DNA from: Amyelois transitella
Taxonomy: Eukaryota; Arthropoda; Insecta; Lepidoptera; Pyralidae
Direction: 5' to 3'
DNA length: 64,000 nt
NCBI RefSeq assembly: GCF_032362555.1
Contig: NC_083509.1
Coordinates: 7,587,001 to 7,651,000, forward strand
The notes under the pieces are model-generated. The model saw only the letters and a list, made by a program, of their open reading frames with translations, did not search any database and was not told the origin of the DNA. Shown here piece by piece: positions 1-64,000 of the stretch. The translations under genes and the position numbers were made by a program. Each line of letters opens with the position of its first letter. The first letter of the stretch is position 1.

Positions 1-1158
1 TATTTTACAGCGCAATAAAATATATCCCGATGTTTGTTTATTTCATAATTTATAGTGTAAACATGCCGTTTCCCACTGGCGAGTAGTACCAAGCTAAACA
101 GTGGCTTGTGTTGAATAGAAAATGTTCATAATTCAAGTCTTTATTAGCCTCTTAGCGTATAATAATAGATGCGCGCAATTTCTTACAGCTGCTAACATTA
201 ATGTATTATTTAACCTAAAAAACAGATTTAATGGTTTGTAACATGTATTAAAGATGTTTGACAAACTATAACTATTTTACTATTTTTATATAACAGCGGA
301 AACATTTTATTTTCCTATGTCAGAGTAGAGTGTAGTAATGCAAAGTTGTCGGAGCTGCCGTACCAATAAGATAAAGTCTAGTGAAGGGCTAATGTTAAAT
401 GTTGAAAACTTGACTAGGTTATATACTGTGGTCGTTACGACGAGTCACGGAAATCTTTTGACTGAGGTGGGACTCGTAACCCCCAAAATGAGATGGAAGC
501 AAATATTTTTATTGTTTATCTTCTTAAATTTCAACTTTACCGACATTATATTCTAAAATATTAAGAGACTAAAGTGCGTGTATTACACGTGGTCAACATA
601 TTTATCAACAATCAATTTATAAATGCTGATTCGATTCTTCAGAGACTTAAATAGCGAGGGATACATTTGAACGTAAAGTAAACAAATCAAACTATTTCCA
701 CCCGACGATATTTTTAACGTTGGTTGCAGTAGGATATTTTTTTTCTTTCTGAATAGAAATTGTTCAAAACATTATACTACATATTAATTGACTTCATTTT
801 GTCATTAATGCCTTTTGAGCTATAATATTTAATGACACACATTTTGGGTTCTTTAAAGAAGACAAGACTCAACCTATTCTAAATGTATAAATATCAGTTA
901 AGGTACTTCATAATCCTTTTAAGGCTAGCTATATACAAAAGGTTCTGCAGATTCATGAGTCGATCTATCAAAGCAAGGAAGTAAATGTTACGACACAATG
1001 GCAGCCTATTTGCCTATGCGACCTTAATCTATTTTACAAGTGTGTCATTTTTTGTGATTTCCGCCGGGATTGTCCAATTTATTTTATTCAGGTCTTGAAA
1101 ATCTGCATTGCTGTATTTAAAGCTTCTTTATAAGAGATGACACACAATAAATAACAAA
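1..1158. other. intergenic, no gene seen
   Basis: AT-rich sequence without a convincing coding region. The open frames here are short and have no recognisable motif, splice context or domain. Confidence 0.5.
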
Positions 1159-1240
1159 ACCGGCCAAGTGGGAGTCTTGGACATACTTGGACAGACAGAC
1201 ATACTTTCGCATTTATAACTAAGTAAAGTAAGGAAAAATA
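1159..1240. repeat. fragment of a dispersed lepidopteran repeat
   Basis: The stretch begins with AAAACCGGCCAAGTGGGAGT and continues into a run of ACAGACAGACATAC followed by TTTCGCATTTATAA. From memory this combination is typical of a very common dispersed repeat of butterflies and moths, here apparently with an internal deletion. Family assignment is not possible from sequence alone. Confidence 0.4.
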
Positions 1241-1332
1241 TGTAAGTATAGGTACAAAAATTAATCCTTATATTTAATCATATCTGACTACATTATCTGT
1301 GTGTCACATACTGTGAATTGATGTGGCAGTTA

Positions 1333-3380
1333 TAGTAGAACCGCCTAAATGAGTCCTCGCCCGCGGAGTACAGGGGCGCGGGGGTATGACGACGAAGGGG
1401 AACGAAAGAGGTGCGGGCGGCGGTCGAGCGTAGCGTGTAATACAAGGGGCGAAATGTTACTGGACATTTCTTGAGATATGTGACGTCATAGTGGTTAGCG
1501 GCAAACAGGTGAAGATTTTTATTAAAAAAATAATAATGGCTATACAAAATTTGAATGAAACAACTGTAAACTATACAACGTGTTCCTTTTGTTATCCCAT
1601 AACTCCATGGTATCAACGAGACCACGTACATGAATTAAATAGCATAAGCATTTTTCGATTATTGTTATTTTCAAATTTTTATTTTTCATACAAAACAATT
1701 CGATAAAAATGTGATTTTATGATATATAGGTATGATATGTAGGTAAAAAAAAGGTAATAAAGTTATGTATGTAATATTTATTTATGCAAAATTTATCAAA
1801 ATTATAAATCAATCACTTATGTCCATAATATCACTATCACTGGAACTTGATTCTTCACTTTCACAACAGCCATCATCAGAATCATCAGAATCGTCTTGCA
1901 CATTAATAATAAAATCAACAACTTCATCTAGGACTCCATCATGTTTGCAATATTCGTCTTCGATTTTAATCACGTGTTTAACACAATTCTCCCATTTCTC
2001 TTTGGGATATTCAGCAAATAATCTCTCTAATATTTCTTTTTTCTGGTCCAAATTAGAGTCGATACTTTTTTGTGCTAATTGTCCTTTGATATCACCCCAG
2101 ACCAACTCAATTGGGTTCAGGTCTGGGTGATATGGAGGCAAACGCAATACTTCGTGTCCGTTTCTTTTCAATACCTCGTCAATTTTGTAAATATCTTCTG
2201 TGAAATTACTTTTAATTAATTTATATAAGTCATCCTTTCTAAGTTTTTCATCAAAAGGCACGTTATGTCGTCGTAGCCATTCTTGCATAGTTGGCTTGGT
2301 AGAAGCCATAGTTGGCGTTTTTCTCTTCTCGAACCGAATGATAAGCTGCGTTGTCCATTACTATGACAGAATTTTGCGGTATATTAGGCATGAGCTTTTC
2401 ATTTATCCATTTACTGAAATTTGCGAAATTCATAGAATCGTGATAATCACCTGTTTTACATTTGGATTTGAATATCACAAGGGCTCCGTCTACAAATCCA
2501 ATTTGACCTCCACAATGTACGATGATCAAACGGTCCCCTTTACCAATATGAGATAGAACGCCAAGTTCATCCTTTGATTGCCAACATTTTGAAACGTTAT
2601 GAGACGCGTTTACATAAGTTTCGTCAAGGTATAAAATATGTCTTCCTTCTCTACGATATTTTTTAATAGTATTTAGGTATTTCCACCTCCACGATGTGAT
2701 ATTTGGCTGTTCGATAAGGAGTTTCCTTTTAGATCCGCATTTCTTAAATTTAAAACCTAGATCATGTAATAATAGCCTTAAATATTCCCTGCCGCAGTGT
2801 AATATATTCTCTTCTCTAAGTACAGCGTTCAAAGTTTTCAGAGTAGGTATTTTTTTGAAAATTGTGTAAAACTGAGTGACTTTTCTTCTTACCACTCCTT
2901 TTGTGAAATCGTCTATTTCCACTCTTTTTCTACGAACCTGTTTTGGTTTTCTCGGTGATTTAAATCTCTCGTTGTCATTTAATGCTTTCCCTTGTTGTAC
3001 AATTCTAGATACAGTCTTTTCTGATAGTCCAGTAACTTCTGCTACAGTTTTATTTAAAGGTATATCTTGTTTATATTCATCAGAATTTGGGTCGAGTTTC
3101 TTTTTTCTAAAATATTCATATACGTTAAACGCCATTTGTTTGCACTGACTATTAATTCTATGTCCGAAAATATTTCGACTCATCTTGAGAATGTAATCTC
3201 ATGTATAATTTTCACAAGGCGTCCGCAACTGTCAACACGTGTGATCGCTAACCGCGTAGCGAGCGAACTGAGTTTTTACAAGAATGCGCCCGCCGCCCGC
3301 ACCTCTCTCGGTCCCCTTCGTCGTCATACCCCCGCGCCCCTGTACTCCGCGGGCGAGGACTCATTTAGGCGGTTCTACTA
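1333..3380 (-). mobile_element. IS630/Tc1/mariner-superfamily DNA transposon with long TIRs
   Basis: Element of 2,048 bp bounded by inverted repeats at 1333-1423 and 3290-3380 (91 bp, two mismatches at about 1402 and 1406). Each end is flanked by TA (1331-1332 and 3381-3382), the target duplication of this superfamily. The termini begin TAGTAGAACCGCC and are strikingly GC-rich compared with the surroundings. It carries one transposase gene on the minus strand. The near-identity of the two ends and the almost intact gene point to a recent insertion. The long second-D to E spacing of the transposase sets it apart from classical Tc1 and mariner elements and resembles what has been described as the DD82E (Sailor) group. 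That name is from memory. Confidence 0.9.
1809..3183 (-). pseudogene. DDE transposase, frameshifted (DD82E/Sailor-like)
   Basis: About 457 residues when the two overlapping frames are read together. The first 306-codon frame runs from 3183 down to 2263 and the second continues to the stop at 1809. Reading order: helix-turn-helix-like segment at about residues 42-65 (with VAEVTGLSEKTVSRI), then catalytic D187 in YLDETY, D277 in VMDNAAYH and E in NPIELVW, then an acidic serine-rich C-terminal tail. D277 and the E codon are 247 nt apart, so one surplus base lies between them. The run of five T at 2318-2322 (five A on the coding strand) is the likely site; with four A the frame passes smoothly from SVREEK into TPTMAST. 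This gives about 81 residues between the second D and E. An AATAAA lies just beyond the stop (1777-1782, minus strand). The extra base could be a real mutation or a homopolymer sequencing error. Confidence 0.85.
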
Positions 3381-3637
3381 TAAATTATTATAATAGCTGC
3401 GTACTTGACATCGAACTTGTGCATTACATATCAAAAAATAAAAATAAATATTATTTTTAAAAAAGCATTATCTTTTAATGACTTCTATCAAGATCGCCTT
3501 TAAAAGGAGTCACATAAAATGAATTAAATGCTTAAATAGAACTAAAATTTGAAGATTAAAGACAAACTGAAAGTTAAATAATAATCAAAGTTAATATTAC
3601 TGTAGTACTGTAATACTGAAGTAGAGTTGCAAACCAA

Positions 3638-3862
3638 ACATACACATAATCACGTTTATATCCCTTGCGGGGTAGACAGAACCAACAGTCTTAAAAAGGC
3701 TGATGAGCCTCGTTCAGCTGTTTGACTTAATGATAGAATTGCAATTCAAATAGTGACGGGTTGCTAGCTCATCGCCTAAAAGAATCTCAAGTTTATAAGT
3801 TATAAGGAACGAGATGGAGTGGTCCTATTCATTTTATAGTGGTGCCGGGAACCACACGGCAC
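3638..3862 (-). mobile_element. SINE-A copy (LINE-tailed retroposon)
   Basis: Member of the abundant family that reads, in its own 5'-to-3' direction, from a GTGCCGTGTGGTTCCCGGCA hairpin to a tail ending ACGTGATTATATGTATG. It is flanked by a perfect 12-bp duplication, CAAACCAAACAT, at 3630-3641 and 3870-3881, which is direct evidence of retrotransposition. It lies 580 bp upstream of the odorant receptor start. Confidence 0.85.
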
Positions 3863-4441
3863 AAAAATACAAACCAAACATCTCTGCAAGAAAGTAAACA
3901 GACGAATAATTTCTACATCAGCGTTTACAATTAGCTTAATATAAAGCATATCCCGATCTCTTTGATTGCTGTATCTACGCAGAGCCAGGTGTTAACATTA
4001 ACAACTTCAAAGAGCTCTTAAGGAACTCCAAAACAAATATTCAGCAAGAAGCGTTTTGGGTAACAATAACATAAAGATTAATTGCATTTTTAATGGCTCG
4101 AGGAAGGTAGTAATAAAATAAAGACACTATAAAAATGATTTTTCATGGTGATTTTTATCACTGGTAAAGGAGTAAATAATAAAGCTACCAGTATCGAAAT
4201 AAATCAACTCACGGGAAAATAATCAGGTGATTTTCAGTTTCATTACTTGCTTATTTGTAGAAAAGGGGTAATTGAGCTATTATTTTTAATTATATGGTTA
4301 TATACAAACAACTATTTTATCATTAAACTGGAAACAAAAATCTACAAAATAATTACATATCAAGGCTGTAATTATGATAAAAAATGTAAGCACGCACAAA
4401 AGATAGTGATTTATTATGAAATATAAGCGGTCGCTCTGCAA

Positions 4442-7400
4442 ATGAAAACGACAAAAATGGAGAGAATTAGTCAAGAGTCAGCACTCTTTGAAAAATCCCT
4501 AGATAGGGTTAACAAAGTCCTACGTATACTAGGCATGTCCCTAGATGAAAAAGACTTGGATAGATCTTACGGGGAAATATTGCGGCACCGTTTGTTCTTC
4601 TGTTTCAATTGCCTTTGGTTTAACAACGATGTGATTCTTGAGGTCGCTTGGTTGATAGACAGTCTGCTCATTGGCAGAAGTGTTATAGAGATTACTTACT
4701 TTTTGCCATGTCTTACTCTGTGTATACTTGGGGACTTAAAGACATTTTATTTTATAAAGCACGGGAACGAAGTTAATGACTTGGTTAAAACTTTGAGGAA
4801 ATTGCAGGCAGTTTCTGATAAAGTTCGAGTTTTTCGAGATGAAGTAGAAGAAGAAATGATAAAACAAATGCCAAAACTTAATTTTGCTACTTATTCACTC
4901 TGGTGTTCCAACGCCTTTGGCTTGATAACATTTGCAGTAGGCCCATTTGTGTTAACAGCCATGGAATATCAAGAAACAGGGGTAATCAAATTGGGACTAC
5001 CATTTCTTGTGTGGTATCCATTCGATCCTTCCGATATTCGGATTTGGCCATTTACCTATATTCATCAGCTTTGGTCAGGTAAGAAAAAATTGTCTGGGTA
5101 CATATGTTGTTGTAGGTCTAAAAAATGGTTGAAAATTGAAATAAGTTTTAAGAATTTAATTTTCAGATAAATACTAGTATGTTTTGGTAGGCACAGTCTA
5201 TTGACACATAGATGAATGTGTATGTTGGTGTGTATATATTAGCAGTTAAAATTGGTTACAGCCCAGCTATTAAGCTCTTAATGCCCTATTATACGAATAA
5301 CTGTTACCATTATTACAGCTGTAAATGCCATCTTTACGGTCATTGGACCCGATAACTATTTTTCAATGAGTTGTACATTCATACATGTGCAGTTTCTGAA
5401 ATTGCAATACGATATAGAGAGGATAACGACGAGTAAAGCAGACCCTAAAAATAAAACAAAGGACAAATTATTTTCTGCCCAGATTTTGCAGATTATAGAG
5501 AGGCACAAGGAGTTAATACGGTTTGTATGTGAAGGTATTTTTGTCTTAGTTGCAAAACAATTTAATTATGAAGATGTTTGAATTAGCTCAGGCTATTGCT
5601 AAATTTCAAAGAGTGAGATAAGTTCACTGCATTTCTTCCTGAACGATGCGATTAAACAGCAAAACTTATATACGCGTAAGTAATTTTCATTATTATTAGA
5701 GGACCACAAGCATTCATGAAATTAGTTATAAGATGAATATTTTATTTATATTTGTAACTATTAACATGTAAATGAATTATTAGACGAATAAGTTGATATA
5801 ACGATGGTAAAAATCATTTTGTATGGATGTTTTATTGTCTACCTGAGCACATAAAATTCAGTAACATAGGTTATGCACGTAGAATATAACATTTATTTTT
5901 ACAGGTGTGTTCAGTTGCTAGAAACTATTTATAGTAAATCCACTTTATTTAACGTGGCAACCAGTTCACTTTTGATCTGTATCAGTGGATTCAATGTCAC
6001 GGTAAGTTTAAATTAAAAAAAAGGTTAATACTAACAAGTGCATAGTATCACACCATCATAAAATCACAGACTCATATTCGGTAGGCAGTCGATCGTAAAA
6101 AGTTCTCAAAATATTTTCAAAGTATGTAAAATATTTTTAACAGCCTGTATTTTGCCGAACTAGAGCTTTGAAGTCATTCAAGTGAATGAAAATTAGTGAT
6201 TTGTTTTCGTTAACATAATTCCGCTTGCATATGCAAATTATTCCAATGTTTCATTTGCATAGTTTCAGTAGAGAGATCACGCGTATCCAACCGTATGAAA
6301 GTTAATAAAAAATATTATAAGAATGAAAGATGTTGTGATAACTCTTCTTTGTCAAAATTTCATTGAAAATTCTGTTGTGTACTTTGGAAATTAAAGCGAA
6401 AATATAATATACTGACTACTAAATGTTTATTTTTTTGCAGACTATCGACAACTACATTTTGATGGTGCCATTCTTTGGATTTCTCTCGATGGGCCTATTT
6501 CAGATATACGTGTTATGTTACTACGGTGATCTGTTAATGCAGTCCGTATGTACAATTTTTTTTACAATAAAGAAGTTTGATATAAATATAGTTAAGTTGA
6601 AGGCTACAAATTCTTAAACTATCATGTTTAACAAAATGTCTGGTGGATTTTTATATCCCAGGTGATTTGCCATCAGATAATTTCAGGTCACAAAATTGTG
6701 AAATTTGACCACCACCTTGGGAAATAGCTAATAAAATTTTACACAAAAAAAAACCTTTTAAATAATTAAATACTTAAATTGTATTTGTGGGTTTGAAAAC
6801 AAAAGACTCACACTAAAACTATTTACTCCATACATTCATTCCGATTGTTATAAATAAGGTGAATAATTTATGATGAAAACATGTGAGTCTCAATTAACAT
6901 CAAAAAGATTATAGCACAAAAAAAATCTGTAAGTAAAAGTAAGCATGGAATGGTTCGTTGAGGATTGATGTCGTAAAGGCCGAGCATGAGTGCTCTTTTG
7001 TCAACTCAATCCACTTTAAATGTATCCCGTGGGATGAGTTACTGACCGCTTTCAATTGTGACAAGAATGGAGGAATTTTTTCTTTGGATGAGGGAAAGTA
7101 AATAAATAATAGGTACCTACTTAAAAATTTAATTTTAGAACTGAAGCGTTTAATTGGATTTCATCCTCATAAAATATAATTATTAGGTATAAAATATTTT
7201 ATAGTAAGTATATACATATGCGTACAACCTTTTCTTCATTTCGGAAGTTAAATTATCTAAATGTAAAACATTTTTAACAGAGCTTGGATATTGGAGATGC
7301 TATATATAAATCTCAGTGGTATGTCGCCAATGCGTCGGATATGAAGGACATGCTGTTCATTTCAATGAGGTAACCACAAAAGTTATAATCTATACTTTTC

Positions 7401-7933
7401 TCTAAGGCCGAAAATTTATGAAAATTATTAGTCAAATGAAAGTATAAGTATTTTTTTGAATTATGAACATTGCTCAACATTAAAAATACCTCATCTTACG
7501 ATCAGTATGCATTTTCTTACGGTGAGGGAGGTTCTAGCGGTTAGGAAACCTATATAATCAGGCAAGACACAGATGTAGATTACCATGATGCAAGTTTCTT
7601 CGTGTAATACGATTAATATTTTTTTATAGATCTCGAAGACCGTGTAAACTGACTGCTTATGGTTTTGCCGAAATCAATTTACACACCTATTACAGGGTAA
7701 TGTAATTTTTTGCATTTAATTTTATAGTTTAAAATAAAATATTACTAAATTAATTGTGGGCTGTAAGATTGTTATAAAAATAATTATAAAAGCTACTGAA
7801 ATTTGTATAATAATTGTATGGTGCTTAGTTGAAGCATTTTTTTTTATTTACTTAACATTATCTTACTGTTTCATTCCAGATAATGGGCACCGCATGGTCG
7901 TATTTTGCCCTGCTGAAAACAGTTTACAAGTGA
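4442..7933 (+). CDS. odorant receptor (insect OR family), 7 exons
   Basis: Predicted seven-transmembrane odorant receptor of about 416 residues, expected in the dendrite membrane of olfactory neurons with the co-receptor Orco. Exons: 4442-5078, 5319-5520, 5905-6001, 6441-6545, 7281-7369, 7630-7696, 7880-7933. All introns are GT-AG and the phases agree throughout. Family signs are hydrophobic segments across exon 1, then a segment reading GFNVT at the end of exon 3, the exon 4 segment with FFGFLSMGLFQIYVLCYYGD, and a short C-terminal exon ending in SYFALLKTVYK. Length and the run of short 3' exons are usual for lepidopteran ORs. The start at 4442 is the first ATG of the frame; a second ATG at 4457 is possible. 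The end of exon 2 is a choice: donor at 5521 (GTTTGT) restores the reading frame, while the stronger-looking GTATGT at 5525 or GTATTT at 5535 do not fit as well. No stop or missing exon was found. The ligand cannot be inferred. Confidence 0.85.
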
Positions 7934-10283
7934 ATGCAATTAAGTTTTGAAATCCGTCCAGGTGCACCAGTCATACGAACGTAGCTATATAAACAAACCA
8001 TTTACACAGTTACTTATATTATTTCGAATTTTAATATTGAAATATTTTTTATAAGTAAATTGTAAATAAGTAAAATATATTTCACTTAGTACTTGATTCT
8101 TATATTTATATTTTTACAAACACACACATCAAATCTTTATCCAACAAAGACAATAATCATAAGACTTCGAAGGCCATGTTTAGCTTGATTGGCTTTTAAT
8201 TAAATTGAGATTCAGATATAGAAACAGATTGTTTGCATTGCCAAAAAGAAAAAAGAATACTGGGTTTAAAGTTAAGTCTTCTATCTTTTAATCTATTGTC
8301 CAAGTTATTTTTTGATATGATTCATTATGGCAGTTTATTTTTAAATGTCCTTATTTAAAATATAAAAAAGACTTAAGAGACAAAATATTCGAGTGACCTC
8401 ATCAACTCACATTTTCTTTTACACTTTCGCGAGTAATCGACGTGCGTTGACAAACGGTCTGTATATATTTTTAAACAGACATGAGAACAAAAACAGAGTG
8501 TATGTAGGTCAACGACGCGGCAGTATCAAATGGCATTGCGCTAAATAAACGAGATTCCTATTGTCCGGTGCCCAGGAGACATCCGATAATAAACACCGAA
8601 GTTTATGGACATACATATGTTTGAAAATCGGAATAACTACGAGAGAAAAATCTGATAAGTTACGTTAAGAAGAGCTTCAATAAAACTTATTATAAAAAGT
8701 ATCTACTTACCTACTTAGATTGTTCGCACCAAAAGCTCGGGTATCTTTAGTAGTTGCAGTGTGATAAAAAACATCTTAGACCTGCCTTGACACACATGTA
8801 GCATAATCACATCATTACTTTATTCTCGAAAACCTTTTGGACTTTACGTAAACGTTTTATAAATAAAATAATAACGCATCCTCAATGCAAAAATGGATTA
8901 CATGTGAGCAAAGTCACAGATCGTGATTTTCTAATTTCACGCTCCATAGAAATAATGCCTTGAGATAAAAATATTTCTGTCCTTTCAATGATATGTATTG
9001 ATATCAATGATTTTGCATTCAATACGAAATGCTATAGTATTAATAAGAATAAATGAACAAATATATAGTTTTATTAACTGCGACGGTAAACTTTAGATCA
9101 TCCCTCTGATTCTACCCTTTATTACTATTTCATTGGTTCTTTCCAAATAGGAAACACATGCGTGAGAAATCCTGGGGATTCAAGCAACTGAATGTAACTC
9201 AAGTGAGAATGGGTCTCCTTATTAAAAAGGTCACGGATATTTATCTGGATTTATTTACCTCGGACTCCTCCACAAGGACAATGCGTCCGGGGCAAAGAGA
9301 AGGAAGATGATGATGCAAGAACAAAATAGGAATAATCTAAATTCAATGACGTCAATATTAACAACAAGCACACACCCGTTGTACAGAACAGTGTTTTCAT
9401 TCAAACATATCTGAAGCATATGTAATGTAATGTTACTTTCGTGAATATACGAGGCACGCCCTCCGATAACAAAGTGCAGAACTGCCCCTTCTATAGCACG
9501 ATAGACAATAAAAAGTTCATAGGTGATTCACTTTTTGAAGAATATGTTTACGTTTTGCAAAAAGATAGTTAGATTAAAGACAATAAATTACTTGCGATCC
9601 GAATTTGTTCAGTTGCAACCGACATCCTAAGAAGAGAGATTATTATATTTATCAATATCTGGGTCATGGTCATTGGCAAATCAATGAATTCACCTGACGA
9701 TATACATATAACCTTGTAATATCCTGTATTACTTATCAAATAGAAAATGTAATGATGTAGTCACCATATACCATTTTTGCTCATTCATTCATTTGCAACT
9801 AGAATGCATTCTCACGTGTTTTAGTAACTGTACCGCTCACTAAACACGTTGTTTATAGACCGCAGATGTGTTGCGGGTTAGTAAAACAATTTGAAAATTA
9901 TCTAGAACCTAAAACTACATTGTAGTCATACTCGACTAAACGTTTTTGTTTCATACTACGTCTTGCAATTCTTTATTGCAAGGAACGTACACCTTACTTA
10001 TACTAATCAGGTAAGTACGACTACGAAGAATCTGACAAGCTTGTATCATGGTTATTGTACTTAGTCACCTTCTAAGTGTGGGATGGTGCCCTTTTGATAA
10101 CTGGATCATGGAGGATCCAAAATTATTGATAGCAATTTGTTTTGTGATTTTTATTATGGAAATTTTAGGATTTAGGATCACTGTAATGAATGACGAAAAG
10201 GAATCAATAGACATTTAACCTTTCAAATGTTTTTATAACTTCCATTCCTTCAAATTAGAACAATCTGGGAAATCTACGTCATA
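7934..10283. other. intergenic, no gene seen
   Basis: No coding region with splice support. Sequence near 9220-9310 has a somewhat higher GC content and could be a decayed transposon fragment, but no domain is readable. Confidence 0.4.
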
Positions 10284-10373
10284 CGTTACGAATGAAAATC
10301 AAATTTTACGGACTAATCACCTAACTGGCGTGATTAGTTGGTAAAATTTGGTTAAAAACCAATCTCAGTAACG
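10284..10373. repeat. fold-back inverted repeat
   Basis: Arms 10300-10320 and 10330-10350 are complementary at 19 of 21 positions around a 9-nt loop, and the outer CGTTAC/GTAACG at about 10284 and 10368 pair as well. It may be a small fold-back MITE remnant. Confidence 0.55.
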
Positions 10374-10908
10374 GTTGTTAGGAAGTGATAGGTGTGGTCG
10401 TAATTAACAGGGGCGGGCCAAATTGGTTTAATTGTACGTGTGTATGAACATATGTACTCCTGTGGACTGACTATAACCGAATCCCGTCCGATACTTGATC
10501 GAAATAAGTATGAGAGTTTAGAAGAAAAAAATATTGTAACGCAGCCCCCGTGAAATTTTAGGCTGAAATATAAAAAATCTGCACTGTAAGTTTAAATCTC
10601 TTCATCATCTTTCAGTATTTCCCGGCATAGTATTATTGCCTAGGAACATTATATACATAAATGATGTAGACCCAAACTTAAATAAGCAGAATCAAAGAAG
10701 AGTTTAAATGTGAGCAGTAAACAACAACTCGGAGAATGATGCACTATAGTACAGGCAGTAAACAAAAATCTTTACTAAATTTTCACTCCCATCTTCAGTG
10801 CGCAGTAGTTGTTGTTCTGATATTTCTATTAAAATAAACATTGGCAAATGATGTGACATTTTGATTTATTACACTAAAATGAAGCATAAAATTATGAATA
10901 AGAAATTA

Positions 10909-11131
10909 CGGCCTCTGTTGCGCAGCGGTAAGTACGCTGTACACCGGAGGTCCCGGGTTCGAATCCCGGCCAGGGCATGATGAGAAAAGAACTTTTTCTG
11001 ATTGGTCTGGGTTATGGATGTTATATATAAGTATTTATTATAAAATATAGTATCGTTGAGTTAGTATCTCGTAACGCAAGTCTCGAACTTACTTCGAGGC
11101 TAACTCAATCTGTGTAATTTGTCCCGCATAT
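10909..11131 (+). mobile_element. tRNA-derived SINE (SINE-B), copy 1
   Basis: The head resembles a tRNA gene: an A-box-like stretch in TTGCGCAGCGGTAAG and a B box in GGTTCGAATCC, followed by CAGGGCATGATGAGAAAAGA. The body ends in CTTCGAGGCTAACTCAATC and a tail GTAATTTGTCCCG followed by TA-rich sequence. The same unit recurs at 46043 and, inverted, at 13408. The acceptor ends do not pair properly, so this is a SINE and not a functional tRNA gene. Confidence 0.85.
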
Positions 11132-11674
11132 AAAAAAAAATCAGTTCAATTTTAACTTGCGTATATTCCATTCCAGTCATTAGCGCAAAACGATCATCTG
11201 TACGATAGCAGCGAGAAACGATATTTGGCATCAAATGTGAGCTTACTTCGTATGCGAGCTTTGATAGGATTTACCAGGTCTTATGGAAACAAATATTTCC
11301 TCTCGTAGCAATAAATAACTGAATATGAACTGGGTGTGCCGAACCGCGAAGTACGGAAGACGTTATGTCCGACCTCTTTGTTGTAATCCTTTTGTTATTC
11401 AAGAATTTATTTTTAGAAAAGATAGTTTTCATTTAGTCATGGATGCTGCAATGTTACTCACATTTTGGAATGTGCGCTTTATAAGGCCGAAGGAAATGAG
11501 ATCATTTCAATTCTCAGTTTATTTTCTGTGCTCCCAATTTGGAACATTCTCAGAGGACATTTGGCCTCTTTGGCATTTCGATAGTAGGGATTATTGTTGC
11601 TTTTTTAAATTAAAACTTTTGTTTCGAATTTAACCTAAGTTACATTTTGCCTGTTAAATTTTTTTGTTAATAGG

Positions 11675-11852
11675 TACATACTTATAATGACGTTTTTATC
11701 TCTAAAGGGGTAGACAGCACTAGCAGTCTCACAAAGACTGATAGGCCACAAATCCAAGCTAGCCCATCATCTAAAAGAAGAATCTGAAGTTTATTAGCCT
11801 ATCCCTCAGTCGCCATTTATGACATCCATGGGAAAGGGATGGAATGGTTTTG
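11675..11852 (-). mobile_element. SINE-A copy, diverged and truncated
   Basis: Recognised by GGGGTAGACAG, TAGCCCATCATCTAAAAGAA and CATCCATGGGAAAG in the family order. The hairpin end is missing. Confidence 0.65.
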
Positions 11853-13029
11853 ATAATCGTCGTAAGGCAAAGGTCTTCTTTCTCCTTGAATACGATTAAT
11901 ATAAAGCAGAAGTCAAACAGAATAGCCAATTTTGTCTTTGATAATGAAGATTTGACTACCGAAAAACATTTCTTAATTTTTGTTATAGGTATACGAATTG
12001 CGTATTAAATTGTTATCCTGAATTTCTATGACACTCAAAAACATGTGTTACTCTTGTGGCCGAATTCATGTAGTCCCAAAAGTTATACCAACTCGCTGGA
12101 AACACATGACAGAGTTGAAATGAGAAATGTTTTTTTCTTAAATTGTCCTTGAGTACATTTATTGAAAAACTTTCCATAAAGAAGGAATAACAGCATAATA
12201 AACGTTTAGATTTTTAAATGAACTTACCTTGTTACATTTAAATAAAACATAACAGTATATACAAAGTAAAGCTTTAATAAAAAAAATACTTAATCGCGTT
12301 ATGTATGTTTTTGTCGAAAATCATCAGGGTTCAAATTTTGTGTTTTTATCAATTTATGTATCTCTAATTGATTTTAAAAATTTGTTTTAAATTTCATTCA
12401 AAAGCTTGATTACTATTTGTATTATATTTTTTTGTTATGCAGATATTTATTGACCAAGATAAACTTCTCTTAACTTAATGTTTAGTCTAGAATTTGTAGG
12501 TAGCTTTAAAGAAACACAGGCTACCGGAAGCCCATGTTGTTCTAATTGTGAAGCCGAAACAAAATTGAGATTGTTATTATTTTCATTCAAGATTAAAATA
12601 ATTTAATGACGTAAAACTTCTTCGCGAATCATCTTTTTCTTTGGATGTCTGACGTTAGAACATAATCTGTTTCATATAAAAATGATTGGTATATTAATTA
12701 TGGAAATATTTCTGCAATACACGTTCATTGTGTTAGAAATTGTTCTAAAAAATAAATAAGGAGTTTATACAAAACTAATTTTAATGCTTGGAAAGGTACT
12801 CGTTTGAGTACATTTGTTTTTATATCGGGAACATTAGCTAAATGTATTACATTACATTAACTCGTATACATAGTTACTCTATCAACTCTCAACATCTGTC
12901 GGAAACCTTAAATATTACATACCAAAGCTAACCATCTGGTCTCAATATTTTGTTAACAGAAATAGGATTACTCCATATAAATTTGAATAATAAGTTTATG
13001 ATTAGTTTTCACTGTAGTAATAGACTCCC
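11853..13029. other. intergenic, no gene seen
   Basis: AT-rich sequence with no coding region, RNA gene or recognisable repeat. Confidence 0.4.
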
Positions 13030-13044
13030 AAACAAAACAAATAT

Positions 13045-13312
13045 ACATACATACATACATACATATGGTCACGTCTATATCCCTTGCGGGGTAGACAGAG
13101 CCAACAGTCTTGAAAAGACTGAATGGCGACGTTCAGCTATTTGGTTTAACGATAGAATTGAGATTCAAATAGTGACAGGTTGCTAACCTATCGCCTAAAA
13201 AAGAATCCCAAGTTTGCAAGCCTATCCCTTAGTCGCCTTTTACGACATCCATGGGAAAGAGGTGGAGTTGTCCTATTCTTTTTTGTATTGGTGCCGGGAA
13301 CCACACAGCACC
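13045..13312 (-). mobile_element. SINE-A copy, full length with TSD
   Basis: Complete copy with a CATA microsatellite at the left (the element's 3' tail) and the GTGCCGGGAACCACA end at the right. A perfect 15-bp duplication, AAACAAAACAAATAT, lies at 13030-13044 and 13320-13334. It is one of the best preserved members in the window. Confidence 0.9.
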
Positions 13313-13407
13313 AAAAAAAAAACAAAACAAATATTATATAACAAATTTTAAAAATAATTTTGTTACTTCTTTAATATATATTAGTGTATATTAAAAGTTA
13401 ATACATA

Positions 13408-13655
13408 TATACGGGACAGATAACACAGATTGAGTTAGCCTCGAAGTAAGTTCGAGATTCGTGTTACGAGATACTTACCCAACGATATGTTATACGAGTA
13501 TAATACTTATATAGAAAAACATCCAAGGCCAATCAGAGAAATATACGTATACGTTTCTCATTATGGTCCCAGAATCTCATTATGGTGACCAGGATTCAAT
13601 CCCGGCAGTTCCGGTGTCACAGACAAGCGCACTATCGCTGCGGCAACAAGGCCGA
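13408..13655 (-). mobile_element. tRNA-derived SINE (SINE-B), copy 2
   Basis: Reverse-oriented copy. The tail and body (ACGGGACAGATAACACAGAT, then TAGCCTCGAAGTAAG) come first, and the tRNA-like head with its degraded B box and CGCTGCGGCAACAAGGCCG comes last. It is more diverged than the copies at 10909 and 46043. Confidence 0.75.
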
Positions 13656-14668
13656 TCTAACATATCTGTTAAAACAGTGATTATGATAAAACTTGGTACT
13701 TAGTTAAGAAAGTACTTGGAACATAAATCTATTCCGTGTCTGATTGACAGACAACATAAAGCCCACCCTAAATCTAGAAATTTGAAATTAAGCATGCAGG
13801 ATTACTGATGTGATCTAGGGGTGCACTCAGAGAGGATACATTACAGAATTACAATAAACATAAAACATTGTTAACATTTGCTTGAATAGATAGCATTACA
13901 TCTTAGTTAAATATTTTTTCGTGGATTTTTCGTTATTATTTTGAGTCATTTTCTCGCTTTTTATTATTTCGGCAATCTTTCCCAAGGTTAACGTAATAAC
14001 TTAAGATTATTGTCAAAGTTTCAGGAATTTTATTTGACTGTTTCCATGACTTTTCACATTTCGTGATAACTGTCAGTCTTTCATAAAAAAATGTGACTTA
14101 TGTATATACCAGTTGATATTCGTCGTTTATTCCTATTTTTATAGCTAACAAACATCTTACTCAAAATATTATAAAATAAAAATAAATAAAACATAGTTAC
14201 AAGTTAATACTATTGAAATTAAACCAACCACAAAACACGGACTCTATGTCGTATTCGTTGTGTTGATAGATGTCATGAACTTTATTTCATTATCGTCCAA
14301 ATACCGCAATATGATATTTTACTCTGGGGTGGTTGTTTGTACCACTTTAGCCTCCATATTTACGTTATTTTATATCTTTGGAAATACACTCTTGATTTGC
14401 CAGAATTTTAGACCTTAATGCACTGACTTAAGAAGTAATTTTGCTATTTGCAGTGTCGTCAAGCCATACCTTAATATTCGCTTGCTCAGCATTCGTAATA
14501 AAACACATGATTTGGTCGCACATGGATAAAACACAAATCTAAATAATGAATTAAATACCTATCTGTGGTAAAACTACATTAATTGTATTGTGAAGCATAA
14601 TCAAATATAATTGTGCAAATCAATTTAACACACAAATTAACAAAAAAAGTCGTCAGATACTAGGCACT
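13656..14668. other. intergenic, no gene seen
   Basis: No coding region, RNA gene or repeat that I can support. Confidence 0.35.
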
Positions 14669-14795
14669 TTAGAATAGGACCATATCTTCCCATGTCTGTT
14701 GTAAAAAGCGACTAAGGGAAACTCTTAAAAACTTGGGATTCTTCTTGTAGCAACCTGTAGTTGTTGGCTCTGTCTTCACAACAAGGTATACGGAG
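14669..14795 (+). mobile_element. SINE-A fragment
   Basis: Degraded copy recognised by AGAATAGGACCA, GCGACTAAGGGA, ACTTGGGATTCTTCTT and TTGGCTCTGTCT in order. Confidence 0.55.
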
Positions 14796-15852
14796 TATAT
14801 AATACCGTGAGTTTACATCGTCTTACTTCTCATCGAGGATAGCCTATTGTTCGCAGGCAATTTATGGACGATCGATACACCTTGTTATATTGGGATTATC
14901 GACAATTGTGACTCTTGTTTTTCGCCATAAAATAAATCAACGTGACTTTTATTGCGTCCACAAACATGTATTTTATTGCAGACTCCTGATATTAAGGCAA
15001 AGGTAATGATCATCTGTCATAACAACATCTAAATCGCTCAAAATGGTTTTATGGCTATCACAAACAATCACGCAAGGGCAATTAAAATTTACCCAAACAC
15101 GAGAGTGCCCAGTTAAATAAATCACAGTTGTTTTATATGGCTTCATATAAGTAAACGCGTGTGATGTAGTATTTGAGAAATAATAGTTTAGCACGCATTT
15201 CACGTATGATTTATACTTGCTGGCGAAAATTACAGGCGTTTAATTTAAGTAGCAACGGTTATGTTAAATCGCTTATGTTTCGCCCTCTATACATAAACAC
15301 CGGTGAAAAGCATTTCCACGATCATTTGTAAGCCATTTGCCCGTACTATTGAGTTTTATGATCCTTCGGGGCCAACGTATTATATTCTGTTACGTAAATA
15401 GGTTTACGATATTACAAAAAAAAAGTTTAAGGTATGTTATTTTTTTATCGTTTAAATAATAGAATGTCTATCATGACTATATACTAACAATACTTTTATC
15501 GATTAGTTAAATTCAAGTCATCAGCACGACTTCGTAAATACTTTTTATAAACAAAGTTTAATTAAGAAAGAAAAAGGGCAAAGAATCAGCGAAATGGTTT
15601 TTTCCCGGTATTTGCATGCGGCGCTTTTATTCGATTTTCAAATGAGCGCTTCATTTATTTTTGTTTGTTGCTTCAAGCATTTTGCATTAATGAACGTTTA
15701 TCATATTCAGGTCACGATATTTGACACAGTTACGGTGTTTTGGCTTTGTCCTCTTCACCCTTTTGGAAGTAATAGAAAAAATATTGGTTATTTTATTGAA
15801 TTTACACTAAATAAACTATAAAATATGAGATGACTATATAAAATGTGGACGA

Positions 15853-15950
15853 TGCGAAAGAATTAAACACGCAGGGGTCCTGACAAGTGGAAAAATGTAG
15901 TGTCTGACTGCCCCTCTGATAAAGTGGCGTGATTTTAGGTATGTAATTAA
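15853..15950 (+). mobile_element. LINE 3' end fragment (C-terminal codons plus tail)
   Basis: An open frame reads RRGPDKWKNVVSDCPSDKVA and stops at 15930-15932, followed by a TTTTAGGTATGTAA tail. The DKWK/GKWK motif, the spacing to the stop and the CGTGATTTTA after it recur at 47975 (minus strand) and in part at 60270. These are therefore 5'-truncated copies of one LINE, whose reverse-transcriptase domain is absent from the window. Confidence 0.65.
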
Positions 15951-16358
15951 TTATATTTTTTGATAAATTTCTTACGATAATTTAAATTTATTTATGTGTC
16001 GGCAAATGATAATTCACTCACACCTAAGTACGTGGAATTCCGACTTATAATATGACTAGTACAGCAGAGTTCTGAAACATTGCGCGTTTTAAATCCCAGC
16101 TATAAATTGTCTGCCTTATATCCGCAGTTTTAAACGGAATATATGACGTTTTAGGCTGTTAAGCTACAATACATAAGGCTTACGGTCCTAACAGAAAGCA
16201 GTCATACATCACGGTCTGAGCTAGATTAAAATAGCAATAACTATATGTTTTATAATTTGTACAATAATAATACATTCAAATACAATTTTTGAATTATGTG
16301 TCAGTCATTTCAGGGGATGGACAATAAACTAAATGTTATTAAACGTGTAATTACATAT

Positions 16359-16400
16359 ATTAGATAACATTTAAGATTGATAGGTAACATTTAAGATTGC
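16359..16400. repeat. short tandem duplication
   Basis: The 15-nt string TAACATTTAAGATTG occurs twice, directly repeated about 20 nt apart. Confidence 0.7.
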
Positions 16401-16410
16401 CGTGTATCCA

Positions 16411-16674
16411 CACCGCAATCACACCCGGAACCAATAAAAATAAGAATAGGACCACTCTATATCGTTCCCATGGTTGTCGTTAAAGGCGACTAAAGGATAG
16501 GCTTTTTAACTTGGGATTCTTCTTTAGGACGATGGGCTAGCAACTTGTCACTATTTGGATCTCAATTTTATTATTAGGTCAAACAGCTGAACGTGGCCTA
16601 TCAGTCTTATCAAGATTGTTAGATCTGTCTACCCCGCAAGGGATATAGACGTGATTATATGGATGTATGTATGT
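16411..16674 (+). mobile_element. SINE-A copy, full length
   Basis: It reads from a degraded CACACCCGGAACCAATA end through AATAGGACCACTC and TTGGGATTCTTC to TCTGTCTACCCCGCAAGGGA and a GGATGTATGTATG tail. The complete family order is kept. Confidence 0.85.
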
Positions 16675-16734
16675 AAGATTGTAGAGAAATTTTTACAATT
16701 TTTCATTATTAATTTCCGATACTCTTACTCTTAC

Positions 16735-17091
16735 TCCCGGTTGCAGCCTCACCACTATAGAGAAGAGCCCGGGGTATGTCTTTGACCATAGATCCTGGAT
16801 TGGGTGAGTCAGGTTTTACACGGAGTGATCTCATTTGACCTCCGCAACCTTTGCAGAGCAACTTAACCCGTATTGAATCGATAATGGTTACACATCCAGT
16901 TGCCTAAATGGGCAGGTTTCCTCATGATGTTTTCCCTCACCGTAAGGGCATCGGCTAGTTTTGAAATTGATGTAAGTACAAAACTTTCAAAAGTCATTGG
17001 TACATAGCCGAGGTATGATTCGAACCTGAGCTATTATGCGCATCATGCATTTTAACCGGGCACCTTGCCGATTAGACCATCGACGCTCTAC
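16735..17091 (-). mobile_element. tRNA-derived SINE of a second type (SINE-C)
   Basis: On the minus strand it starts with GATGGTCTAATCGGCAAGGT and GGTTCGAATCAT, matching tRNA A-box and B-box positions. A body containing CCTTACGGTGAGGGAAAACA and GAGGAAACCTGCCC follows, then ACCCCGGGCTCTTCT and a GTAAGA repeat tail. Partial copies of the same body occur near 7510-7570 and 23757-23870. Confidence 0.75.
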
Positions 17092-19350
17092 GATACACTT
17101 CCATTAAGAAATTTCCTTGAATTAAGTAAAAAAATGGTAGGAAGCAGCCAAATTCAAAAGTAATCTGACAAAGGAATTAACGAAATACACCGATATTCTT
17201 TCTACCCGTCCCCGCCCTAATAGTGAAATATTTGACACATTTTTGCGTCCGATTTTATGCAATCACACACGATAGCACAATATTCAGAATCGTGTTTCGT
17301 GACACAGGCCCATTAATCTTCATCCTCTTTGGCCGCTGGCTAATAGATAGGTGACCATCTATTTCTTAGCAGAAATAACACTTTATTTGCACCCAACCCA
17401 GCCCAGATCACAATAGTTGCTCCATTTTTTTGGATTGACAATGAGCTTGTTTATCATCACTTAACGGATATAAGTTTTCCATCAAATAAAGACTATATCT
17501 AACTTGTTAGTTAACGCGTAATACAACCAATGAACCGAAAGATGTAATAGATACTTTAGTAATTTATTTAGCAATGGTCTGGCAGATGATCATAACTAGT
17601 ACTTATGACAAGGCGCGCAAATGTAGCTCAATTTTATGTGTCGCCAAAAAATTGGGAATTAGCCAGGGGCGTCCAGAGGAATCCCAAGAGCCTCTCGCCT
17701 ATAAAGTGGCGGATGGCTTACAACTTGCAATATAAATTTCACTCTGCCGCCGAGGTTGAGGTTTATTGCGGTCTGCTGAACTACGAGCAGGACCAAGTAG
17801 GACCTACTTGTTACGTAATGGACCCAATTCCGCGCTTGGGGAATTCAATTTATTCAAAGCTAAATTTTAATGAACAACACTGGTCGAATTAAATTGAAGT
17901 TATTAATTTTTTTTTTATTTAAAATATGATTTACTTTAATTTACAGATTTCACAGTCAGTTGGGCCTAGACAAGCCGTTTCTCTGTCAATAAATATTTGT
18001 CGTCCGCATTACATTGTACTTCCACCTCCATGATTGCACAGTATTTTGCATTATCATTAAGGAAGTACATATATGTATATGCAGTTAAGAAAAAGTTTGA
18101 TATTTATTTGAGCGCTTAATTGCACTACTACATTCCATACAAACCATACTAATATTATAGGAGAAAAGATTTGTATTTTTGTTTGTAATAAATAAACTCA
18201 AACTAGACCGATTTTTGGCCCAGATGTATGTAGAAAGACCTGTAGGAGTAGCTACTTTTTTACTGGAAATTCGCAAAGAAGCAAAAGCGAAGCAAAAAAA
18301 AAACGAAGAAAGCGAATAAAGTTGACGGCGTACAATGCAAAGTACCAAGATTGATATTTCACACAACTACAATTTATTGGCTTAGCTACTGCCTTCCTGC
18401 ATTCACGATATGATTTGATGAAGTAAAAATAATATTTTTACATTTAGATACGCGTCTCTGACTCATAACCTCTATTTACATGCTACTGTACCTATATTTT
18501 GCTTCAATATTATTTTTGGTCGATAAACATTCCCTTATCGGAAAGTATTTTCCGCAGCTATGGGAAAACTTACTTGGTTCTATCTGATAGTGTTTAACTT
18601 ATTCATGGAAACGTAATATTTTGAGGACAGGGGACAAAAAATAACACGGGCACAATTTTGGATTCCAAACATTGGCGTGGAAAAATGTAATTTTATGTTT
18701 CTGTCGATTCAGTATATACCTATAGTATTTGAAATGGTATCTACCAGTGTATGGTTAAATCATAAATTGACCGTGTAATGTTTCGTTTAAAATTAAAATT
18801 CAAACCATGTTCATACCATTTGCATATTATTCACAAAGAGCGATGTTATAATTGGGCTTTTTTATGGAAATTTTTCCCCGTTGTTTCATGTGGACACAAC
18901 ATGATAAAACAACGATCTGACCATTTGTAGGCTATAGGTACTTTTTACGGCCATAAATCTTGAAACATTTATAACATTAAAACATCTATTATTTTACTTT
19001 GCCAAGCCTTAGAAATAAATTGCATTTGCAATAAGTCAGCGTTTAGGACTGGTATCATTTTGAATGTTTTTTTTTGTGTAAAAGAGACAGCATCATCCTT
19101 GGTGTTTTTTTCCATTATGCTCCTAGTCCGTTCGTTTTGTTAACCAGAAAAGCAGTTCGAAGTCCACAATACAGGGTAAATTATTATGCGGAGCGACTTC
19201 GGTCTGTCCTCCATTATAATATTTACAGGTAATAAAAAAGCTTGGATCATGGTTCTAGCATATGTGCTTGTATAAGAATAATACCTTAGTTGGTACTGGA
19301 AATCAAATTAGGTAGAAAGAATTTAAAGCCATCACCTGCATTTTTCACAA
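17092..19350. other. intergenic, no supported gene
   Basis: One open frame at 17605-17892 (95 codons) has no recognisable domain or convincing splice context and is not called. The rest is AT-rich. Confidence 0.35.
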
Positions 19351-19400
19351 CAGCTTTTCCAAGACTGTTGGCTCTGTCTACCCTGCACGGGATATAGACG
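19351..19400 (+). mobile_element. SINE-A 3' tail fragment
   Basis: Only the region from CTTTTCCAAGACTGTTGGCT to GGGATATAGACG is left. Confidence 0.6.
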
Positions 19401-19871
19401 AAAAAAGGAATGCAATCTTAAAAGAGTACTTTATGGTAACAGCAAAAGTGATTCCACTCTAATAGCATTTTTATCTTGGACCACGAATCAAGAGGTATGG
19501 TGGCTGATATTGTGAAATGGCAGTCGTAAAGCTAAGTTACATGCTATCGGGCGACTTGACAAATGAATCCGCTAATACATAGGAGAGTAATAAATGCGAA
19601 AGATTCCAGCGTAGTTCTTTTCGACGTAGAATAAATAACTTGCCATTTGCACGGGGAAGAAGGAGCGAGGGTACCTACTTAACAATTTAGTGCTGCAGTC
19701 ATGTTGCACTTGCAGTTACATATTTCAGCCCGTCTACTCTTTCTATGGAGAGAAATTGAAAAGTTCAGTTTCAGGAATGTGGTTTTAAATACATTCAGTC
19801 AGAAAAGTATCGGGAATGGATTATTCATTTATGGTTCCAAATTCAAATTTTTGTTTTTTTTGTTGTTGTTA

Positions 19872-21109
19872 GATTGGCACAACTGTTTTCCATTTTGGCG
19901 CGGAGTTTGAGTTGCATCTGTTGTTTACATTAAATACAGTGCTATTTTTAGTTATATCATATCTAGTGTGTATTGCTAATTTCATAATGGATAAAAACAT
20001 CGAACAAAGAGTTTGTCTTAAATTTTGCATTGCCAATGGAATATCGTGTTCGGAGTCACTGAAAATGTTACAGAAGGCTTACGGTGAATCGACTTTATCA
20101 AAAACTCGTGCTTATGAGTGGTACAAAGCGTTCAAAAGCAGTCGATCTGTGATGGAAGATTTGCCTCGCTCTGGTAGGCCATCAACGTCTGCAATTGAAG
20201 TTAACATCGCAAAAGTGAAGGAAATAGTGACTGAAAATCCTCATTCAACTTTGAGAGAGATAGCCACCGAACTTTCTGTATCTCACGAGTCGATCCGTAC
20301 CATTTAAACTAATAATTTGGGTATGAAACATGTTGCCGCTCGGCTAGTCCCAAAAGACCTGAATTTTTTTCAAAAACTCAATCGCATCAGAGTCGCTGAG
20401 GACATGCTAGAACGAGTCAATTCCGACCCAACATTCATGAAACGCATTGTTACTGGTGACGAGACGTGGGTTTACGAGTTTGACATGCAAACTAGTCAAC
20501 AAGCTTCGGAGTGGCGCCTTCCAACTGAACCGAAACCGAAAAAACCACGCCAAAGTCGTTCAAAAGTCAAAGTCATGTTGACTGTTTTCTTTGACTATCG
20601 CGGTGTTGTGCACTCGGAATTCTTGCCAGAAGGTCAAACGGTAAATAAGGAATATTATTTGAGTGTTATGCGGCGTTTAAGAGAGCAAATCCGACGAAAA
20701 AGGCCAGATTTGTGGAAAGAAAATTCTTGGATTTTGCACCATGATAATGCACCTTCGCACAAGGCCATCATTGTGAACGAATTTTTAACCAAACACTCAA
20801 CAAATACCATCGAGCAACCACCATATTCACCAGATATGGCTCCAGCTGACTTTTTTCTTTTTCCTAAACTCAAATTACCACTTCGTGGCACCCGTTTTCA
20901 ATCGGTAGAAGACATAAAAGAGAATTCGCGGCGAGAACTGACCTCAATTCCGGAAACAGCGTTTAAAAAATGTTTTGATGATTGGATTATTCGTTGGCGT
21001 AAGTGTATCGTTTCTAAAGGAGCATATTTTGAAGGTGATAAAATAAATTTGGATGAATAACAAACAGTTTGTGTATTATTGATCTTTTCCTGCTACTTTC
21101 TTGACAGAG
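19872..21109 (+). mobile_element. mariner element
   Basis: About 1.24 kb, the usual mariner length, with TA at both borders (19870-19871 and 21110-21111). The ends GATTGGCACAACTG and (reverse strand) CTCTGTCAAGAAAGT agree only in part, so at least one inverted repeat has diverged. The interior is almost entirely the transposase gene. The borders rest on the TA flanks and expected length and are less certain than the gene itself. Confidence 0.75.
19987..21060 (+). pseudogene. mariner transposase, one in-frame stop
   Basis: 357 codons plus stop in a single frame, beginning MDKNIEQRVCLKF at 19987. The N-terminal part carries two helix-turn-helix regions (SLSKMLQ-like segment around residues 20-35, and LREIATELSVSHESIRTI). 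The catalytic acids are D in VTGDETW, D in LHHDNAPSH and D in MAPADFFLFP. The last two have exactly 34 residues between them, the DD34D signature of mariner. The only lesion is TAA at 20305-20307, where mariner relatives normally have a leucine after RTI; one T-to-A change of TTA explains it. The frame is otherwise open to the stop at 21058-21060. It would give only a DNA-binding fragment of about 106 residues. Confidence 0.9.
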
Positions 21110-21227
21110 TAGTATACCTACCGTTTGGTTTCCGGCTGACTTTTTGAGCATGTCATATAAGGATGATATTTAAAACAAAAATGCAAGAACTCATAAATTC
21201 ATATACCGAATACAATTTTCGAAACGA

Positions 21228-21475
21228 TACATACATTCATATAATCATGTCTATATCCCTTGCGGGGTAAACAGAGCCAACAGTCTTTAAAAGAATTTAA
21301 CACCATGTTTTGCTTAATTATAGAATTGAGATTTAAATAGTGACAGGTTGCTAGCCCATCGCCTTAAAGAAGAATCCCAAGTTTATAAACCTAACCCTTA
21401 GTTGTCTTTTACGTCATCCATGGGAACGAGATGGAGTAGTCTTATGCTTTTTCTATTGGTGCCGGGAATCACATG
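21228..21475 (-). mobile_element. SINE-A copy
   Basis: Near-complete copy from ACATACATTCATATAATCAT to GGTGCCGGGAATCACATG, 117 bp beyond the mariner element. A short central deletion removes part of the CAGTCTT region. Confidence 0.8.
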
Positions 21476-21878
21476 ATATGGGATGAGAAAAAAAACTTGC
21501 AAATGCATCCTAATCGAAATAGTATGGCAATGCAGTTACAAAAGCGCACTACTATTAATATTTCGTAAGTAAAAAGTTATCTTTTAGTAAAGATGAATAT
21601 TTCTGAAAAATAGCCTGAAACCTAAACTCGATTCATTACCCCTTGATTTGAGATTTCTCAATGTCCAAGTGGGATTTGATCGAGACGTCTTATCGAATGA
21701 CCATCGTGTTTTATTCGATATTTTCTCATCAATACTAGATTGAATGACGTTGGGAAACTTGTGAATTGTGAGAAAATGCTTGTTCTGCAACTCTTTTTAT
21801 AGATATGCAATAAAATGAATAACCGATATATCATGGTGTATTTATTAATAATATAAATGAAACTTTAAAATATATACA

Positions 21879-22138
21879 TGCCGTGTGGTTCCCCGCATCA
21901 ATACAAAAAAGAATAGGACCACTCCATCTCTTTCCCATGGATTTTGTAAAAGGCGACTAAGGGATAGGCTTACAAACTTGGAATTCTTTTTTTAGGCGAT
22001 GGGCTAGCAACCTGTCACTATTTGGATCTCAATTCTATCATTAAGCCAAATAGCTGAAAGTGGCCGATCAGTCTTTTCAAGACTGTTGGCTCTGTCTACC
22101 CCACAAGGGATATAGACGTGACCATATGTATGTATGTA
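21879..22138 (+). mobile_element. SINE-A copy, full length
   Basis: From TGCCGTGTGGTTCCCCGCAT to the CATATGTATGTATGTA tail. It is immediately followed by an inverted partial copy. Confidence 0.85.
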
Positions 22139-22140
22139 AC

Positions 22141-22275
22141 ATGTAATCACGTCAATATTCCTTCGGGATAGACAGAGCCTGCAGTCTTGAAAAGCTTGAA
22201 AGGCCATTTTCAGCTGTATGGCTTAATGATGGTGTTCTTTTCTCTTAGTCGCCTTTTACGACATCTATAGGGCAT
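22141..22275 (-). mobile_element. SINE-A copy, truncated, inverted next to the previous one
   Basis: It begins ATGTAATCACGTCAATATTC and keeps GGGATAGACAGAGCC and TAGTCGCCTTTTACGACATC, but lacks part of the middle and the hairpin end. The two copies face each other tail to tail. Confidence 0.75.
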
Positions 22276-23079
22276 TTTAAATGCCGGCACATTTTAAAAT
22301 ATGTATGTATATCTGTTTCAAAATTTCTGTATAAACATCAACTGTCATGTTATTAAACATACTTTATGTATTTCAAGTAATTCTTCAGCCTCCGTAGCAT
22401 AGATAAAAACGGAGTCGCGCTATAATAATTATTTCGTAACAATTCATTTATCTATTCTATATAGTCAGATTTATTCCTTCAATATTGGTTCAGACTTTCT
22501 GAGGCTGGATTCATAGAGTAAGCGTCTTTATTTTCATCGTAGTGGTACTTAAAAAGGTAATATATCCAAAGTTGTACTCGTAAACTCTCGTATTCTTAAA
22601 GTACCCATCACATAGCATTAAAAGAAAATACGATAAGTTGTAAATTTATTGGAAAACTTCGGTGTGCTATTTATTTTCTTACTCGTATAAATGTCTTTTT
22701 GGTATCCAGCAGACACTTTCGAAAGAACTCTTGAAATATTTTGCATCTTATCTTTTTTTTAATTCAATGGATGAATAGGATTTTCTACATTTAAGACTAG
22801 CTGTTTGCCGCGGCTCTAACCGCGTATAGGATTTCGCGTAACCAGTGCAAACTGCAATTATGCAGACCTACAACATCCGACTCCGGTGACAATTGTATAT
22901 AGCCAAAACAAAATATTTTTTTTAGTTTTATCTAAATTAAATACGTTAATGCAAACCGCATTCAACGCTGTTTAAAAGTTTTGAAGCAGTACTTAACGTC
23001 AATTTTCAATTGACCATATTTTTTTTCCCTTAATCGAATTTGACAACGCTCCTAGAGGAAGACCTCGGAACAGATGAAA
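22276..23079. other. intergenic, no gene seen
   Basis: AT-rich sequence with no coding region, RNA gene or recognisable repeat. Confidence 0.35.
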
Positions 23080-23540
23080 GACAATTGACGCAAAATAATT
23101 GACGCAGCGAGCGAAGTGAGTGAGGTCTCGTTATCAATTTGGGGCAAAATTGCGTTTTTGTATGTACGCGTATGTTTGTAACGCGATAATTTTTGAATCG
23201 TTGGTCTGATTTTGATGAAATTTACAATATTTATAGGGTGTACCAATAGAATTTGTAAGTTCGTGGGGTAACAAAATCTGTTTTTGAGATATTTACCGTT
23301 ATGTTAAAATTTAAAGTGTTCACGAGGTTGAAGATCGCGACGAACAGCAAGTGCTTCAAATAGATCTTATGAAAGCGAAGGGGGAGGCTTTTTTCCAGCT
23401 GTGGGATACACATATAGGCAAAAAGTACTTTTAGTTGTAACTTCAAAATGTGAACGATGATAAAAAAGTGCATTTCTTTTAAGCATGTAAATTTAATGGA
23501 AATCATGCGCAGTGTTATTCATGGAAGCATTAGGCGCAGC
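23080..23540. repeat. probable dispersed transposon remnant
   Basis: Contains GCAGCGAGCGAAGTGAGTGA followed by long AT-rich sequence with TTTTGATGAAATTTAC. From memory this style of text is frequent in lepidopteran repeats. Open frames on the minus strand show no domain. Confidence 0.35.
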
Positions 23541-23756
23541 ACGACATCGGTATGCACAATGAACACGCAAAAATAACATATACATAGGTCTAAATAGGTC
23601 AACTGTAATTATTTTAAACAGCAAATGATATGGATAAGGTTATAAACTTAGCCTCTAGGTAACTATTTATAATAAGTTATCGAATTTTGTTTCATCTTTG
23701 AACGTACTACCGAAATGGTGAAGTTTAGCAATATATTACAGTTGAAATGAGATTCC

Positions 23757-23870
23757 TTCTTCGAGAGGAGCCCGGGGTACGCAATTTGACCATGATTCTG
23801 GATTAGGTCAGTCAGGTTTTAACACGAAGCTGCTGTTGTCTGACCTGACTTGAAACCTTATCCATATAGA
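23757..23870 (-). mobile_element. SINE-C fragment
   Basis: GAGAGGAGCCCGGGGTACGC, then ATTCTGGATTAGGTCAGTCA and GGTTTTAACACG, match the 3' half of the element at 16735-17091 in the same orientation. Confidence 0.6.
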
Positions 23871-23966
23871 ATCTTGAGAGACGACATAGTAAATGATTTC
23901 ATGATGATGATGATAAAATAAAAATGACGTTTGTATTAAAATTTTAGTACATAAATTAAAAGCCCA

Positions 23967-24042
23967 TATTTTTAATTAATCATAATTTTTCACCGATTTA
24001 ATTATTCTATATCGGTGAAAAATTATTAATTAATTAAAAATA
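23967..24042. repeat. large AT-rich hairpin
   Basis: Arms at 23967-23997 and about 24011-24042 are complementary over 31 positions with a single inserted base, around a 13-nt loop. The inner ends are CACCGAT and ATCGGTG. It may be a MITE core or a replication-stalling cruciform. Confidence 0.7.
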
Positions 24043-24798
24043 TAAGTAAAGAATCCTACTTAAGTGTTATTGTACCTAACTCAATTAAAATTTATTAAAA
24101 ACTATAACAAAATGTCTTAAACTTCAAAAACTTTGACAACAACATGGACCTGTTTTAGAAAAGAGCTCAATTTTTGCTGAAATTATCTCAATCACAGTAA
24201 TTTATTCATTGGTATAAGAAACCACCGAGAAAAATGCCACTATCAGCTAACTTTCGACGAGGTAACGGCAACAAATTATATTTAAAAAGCGATTTTAATT
24301 GGGAAGGTTTTCAAGTATTTCAAATGAATGTTTATTTTATTCTTTCTTTGAACTTTAAAATAAATTACTAAATAGGTTTACGATATTGCTTTGCGTTTAT
24401 TATCTATTGTTTTGGTATTGCAAATACTAAATTTCCAACTCGTAGAATATAAGAAGGCGTAAGAATATAAGTATAATGATGTTTGTGGCAAATAAACTAG
24501 GTACTTTCTCCTTTTTATTAGGGTAATTTGATTTTACTGAGCTTCATCGCAGAATCTTCATCGCATGAAGAGAACGTCATCGCAGTTACAGACGTTCTCT
24601 TCAACATAGATTTAAGTTCTAGTAAATATATTTGTTGTAAAAAGGAATTTATGAAAAGCATACAATGTAGCAAGTACATGTTTTTCGTTTCGCATCAATG
24701 TTATGTGTAGGTAAAGGTTCAGAGCAGAAAAACTAAAAAATATGGTTTGAAGTGTGTCTATAGGCAAAGGTGATTTATTATCTTTAATATTATTTTAG

Positions 24799-25004
24799 AA
24801 ATGTTAATGGCCATTAAGAACGCCAAGAAAAATAAGGACCAGAATAACAAAGATGAAAACGAAAATGATCAAGAATCTCCTGAAGAAAGTCAAGATAAAG
24901 ACAGTGACCAACTGACGACTTCGGAGATTGTCGTCAGAACCCTCAGTGCTGATCGCAAAAAACAGGAAAAATTAGAAAAACTCCAAAGCGATAAAAAGGA
25001 TTAA
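24799..25004 (+). CDS. possible last exon of an unrecognised gene
   Basis: An acceptor (TATTATTTTAG) at 24798 opens a 67-codon frame, from ATG 24801 to the stop at 25002-25004, with coding-like codon use. The protein is highly charged and rich in K, D, E, N and Q, with a C-terminal segment SEIVVRTLSADRKKQEKLEK that could form a coiled coil. An AATAAA follows about 60 nt later (near 25064). I could not find supported upstream exons; a frame at 24528-24710 is a weak candidate. It could equally be a short intronless gene. No family recognised. Confidence 0.35.
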
Positions 25005-25007
25005 CAA

Positions 25008-27079
25008 AAATATTCTCACTTTAAATAACTAAACGTACGAGATCCGGCCTTTAGGTTTTATTCAATAAATCTCATTAATATTTTGGTCTCTGACTTTATA
25101 CAAGTTATTAACCTAACATTTTTAACAAATATCAAAAAGTGTATCACACACAAAAGGATTGGCAGATGATTGATGTGATGAATTCCAAAGTTTAACATAC
25201 TTATATAACATTTATAAAAGGGGAACACTTTACTTCTAAAAACCTCTTCTTTATCAACTTTGAACTGCCAGAATACACTAGAAAAGAGAGAGAATATAGT
25301 TACTCAATTAAAAATGTAAAACAAGTAGGCATCGTCGTGTCGCGATAGTTTGGCATCGTGCCAGTATAGACCTCCCCCTATAAAAATAAAGTTTGCGATG
25401 TATCAAACCCCTTTTTCAACACCGATATTTTTTTAAGAAATAGGTTCTACTATATTAAGAAAATGTAAAGTACGTAACATACTCGTAAAAAGTCAAAGTA
25501 GCTTTATAATTAGTAGCCGTTTAATTAAATGATTTTTTCGTAACAATGCATAAGCGGATACGATAAGGCGGACAGCGATTAAATTCTTGCGGTGAAATTT
25601 ACTTATTTGTTTATTTTTTACATTCTCCTAACCGTTTAACGCATAATGTCAAAAGGCTAGTAAACATACTCGTATGTTTAGATAATAGTTAATGTGCCCA
25701 CTACCTTTAAACTATGATTTGTTTCCTTTTAGGTTCAGTGAGCTGATCTTAAGCTGACTTAATGCCGACTAAGTTCAAGGTTACCCAAAATGTTTGTGGA
25801 ATTCAAACTCAGCTGTTTGTTGTTTGATATTTTCATTATTTTATTAGTATTTGCGGATATCATATTTCACATTAACAACACGATTGCTAGCATTGGCTTT
25901 TTTGTTAGGGACAAGAATATTTTTTTTAATAAGTAAATTTATGAATATTTTTATAATATTTTAAAATACAAAATTTAGGTATAGTTGAGTATAAGAAGAG
26001 TAACAGTCTGTCAACCTACTAGTTCTTGGAGGCCAGTGTAAAATTTTAACGATTTACCCGTGGATTTTACACTGTGTCTGTCTAAGCAATTTTACGAAAT
26101 GGAATTACGAAAAACAAAAGCCTCTTAATATCAATTTAAATTAATGTAAATTTTTTTGAACCAAATACTTGACTGTGCTGAAAAAAAATGTATACTTTTC
26201 ATAAATGTTGTCCCTATATTGTCGTTGTTTCGTGTAAGTAGCCCACAAAGTCAACATTGCTAGATCAAACTTGAAGGGGCATATACAGTGACAAAGACCG
26301 GCTGCCAGTAAGATTTAGGATACCCCATTTAAAACAGACAACGCAAACTTGTCTACACATTTTGAAACAGTATTAGAGATAACGCTGTAGTTAGTTTTTG
26401 TCTACCTTATAACAAAAACCCAATCTTATTGACTATTCCCGCTCCCTTAGTAATTTTGTAAAAATGCAGGGATGGTATTTCTTGAAAAGCTTTCGATTTT
26501 TTCGTTTAATTCTTCTTTCTTCTGTACTTTGAATTCAATTTCAGTATGACGCTAGCTTAAATTAGGCTTTTAGGCTTAACGAAGCATTTGCGAGTCGAAA
26601 AAAAAGACTATTGTTTTAAAAGGAACGTTTTCGCCAATTACAATTTATATTGGGTCTTCGATTTTTCATTAGTTCAATCGTTAAACATTCTATATTTTTT
26701 ATGTAATTAAACATCAAGGAAATAGGTACGTTAAAATCAAATATGAAATGGTTTGTTTGTACCTAGTAGGTACACATCTCAACTCGTATTGTTGTCTTAT
26801 TAGGTTTGTGAAGTTTTTAGCGACGAGTAATTGGTGCCTTGGTAGAATAATATTTGGAAAAATTGGGCCAGTAAATTTGGCAGTAATGCGTTTGAGTTAT
26901 ATCGTTCTTAGAGGGGTATATCAATAAATTTAACAAGGGTCTCATAAAAAATAACAAGGTGTCCCATTGGTATAAACATCGTGCGTAATATATAGGCTGT
27001 GTGGAATACCTATTAGTAACCTTAACTCAACCAAAATTAGTTGCTAAACAGAAAAATAATTTAATTGCAAATGTTACTT
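25008..27079. other. intergenic, no gene seen
   Basis: AT-rich sequence with no coding region, RNA gene or clear repeat. Confidence 0.4.
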
Positions 27080-27150
27080 TTGCCTTGTCTATCCCGCAAG
27101 GGTGATTGTGTGTACCTATAGGTATGGTGCGACATAATTATATGTATGTA
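27080..27150 (+). mobile_element. SINE-A 3' tail fragment
   Basis: CTTGTCTATCCCGCAAGGGT followed by a TATATGTATGTA tail. Confidence 0.5.
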
Positions 27151-27259
27151 ACTTCGTGTAAACTCATTTTAAAAAAGTAGCTGAGACAATACATATATTA
27201 TATAATCCTAACTTTTTGTTTTATCCATATTTCTTTAACATCATAAAAAGTAAGTCTAC

Positions 27260-27522
27260 ATACATACATACATATAATCACGTCTATATCCCTTGCGGGG
27301 TAGACAGAGCTAACAGTCTTGTAAAGACTGATAGGCCACGTTCAGCTATTTGCCTTTAAGATAGAATTGAGATTCAAATAGTGACAGGTTGCTAGCCCAT
27401 CACCTAAAAGAGGAATCCCAAGTTTATAAGCCTATCACTTAGTCGCCTTTTACGACATCCGTGGGAAAGAGATGGAGTGGTACTATTCTTTTTTGTAATG
27501 GTGCCAGGAAACACACGGCACT
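27260..27522 (-). mobile_element. SINE-A copy, full length with 16-bp TSD
   Basis: Complete copy of 263 bp with CATA repeats at the left and GTGCCAGGAAACACACGGCA at the right. The 16-bp sequence TAAAAAGTAAGTCTAC occurs at 27244-27259 and again at 27523-27538, a perfect target-site duplication that defines both ends of the element. It is the best reference copy here. Confidence 0.92.
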
Positions 27523-27746
27523 TAAAAAGTAAGTCTACTTGCGGTAAATTTTGCAGACACAATAATAATACCTCATTTTCATACATCTTATCACATTTTA
27601 AATTTATAATAATGAAAACTGTCAATCAAATTGAAATGTGAAATGTCTGAATATTTACAAATATATCAAATCATTTCTAAAAAATCTACAAATAACGGTA
27701 CCTTACTAAACTCATAATAAAATTAAAAGAAAACCTAACATTCGAA

Positions 27747-30700
27747 ATGGACGGAGATAAATTAGAGAAAAGGCGCTTGCCTAAAATTATGGCCTGCATG
27801 ACTAAACAAAGTCTGGAGAACTTGCGGAATAAGGCTTTGTTTAGTTTAGACGTCCTTGATGCAAAAGGGATTCGAAGGTTTGTGTTCTTGATAATATTAA
27901 TGTATGATGTATGATTTGATATTTGATTTTACTGCAAGGCAAGAATATACCTAATATATTCTGTGCAGGTATATTTTGTATCCAGCAAATGAACCAGCAG
28001 GCTTGAATAAAATCACTAAGTTTGCGAATAAAATCCATTGCTTAAAAAAATAGAACATAAAAAAGATAATATATTAATATATATCTATTATATTTATATA
28101 TTGTACGTTTATACTTCCACGAAAAAACACATATGTAATTTGTGCCAGATGCATCCTTCCCACGCTGACTTTTAACTTAGAATCCATTAAGGGTTAGACT
28201 ATTAGGCATAGTATTATAAACTTAGAAATCTCTCTTTGGAGATATCTCTTATAAGTGCTTTAGAGTTGGTTTAGGTAACCAACCGCAGAAACTTCTACCT
28301 GTATAAATTTCTCTCCAGAGATATTTTACGACTTAATATGCGACGTCGAAGGTGAATAATAAACTAGTTGCGATTGCTACCAGACGTCGTAAGATATTCT
28401 CTGACGTCATCATCATGTTGAATTATGGGTCTCTAGTGATTGTAAAGTTATTTAATGCAAATTACGAGGCCATTATTTTTAATCTTATTCAACTTTATTA
28501 AGATTTTTTCATAGGCAACTTTTTATATTGTCATAGTTAGTAAGTTTCCTTATAGTTATCATATTTAACTTACACTAATCTACCTAAAACCCACTCAGTA
28601 AAATCTATCCATTACCAATACACCATTTAAATCATTAAGATAATAAATTTGATATCCTTCCTGTAGGCGATGGGCAATCTGTAACTATTTGAATCGTGAT
28701 CCCTTTATTGAGTGATACAGCTGAACGTGGTCATTCGGTCTTTTCGAGAATAGGTATTGAGTCTCTCTACCCCACAAGGGATAAAGACACAATTATATGT
28801 TTGTAACTATGTGATTTTCTAGCTGGGATAAACCAATGTCATCATTTAACTTTCATATTCATCTCTCGTCTGTTATTCGAACAAGGTTTTAGTTGTAATT
28901 CATTAACTTGCATTAATTACAAAAGTTCTTTAGTAAGCAGTTCAGGCATCGAGTGTATTATATAAGGATTTTTTTTGATATAAAATATGTACAAAGAAAT
29001 CGCTATATTCACGCATTTATATTTTTATGAAAAACTACCTGTATTTTTTTTAAAATAAGTATATAAATTAAAATGCATTCCCTTGATCGAGTTTTACAAT
29101 CTGCACGGGAAGAGAAGCCGCCGGTACACACTATATTTTCCTCGCTACCAGACTAGCGTGGAAGCTGTTACATTGTCGGAGTAAATAAGATTTGTACGTA
29201 CTTTTATATTTTCCAAAATAAGAATATTGTTTATACGGATTTTTTTCTTTAGACGAAAACAACCTTTGCATGAATGTCTGATTCTGGAGCTCAAAGAAAC
29301 TGGCTATTCAGAATCATCCGACTATCTTCAAGACTTGCTTTACGATAATGTGCAGTTACTGGCAGAAGACGATATCGGCATTGTCGTTGATTTGCGAAAG
29401 AGAGAAGATTATTTGGAGCATATTGCCCAAGGTCTCATGAAGGCAGAAAAAAATAGAGATAGAGGTATAAGCAAATCCTACTAGTTAATGTTATAAGTGG
29501 AAAAGTTGAAGGATTTGTTTGTTTATCTTTCACGCAATTGGATGGATTTTGGCGAAATTTGGTACACGGGTAGAATGTATCCTGGTTTTACATAATAAGT
29601 ACTTTTTGAGAAAATACAAGCGATAGTTTATCAATATTTATCAAATTGTATGTTTATATTAAAAACATGCAACGAACCACGCCCAAAATGAGCAATTGGC
29701 GAATATTTGTCGTAATAAATTTGTGATCACAAAGAACCGCCCATACTTTGTTAAGCTTGGGATTCTTCTTTAGCAATGAGCTAACAATTTGTCCCTTTCT
29801 GTATATCAATTCCGTTAATTAGCTGTTCAGTTCAATGTTGCCGTTGAGGCTTTTCGAGACTATTGTTTCCTCATATATCGTAGAAACGTGATTATAGAAG
29901 AGATTTTATTTTGCAGGTGAAACTAAACAGGAAGCCTTGCAGCTACTAAGCCTGGCCATGCATTACGCCGAGCAGGGGAAGGGCATTCTCTGGCTCGCTG
30001 AGAAGTTTTTCTTGGCGTCCATAGCAGTCGCTAGCCAATTCCTATTGGACGGCGGTCGGCAGAAGGGGTGTTGTAAATACCATTACGCTAAATTCCTGCT
30101 TGACAAATGTAAGAGTTTTTGGGTTCTTGTTTTTGTTTCCAAGTTATTTTTCGGGATCTAAACGGCTTTTAACCAGGTTTAGCTTCTCTAATTGGTATTT
30201 TTTGTAATACCTCTGGTAGGTTACTCATTGGGGGTTTTCAGGTTCCTCTTTACTGGACAACCAGTGGGGACTTCAGTAGTTTTCTACAAAATACCATCTC
30301 AACAAATATTATAAATGTGAAAGTTAGTTACTGTGTTTGTTATTCCTTTACGGGCTATCTACTGAATTATTCTTTTTGAAATAGGTATCATTTTACAAAA
30401 ATTAAGAGTCTAGAGAAGGACAAACGGTATCTTCCATCTCGGTAAAAAGTATAGTTCCGTTCCGATGGCATTTAATTCGTTGCTTTCTGTAGGTGGTGCT
30501 AATTCCACCGCTTTTTTATATACATACATATAATCACAGAGCCAATAGTCTGGAAAAGTCTTATTGGCCACGTTCAGCTGTTTGGCTTGATGATAGAATT
30601 GAGATTCAAATAGTGACAGGTTGCTAGCCCATCACCTTAAAGTAAATCAAAAGTTTATAAGCCTATCCTTTAGTCGCCTTTTACGACATCCATGGAAAAA

Positions 30701-33700
30701 AGATGGAGTCATCCTATTCTTTTTTTTGTTGCCGGGAACCGGCATTATAACACGGCACTTGGTACACGGCTTTTTTTGTAGATAGAGTTAAATTCGACGC
30801 TTATTGTAGATGGCGTTAAATAAAGATAGTAAAGGCGCGGGCGAAGCTGCGGGTAAAAGCTAGTAATTTATAAACAGATTAAATCTATATACATAGAGGA
30901 GTAAATTTGTGTAGTTTTTTTGAGTTATAGTATCCTACACCTATAACAAGTCTCGAACTTACTTTGGGTTGCTCAATCGATGTAATTTATTTCGTAAGTT
31001 GTTACACATTTCATTTGTAAGTCACATACAAAGTATCACCACAAGATAATAAATAATTATACCTAGAGCAGTAATTTCCTTAAGGGAATCAAAGCCTCGA
31101 CCTTATGGTAATTTCCCAACCTTATCAGGAACTGTGCGGTGTGGTGTTAATAATTTTCTAGAGTAACAATGTGAAGAAAATAAAAAAATTACAAAATGTA
31201 CTTATAATGCTAATCCTTATTGTTTACCAACGGGATATAATTTTTTCTGAAATTCGGCGCGTTTGATGTCAATTTGTCTGATGGAAAGATCTAAAGTTTT
31301 ACACGCAGGATAAATGAATACTTACATAATCCGGAAATAACAGAAATCCGGAAATTTGATATTATAATACGAACTTTTAATTGCAATAAGTAACTGAATT
31401 GAATAAAACTATTTAAAAATGTAATACTAACAATTCTTTACCTATAGTTCCTGGCACGGACCCGGAAGAATCCTTTGTGATATTGACTGAAGTCAGGGAT
31501 AGCGCCATAGGAAAGGTAAGCAATGTTTTCATCTGTTCTGTCGCGGGTCTGTTAAAAGATAAACACATAAACTACCGACGCATCTTTCAACCTAATAATT
31601 GTCACACCCAGTCTTATTTTAAAAGGAAAAAATATACTTATGGACAAAAGGTCACACTATCTTTAAATTTGAGCTTCATCATAACTTCGTAACTAAGTAT
31701 ACAAAGGGATTATTACATCTGACCGAAGTGTATCGCGTCGTGAATAACTTATACATTTCATATTAGTGGAATATCAACTCTCACGAACTGGAATCCCTAT
31801 TTGATCCCTCGTAATCCTTACTGCCGAAGTATAATTGAATATTTTTATGTCGTCTTACATCAATTAAGAAATGATATACTTATATAAAACTGAATGTCTA
31901 GTCATTCATCTGAAACTAGTAGGTATTGTCATATGTATTCTTTTGCATTAATTTATTTGTAACATTCATTCTCTCAGTTTTCATTATATAAATAATTTGT
32001 CCAAAACAAACCTATGTTTAAAATGCTAGTTTTATTTTTGGGGCCAGCAATAATGTTGTAATTTGTTCCGCATACATTTATTAACCTTTCTAGGACTGGT
32101 TTCTTTATGAACCAAACGAGAAAGGCGTGGTGATACCCCGGGACACCCTGTTCGCGGCTACAGCTCTTCAGCTGCACAGGGTTTTGCTGGACAAAGCGAG
32201 AGCTGTCAGGAAGAAAGACCCGGGGAAAGCTGAAAGATTGTCCAGGTTGGCCGAGAGAAGAGCAAAAGATGGTAAAGATTTTTATTATTACGGCTATTGA
32301 TATAAATACTTAAGCTTCATGTTGGGTTCTAGGGTATTGGTTACATACGTTACAATTGTAAAGTTGGTTTATTATTTATTGAGAAATAAGCTATGGATAT
32401 AATTACTCCGATTACTTCTTCCTTATAAGATGAACAATAATTCACTATTTTCGGGCAATAATAGTCGTGAAAAAAATTATTACTACAAGATGGTAAATAT
32501 CCGTCAAATTGTTTAAAAAAATTATCTCTTTTTCTATGTAATGAAATTGTAAATGTCAGTCAAGCGAGGGCTACATTTTATTTTCCTTGTGCATCCAACT
32601 AGTTTCAGTATATCTTTTACTTATTCATAAGTCCACAATAAGCTTAATGTAATCTCCGTGTTCATCAACATTAGCTTCTCTCTACCTTATTAAGAATAAA
32701 GGTGGAACGACATAAATGTATTTATTACTATTTGTGTTTTCGGTTCTGTAAATAATAAAATAAAGAAAGTCGCCTAAATAAAATACATATATGAAAATTG
32801 TGCTGATTTTAACATTAAGATTCATATCATTGTTGTAATAGGTGTATCCTATAGGAGTCTAATCATGGGAGGAGTGCGTTAATCTTTGCATTTGATCTCT
32901 AACAGCAAACCCTTTTTTGGTTGCCTACTAGGCGTCGTTCAAGTATGCCATTAGTCCCATACTGCTGCCTAGAATATGAGATTCTAGGGAGAGCTGACGA
33001 TACACGATACGCACACGTAACCATGGCATCGCCGAATAGTCGCCCTATCCTGAAGACCACCTGATTTTTCTTGTATTGAAAAAAAAAAAAACCTAAATTT
33101 TTGTTGAAAAAAAAATATAATATGTTATTAATATTTTAGCTGGCGAAACAAAGAAGACAGCTGAAGCAATATTAGAAATCGGCATTTGTCAGTTGGCTAT
33201 GAACAACTTGAATAACGCCCAAAAGACGTTTGAGAGAGCATTCAAAATATATACTGACAGCAATAACATAGAGGGTCTGTGTGACACAAGAATGCATTTA
33301 GCTGCTGTAATGCAAAGGTAACATAGTGTTAAAGTAGTTTTCGTTACCACACAAACAATAATACAAAATTCTTAAGATACTTCTGAACTTTCTATATGAT
33401 AACAAACTCCTGCTTATTTCCGTTTCTGCGAGAATTTCGGTAAATTCAGTCCACATAATAAACGTACATGCCTTAATTCATATCGAGATCCAGCGGTTAG
33501 ATCTGCGCAGTGATATAAATATGTCAGTGAATCAATCAGTCAGTGTCCTTATTCCTCTATGTTTGAATTCTAAAAATATATATTTTTTAATTTGTTTTAT
33601 GATAAGATACTTTCTCCATACACGACCTTTTCGTTTTTTATTATCCTAGATGCTTTCGTTTATCTCCGGAAGTATGAACGTCGATCTTTTGGATTTTTTG

Positions 33701-36700
33701 TACATACCCTATGAATTATTAATCTACACCAGGTCATTGAACGGGTGTCTCCTTGAATTTTAATATTGCACTAGGTGCAAAATACCTGTATGTAGTTTTC
33801 TAGTATCGATCAGTTGCTTGCCGTCAAATAACTATACATTCAGGAAGTTTTACAGATGAAAATGTTTAGGTTCTTTTTTAGACAATAGTTTTATTCTTCT
33901 GCTTTTTATTTTTATTTTAAACTATACAAAAAGAGAATGATTAGTTACCTAATGTGCTAATATTGTACAAAGACAATTATTGTTTAAATCAATGAATCGT
34001 ATGCACTTCAGACCTTGGCACTGAATACGATACGCTTTACGCGTTAGCCTATAAATGTGTACATCAAATGTATTAATTGGAATAATTTGTCAACTCGGAG
34101 GTTAATAAGTTACTTGAATACATTAATTGACATGCCGTATTATCGTAAGTCACTAGATTACTTACTAAGATATACCTAGTTTAGTTATTGATGCGTAAAA
34201 TTACTTGCAAAAAATATCTGCTCGTCATTCATTCTTCTATGCCATAACTAAAAAAATTATTAAATGTACGACTAGTTATTGGCTTCTTGTGATTTTAAGC
34301 CTATTATTTTATTTTTATCTGCCTGATTTTGGAGGCATACGATGTGTATGACATTTATTTACCATTACGACAAAAATAAGTACACTAGTGAAAACTGTAT
34401 CAAAATACGATCTTCATATTCCAGCACAGTTTTGTGTTATCAACATCCTCAATTCTCAATATTTTTAGCTGATAGTTGCTAAATTACTTTAATTTTTACA
34501 TGACACTGTAACAGCATTATATATTTCTTTCGTTCAGATTAAGAGATCACGAAATGGCAGCAAAACTGCTTACAGAGATGGGTGCGCTGGCCATGGAGCA
34601 CCACCTACGGAGACAACTGGGCAGAGCATTGCACCTCCTGGGCGAACTGCATCTACGGAGGGAAAGACCAGAGCTAGGCACCCAACATCTAGCTGAAGCA
34701 TTCGTTTGTTTCATGGGAATCTCTTCTGTTGGAGTAAGTTATTTGGAGTATTGCAATTGTTTATTTTTTTAAATTGTAACTACGTGTCAGTGTTTTTTTA
34801 TGTGATGCAAGTGGATGGTAGCAACCTGTCGTTACCTCTGATTTTAGATTTGTATATGTTTAGCTACACGTGGCCTTCGAGTCAAGTGACTGTCTGTCCA
34901 CCCCTGAGGAATAAAGACGTAATACAATATGTATACATATGTATGTGTGTAAGATTTATCAAAATAATATAAACGGATAATTTTTAGTTTACCAAAAGAT
35001 CAGAAGTATTTAGAAGTCTTATTTCTCTATGCAGGTTGGCTCAACTATTTCAGGGTACAATATCGATGCCTCTGATAATGGAAACGACAATGATGAAGGT
35101 GTGACGAGTATTTACGAGAATAAGCGACCAGAGATTTATGAGGAAGAAGCAGAACAGTCGAGACTCATGATGGCAATTTCCGCAGGTTATTTGCTGTCTT
35201 TACTGTTAATTATTACTGACCACTGTAACTGCTGTTACTAAACTTGGTACAATTAGTATCACACATATTAAAGATTTGCTTTTAAAAATTTCAAATTTTT
35301 CCCATTGTCATGGATATGTAACATCTACATTCTTCTATAATTAACAATATTCATATAAAAATTCGGCAAAATCATTCTAGTGGTTTGGCCATAATAAAAC
35401 TAATAGACATATTTCGCATTCACGAAAAATTTTGTTTGTAAATCACAAAACCCTTTTATAAATAGCATCTTAGAGGTTATTTTGAAATTAAAAAGAGCTG
35501 GACTAAACTTTTGATGTTCTGTACTTTCTGTTACTTCTACCACAAAGTGACTAACAAAATTAAGTTATAAACAAATCTCTTCCTTAACATGAGGCTACAT
35601 ATCCCCCGAAGTACATCATCTCCATTAAAATTTTAATATTACAATGTATGAGAACTTTAAATGCTTAATTATCGTACATAAATCCTACAGATCACAAGTT
35701 CAATCTCAATTTGTACCTATTTGACGTAATTAAAATTGATATTATTATTTATATTGTACTCTTTATACAAGATAATTAAATTAAACGTTCGTTTATTATT
35801 TTGCTTAAATTTATATAACCAAAACGAGGTTTTTGCATCATAGGACCATTGTTTATCTTTATTAGTGCTCTCCACTGCAGACCTACGGAAACTCTGTAAA
35901 ATTAGATACTGTATAAAAAACGTGAATAGGTATAGTGATATTGAAGATAAGTCGTGATGCTTATTGGCTATGAATTTGCTTTGAAATATATTCAAACGTA
36001 CGATCACGCATATTACAGCTTTCATTCTTTTAGCGCGGTTGTAAAATATTATCAAATCTAATGCTAATTTGACTTCTTTTTTATAAAGATACATCTAAAT
36101 ATTATTACGTCAAACATTTAATACCCATATAAATCCATATTAAAAGAAATATTATTTCGCCTAAATAGTACTTAACCTTCATATTTAATAATTTAAAAAC
36201 TTAAATTGGTGTGTCAGGTCACCTTGAACCTTTTGATGATCTCTGGACTGCCAGAATGGTGACGGCTACGTGGCTGGCATGCCAACGGGTATCAGAGCCG
36301 TCATTTGTGTAACCAGTTTTTCCTTTAGTTTGTTATAGGATGCGTAAGAGATCAACTTATTCAAAAAAGAGTAAGTAACAGAGTCTAACCAGAGTTTAAC
36401 CGGTTTTTCCTTTAGTATGTTCTTTGAGACATAAGGGATCATCTAATTTAATAAAGAGTTGGTAACAGAGTATAAGTATGTTGTCATTCGTGTAACGTGT
36501 GTTTTCTTAAGTATGATATAGGTTCCACGTGAGATCAAATAATTAAACGTGTAAGTTACAACAAAGTGAAAGACCTCACTCTCCATTCTCTACATGAAAG
36601 GAGAGCGACGTAAGAAAATTTTAAACTATGGTTAAATTATTCCAAGAAGTAATAATGTAGATAATTTTCTTTAATTACATATATTGGCAAAATTAAAGGT

Positions 36701-38716
36701 TGTTGTTGGCTTAATTGTAATGTAAACTTTAATTTCAAAGTACAGAAGATGCAAGTAGATGAGAAAGAGAGAAATCTTTTTCCCACACTATTTCATAATA
36801 GAGACGTGAGAAGAACTACACAGGAGAAATAAAAATGTAGCATTACTCGATATATTTTCACTTATTAAGATGTAATAAACGTAATAGTGGATAGATAGAT
36901 GAGGTTAACCATTATATGGATCAAAATAGGAAACTAACCTTCGCCTTGTACGAGGTCACCATTTTGCATTATTTACGTACTTTTTGTGTGTATGTACAGG
37001 AAAATGACTTTTCTAAGATCTTCTCTTAAAATAATCACAAACAGTGCTCCCTTGTTGGCATTTTAGTAGGTAGATTTGTCATCTTAAATAATATAAAAGT
37101 TGATGATATCCTGAAAATCAAACTACGAGCTTAGAGATGACTCTACAGGTCAAAAGCCAGCTATATACCTACGCCGAAACTATGATGACTGGCTTTATTC
37201 AATATAGTATGACCAAAACCACTGGTCAAATTAAAATCGAGTTCCTTTAGTTTTTTTTATTTAACTTGGAGCTTCAATCACGGTGAGCTTCATTATTGTA
37301 ACTATCTGCATGTTAAGGTTTAGTAAGTTCAGCATAGTAGCTGTTTACTATTTTCATCATCTGCTCCAAGTATCGCTCATCATCATCATCCTTTGAATTT
37401 AAAAATCTGACATAAGTCTAAGAATTAAATACCTTTGAATCGTTTTAGGACCTTTCTTTGAGTTTATTTCGTTTTGTTATCACAATAGTCACGGTATACA
37501 TTTACTGTTGCTGGTACTACAAATAATATAATAAAGATCCAATCAGTTCTGCGGAGGAAGAATTATAATCGACAGTGGCCTTAATATTCTTTATATTAAA
37601 TTACTAAGATGTCCAATATGCAACGTACGTCCCAAGAAATCCACCAATTTTATCATTTTCCTGGTACGTGACAAAGCAAAAATGAATACTGCGTTAACGA
37701 ATTCTAAATAATACGATTTAGATACACGTAGAAATGGAGAACCATTAGTGAAGAATGAACGCTAGTGCTATCGGAAAAATTGGCGCAACAAGGGAATAAA
37801 ATAGGAGTAGGAGTAGTCTTATTTAAGCTATTTTAAGGAAAAATTTTCCTTGAATGGCTTGCGTGTGTTATCTACAAATAGCTGGAACTATTGGTCTTTA
37901 GAAGTTGAAATGAATTGTGAATTGTAACTTCTCTTCTAGGAATAGGATACTAATCGCCTTCTATCCTACCTCTATTTCATTAAACTAGTCAAAGTTCCCA
38001 CAGGTACCTACGAGAAATACAAAAGTTTCGGTCATATCGAACGCAGCTGCAATCATAACCTAGCTTTTTAATATTTTAATAGGTCAAGAAAACATGGCAT
38101 CTTACTTTCAACTTCTGAAAGAGGCAGGTGTATGTTCTATAGCCAAGATGAAGATAATGGAATGGAAGCTCTCACATGCTGGCTGGTGGATCAAGCGGCA
38201 ACACCACAATTTTTTGCCCTGCATATGCCCTGAACATCAACGCACTCCACTAGATATTTTGAGGTAACCATAGATATTTGCCTTTTGAAATTAACTTATA
38301 TATTTACTTGTTCTAGCCCGCGTGTTGTATAATAGTATTTTTGTATTTTGTTTTGGGTACTTAGTTGTATTCCTAAGAAATATAAAAAACTAAAATTTCG
38401 AAAAATTTTTGATGAACTTTGTCATAACGTACATACACATTAAATTTCCAATTCATAAATATTATTATGTGATAAGTTTTTTGGAAAGGCAGGCTTTAAG
38501 ATAAGATAGAAAAGTTGATTACTTGAAAAGAAAAAGAGGAAACCTCATATTAACGATTTTTTTTTCGGTTATAGGCATCAGTTGCAACTAAAAGAGCAGT
38601 TGGGAAGTAAATTCTACGAAAGTTCCATAAGCAAATCTGTACTTACTCGAATGGGAACTGTAGAAGATATCCAAAAGCTACGCAGTAGTTACAGACAAGT
38701 ACGAGAATTAAAATGA
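27747..38716 (+). CDS. TTC29: tetratricopeptide repeat protein 29-like (TTC29), 10 exons
   Basis: Predicted protein of 542 residues. TTC29 is an axonemal protein needed for sperm flagella and cilia, linked to intraflagellar transport. Exons: 27747-27877, 29253-29464, 29917-30108, 31448-31515, 32094-32271, 33140-33317, 34538-34733, 35035-35185, 38083-38263, 38575-38716. All junctions are GT-AG and all phases join. The core shows helical TPR-type repeats: LAEKFFLASIAVASQFLLDG, then TAEAILEIGICQLAMNNLNN with KTFERAFKIYTD, then LLTEMGALAMEHHL and RALHLLGELHL. Before the C-terminus comes SIAKMKIMEWKL, which resembles the end of vertebrate TTC29. The family call rests on remembered resemblance of this repeat order, not an alignment. 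AATAAA signals lie at 38778-38787. Intron 8 (2.9 kb) holds a tandem repeat, and introns 2, 3 and 7 hold SINE pieces. The C-terminal region with PCICPEHQRTPLDIL is not something I recognise. Confidence 0.8.
28655..28803 (+). mobile_element. SINE-A copy, 5' truncated, in TTC29 intron 1
   Basis: TGTAGGCGATGGGCAATCTG to CTCTCTACCCCACAAGGGAT, then an AATTATATGTTTGTA tail. Confidence 0.65.
29510..29645. repeat. dispersed LINE-like repeat fragment in TTC29 intron 2
   Basis: TTTGTTTGTTTATCTTTCAC, then GATGGATTTTGGCGAAATTT and GGTACACGGGTAGAATGTAT, resemble the common arthropod repeat whose other end reads GCGAAGCTGCGGGTAAAAGC (seen at 30845). Likely a 3' LINE remnant. Confidence 0.5.
29754..29896 (+). 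mobile_element. SINE-A fragment in TTC29 intron 2
   Basis: Diverged copy: GCTTGGGATTCTTCTTTAGC, AGCTGTTCAG and a final AAACGTGATTATA. It ends 20 bp before exon 3. Confidence 0.5.
30300..30870. repeat. LINE-like dispersed repeat, split by a SINE, TTC29 intron 3
   Basis: ATTATAAATGTGAAAGTTAG and CTACTGAATTATTCT at the left, and GGCGCGGGCGAAGCTGCGGG followed by TAAAAGCTAGTA at the right, are the two ends of one common repeat. SINE-A copy 30520-30758 interrupts it. Confidence 0.55.
30520..30758 (-). mobile_element. SINE-A copy nested in a LINE-like repeat
   Basis: From ATACATACATATAATCACAG to CCGGGAACCGGCATTATAAC. The usual TATATCCCTTGCGGGGTAGA stretch is deleted. The host repeat continues on both sides, so this SINE inserted after it. 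Confidence 0.75.
30920..31000 (+). mobile_element. SINE-B 3' fragment
   Basis: AACAAGTCTCGAACTTACTT, GCTCAATCGATGTAATTTAT match the last third of the tRNA-derived SINE at 10909. Confidence 0.55.
34814..34948 (+). mobile_element. SINE-A remnant in TTC29 intron 7
   Basis: GGTAGCAACCTGTCGTTACC, then ACACGTGGCC, GACTGTCTGTCCACCCCTGA and a GTATACATATGTATGTGTG tail follow the family order despite heavy divergence. Confidence 0.55.
36300..36573. repeat. three diverged tandem units of about 90 bp in TTC29 intron 8
   Basis: Units start near 36300, 36394 and 36481. Each has a variant of TTTTCCTTTAGTATGTT, then a GAGATCAACTTATT-like stretch, then a GTAAGTAACAGAGT-like stretch. Units 1 and 3 also share GTCATTTGTGTAAC/GTCATTCGTGTAAC. 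Confidence 0.65.
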
Positions 38717-39451
38717 TTCATTTCTTTCTGATGTCTTTATATCTAAATCGAACTATTGAAAACATATATTATTTTGAAATAAATAAAACCAGGTAATTTT
38801 TTGAGTTTATTATTTAATTTTAACCTTATAAAAATAAGAACTTTAACTACTTATTTACACATTAAATACCAAAGTAACCTTTTGAGCAACACTTACACCG
38901 ACTGACCCGCTAATTTTCCCCACCAATATGAGCTCAAGATTATCTAGATATAATTTAGTCAGTACTGGTATCTATTTCAGGATGAGATACCTACTTCTCT
39001 ACATAAAAGAAAATATTGTATTTGAGAATAACTTTTTATATCATCTCTAAGTAATTAAAAGCTAGCGCACTGATGTAGATCATTATTTTATAGTACACTA
39101 TATATATTTAAAAAATAATACGAATTATTGAAACTGGGAGGATTTCATATTTTCGAATACAAGAATAATAAAATAATATTAATTATTTCTTCTTTTATTC
39201 ATTGGTCGTGAAAATGTAATGCCACCACGATATTAAATTTTTTTGGAAATCGCTAGAATTAGATACTCTTTGCGATCTTTGATAATCTTTCCGAATTCAA
39301 TTTATTTGAAAATAAAGTCGATGATTTTTGTGAACGAAAGAGTTGTGTCGTACAGCTTAAATCATCCATGCGTTAATAACAATTTTAAAATCATAGATTT
39401 ACAATATGCATAAATGAAATAGTTCTTAATCATTGCGCTATCTTATCTAAC

Positions 39452-42400
39452 CTACTGAGCTTTAGCCGTCCTTTTACGCGGTGTCAATCTTACTTTGAAT
39501 CCTTCGGCACGCTTTAGGATAATATCGGCTTGTAATTGGAAATCGGATTCCTTAAGGTCGGAGTGAACTCGGAAATTCCTCAAGATGGTGGATAAGATAA
39601 TCTTCAGCTTCAGCATAGCATATTTACGACCTGAGAACGAAACAAATTGTCAGTACAAATGTCTTTTGAATTTATGGGTGCATTTTAAGATTTTTTTTGG
39701 TTTTGGAACATATAAAGAACCTGAATCAACTGCTTTGTTTTCTTAAATAATTCGATATGCATGCTAGTCAATAAACTGTGTAAAAGTTTAACAAGATATG
39801 ACCGGTGTGACAAATAGAACAAAATCTTTGCAAAATTTGTGACTCTTTATATTTTCACCTATTTTCTTGCACACTACGAAACAACACACTCGTCACGCAA
39901 TATTACTATGATTCTAACGTCCTTGATAAGAATGAAATTTCTTCCAATAACTGGAAATATTCTGAAATTATAAGAATGTTAGCAAGGCACTCACCTACGC
40001 AACTCCTGGGCCCAGCAGAGAAGGGGACAAATGCGTAGTAATGGCGGTTAGCAGAACGCTCTGGCAGGAAGTTGTCGGGGTCAAACTTGTCAGGATTGGG
40101 GTAGATGTCTGGCCGACGGTGGAGTTTTATCGTCGCAATGATAACGGTAGTACCAGCTGGCACTTTCTTACCACTGGATGCTGTAAGAAAGGACTTTATT
40201 GTAATTTTAGATGGATTTTGTTTTGTACCTAAAACTTGATTGAATTTAGCGGCACATGAGTAATATCTAATTTGGAAGTTTTTTCCTTTTATTTAGTGCC
40301 TCATAAAAAGTTAATGAAGGCCAGTGCCTGTCCTTCCCTTAATTTTATGACCAGGTCAATATACGGATTTGTAGGGTTAGTCATGAACGAAATCATAACG
40401 CTAATTTAATGTATGTACTTACGTAGAACGACATCTTGTTTGAGATGTCTAGCAATAATTGGCACTGGAGGGTACATTCTAAGCGTCTCCATCAAACACC
40501 TTTCAAGGTATTTCATCTCCAAAGTATCTTGGAACGTGGCTGGACGATCAGAGTCACCAAAAATCTGGTCCAATTCTTCTATTACTTTGTCCTGGATATC
40601 TTGGTGGATTCCCATCATTGAGAGGAAGAAACTACTGCCAGCTGCTGTTGTGTCATGACCCTAAAATAAAATATATATATAAATTTAAAGTTATCATCCT
40701 TCTTGTTTTAGTCAATATTGCTTTTAAGTTCTACGAAAGGAGCCCGGAGTCAAGTGAGTATCTTGACTCAATTATTACGTTAACGTAATAATTGAGTTTA
40801 GAGCTGAACTGTTTGGAGAATATAATTAACGACAATTTAAATATAATTACTTACTTCAAACATAATAGTGTCCACTTGTTCTTTGATTTCTTCGTCAGAA
40901 ATAACAACACCGCTCTGAGAACTTTCAAGAAGAAGATCGAGGAAGGCTAAACGTTTCTTTTCTCCAACATCGTTGTCTTCAACATCTAAATCGTCTTTCA
41001 GGCCAGAAGATTGTCCAAAAGATAAGCCTTCTACGGACGTTGTTTTGGTTGTTGATTCACTGTTCTGAGGTACATCTTTGGTTTCACTTAGGACGGAAGG
41101 TTTTTTGCCAGATTTGAATTCTTCCTTCTTCCTCTTGATTACCTGAAATTAAAACATCGATGAAAACATTTTTTTACGAAATTTAATCAAATATATCAAG
41201 ATACTTATAACATCATTAGCTATATTTCTGAGTGAAATTAGTACCTAATATACACTTCATTTAAATTCTATAAAATAGACTGCTACGAGGCGAATGGTCC
41301 TTACCTTTTTAGTCAATCCATGGATGATGTCAAGGAGTTGTGTCTGATTCTTAGCGTATTTAGTGAAATTGAATATCAGTTCAGGTCTCAGCCATATCTT
41401 GGTATGTCTTAAATGTAGAATATCGCACATCTTCATGACAGCCATCGCATATTCGAATCCACTTTGGTCTTGAGTCGACTTGCTGACGCCCATTGCGGTC
41501 TCTGTAATGTTTAATTGTTACATTAAAGGGTCCCCGGCGTAAAGAAAGACCTATTGACCTCCAATATTCAAAGCACTTGTGTAACCAGAATGATAATAGA
41601 CCCTGAAGCCACGGATGGCGAACATTGGCCATTAGGAGTACGTGAAGCCGTGGGGGGTCGTTAAACACGATCTCACTCTTACTACGTAGTATCCAATGAA
41701 TCAGAACTTGATACCTAAGTTATTTCAATGCTACCAGCTAATCTGTTCCAGGTAAATTATATAATTATACCATAGATATCACGGATATAATACGGATTGC
41801 AATTAAGCGCCTTATTTATTTTAACTTCCTCTGCATAATTCGAATAACAGCCGCTATTATATGCAATATACCTAGGTTAATAGTTGCATTACTTCTAAAA
41901 TATAAAATGCTGATTGCACTGGTAAGCGTGTCATTATACCTACTTGTGATTATGACGTTATTAGTGTCAGTAAAGTAACAAATAAGCTTATTTGCCTTAC
42001 ATACTTAGTCTACAAGAAAACATAATTCCTGCTGACGTAGATGTAGTTAATCTGAATTGAATACCTATAATAATGTATAAGTTGGTCGAAAGTTAATTTT
42101 GAGTGGAATAATATTTAACCAATCCGGTATGAAAAATTAACATTCTTATTTTTTTTATTTAATGTCTCCACTTTAATTAAAACATAAAAGCAAATGTAAG
42201 GAGAAAAAAAATAAAGTATGAATGTTTCAACAGTTATAGGCATGTGAAAAATATTCGTAAGTTATCTTAAAAATATATTTACTAAGAAGTCTTTCAATTC
42301 AAGTCCACAATCCAATGATCTTGAGGCCACTACAACCAGCTACAAGTTGACTACGTGACAGTACTAACAAATTGCTCATTTTTGCCATTAATTTTGCATT

Positions 42401-45400
42401 AGCTCCTTGAAATTGGGCCGACAACGCTGAAATGACTTTTGAACCGTTTAAAGACCTGTTTTAGTAAAAAATATTTAAATATTATGTATATAACCTTGTT
42501 AGCCTAAATTATTGTTATAACTGTAGAAAACATCGACTTTGTCAGCATGTACACTAGAATTTTGAGAAAGAATGTATCTCTGTGCCAAAATTCATCTAAA
42601 TCGTTTTAGCTATTATATTCAAAATTGAACGATAATAATTATTTATTTTTTCGCAAATTATTATTAACTTTATTTGTCTACTCGTATATATGACGATGAA
42701 AAATAACGAGTATGTGTGCATAGTTGCAGTTAGTTTCCAACGACTACTCTGAATGCATAAACTTGCCTATTAATTTATGTCCATGGCCGTATAGCCGCTA
42801 CTTCCGAGAGTTTAGTCTTAACAATATAATGAAAACTTTACAATTATTCTTTGTGAAATATAACTACAGAATTGATCACGAACGAACATTAAAGTTAGAT
42901 TTTGAAAAGGAGATTTTTTATCAATTCAATTATTGCTATTTTTTAGTAGATAAAATCTTTTAATACATAAGTAGCATATTTATAAATGAATTATCCGTTT
43001 TGTAGTCTTTAGGGCTAAACTTTTTCATATTCTAGACGTGATGACTGTTTTTATTCTTCAGTCATGAATGAAGAGCTAAACAGAATTTTATTGCATTGTT
43101 TCCATAAACCGATATAATCAATCGACAAATACAATAGACATTTGCGATCTCAAAGACGAATGAAGTTTGAATTAAACATTTTGAAATTGTAGTAACCTTA
43201 TTACCTACATATAGGTATGTAACTACATAATTTCAACAAAACCCAACAAAATCCTGCTTGTTTCTTAGCTTTCTATTTTTTAATCACGCAATGGATTTTA
43301 ATAAGTATAGAGAATTCATTATTTTCGAAGGTTTCGGTATACATACATACATGTCAACTATTCTTCAAAAGACATCGTGCGAAGCCGGATCGGGTCGCTA
43401 GTAAGTTTCAAAGTAGACAATTTACGTCCTTGTCTGCTAGATCAAACCCGTAAACAAATTTTGTAATTTTATAGATACACGTATGAAATTACTACAGATA
43501 ACGGGTAATGATGCCAATAAGTGCAATATTTCTGGTGTAGGCAATTCAAACGATTAAGACCACATAATTAAGGTTGATCCAGATTGATATTGTTAATTTT
43601 ATTTATAAATTCTAATAACCTCTGTACAAGTTTTAGAAAACATTGCGTTAATTCAATAAATACAAAGCCTCTATAATATATTTAATGTCTCTCTATAAAG
43701 AGCTTTTGAAACTTTATACGTGGCAAACTAAATTATTAATTACGAACCCTTTATATTAGCAAAACAAAGGGATATGATCACGTATGAACGCTGAACATTG
43801 TACAGTTTAGTTAGCTTCATATTTAAATAACCAGGGTCACTAACAAGGTTAAGGTTTATTCAGATAAAACAATAAAGATATTTTCTTACAATCTTTATTT
43901 TTTACGGTTTCGTCATATTTTTTGTAAGTTTATTCGGGGTTTTGGTAAAAGTTTTCCAAATGTCATGACTTGGATTTCGTGTGACTTAGATTTCGTGTAA
44001 ATATTTGGCAGTTTGAACGGTCGGCTGCCACCCAACCCGCCTTGGAATTTTTGTCATGTCAATGTGAATTGACCCTTATTTGCTAGGTTATTTCTTTTTT
44101 CTACTTTGACCGATGTTTGATATTTTTTGGAATTCATACTCAATATCTCACATTTAGAACCTACCTTTCACTGAATTAATCAGTTAACACTATGTTCATG
44201 AGTTTCTGTGCAAATCAAAGATTTTCCGCTCTACGTCCTCGCCTACATTGGTTATAAAAGGTAAACAACTAATGACTCTTTAGGATAATAACACACATTA
44301 CACCAATCACAGTATAAATTCATTTTACATTTACCAGTCTAATCAATATTTCTGTGACTTTAAGTCTTTGAAGAATAACTCAACATGTTGGTTTATTTAT
44401 ATTATAGCTTAAGATTGACACTGATCTTTAATTTTATCACGTATGGTCTGGCTAATTTTAATATTTTGATTATTAATAATTTATTTCGAAATAATCGAGA
44501 GGATCCTAATAAAATCAAAAATATTGTTTTAAACTATACGGCATAAAACCCTACACACGGTTAGCTAAAAATTTCCGATTTCGCCTTTTTTGATGAGGAA
44601 ATAATCAAACACTGTTTCTTATTTTATACTTGTAATATTAAGGCATGGCTGGATTACTTACCCAATAATATCTCGACGGTACATTCGCTCATGTAATCAT
44701 GGCAGTCGAACACACCGGCTTCCTTCTTCATCTTGTCCACAACAGCCCTCGAGTTAGCGTTGAACAGATCAATGAAACTCTTCAGGACGTTCAAATGGAA
44801 AGTAGGAGCGATCAGTTTGCGATGAGAACGCCATTTTTGACCTGTTTAGAAATGGTAAGGCTGATTAATATTTATTGATTAAAGTTAAGGAAATATTTTC
44901 CGAGACGCTTCAGTTTTTGTGGACTAGTAACAAAAATAGGATTTGCAGCAGCTGTTTTTATTGCGCAAAAATATGAAGAAAAAAATACCTGTACTGATGA
45001 GGAGGCCGTTTCCAAGCCAAGGTTTAAAGAACCGGTACTCATCGGCCTTGTCTATGTGGACATGGCTGCTTAGAATCAGCTCCACGTCCCGAGGGTCGTA
45101 CAGGAACACCAGGAGACGAGGGCCAATCCAGACTTTCACAACCGCCTCTTTGTCGTACGGCTCACTCCTTTGAATCAACTTCCTGAAGATATCTGTTGAA
45201 AGAACGGAATGATAATTACAAAAGTAGAGATCAATTGCTCATTCAGAAGTTTTATTAAGTTTAGTAATTACTTAATGTTAACAATGATAATCATGCTATT
45301 TACTGTGTACAGCTACTGAAGAATGGACTTATTTTAATACAAACGATTCAGAGTCAAAATACCATCGTTGTATCGTAATAATTATTCCATTTATCACACC

Positions 45401-45735
45401 TACAAATGTTCCAATGGACAAGGAGGAGCACGTGCTACGATCATTATAAAATAATTCTCATTCTCCGTTCGCCACTCTATTCTCACAAATACATTAGTAT
45501 GAAACAGTGAAACTCACCAGCAGAACCGCCAGTAAACTCTAACGCGTTTCCTAACAGCGGCAATCCGGGGGGTCCGTCAAGTTTCTCTGCCAGCTCATAC
45601 AAGTGACGCCGCGACATCCTCCAATAAGCATACCATAGCACCAAAGCCGGCACCAGGAGCATATAAAACAAACTGGTTGCGGCCCATGTCGTAGACTGCA
45701 CTACGTTCTCCGTTGCGTAAGACATCTTAGAATAT
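39452..45735 (-). CDS. CYP4G: cytochrome P450 CYP4G family, 8 coding exons
   Basis: Predicted 559-residue P450 of the insect CYP4G subfamily. CYP4G enzymes carry out oxidative decarbonylation of long-chain aldehydes to cuticular hydrocarbons in oenocytes, at the endoplasmic reticulum. Exons in transcript order: 45735-45518 (ATG at 45725), 45192-44989, 44841-44662, 41501-41305, 41142-40855, 40660-40423, 40180-39995, 39630-39452. All are GT-AG and in phase. Motifs: membrane anchor around residues 17-35, PPGLPLLGN, the I-helix EGHDTTAAG at about 359-367, E417-T-L-R420, FLPERS, and the heme-binding F492-SAGPRSCVG with cysteine 499. Between about residues 264 and 340 lies an extra hydrophilic acidic stretch (with [16 protein letters not shown]) that is the hallmark insertion of CYP4G. 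Intron 3 is 3.2 kb. An AATAAA on the minus strand sits at 39301-39306. Tail-to-tail with TTC29. Which CYP4G member it is cannot be told here. Confidence 0.95.
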
Positions 45736-46042
45736 CTGCGGACAAAATGATCCTTCTTACTCCAACAACTAAGTGAACGATATAATAAACTTCGCGTTAT
45801 GTGATTACACGTACGCAATCACCTTAATAATCACTGTGAATGAAGAAATGCTTACATCTAGATTCTAGTATTTCTAAACGGTTGCGAAACGTGTTAATAA
45901 CCTTTGTAGCGGGTCAATTTTATTTGTGTTCGCAATTTTATGATATTCGTAAAAATTATTTTATGTACGAATTAATATGATATGCACGGAGTTTCTTCTT
46001 AAATATCACTTCATAATATAAAACATAATAAAACCATATTTG

Positions 46043-46270
46043 ACGGCCTCTGTGGCGCAGCGGTAGTACGCTTGTCTGTGACACCGGAGGTCCCGGGTTC
46101 GAATCCCGGTCAGGGCATGATGAGAAAAGAACTTATTCTGATTGGGTCTTGGATGTTTATCTATATAACTATTCATTATAAAATATAGTATCGTTGAGTT
46201 AGTATCTCGTAACACAAGTTTCGAACTTACTTCGAGGCTAACTCAATCATTGTAATTTGTCCCGTATATA
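46043..46270 (+). mobile_element. tRNA-derived SINE (SINE-B), best copy
   Basis: TGTGGCGCAGCGGTAGTACG (A box) and GGTCCCGGGTTCGAATCCCG (B box) are near-perfect tRNA promoter boxes. The body matches the copy at 10909 closely and ends in GTAATTTGTCCCGTATATAT. It lies about 300 bp upstream of the CYP4G first coding exon, inside the likely first intron. Confidence 0.9.
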
Positions 46271-47694
46271 TTTATTTATATATTTTATTTATTTATTTTA
46301 ATTGAACTGGAAACAAATAGATGAAAATTGTATTAAAACCAGTAGGGTAATTTATAGAATAAATTATCAACTTTATAATTTATTGCAATTAAACAAAAAA
46401 AATACTAACCATACCTTCTTTATAGGAAAACAAATAAAAATATGCATCCATATCCATAATGAAATTAAAAAAATTATACTATAATAATATACTATAATGT
46501 AGCTTTAGGAGTAAAACTACTTATAGCAGAAAACTTTTTAACATTTTTAATAAATAAATAAGACATCATGCTCGTTCCACAAAGGACAAACACTTGATTC
46601 CTCCTTCTACCTCAATGATAAAGGAAGTAATAATAAACATTTGCTTTTAATTCATTAATAACAGTCACGTCTACACGAAACATTTCTGTCAAATCTGCGG
46701 TGTGTGAGTCACACGGATTATAAATCCACGTACATATTTACATATGAAGTCGCCCTTAGAAGAATAAATGTATGACTAGAATCACAAACGGATAAGCCGG
46801 AAAAATCTATCCAATTAGTATAGAACCTTTGACTGTTTCCTTTATTATCTTGCAAATATGTTCGCCAACCAAGTTAAATGTGTCCTACATAGATATATAC
46901 AAGTAAGTACAAGTACTTACGTCAAGTAATTAAGCCAATATTGTAGTTTTATAACTTCTAACATGCCAAATGCAAACTAGTTTATATCAACAAGACATAG
47001 TCCACCTTTTTCTTATATATTTTACAATTATAATTGCAAAGGTCAATTTGACCTATGTAAATTCTTTATTATTATTTTATTTATCGTTAAGTTGTGGGCG
47101 GACGAACTGGGAGTATTATTTTATTTTTATTATATTGTTTAATAATTCTCATCTTTTTACTTGTTTTTTTATTTGTTTATCCAAGGTTCCTATAATCCAC
47201 CATTATATGGTAATGCAATACACATACCCACCTTATATCTAACCGCCTCAGTCTTAGATATCTATCGGGTTCTTCCAGGGCGCACACGGAACCAACGCCG
47301 GGTGTATGATGAAGAATATCATAAAAGGTCCCCTAAGAATTCGAACATAACAAAGATACATGTTTTGAAATCTACTTGTTGTTAGACTAACAACCTAAAA
47401 ACCAGGTCAAACCGCCCGCCTGCCTGCGCTTAAAATGATCGCGTGTTTCCTCGAGTAAAATAATACGAATACTTTGCGAATTCTCGCCAACGTAATGGAT
47501 AGCTTAGTTTTGTTTTAGCAAGTAGGTACCTACTTACTCAAAAGTTTTTACTTTTTTTTTTAATCAATGCAACTCCCCTGCTCGGACCCATTACGACTTG
47601 TTTGGTTTTATTGTATGTTTTGTTTATTTATAAAAAAAACTCCCTAAAGAGAGCGCCCGCGTAAAACAAAAATCCCGATATTTTCCGTTCCCTT
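46271..47694. other. no supported gene
   Basis: AT-rich DNA, probably within the long first intron of CYP4G if the promoter near 49.3 kb is right. A stretch at 47240-47340 is less AT-rich but has no recognisable domain. Confidence 0.35.
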
Positions 47695-47830
47695 GAGAAT
47701 TCCTGAAAATCCTCTAGTCTAGTCTAGTGGTTAGAATCTATCTGCATGTCAAATTTCAGCTCGATCGGTTCAGTAGTTTGGGCTGGGCGATGATAGATCA
47801 TTTTTTGAATATATAAAGAGATTTGACGGT
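47695..47830. repeat. LINE-like dispersed repeat fragment
   Basis: TGCATGTCAAATTTCAGCTC and GATCGGTTCAGTAGTTTGGG are typical of the 3' region of a common insect LINE. A related piece is at 62023-62230. Confidence 0.55.
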
Positions 47831-47961
47831 GTTTCGATACTATAGAAAGTTTTGTTTTGTTTATTTTTAACTTTTATTGATTGTGATTCACTTTTGTTAT
47901 GCAATTTAACAATAAATTAAAATTTTACGTTTTTACTAGTCCCGTTTCTAATTTTCTTACA

Positions 47962-48125
47962 TACATACATAAAATCACGCCTCTTTCCCGGAGGGGTAGA
48001 CAGAGACTACCTCTTTCCACTTGCCACGATCTCTGCATACTTCCTTCGCTTCATCCACATTCATAACTCTCTTCATGCAAGCTCGGCGGTTTCGGGTACT
48101 TTTGACCTAACTAATTTTCTTATTG
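47962..48125 (-). mobile_element. LINE 3' end fragment with CATA tail
   Basis: On the minus strand the frame reads DRGKWKEVVSVYPSGKEA and stops at 47977-47975, followed by TTTTATGTATGTATG. Upstream, CGAAACCGCCGAGCTTGCAT and AGTTATGAATGTGGATGAAG are further LINE coding text. This is the best preserved of three 3' fragments of this LINE in the window, and its tail is shared with SINE-A. Confidence 0.75.
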
Positions 48126-49168
48126 GAAACTATAGTTTTGTATTTTGTATGTAAGTAAAGTATGATATACTTAATTACATGTTAAATATTTAATTGTAAA
48201 AGTTGATCTATCTTATAATTTTGACTGACTGCTATTATAATTAGGAATTTATGTTAATTTCTACCATCAACAACCAGGAATGCTAACTTTTTATAGCGTT
48301 ATTTTTTCTCGAAATCTGCGGTTTTATGTAAATTAATAAATTAATATACATTTATTCTAAATAAAAAAAAGAATACGTACACACAAGATTATAAACAAGA
48401 ATTGTATCTTCAAAAACGAAAAAAGTTACCATTTTCCTTATACTTTGATTTTACCCGGTCGGCCATAAAATTGGTCTGCGATTTATTTTTCATATCTGTT
48501 GGGCAGTTTCAGCGATTAACGCCTATTATATACGAGTATAACTTCATTAATGTATTTTGCATCTTCCTTTCTATATCTTACTCTACGTTCGGGTCAACAA
48601 ATATATTATATAATATCTATTTATAATAACTGGTACAAGATTAAGATTAATTTTATAAAGTTTCGTATTATGTGATGTCCTAGTTAAGACAGTTTTATGG
48701 GTAGTTACGTGTTGCAAAATTAAAAAAACGGAATAAATATTCGCTTATTTTACAAAAATAACTCACCATTTTTGGCTTATCAGTAATGCCATCGTGCGTT
48801 AATTATTACACTTTCAACTGCTTAATAATTTGTAAGATGTATTTATTTTGTGGCTGTAATTTTTTTATACCTGACCTAAAAACTCATTTGAATAAAAAGA
48901 TCCCGATCGTAATGGAAAGAAATATTTCATGCTTATGGTACATAACTAAAATAACACTAATTGTGTATTGTAGTCAATAAAATTAAAAATATATTATTAT
49001 GTTTTACTATTTTAGCATTAAATAGATTCCTAATTGAATCATTCGTCAAAAAATATTGTATTATATATCAACTAGTTAAATATTTTTTTTATAACTAAAT
49101 TGGAAGATAAAAGATGCATTTACGGTTCACAATAAAAATAATATTTTCAGAATTTTCATCACCCCTAC

Positions 49169-49310
49169 CTTTAGTTGGACTCTCCCTTCATCTATTTTTC
49201 AAACACCAATATCACAATTATTTTAACTAGAACGTCCTCAGTCCAAAAGGACTCGATGTCACGGATCGACTATTTGAATGACTCCCGCGCAACTATCTAT
49301 ATACAGGCAA
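49169..49310 (-). promoter_or_regulatory. candidate CYP4G core promoter and non-coding first exon
   Basis: On the minus strand a TATATAG box (49303-49297) is followed by TCATTC (49281-49276), an arthropod-like initiator. About 110 nt further there is a donor, AAAG/GTAGGG, with the exon ending at 49169. The CYP4G coding exon begins with a clear acceptor (CCGCAG at 45736-45741) only 10 nt before its ATG, so a non-coding upstream exon must exist. This site is an inference; spacing of TATA to initiator (about 24 nt) is slightly short. Confidence 0.35.
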
Positions 49311-50039
49311 ACTACGTCACAGTCACGGCGACTCAATATCACACTTGACGCTTTTTCTCGAGCTGCGCTAAACTCAACTTTCTATCTTTTGCATTAAGAT
49401 TCTAGAACTCACAATTTTATATCTATCAAGTCATTGTTTTATTGCTCTTTGAAAGTAATTAAATCTAGATATTACAAGTATAACCTGGAATTTCCCACAT
49501 AAACACGGCATTGGAAGGTTTCTTCAATAATAATATTAAAAATGCAATATTTTCATTTACGAATGGAGTATACGATGCTTACAGCTTTTTCCAACTCCTT
49601 TTTTCACATTTTTGTTGTTTTTATCTTTATAGATCCAAGTTTCGTTAAAACACCCCAAAATAAATTTAAAATTTATCAACATGCTCCTTTTAAGGGCTCT
49701 TCAGCCTCTTATAAAGGGAAATAGCCTGTGGATAACTAACGTAACGAAATAGTTGTCATATTTCAGTATTTGTTTTTGACCTCAAAGTTCACATGCGAAA
49801 AGATGTGTTTACAAACCTGCCACTATACCCCACTACGCATAAAGACGAGACTTCATTCGGAATGCATTTAGGCGCATGTCTATTTTAAGCACTTTTATTT
49901 TAATAGTTAAAGCGCAGAAGCCCTTGTTTATACTTTAAGAAAATAGTAAAAGTCAATCATCAATCAAGTATTCTTAAAAAACAATAATTTATTAAACTAC
50001 TCGTTAAGCAATTTTTCAGTATTTGTATATATATTACAA

Positions 50040-50235
50040 TTCCTTCTAAATAGATCTATTGACCTTGGTCAAAGTGCGCGATGGTTTTTATGTTACACGG
50101 AAAAGTAAAGAAAGACTCTTTTCCGAATTTACATACAGCAAGCAGCGATGGATTTGAACCTGAATCTCTTGCGAGGAGTAGGTACTCTTTTTGAATCGGA
50201 TACTTTTACCATCCTACTAGCAGCGGCCACTTAAG
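50040..50235 (-). mobile_element. probable tRNA-derived SINE fragment
   Basis: On the minus strand GTGGCCGCTGCTAGTAGGAT and CAGGTTCAAATCCATCGCTG resemble tRNA A-box and B-box regions. A body with TCTTTCTTTACTTTTCCGTG and a truncated end follow. Different from SINE-B and SINE-C. Confidence 0.45.
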
Positions 50236-50844
50236 TCGAGCATAGTATTTGGAAATTATTTTGACTCAACAGCGAGTGATATCTCATCCTCTGCAAAAAG
50301 CGAGACCAGAAAAAAAAAGAATGAGAAATATACAACAAAATATTTTAATATGCATGCATACGCTTAAGCTTTTATTTGTTGACTAAGCATAAAGAAGATG
50401 CTTCGTTAGTCTATTTTAAATAATGTTACATTTATGTAAAATGGACGTCACATATATGCATTACATTATATTTAAAAGACCCGATTCTCCGGCTTTAAAT
50501 TACCAAACCTGATATTCGGGTCCAACGTTCATGTTCCAACTTAGGCACACATGATACATTTTAGACGCATCAAATGTCAAGTCAATCTCCATCCTTATGG
50601 AGTACTTATTTGCTAACTCTGCCCTCTGGGTCTAGAGATTTGAATTTAATCATGTGAGTTCCTTCACTAGTCAAGAAGTGCACTAAGAGAGTATTTTCCG
50701 AAATTTCGGCAAGAAAAGAAATTGATGACATTTTTCATTTCACGCGGACGTCTTCTATAAATAAATGATCAGGCTATATCAAGTTTTTAAACGACAATGA
50801 CGTAATTTGAATGTTTTCTGTATAAAATTAATGTTTAATTTATT

Positions 50845-51165
50845 TTATTTCTGATGAGAGTGACTATTGATATTGTCTCCAAAAAGTCTTGAGGATAGCT
50901 GAATTAGAGCTCTCAAAGCTGTTAATCTATTGATTGAGGAGAGTAAACACTTTACAATAATCATGAATACATAGTTATATAGTAATAATAAAGTTAATAT
51001 TAAAAGAAATTTTGTAGCAAAACAAATAATATAAAATATATTTTCTTTAAAAATATTGCCCAATTTTAACGCACACTTACATTTAAAAACTGTCACGCGA
51101 AGTCTCATTGCGAAGAAACTCAATCATCAGTCAGTTAAATTACTGATTATATAAGTTGTGACTCA
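50845..51165 (-). CDS. candidate small membrane protein gene (weak)
   Basis: A 92-codon frame (51123-50845) starts MSFFAMRLRVTVF and carries one strongly hydrophobic span of about 28 residues (IFYIICFATKFLL to FMIIV), then a hydrophilic tail ending DNINSHSHQK. A TATATAA box lies about 30 nt upstream of the frame (near 51150) and overlapping AATAAA motifs follow the stop directly. A GTAAGT donor-like site also occurs early in the frame, so a short first exon is an alternative. No family recognised; the AT-rich content makes chance possible. Confidence 0.25.
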
Positions 51166-51435
51166 AATTATAATATAGCTTTACGTTCGTATAACTTTTT
51201 GTGATTTTAAAAATACGTTATAATAATAAATACGAAGTACCCCGAAAGCTTGGTTAACATGAATGTCTTGGGGTCACGTCCGGTCTCTTTGAAACCACAA
51301 ATGATTTTAAGATATGAATTGTTTCATCGATCATTGTAACAGGTAAAAGTATAGATATATATGAAACCCAAAAAATATTTAAATATGGTTCGTGTAGTTT
51401 CTGGCACTTTAGAATCTACTACACTATCTACTACT

Positions 51436-51653
51436 ACTCCATATCTTTTCCATGAATATCTGAAAAGGCGACTAAGGGATAGGCTTATTAACTTAGGATT
51501 CATCTTGTAGGCGATGGGCTAGCATCCTGTCACTATTTGAATCTCAATTCCATCATAAAGTCATACAGCTGAAACTGGCCTTTCAGTTTTGTCAAGACCG
51601 ATGGCCCTGTCTACCCTGCAAGGGAAAAAGACGTGACTACATGTATGCATGTA
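51436..51653 (+). mobile_element. SINE-A copy, 5' diverged
   Basis: CGACTAAGGGATAGGCTTAT, GATGGGCTAGCATCCTGTCA and CTGTCTACCCTGCAAGGGAA in order, with an ATGTATGCATGTA tail. Confidence 0.75.
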
Positions 51654-52369
51654 ACAGCTAGCTGGTAGTAGCTGGTAGCTGCTTTGTGTAAAAACTGACT
51701 TAACCTTGGGTTCCAGAGACGACGAAAGTGAAATGACCACCAGCAGGAAGTGGAACTCCAGCACCAGCTACAGTTTTGCTATACAAACGTACATACATAC
51801 ATACAAAAACTAAGAGAGTCACGTTTATGCCCCGTGAACGCCCCTATATACAGTTTTAAACATCAGAATAACTGGCCACGAGTATTAGAAGTGCCTCTTA
51901 AATTTTTCGCGTAGATTGAATTTATCAAAGATATTTTTGTGTAAACAAGTATTTAAATATAAACAAGTTCTATTTATTGCCAAATAAAAATCCGATACCT
52001 TGATACATACGATAAATTTATGAACTTTTTAAACTACTTTACGAAAATTCTTGGTTTGTTAGTACGAATAATTAAATCTATTTCCAGCATCAAACATGAA
52101 AGAATTTTCATGTTTATAAACATACAATATTTGAAAGTAATAAAGCTCTTTCCTATAACTCGAAAAGAGTGTGCTGTCCATACAATAGAACACTTTTTTT
52201 TGTATGGTATGAATTCAAAAGCATAACTAAAAGCAATCCTCCTCCTAGCCTAATCGGATGAAAAGTGATAAAGGCTTTAATACAAATATTACCTACAACA
52301 AATACTGAATATTACTGAATCAAGATCAAAACTTGTTTAACCAGAATTGTTGTAAATTTTCCAGCTGAG

Positions 52370-52520
52370 GCCAGTGCTTTTAGGGTTCTGGGAACAGAAC
52401 AGAATCGTTTTTGCCGCCTATTGGTTATGAAGTACGGTTTGTCTGTCAGTCAGTCACAATCAAAAAGCACGGAATGAAACGCAGTAAATTTTTACTTTGT
52501 CACAACTAAATGATGTCTAT
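52370..52520. repeat. possible dispersed repeat fragment
   Basis: TTTAGGGTTCTGGGAACAGA, then GGTTTGTCTGTCAGTCAGTC, resemble pieces of the common repeat noted at 1159. Low certainty. Confidence 0.3.
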
Positions 52521-52680
52521 GACCACAACTTTGAACTCAGAGCTGTGAACTTCGAAAGTGGTTGTGGTGAAATAACATGAATATTTATTTAAGTACACAA
52601 ATATTTTTGTTATTATTGTTTAATAATAAGAAAACAAATTTTATAAACAAAAATAATATTATTTGTAAAAATAGAATTTA

Positions 52681-52848
52681 TTAAGGGAAAAGCTAATAAA
52701 CTTGGGATTTTTTTGCAGGTGATGGGCTAGCAACTTGCCACTATTTGAATTTCAATTCTATTATTTGTCCATACAGCTGAACGTGGCCGCCGCCGAACCC
52801 ACCCCGCAAGTGTAATAGTATTTAAGTAGACCTGATTACATGTAAGTA
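52681..52848 (+). mobile_element. SINE-A copy, degraded
   Basis: CTAATAAACTTGGGATTTTT, GATGGGCTAGCAACTTGCCA and ACAGCTGAACGTGGCC, then ACCCCGCAAGTG and a GATTACATGTAAGTA tail. Confidence 0.65.
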
Positions 52849-53880
52849 AATCATGGAATGATGAGTTAAAATGGAGTTCAATAATACTTTTATGTTTCTT
52901 AAGTTTTCTTTTTTCTCTTGACTTTAATTCCGAATACATATCGACTATCAGGAAAAGCGACTTTTGTGTCTTTGATCATGAGCCTGGAATGGGTAAGTTA
53001 GTAGTGAGTATAAATTAGTGCCATACGAGTAGCTTAATACAGGTTGGAAATTTCAAGAAAAAAATGACCATTAAGAACGAGTTTGACCGCTTAATTATTT
53101 TTAGGATTGTATAAAAAGTTACTGTTCCATTTCGAGGTTTAAAAATAACTGATACTATCCTGTCTCTGACGTCAATAATTTTGGCCTTCGATGGCTTGAG
53201 GCTGTTATAGATAAACACATCAATATTGTGGAAATTTTACATAAGCTTCGATAATATGCTAAAATATTAGTGGTGATCAGTTGTTTTAATTAAAGACGAG
53301 TATAAAGATGCTGCGTAAAAGACTAACTCATCAATCAAACGACGCAAACCTCAAATGATAAGCCAAATTTGGCTGAACTTTTGAAATATTTTGCACTAGC
53401 TGCCTTAACAGGAACATATCGAGATTTTGAGTCTTGATTGGTGTTGATATGCTCTCTTACTTTTAATATATCAGGTTTTCTAAGTCCTTCGAATATACTA
53501 AGCATAGTGATATTTGTGTGTTAAAAATATCACTGTACTTTACATCTTTTAACTATATTATATGTAATGTTAATGACCCTTGTGACACGTGTACAGAACG
53601 CTGATATGATACTTTACATAAAAGTTATGGACTAGATTAATGAAATGTATTACTTTGTCGTCATCAGTATGGCTCTTTTTATATGAATTTATGACCTTAT
53701 AGACAAGAATGTCTTACCTTTGTCTACTATTAAAATGATTACTTATTGTAAATGTAGTTTGACACGTAAAATGACAGTTATTTATATTTTTGATTAAGAT
53801 AACTTCTAATAATCCCAAGTTTGATATCTTTTCATGCGCTATTTATCTACTGTGCCAATCTTCTTGAAATTTTGCGAATA

Positions 53881-54360
53881 TACAGGGTGACATTTAAAAT
53901 AACTGCATCCTTTTAAACATAGACCCATGCTTTGAGCTGTTTGAGCCTATTTTTATTTAAATTAAACGTCATCATTTTCACATTTAAAAAACCCTCAAAA
54001 ACTACGTCACACGCTTTATTAAAGACCAATACTACAAAAAGGAATTAAAACTAAACATGTAAATAAATGTCTGAAAAATAAATTATTAATCTAGTATCAA
54101 GATCAAGTAAAGTACAGAGTTGTCGAGATCGCTCAGCTGAATGAGTTGTGTCGTTGACCTCTGAATCTTACGCGTCGCTTTTTCACCGGCCAGGGTGATA
54201 TGACGTATCGTACGTACGAATCGTGGATTTTGATACTTTTTTTTTTCGTACTTACGAACATGATATGAACCGATATTTTTCTTTTAACGTTTTTAAATAT
54301 CCTTAAGATGAGTACACTTAACAGTTAAATTTATGCAGTTGAATTAAAAGTCACCCTGTA
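53881..54360. mobile_element. 480-bp MITE with 28-bp TIRs
   Basis: The element starts TACAGGGTGACATTTAAAAT at 53881 and ends with the inverted form at 54333-54360. The two 28-nt ends match at 24 positions and both reach the shared AACTGCAT. TA flanks each side (53879-53880 and 54361-54362). No coding frame is present, so it is non-autonomous. The TA target fits a Tc1/mariner-type parent, but no matching parent is in this window. Confidence 0.75.
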
Positions 54361-54379
54361 TATTTAATAAAGAGTATGG

Positions 54380-54525
54380 TATTGGACATAGGGTACTTTT
54401 CATCCAAGTTAAAAAATATTTTTTCCAGTGGGATTTACGAAAGAGCTGTATTCTTTTGTAAGTGGCGTTAAATAAGGTTACTCGGTGCTAAATTCGCGCA
54501 GGCGATACTGCGGGTAAAACTTAAA
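54380..54525. repeat. LINE-like dispersed repeat fragment
   Basis: GACATAGGGTACTTTTCATC and GCAGGCGATACTGCGGGTAA are weakly preserved ends of the same repeat as 30300-30870. It ends about 250 bp before the gene at 54773. Confidence 0.5.
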
Positions 54526-54772
54526 GATATTTTCAATTATGGATTAAAACTTGTACTTGGCGCCAAAAATCTATTTTTCTGTTTCTGGTTTCTCTTTGAA
54601 TTAGCTTTGCTTAAAATGGTAAATAAGTAAAATGGAACTGCCATTTTTGACGTTAAATTAACATTTAGTGTACACAACCTACAGCGGAATACAAAACTAT
54701 TTCAATATTTATTAGAAAACAATTGTCGTAAATTTATAATATTATGCAAAATTGTAAAGTTGCATTAAAATT

Positions 54773-55429
54773 ATGAATACAAAAGACGGAAAAGTAAGAC
54801 CGAGGTCACCAACATTTAGGCGAAGCCGGCCTGTCCCCAAAGTATTCGATTTTGAACAACATGAAAACGCGAATAAGATTATTCCAAGCGTTGAACTCCA
54901 AACAGTGCAAGAAGAAACGAAAACAGACATTGTTGAAGAAACCCAAGAGCCTTGCGAAGCTGTAGATACAACTGAGGCAGCCGATGCTTTCAAGTCCGAG
55001 TTTGAGAGATTCGTAGAAATTTCCAAATATTTTTCAAGTCCCCTACGTAAAAGTGCCTCATATATTTGTGAGAATCGCCTTGTATCCTATCCTAATCCAC
55101 TAACAGTCAATTTCAAGCGCGGAGGAGTCACAACACATCACGTAAAATTCTCTAACCTTACTTTAGAACCAGTATATATCAAGCTTTACAAGTTGATACC
55201 AGATTTAGAACAAGTTAAATACATAAACCTGACTTTGTCTCGATGCAAAAGGATTCCACCCGGTTTGTCCTTCAATTTAGGATTTGTTTACGATGACGTT
55301 AATGAAAAGCCATCTTGCAATGCAAAAATGATCTTTGTGGCGTCCAGAAAAACTACTACACCATGTTATCAAATTTGCGAAATTGAACTTGAAATTGAAG
55401 CACAGAAAATAAGACTTGTTACTATTTAA
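54773..55429 (+). CDS. intronless gene, possible MSP/ASH-like domain protein
   Basis: A single 218-codon frame with coding-like codon use. Residues 1-75 are polar and acidic, low in structure. Residues 90-215 form a beta-rich domain: YPNPLTVNFKRGGVTTHHVKF, then SNLTLEPVYIKLYKLIPD, a turn with CKRIPPGLSFNLGFVYDD, then strands ending EIELEIE. The layout NLT..PV..., with a PPGLSF turn and a following strand, resembles MSP/ASH (HYDIN-type) Ig-like domains found in flagellar and centrosomal proteins. I infer that family; it is not proven. The start is the first ATG. An AATAAA lies at about 55525-55530, some 95 nt after the stop. Intronless structure could mean a retrogene or a testis-type gene. 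The minus-strand frame over it is a shadow. Confidence 0.7.
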   Translation: MNTKDGKVRPRSPTFRRSRPVPKVFDFEQHENANKIIPSVELQTVQEETKTDIVEETQEPCEAVDTTEAADAFKSEFERFVEISKYFSSPLRKSASYICENRLVSYPNPLTVNFKRGGVTTHHVKFSNLTLEPVYIKLYKLIPDLEQVKYINLTLSRCKRIPPGLSFNLGFVYDDVNEKPSCNAKMIFVASRKTTTPCYQICEIELEIEAQKIRLVTI

Positions 55430-55945
55430 TTAGATACTAACATGTTCAATGTACTCGTATTATTCTAGAAATGAAGTAATTGTAAAAAGTTATAACTGAG
55501 CTTTGTTTGTATGACAACAATTTTAATAAAAATGAAATATAAAAAATCCTTTTATAGGTATTGCCTTATTTATGTACTAAGAAAATTGTTACTTCTTGGT
55601 CGTAACTCAGATTTAAGTCTGTTATTATAAATAACATAGTATCAATAAATTCACCGATTTAATATCATCTTCGTCGCTTCCCTTTAGCAAATAATAAACA
55701 TAATTTCCCAAGTAAGGCTAACCGGTAGAGGTATGAAATCATACAATTTCATGGAATATTGTAGAAGGTAACAATATTATAACAAGGTAAGTAAGTAGTG
55801 TATCAAGCTGCTTTGTGGTGTGTGTTGGTAAAAATAATTCCACATTACATGCTATTGTTTATAATTTGACTAGAACGTATGTCGCTTTCATCCTCGTAGC
55901 AAAGAAAATGCTTCTTTTCCCGTGCAGATTTCAAAAGTCAGTCAA

Positions 55946-56110
55946 GAGAAAGGCTAATGAACTTCGGATTCTTCTCTAAGGTGTTGGGCTGTCACTATTG
56001 GAATCTCAATCCTATCATTGAGCCATATAGCTGAACGTGGTCTTTCAGTCTTTTCAAGACTGGTGGTTGTATTTACTCGTAAGGGATATATAGTGATTAT
56101 ATGTATGTAT
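55946..56110 (+). mobile_element. SINE-A copy, 5' truncated
   Basis: GAAAGGCTAATGAACTTCGG, AGCTGAACGTGGTCTTTCAG and a GTGATTATATGTATGTATGG tail. Confidence 0.7.
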
Positions 56111-56580
56111 GGATTGTATGTAGAACGTGTGATGTCATCTGAAATCATTAGGCTTTAATTGAGCCTCTGCTATACGACAGTCTTTGTATTGAAATAGTAC
56201 TTTAGTAGCCTACTAAACTTACGAGATTTAAACTTGATACCACCATACGCTCGTACATTATATTTAAGATTTAAATAAATAATTGACGCCATAAATTTTT
56301 TTTCAGCCATCTCACGTTTTTATTGAGTTATTTGGTATAGAATAAGTATCGAACTACTAGATTGGTATACTTTTTATTAAATATTCCAAATGTTTTAGAC
56401 GTTTAAGTCTGAATGAAAGCTTTGCGGCATAATGAAATTGGGGATGCTTCTATTCAATTTGGTGACTCGAAACGAGTGTTATCTCTTGTTACAATTTAAT
56501 TTCTATGATGAAAGATATTATAAGCTTTTGGGCTCGGTTTACCTTATCAAATGTTGTCAATGAAAATTATGATAGGTAAC

Positions 56581-56815
56581 ATTCATATAAATACGTCTAT
56601 ATCCCTTGCTGGGTAAATTGAGCCTTAAGTTTTGTAAAGACTGAAAGACCACGTTCCTAGGATGGAATTGAGATTCAAATAGGAACAAGTTAGTGGCCCA
56701 TGGCCTTCAAGAAGAATGCCAAGTTTATTAGACTTTCCCTTACTGCATCGCTTTTTACCAATCCATGGGAAAGACATGGAGTGGTCCTATTTTAAAATGT
56801 CGGAAATCACACGTA
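56581..56815 (-). mobile_element. SINE-A copy, diverged
   Basis: ATTCATATAAATACGTCTAT, CCCTTGCTGGGTAAATTGAG, and CATGGGAAAGACATGGAGTG in order, with a remnant of the hairpin end (TCGGAAATCACACG). Confidence 0.7.
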
Positions 56816-57479
56816 GGTAAATGAACTAAACCAACCAATAGGTACTCTAATAACATACCACTTCATAATATTCTAAATTTACTATTGGGTAGATAATATT
56901 CGGAATAAAAATCCTAAGTGTTATGTTATCTCATAGACTTGTTTTCCCATTTATAATAAGTAGCCACGCTCTATGGTTTTATTGTAGGTATTAAAATATT
57001 TTTCAAAACATCAAACCTGATTTATATTTTTCACTGGCGTCATTGCGTCATAATGGTTCTAATGGCGATCGTTAGCGTAATGACATGGAAGAAACCATAC
57101 ATCTCATTATATAACCAAGTATAAAGCTGCTGGACATCGCAAAATGAGACATTTGCCCACAACATCCACGTTCATTGCTACTTACTTATGTATGTAACCT
57201 TGACTAAGTTAAACATGTATGGAGTAAGCGAGACTTAGCCGAATATTCAAGAGGGTGTAACAAACCCCACGACGCAATATAGCGATGTATCTAAGTTTAA
57301 ATCGTGCTAGGAAGTCTGTTGTGGATCAGCGAATTTAATATTAAAATCGTATTTTTATCAATTTTTAGTTAATTTATTTATATAGTTATTCTGCTATCTA
57401 ATATTGCCCAAGTAATCATCATTTGTTAGGAATAAAATAATAATTATTAATATGAAACTTAGCCGAAATTATTAAACTT

Positions 57480-57662
57480 GTGCCGTGTGGTTCCCGGCAC
57501 CAATAAAAAAAAGAATAGGATCACTCAATCTTATTTCCCTGTCACTATTTGAATCTCAATTCTATCATTAAGCCAAACAGCTGAACGTGGCCAATCAGTC
57601 TTTTTAAGACTGTTGGCTCTGTCTCTCGCAAGGGTTATAGACGTGATTATATGTATGTATGT
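57480..57662 (+). mobile_element. SINE-A copy with internal deletion
   Basis: Intact TGCCGTGTGGTTCCCGGCAC start and GTGATTATATGTATGTATGT tail. About 75 bp between TTATTTCCC and TGTCACTATTTG are missing. Confidence 0.85.
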
Positions 57663-58039
57663 ATAAAGCTTAGTTTTAATATACGATAAAACATAGTAAT
57701 CAGAATAATATAGTTCTATATTTTTCCAAATACTTACACAGATTAAAACTGTTTTACACCGACGCAAATAACATTGTTGACAGGACTCAATAATTTATTT
57801 TGTTGTGTAATTGTTACTTGGAAATTGAATTAATTGTGTGATTAGGTGCTAACAACTTGCAAAGACTGAATAACAAAGTACTTGCATGGAAAGATATATT
57901 CTTGCAAATGCTTTTGTACATGTCATTGCAGTTTGACGTAGGTAGGAATACTCGTAGTATATCTATAAATTAGTGCGTATGTAGAGTTAAATCCTAGTTT
58001 ATTCGTTATAATTTAATACAGGTAGATTTTTTATTAAGA

Positions 58040-58078
58040 AGCTGTTAAAAAGGTAGGTTAACTACCTTTTTAACAGCT
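58040..58078. repeat. perfect 17-bp-arm palindrome
   Basis: AGCTGTTAAAAAGGTAG (58040-58056) and its exact complement at 58062-58078 flank the spacer GTTAA. No gene is adjacent. Confidence 0.85.
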
Positions 58079-58099
58079 CACCATAATATTTATTAATGT

Positions 58100-59175
58100 A
58101 TAGTATTTTGTTTATTACATTTTGAAGAACATTATACGAATTATAAGGGTCTCATTAAAATAAAAATTATGAAATAGAAAATAAATAATAGTCCGTGAAC
58201 TTACGAATAAATTATAAAAGTAAATTCAATCCAAAAATAAAGCCTTATATTATTCTTGGAACTCAGGCTTGTTACACATTTACCGACATCTGTGTAAAAC
58301 TAAATACAAAATAACGTATCACCTGTTTTAAACTTTTCCAACAGTAACAGTATTGTTATTAGACCTTACTCTGCATAGCAGACTCGCTTTTAATGCACGT
58401 TAGATTTCAAAGATGGCGCTCTTTGTATACTTGTAAAATGTATATGTTTTAGTATAGTACCCGACAAGTTGTTGAAATTTTCAGCGGGCTTAAGCGAGGT
58501 AAAGGAGGCATAATCTCTGTCTATCCCGTATAAAATCATAAGACTTGAAGCTGGATGGCTGAATAGTGAAAATGAGATTCTGAAATATTTATTTTATAAT
58601 TTAAACCTTTATTGTACAAAACAAAGTTTATAAAGGGCGAACTTAATGCCGTTTGGCATTAAGTATAAGTGAAATAGTGATAGTAAAAATTTATATGTTT
58701 TTTAATGAAAAATCTTAATAAATACAACTTATACCAAATTAAGAAAGACCCTGTAAACCTAAAAATGAATCCCAAGTTTTTAAGTTTTTCCCTCTTATTG
58801 ACTTTTCTAAACTACGCGAGAAGAAAAGCATCTGGTAAATATTAAGTTCTTCGCTGACAGGCTAGCTCTGAAAAATTGACGTCATTGATTTAACTTAAAA
58901 CACTAACACCTTATATTTCTAAACAGCAAATGTACCGGGGTATGTCATTGCTATTACTTACACATTTCTTTGAGTTTCAGATTATAGGTCCGGTAACCAA
59001 TTAACTTTAATTCAACTTTGAATAATTAAATATTTTTGTTCTCATAAAATACAGTCCAGTACCTATATTAAATTAATAAGTATGAGATTGTTAATAAGAC
59101 AAGTGATATCCTTATGTGTTATATGAAATCAGTCTTAATCAGTTCAGTAGTTATTGCATGAAAGAGTAACCAATA
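58100..59175. other. intergenic, no gene seen
   Basis: AT-rich, no coding region or clear repeat. Confidence 0.35.
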
Positions 59176-59179
59176 TACC

Positions 59180-59330
59180 TACATACATAAGTACTAATCA
59201 CACCTAATCATTGCGGGGTAGCCAACAGTCCCGAAAAGACTGATCCCATCGTATAATAGAATCCCAAGTTTATAAGCCTAGATATAGGCTTACTTGCCTT
59301 TTACGACATGTTTGGGAGATGGAATATTTT
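59180..59330 (-). mobile_element. SINE-A copy, degraded
   Basis: CTACATACATAAGTACTAAT, ATTGCGGGGTAGCCAACAGT and AGAATCCCAAGTTTATAAGC in order; large internal deletions. Confidence 0.6.
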
Positions 59331-60261
59331 TTTTTCTTTTGCTTCCTGCCTATCTATGTTTTTAAAAATTAAAAAGAGCTCTTTCGCTGAATCTTTAATT
59401 TCGGTCAAATGACTAATATACAAGTTTAAACCCTTCCGAGTCCACAACAGATTAATTAGCGGAAATATTCGCGCGGAGCCGCATTGGTGATTTGGTCAGG
59501 ACTCGAATACCGTTACCTCGAAGTGGGACACTCGGTGCCGGCTGCAAGAATTACGTGGCCGTACCTGCGGACAAACCTATTAGACTTGTGTGTGTATGGT
59601 AAACAAAGACTTCGTAATGCAATTTATTTTATTTAATAAAAAACTAAGTGATATTTATGTCAACCGAAAGAATAACTACGTTTACAAAGTGAGTTAAAAG
59701 TATAAATCATGTCACGTACAGTATACCTACTTACTTTTAAAAATATCATCTTCATTCTTAGTGGGTAAAGTACATAGGATTATTTGTGTTGTCAAGAGCT
59801 GTACCAGGCATTATGAATCAAAATGCTACGGTTACCAAAGTTCGAACAGCGGGCTGCCTGACTGAAACTTCAAGGATTTAAAGCTATTGTTTATTTCATA
59901 GCCATTTTTCTTAGGTACTTACATAAGTATTTTCAGTAAGTAGGTACTACAATATTATAATACATAGTTCCTTGACATCTCAAGACGTAATATAAGCTAG
60001 CGTTAAAACGTCCTTGGTGCAAACCGGGTGTTAACGTAAAAAACAGCGGTTATTTGTTATACACACATACTACATACACGCCTCCATTGTAAAAGTATGG
60101 TGCGTATAGTACTTACATTCTAGTATCAACTGTTTAGTGTACGTTAGGTATTTACGAGGGTGCAGCTGTCAATAATATAAAAAAAAACTATCGAAATAAA
60201 AAAAGACAACAACAGTGCAACAATTAACTCTGACTCTTATTGTCAGCGTATAAGAGTACCT

Positions 60262-60350
60262 TGAGAGAAATCAAGAAGCACGCAAGGATCGTGGCAAGTG
60301 GAAAATTATTGTCTCTGCCTGTCCCGCCCTGGGCAGAGATTAAATATCTG
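60262..60350 (+). mobile_element. LINE 3' end fragment
   Basis: GATCGTGGCAAGTGGAAAAT opens a frame reading DRGKWKIIVSACPALGRD then stop. It is the same C-terminus as at 47977, but the microsatellite tail is not preserved. Confidence 0.55.
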
Positions 60351-62022
60351 ATTTATCAAAATTGATTAATCGATTAAAGAAACTTCTTTGAGATAACTTT
60401 CCACTACGTCTTAATAATTTTATTCAAATTACCCATCTCAATTTCACTTGGTTTCCCTTCGCAAGAGGCACTCATGACAAGGCTCCGTTTTAACGGGAGC
60501 TTTCCTTCTCAGTCCAGGATAACGGCATATCTCCCTTCGGTTTCAGTAACCCTTTCGATTTCAAGTGTTGTGTTGGCCGACCTCCGCTCTGCGTCACCTT
60601 GGTGTAATCGAGTTTTAGAAAATGAAACCCAGTGTCCTTCTTAATATGGTAGTGTTATGAATTTTGAACAATAGTTTCCTTGTTGTGGAACGGCGATTAG
60701 ATTTTTGGTTCATTGATTTGCGTTTCTTTACTTTCGAAAATGCATTTTAAATATTGTTTTTTCTCTTTTTTCTAATACACCTTTATGTAGTAACAATAAA
60801 GTTACTTTTCTCTTTAAAAACCCTGTTTTATTTTAATTATAAATATTTTGAAAATACTCAATAAAATAGGTATCAGATTTCTCCAAAAAATCTATATGCA
60901 GTTAAGTAATAATCTATTACAATGATTAATAAAAATGAAAATAACAAAAACAAATGTTTCTATTTTACAAATATGGAAATCTAACTGAATTAAATTTACT
61001 ATTATCAGATAAATATAAAATAAAAATTGACAGTAGAATGACTACAGAAATAAACCTTAATTTCCACCGGGGTCATTGCGCCTAAAGCCACCGGATGGGA
61101 GACTACGGATGAGATATAATTATTTATCAATTCAGATTCAGATTGCGACTATCAGTTCATAAATTTAAAGAATCTCATTACCATCGATGATATTGACTCC
61201 TCTGATGGGAAAACCAGTCGTTGATTTACGAATTGTTAAATGATGACGAGTACGCTCATAATTATCAAAATAACTTCTTTTCAGTTAGGTAATTTAAATT
61301 TACTATAAAACACATTTTCATTTGATTCGTGGTTATATGTTATGTTTGTGGATTTTAGACTATGAGTACTAGACTATGCAAGTACTTATATTACTTGTGT
61401 TGGACTGTAGCGTATTCTTGCTTACACTCTCAGCTATTTGCTGCAACTAACTGATTTACTGCAGTCCGAATCACAAAGAGTTAGACTAAACTTAGGTACC
61501 TACTGTGAAATTTCATTTGGCAAATATTGATGCATTGGTTGTTCGCTATCTTCCATTAGGCATCTTTTTCGTGACTATTTTAATGGTAATTAAACAAATA
61601 TTTATTTATTTTTTAAAGTTTCCTCTGAAAACCAGCGTCATGACCATTTCACAACATAAAGCTAAATGGAACCATTTTAGTAGCATATAAGTAAGAATAA
61701 GATTTTTAAGTTAAGTTTACTTGTATTTTTTGTTTCAATAAAATAATTTCTTTTTCTATTTGAGAGAATGTAGCAGAACACCAATATTAAATAGCAAACA
61801 TAATTGAGGAAACCAGGAGTTAATAATTGCGAGTAAGTATTTAGCCGTTAGTATTGTAATGGTGCATGTGCCCAATGTGTGCCGTCTACACGATTAAGGT
61901 CAGAGAGAATGCATTACCCTAGCTCGCTGCTGAAATATCATGACTTGGATATAGGTAAATATATACAGGTAGGTACCTATAATTCATATTTATTATCATG
62001 CGAGGTTAAAATATGACACACA
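60351..62022. other. intergenic, no supported gene
   Basis: A less AT-rich patch at 60470-60610 has no readable domain. A 61-codon frame at 61505 lacks support. Confidence 0.35.
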
Positions 62023-62230
62023 AGAGGCCGCCCGCGACTTCGTCCGCATGGAAACCCTATCAATCCCGCGGGAACTCCGGGTTCAAAAGTAGCCTTCATG
62101 TTATTCTGGGTCTTCAGCTACCTCCATACCAAATTTCATGGAAATCGGTTCAGTAGTTTTTGTGTGAAAGAGTCATAAACATCCATACTGACATACTCAC
62201 AAACTTTCGAATTTATAATATTAGTAGGAT
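62023..62230. mobile_element. LINE-like (RTE-type) 3' end fragment
   Basis: CGCCCGCGACTTCGTCCGCA, TACCAAATTTCATGGAAATC, GGTTCAGTAGTTTTTGTGTG and the terminal TTTATAATATTAGTAGGAT are the well-known 3' text of an insect non-LTR element, by memory RTE-like. Confidence 0.65.
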
Positions 62231-64000
62231 AAGGTAGTAATTCAGTAAAAACCATCATCTTAAGAATTGTAAAAATGAAAAATATTTGAATATTAAGGAA
62301 TAAAAAATAAAAATTGTGTAATGCCTATTAGCCCAACTCTAATAAAGCTATTCCTGTAAAAGCGACGAGTGAAGATTTAATGATTTCCCATCTGAAAAAC
62401 CACAATGCTCTATGCGCTCTATTCCTACAAAGCTCCATACGAAACAACATAAAATAATTTGATTTTTAGGGGGTCGTTTTTATACGAAATACCTACATAC
62501 TTCTTGCAGCTAATCCTCTAGCCTATGGAAGGTGGATTGTTTCTAATAATTCCTGTTTTAGACAAATATTACTAAACTTATGATAATTTAATGACAAAGT
62601 AAGTATTTTTTTAATTTTATTTTTCAAAATAAAAATTATTTCAGAGTATACCTACAAGATTTTATACAATTCATTTGCATGTGAAGACTGAATTATTCAG
62701 TGATGCACTAAGAAAAACGCATCTAATGGAAGACCACGGGTCACGGGCGATCAGTAGCTGAAATTCAGCGTGAAACTAAACGTGACAGTGATGCTATACT
62801 GAAAACAACTCAATGATTTGTAATGATAATGTGATTGCAGCATTAATGTTTAATGAGAACAATACGGTTAACACAAAACAGAGTTGTCTGATGTATTTAA
62901 TGATACTCTTTTGGGTTTTAGGAGTTCCGTTCAACGTAAAATGCAGAATCCTTAAAGGATTTGCTATGTTTTATTCTGTGTGTTCGTTTCCGGGACATAT
63001 TTACTTAGTACAAGCTACCTAGCTTCATACATATAGCATTTTATATCCATGAAACACTCATCCCTCACGCAAGTGACAACCAAACTTAGATTTTTTTTAA
63101 ATTTATTAACACTCAAAATAACTGGAGCTTAAATATGTAAATCCCACATAACTATAAAGTTTATCTCCTTTTTGCAGGTCAAACGCTTCGCGCGACTTAA
63201 TCAAGTGTTCTTTGCTAAGGTCGTTACACCGGCAAAAACATTCTGACCAACTCAATTCTAATTCTAAAAATTCATTGTCATCTCATCACACAGCTAGGTT
63301 GCCTCTGAGCCTCTGCGCCATTTTCCGAACATGGTTGCGAAAATATTCCGGGAGTAAGGGAGACAGTTGTACAAGTGGCTGACGCGGAAGGGAGATGGAA
63401 GATGCTATGCTAGGCTGCCGCGGAGGTCAGGGAACCACAAGTGGGTCGGCTCCATCCTTCCTTAACCAAGTCTAGAGCGGCACGGCAGTGGCTGTTGAAC
63501 TTGACGCGAATGTCGTAAAACACGGTTTTTGAATATAGAACGTTGTTTGTTCCACGAGTCAAATAACTTATGACATTTGCAAACTCTACAGATTCGTTTG
63601 ACATCGTTTATTGAAGAGTATCGTCATTGTGAAAATTATGTAGCACAGCATGCATGCTTGTAAAAACAATGTCGTTATACCTCAACCTATCAAAATATAT
63701 TAATATAAATTTGTTGTTGTATACTTGGGACTTTGATTAAAAAAGAAAAAAAAAATAACGAAGCGGGATGATTTTTTTTTCTAAAATATATAATATGTAT
63801 AAAAAATCTTAAATTGACACCAGATTATTTGTCTACCTATTTGCTATTTTCTAAAGGTTGACTGGTCGATAATACTACACTAAGCCTATTGTACCATCGA
63901 AGCTAAAATTAGAATAATTATAAGTTTAGCTTTGTAAGCTTATTGTTTTAAATGTGAAAGCTTTGTCAGCTACTTAATTTGGGAAGTGATAATTTTTATT
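62231..64000. other. no supported gene
   Basis: A minus-strand frame at 63410-63604 (64 codons, MSNESVEFANVISYLTRG...) has reasonable codon composition and lies in a GC-richer patch (63300-63520). It could be an exon or a transposon remnant, but no domain, acceptor or donor was established. The remainder is AT-rich. Confidence 0.3.

Follow-up and report, generated by a model that had tools for sequence, protein, structure and literature searches.

The stretch of Amyelois transitella DNA analysed here (64,000 nt, referred to as the window) carries an abundant SINE and a few remnants of a LINE, which raises the question of whether both elements end in the same 3' sequence and whether the LINE family is the one that provides the SINE with a reverse transcriptase. 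A reading made from the sequence alone had proposed both, naming the LINE copy near 48 kb as the likely partner. Its first proposal, the common tail, was confirmed by alignment; its second survives in a narrower form, because that copy is itself a dead fragment of 151 bp, so that only the LINE family can be the partner; no reverse transcriptase motif was found in the window. A SINE/LINE partnership at the family level is likely, and the explanation favoured here, with good but not full confidence, is that the SINE shares its tail with a family of RTE-like LINEs from which it obtains the reverse transcriptase.

The SINE family and its putative head

The SINE repeat, which measures 263-275 bp when full length, was located by blastn at 20 places in the 64,000-nt window, a figure reached by discounting one of 25 blastn pieces (the LINE tail) and merging the remaining 24 by hand. 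Over the aligned stretches, copies match a majority consensus, built from 15 window copies, at 75-95% identity. Those with an intact 5' end begin at or near GTGCCGTGTGGTTCCCGGCACC, and the tails read ...CTCTGTCTACCCCGCAAGGGATATAGACGTGATTA followed by TATG repeats, a tail that is present at 14 of the 20 places (those reaching at least position 251 of the 263 in the consensus). Exact border repeats of at least 8 nt (16, 15, 12, 8 and 8 nt) were found in 5 of the 15 copies: 27260-27522 (minus strand, 263 bp, 16-nt target-site duplication, 94% identical to the consensus), 13045-13319 (minus strand, 275 bp, 15 nt, 94%), whose 3' border at position 13045 is placed by its duplication, 3642-3869 (minus strand, with an internal gap, 12 nt, 80%), 16400-16673 (plus strand, 274 bp, 8 nt, 91%) and 30512-30740 (8 nt). 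In one further copy the 12-nt border repeat consists of adjacent TATG tracts and was not counted as a target-site duplication, and the other nine have border repeats of 4-7 nt, i.e., at chance level. The window also has weaker remnants at about 8086-8330 and 34.8 kb. A copy with its tail at 21879-22138 (plus strand) adjoins an inverted partial SINE at 22139-22271; the two are arranged tail to tail, in opposite orientation, across 21879-22271, and one of them may have inserted into the repeat tail of the other.

The abundant element could also be something other than a Pol III SINE, namely a non-autonomous element lacking an RNA-gene head, to which a LINE 3' end is merely attached. In favour of this view are the Rfam search of one copy (27240-27545), in which no model, those for tRNA and 5S among them, matched up to E 10, and the best A/B box pair of the consensus, which has four mismatches and was equalled or bettered in 100 of 300 shuffles; decayed SINE heads, however, can escape both kinds of search. 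On the other hand, the element resembles tRNA-derived SINEs of Lepidoptera, SfSE1 for example, in its length (263-275 bp), copy number and tail, as judged from their descriptions and not from an alignment, and only the terminal block of its consensus is similar to the LINE piece of the window. We regard this alternative as improbable.

LINE copies and neighbouring features

The LINE copy at 47960-48110 (minus strand, about 151 bp) is a separate insertion and a dead, 5'-truncated fragment, which comprises the last 43 codons with their stop and has TATG repeats at its end. Its translation reads VKSTRNRRACMKRVMNVDEAKEVCRDRGKWKEVVSVYPSGKEA, followed by TGA at 47975-47977, and it is bordered by an exact 12-nt target-site duplication, TAAGAAAATTAG, found at 48111-48122 on its 5' side and at 47948-47959 on its 3' side (minus strand). 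Target-site duplications and 5' truncation are marks of target-primed reverse transcription in non-LTR elements, and since the duplications occur on both elements (12 nt in this LINE copy, 8-16 nt in 5 of 15 SINE copies) and the LINE copy is truncated, the insertions are attributable to that process.

Two other LINE pieces are present, both on the plus strand: a decayed second 3' end at 15842-15950 (77% over 109 columns, E 6e-19) and a more diverged fragment at 60275-60328 (76% over 54 nt, E 3e-7), the region of which (60260-60328) gave a tblastn match of 43% over 23 aa (E 0.004). This third fragment has a strong hairpin of its own (-15.8, as low in 5 of 1000 mononucleotide shuffles). No full-length LINE was seen in the 64,000-nt window, and the [YFA][AGMVIL]DD reverse transcriptase motif is in none of the 396 segments between stops that are 45 aa or longer, a scan that would miss shorter or altered pieces of the enzyme. 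The 43-aa peptide matched no Pfam family, and in PDB it matched only unrelated proteins at E 0.05 or worse, i.e., by chance. The LINE copy has a trait of the RTE clade, a very short 3' UTR with simple repeats right after the stop, and its peptide presumably resembles RTE C-termini; the label RTE-like used here for the family is a provisional one, drawn from published precedent and from this presumed resemblance.

The LINE tail at 47960-48110 might instead come from a SINE fragment that inserted into, or became fused with, the remains of an older LINE, a possibility already raised by the sequence-only reading, and the last 33 nt of the LINE copy do match the SINE. A single 12-nt duplication nevertheless encloses all 151 bp, the open reading frame continues into the shared block and stops there, the coding 5' part has no SINE similarity, the SINE body is absent, and the second LINE end contains the upstream part together with the end of the block (77%). 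With these borders and this composition, the SINE-inside-LINE arrangement was rejected and we regard it as very improbable.

The window also holds sequences of other kinds. A mariner-like transposase occupies 19873-21060 (plus strand) as two adjoining stretches of one frame split by a stop, the first with an HTH_48 domain (Mos1 type) and the second with Transposase_1 (E 4.8e-19), and a long ORF at 2263-3198 (minus strand), which matches DDE_3 weakly (E 6e-5, short of the Pfam cut-off), is probably an old transposase of another kind. Rfam (33.1 bits) and ARAGORN agree on a tRNA-His gene with a GTG anticodon at 46046-46117 (plus strand), some 1.9 kb away from the LINE copy. Pfam further detected a 7tm_6 odorant receptor piece at 4427-5170 and a cytochrome P450 piece at 39906-40292 (minus strand), which together with the repeats would point to Lepidoptera as the order.

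The shared 3' block and its possible role

On the minus strand, the LINE copy reads CTCTGTCTACCCC at 47993-48005 and then CGTGATTTTATGTATG at 47964-47979, and SINE copies end in strings that are identical or nearly so (e.g., at 13088-13100 and 27297-27309). For the alignment of the tails, the TATG microsatellite was cut off both elements, and the best local alignment then joins the last 34 nt of the SINE consensus (positions 212-245 of 245) to LINE positions 47973-48005 (minus strand), with 28 of 34 columns identical and a score of 36, while dinucleotide shuffles had a mean of 15.6 and a maximum of 29 (none of 5000 reached 36). The score was also attained by 6 of 5000 stretches drawn at random from the window; we infer that these come from the old SINE remnant near 8086-8330, since a later tiling of the window found it to be the sole unmasked stretch scoring that high. 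Both elements carry the block at their 3' end and in one orientation, and it includes the TGA stop of the LINE (47975-47977), as the earlier reading had stated. Upstream of the block, the LINE scores 13 against the SINE, a value reached in 4680 of 5000 shuffles; the shared module is thus restricted to the 3' terminus.

Once the repeat is removed, the LINE end at 15842-15950 scores 14 against the SINE tail, a level reached by 4240 of 5000 shuffles, and for the piece at 60255-60330 the score is a weak 18 (547 of 5000), so that the match rests mainly on one LINE copy. That these two ends do not rise convincingly above shuffles would suit the view that the similarity is due to chance or to the TATG microsatellite alone, but for the pair formed by the SINE consensus and 47973-48005, in which the repeats were cut before alignment and none of the 5000 shuffles reached the score, a microsatellite-only similarity is rejected and this view is hardly credible. 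Beyond the window, exact-pattern scans found no match in viral contigs and none in prokaryote genomes, and a two-row profile gave 14 pattern matches in viral contigs, none of which was confirmed.

The SINE block with one repeat is predicted to fold into a hairpin whose loop is GCAA (-10.7 kcal/mol, z -1.76, a level reached by 10 of 200 shuffles). When its repeats are left off, the LINE block has two equally good best folds (-6.6), one of which follows the SINE plan; with a repeat, a different fold wins (z -0.34). Among 12 tails (9 SINE, 3 LINE), 84.6% of cells pair in the hairpin, but each of 500 shuffles did at least that well, and changes on both sides were found in no pair; versions slid along the sequence pair less (25.0-53.9%), although the structure was derived from the SINE itself. 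A 3' hairpin common to both elements is possible but gains no support from covariation. Just upstream of the block, the SINE consensus has a perfect hairpin of the CAGTCTT/AAGACTG type (e.g., 27310-27330, minus strand), whose region folds as 71 nt with z -3.94 (0 of 200 shuffles as good); the LINE sequence upstream of its tail has no similarity to this region.

The shared block coincides with the possible hairpin in both elements and also holds the LINE stop codon. It could be speculated that the signal recognized by the reverse transcriptase is an RNA hairpin within the last codons of the LINE ORF, that these ~34 nt would serve both coding and template selection, and that the SINE captured exactly this module, a proposal that we consider rather unlikely as it stands. 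In the more general mechanism favoured here, an abundant lepidopteran SINE and an RTE-like LINE family share a ~34-nt 3' block followed by TATG repeats, the LINE reverse transcriptase would recognize this block in RNA and start target-primed reverse transcription at the repeats, and the same enzyme would copy the SINE RNA in trans. Slippage during priming at the repeats could then leave the microsatellite at the end of each copy, and the LINE copy at 47960-48110 would be a dead, 5'-truncated product of that machinery and not its source.

Comparison with published tail-sharing systems

The window contributes one more likely SINE/LINE partnership in Lepidoptera, a finding that is real but ordinary and that makes no long-standing question newly testable. 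It fits the published account in which many lepidopteran microsatellites come in families with shared flanks. Tail or body strings used as literature query terms retrieved no paper.

Tay et al. (2010) described the 3' ends of lepidopteran RTE elements as microsatellite families (PMC2887409), which resemble the LINE copies of the window in having a coding C-terminus and a stop followed directly by simple repeats, and in occurring as 5'-truncated copies with target-site duplications; that description differs in dealing with the LINE ends themselves and not with SINE tails. For Metulj, a SINE of about 267 bp from Heliconiini, an RTE LINE partner was suspected from 3' similarity (PMC6685494, PMC4016481), although in heliconiines the accumulation of Metulj did not show the expected correlation with that of RTE (PMC6685494). 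Metulj differs from the present element in that its hits are reported only in heliconiine genomes and its tails vary (PMC6685494, PMC4016481).

Tail sharing between a SINE and an RTE element, similar in length and identity to that described here, is already published for Helicoverpa and Plutella, and the phenomenon has possibly been published for the same SINE family as that of the window. In Helicoverpa armigera, Wang et al. (2012; PMC3272025) found 82% identity between the terminal 43 bp of HaSE1 and the HaRTE1.1 3' end, the repeats there being TGA. HaSE1 and HaSE3 are like the window SINE in that their ends match the 3' end of an RTE LINE with a short 3' UTR of simple repeats, whereas the repeats are TGA instead of TATG and HaSE1, as described in that paper, is 386 bp long and has a tRNA-like head (PMC3272025). 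For Plutella, Han et al. (2021; PMC8010984) reported 84% identity between PxLINE1.1 and PxSE5 over 43 bp at their 3' ends, which carry ATGT repeats. The same source describes SfSE1 from Spodoptera as a 298-bp element with ATGT repeats and 89.6% identity to PxSE5 over a 56-bp 3' fragment, and reports, from other Lepidoptera, LINEs whose 3' ends resemble those of PxSE5 and SfSE1 (PMC8010984). PxSE5 and SfSE1 with PxLINE1, compared by description, resemble the pair in the window in the length and identity of the shared end and in the ATGT repeats carried by both partners (PMC8010984).
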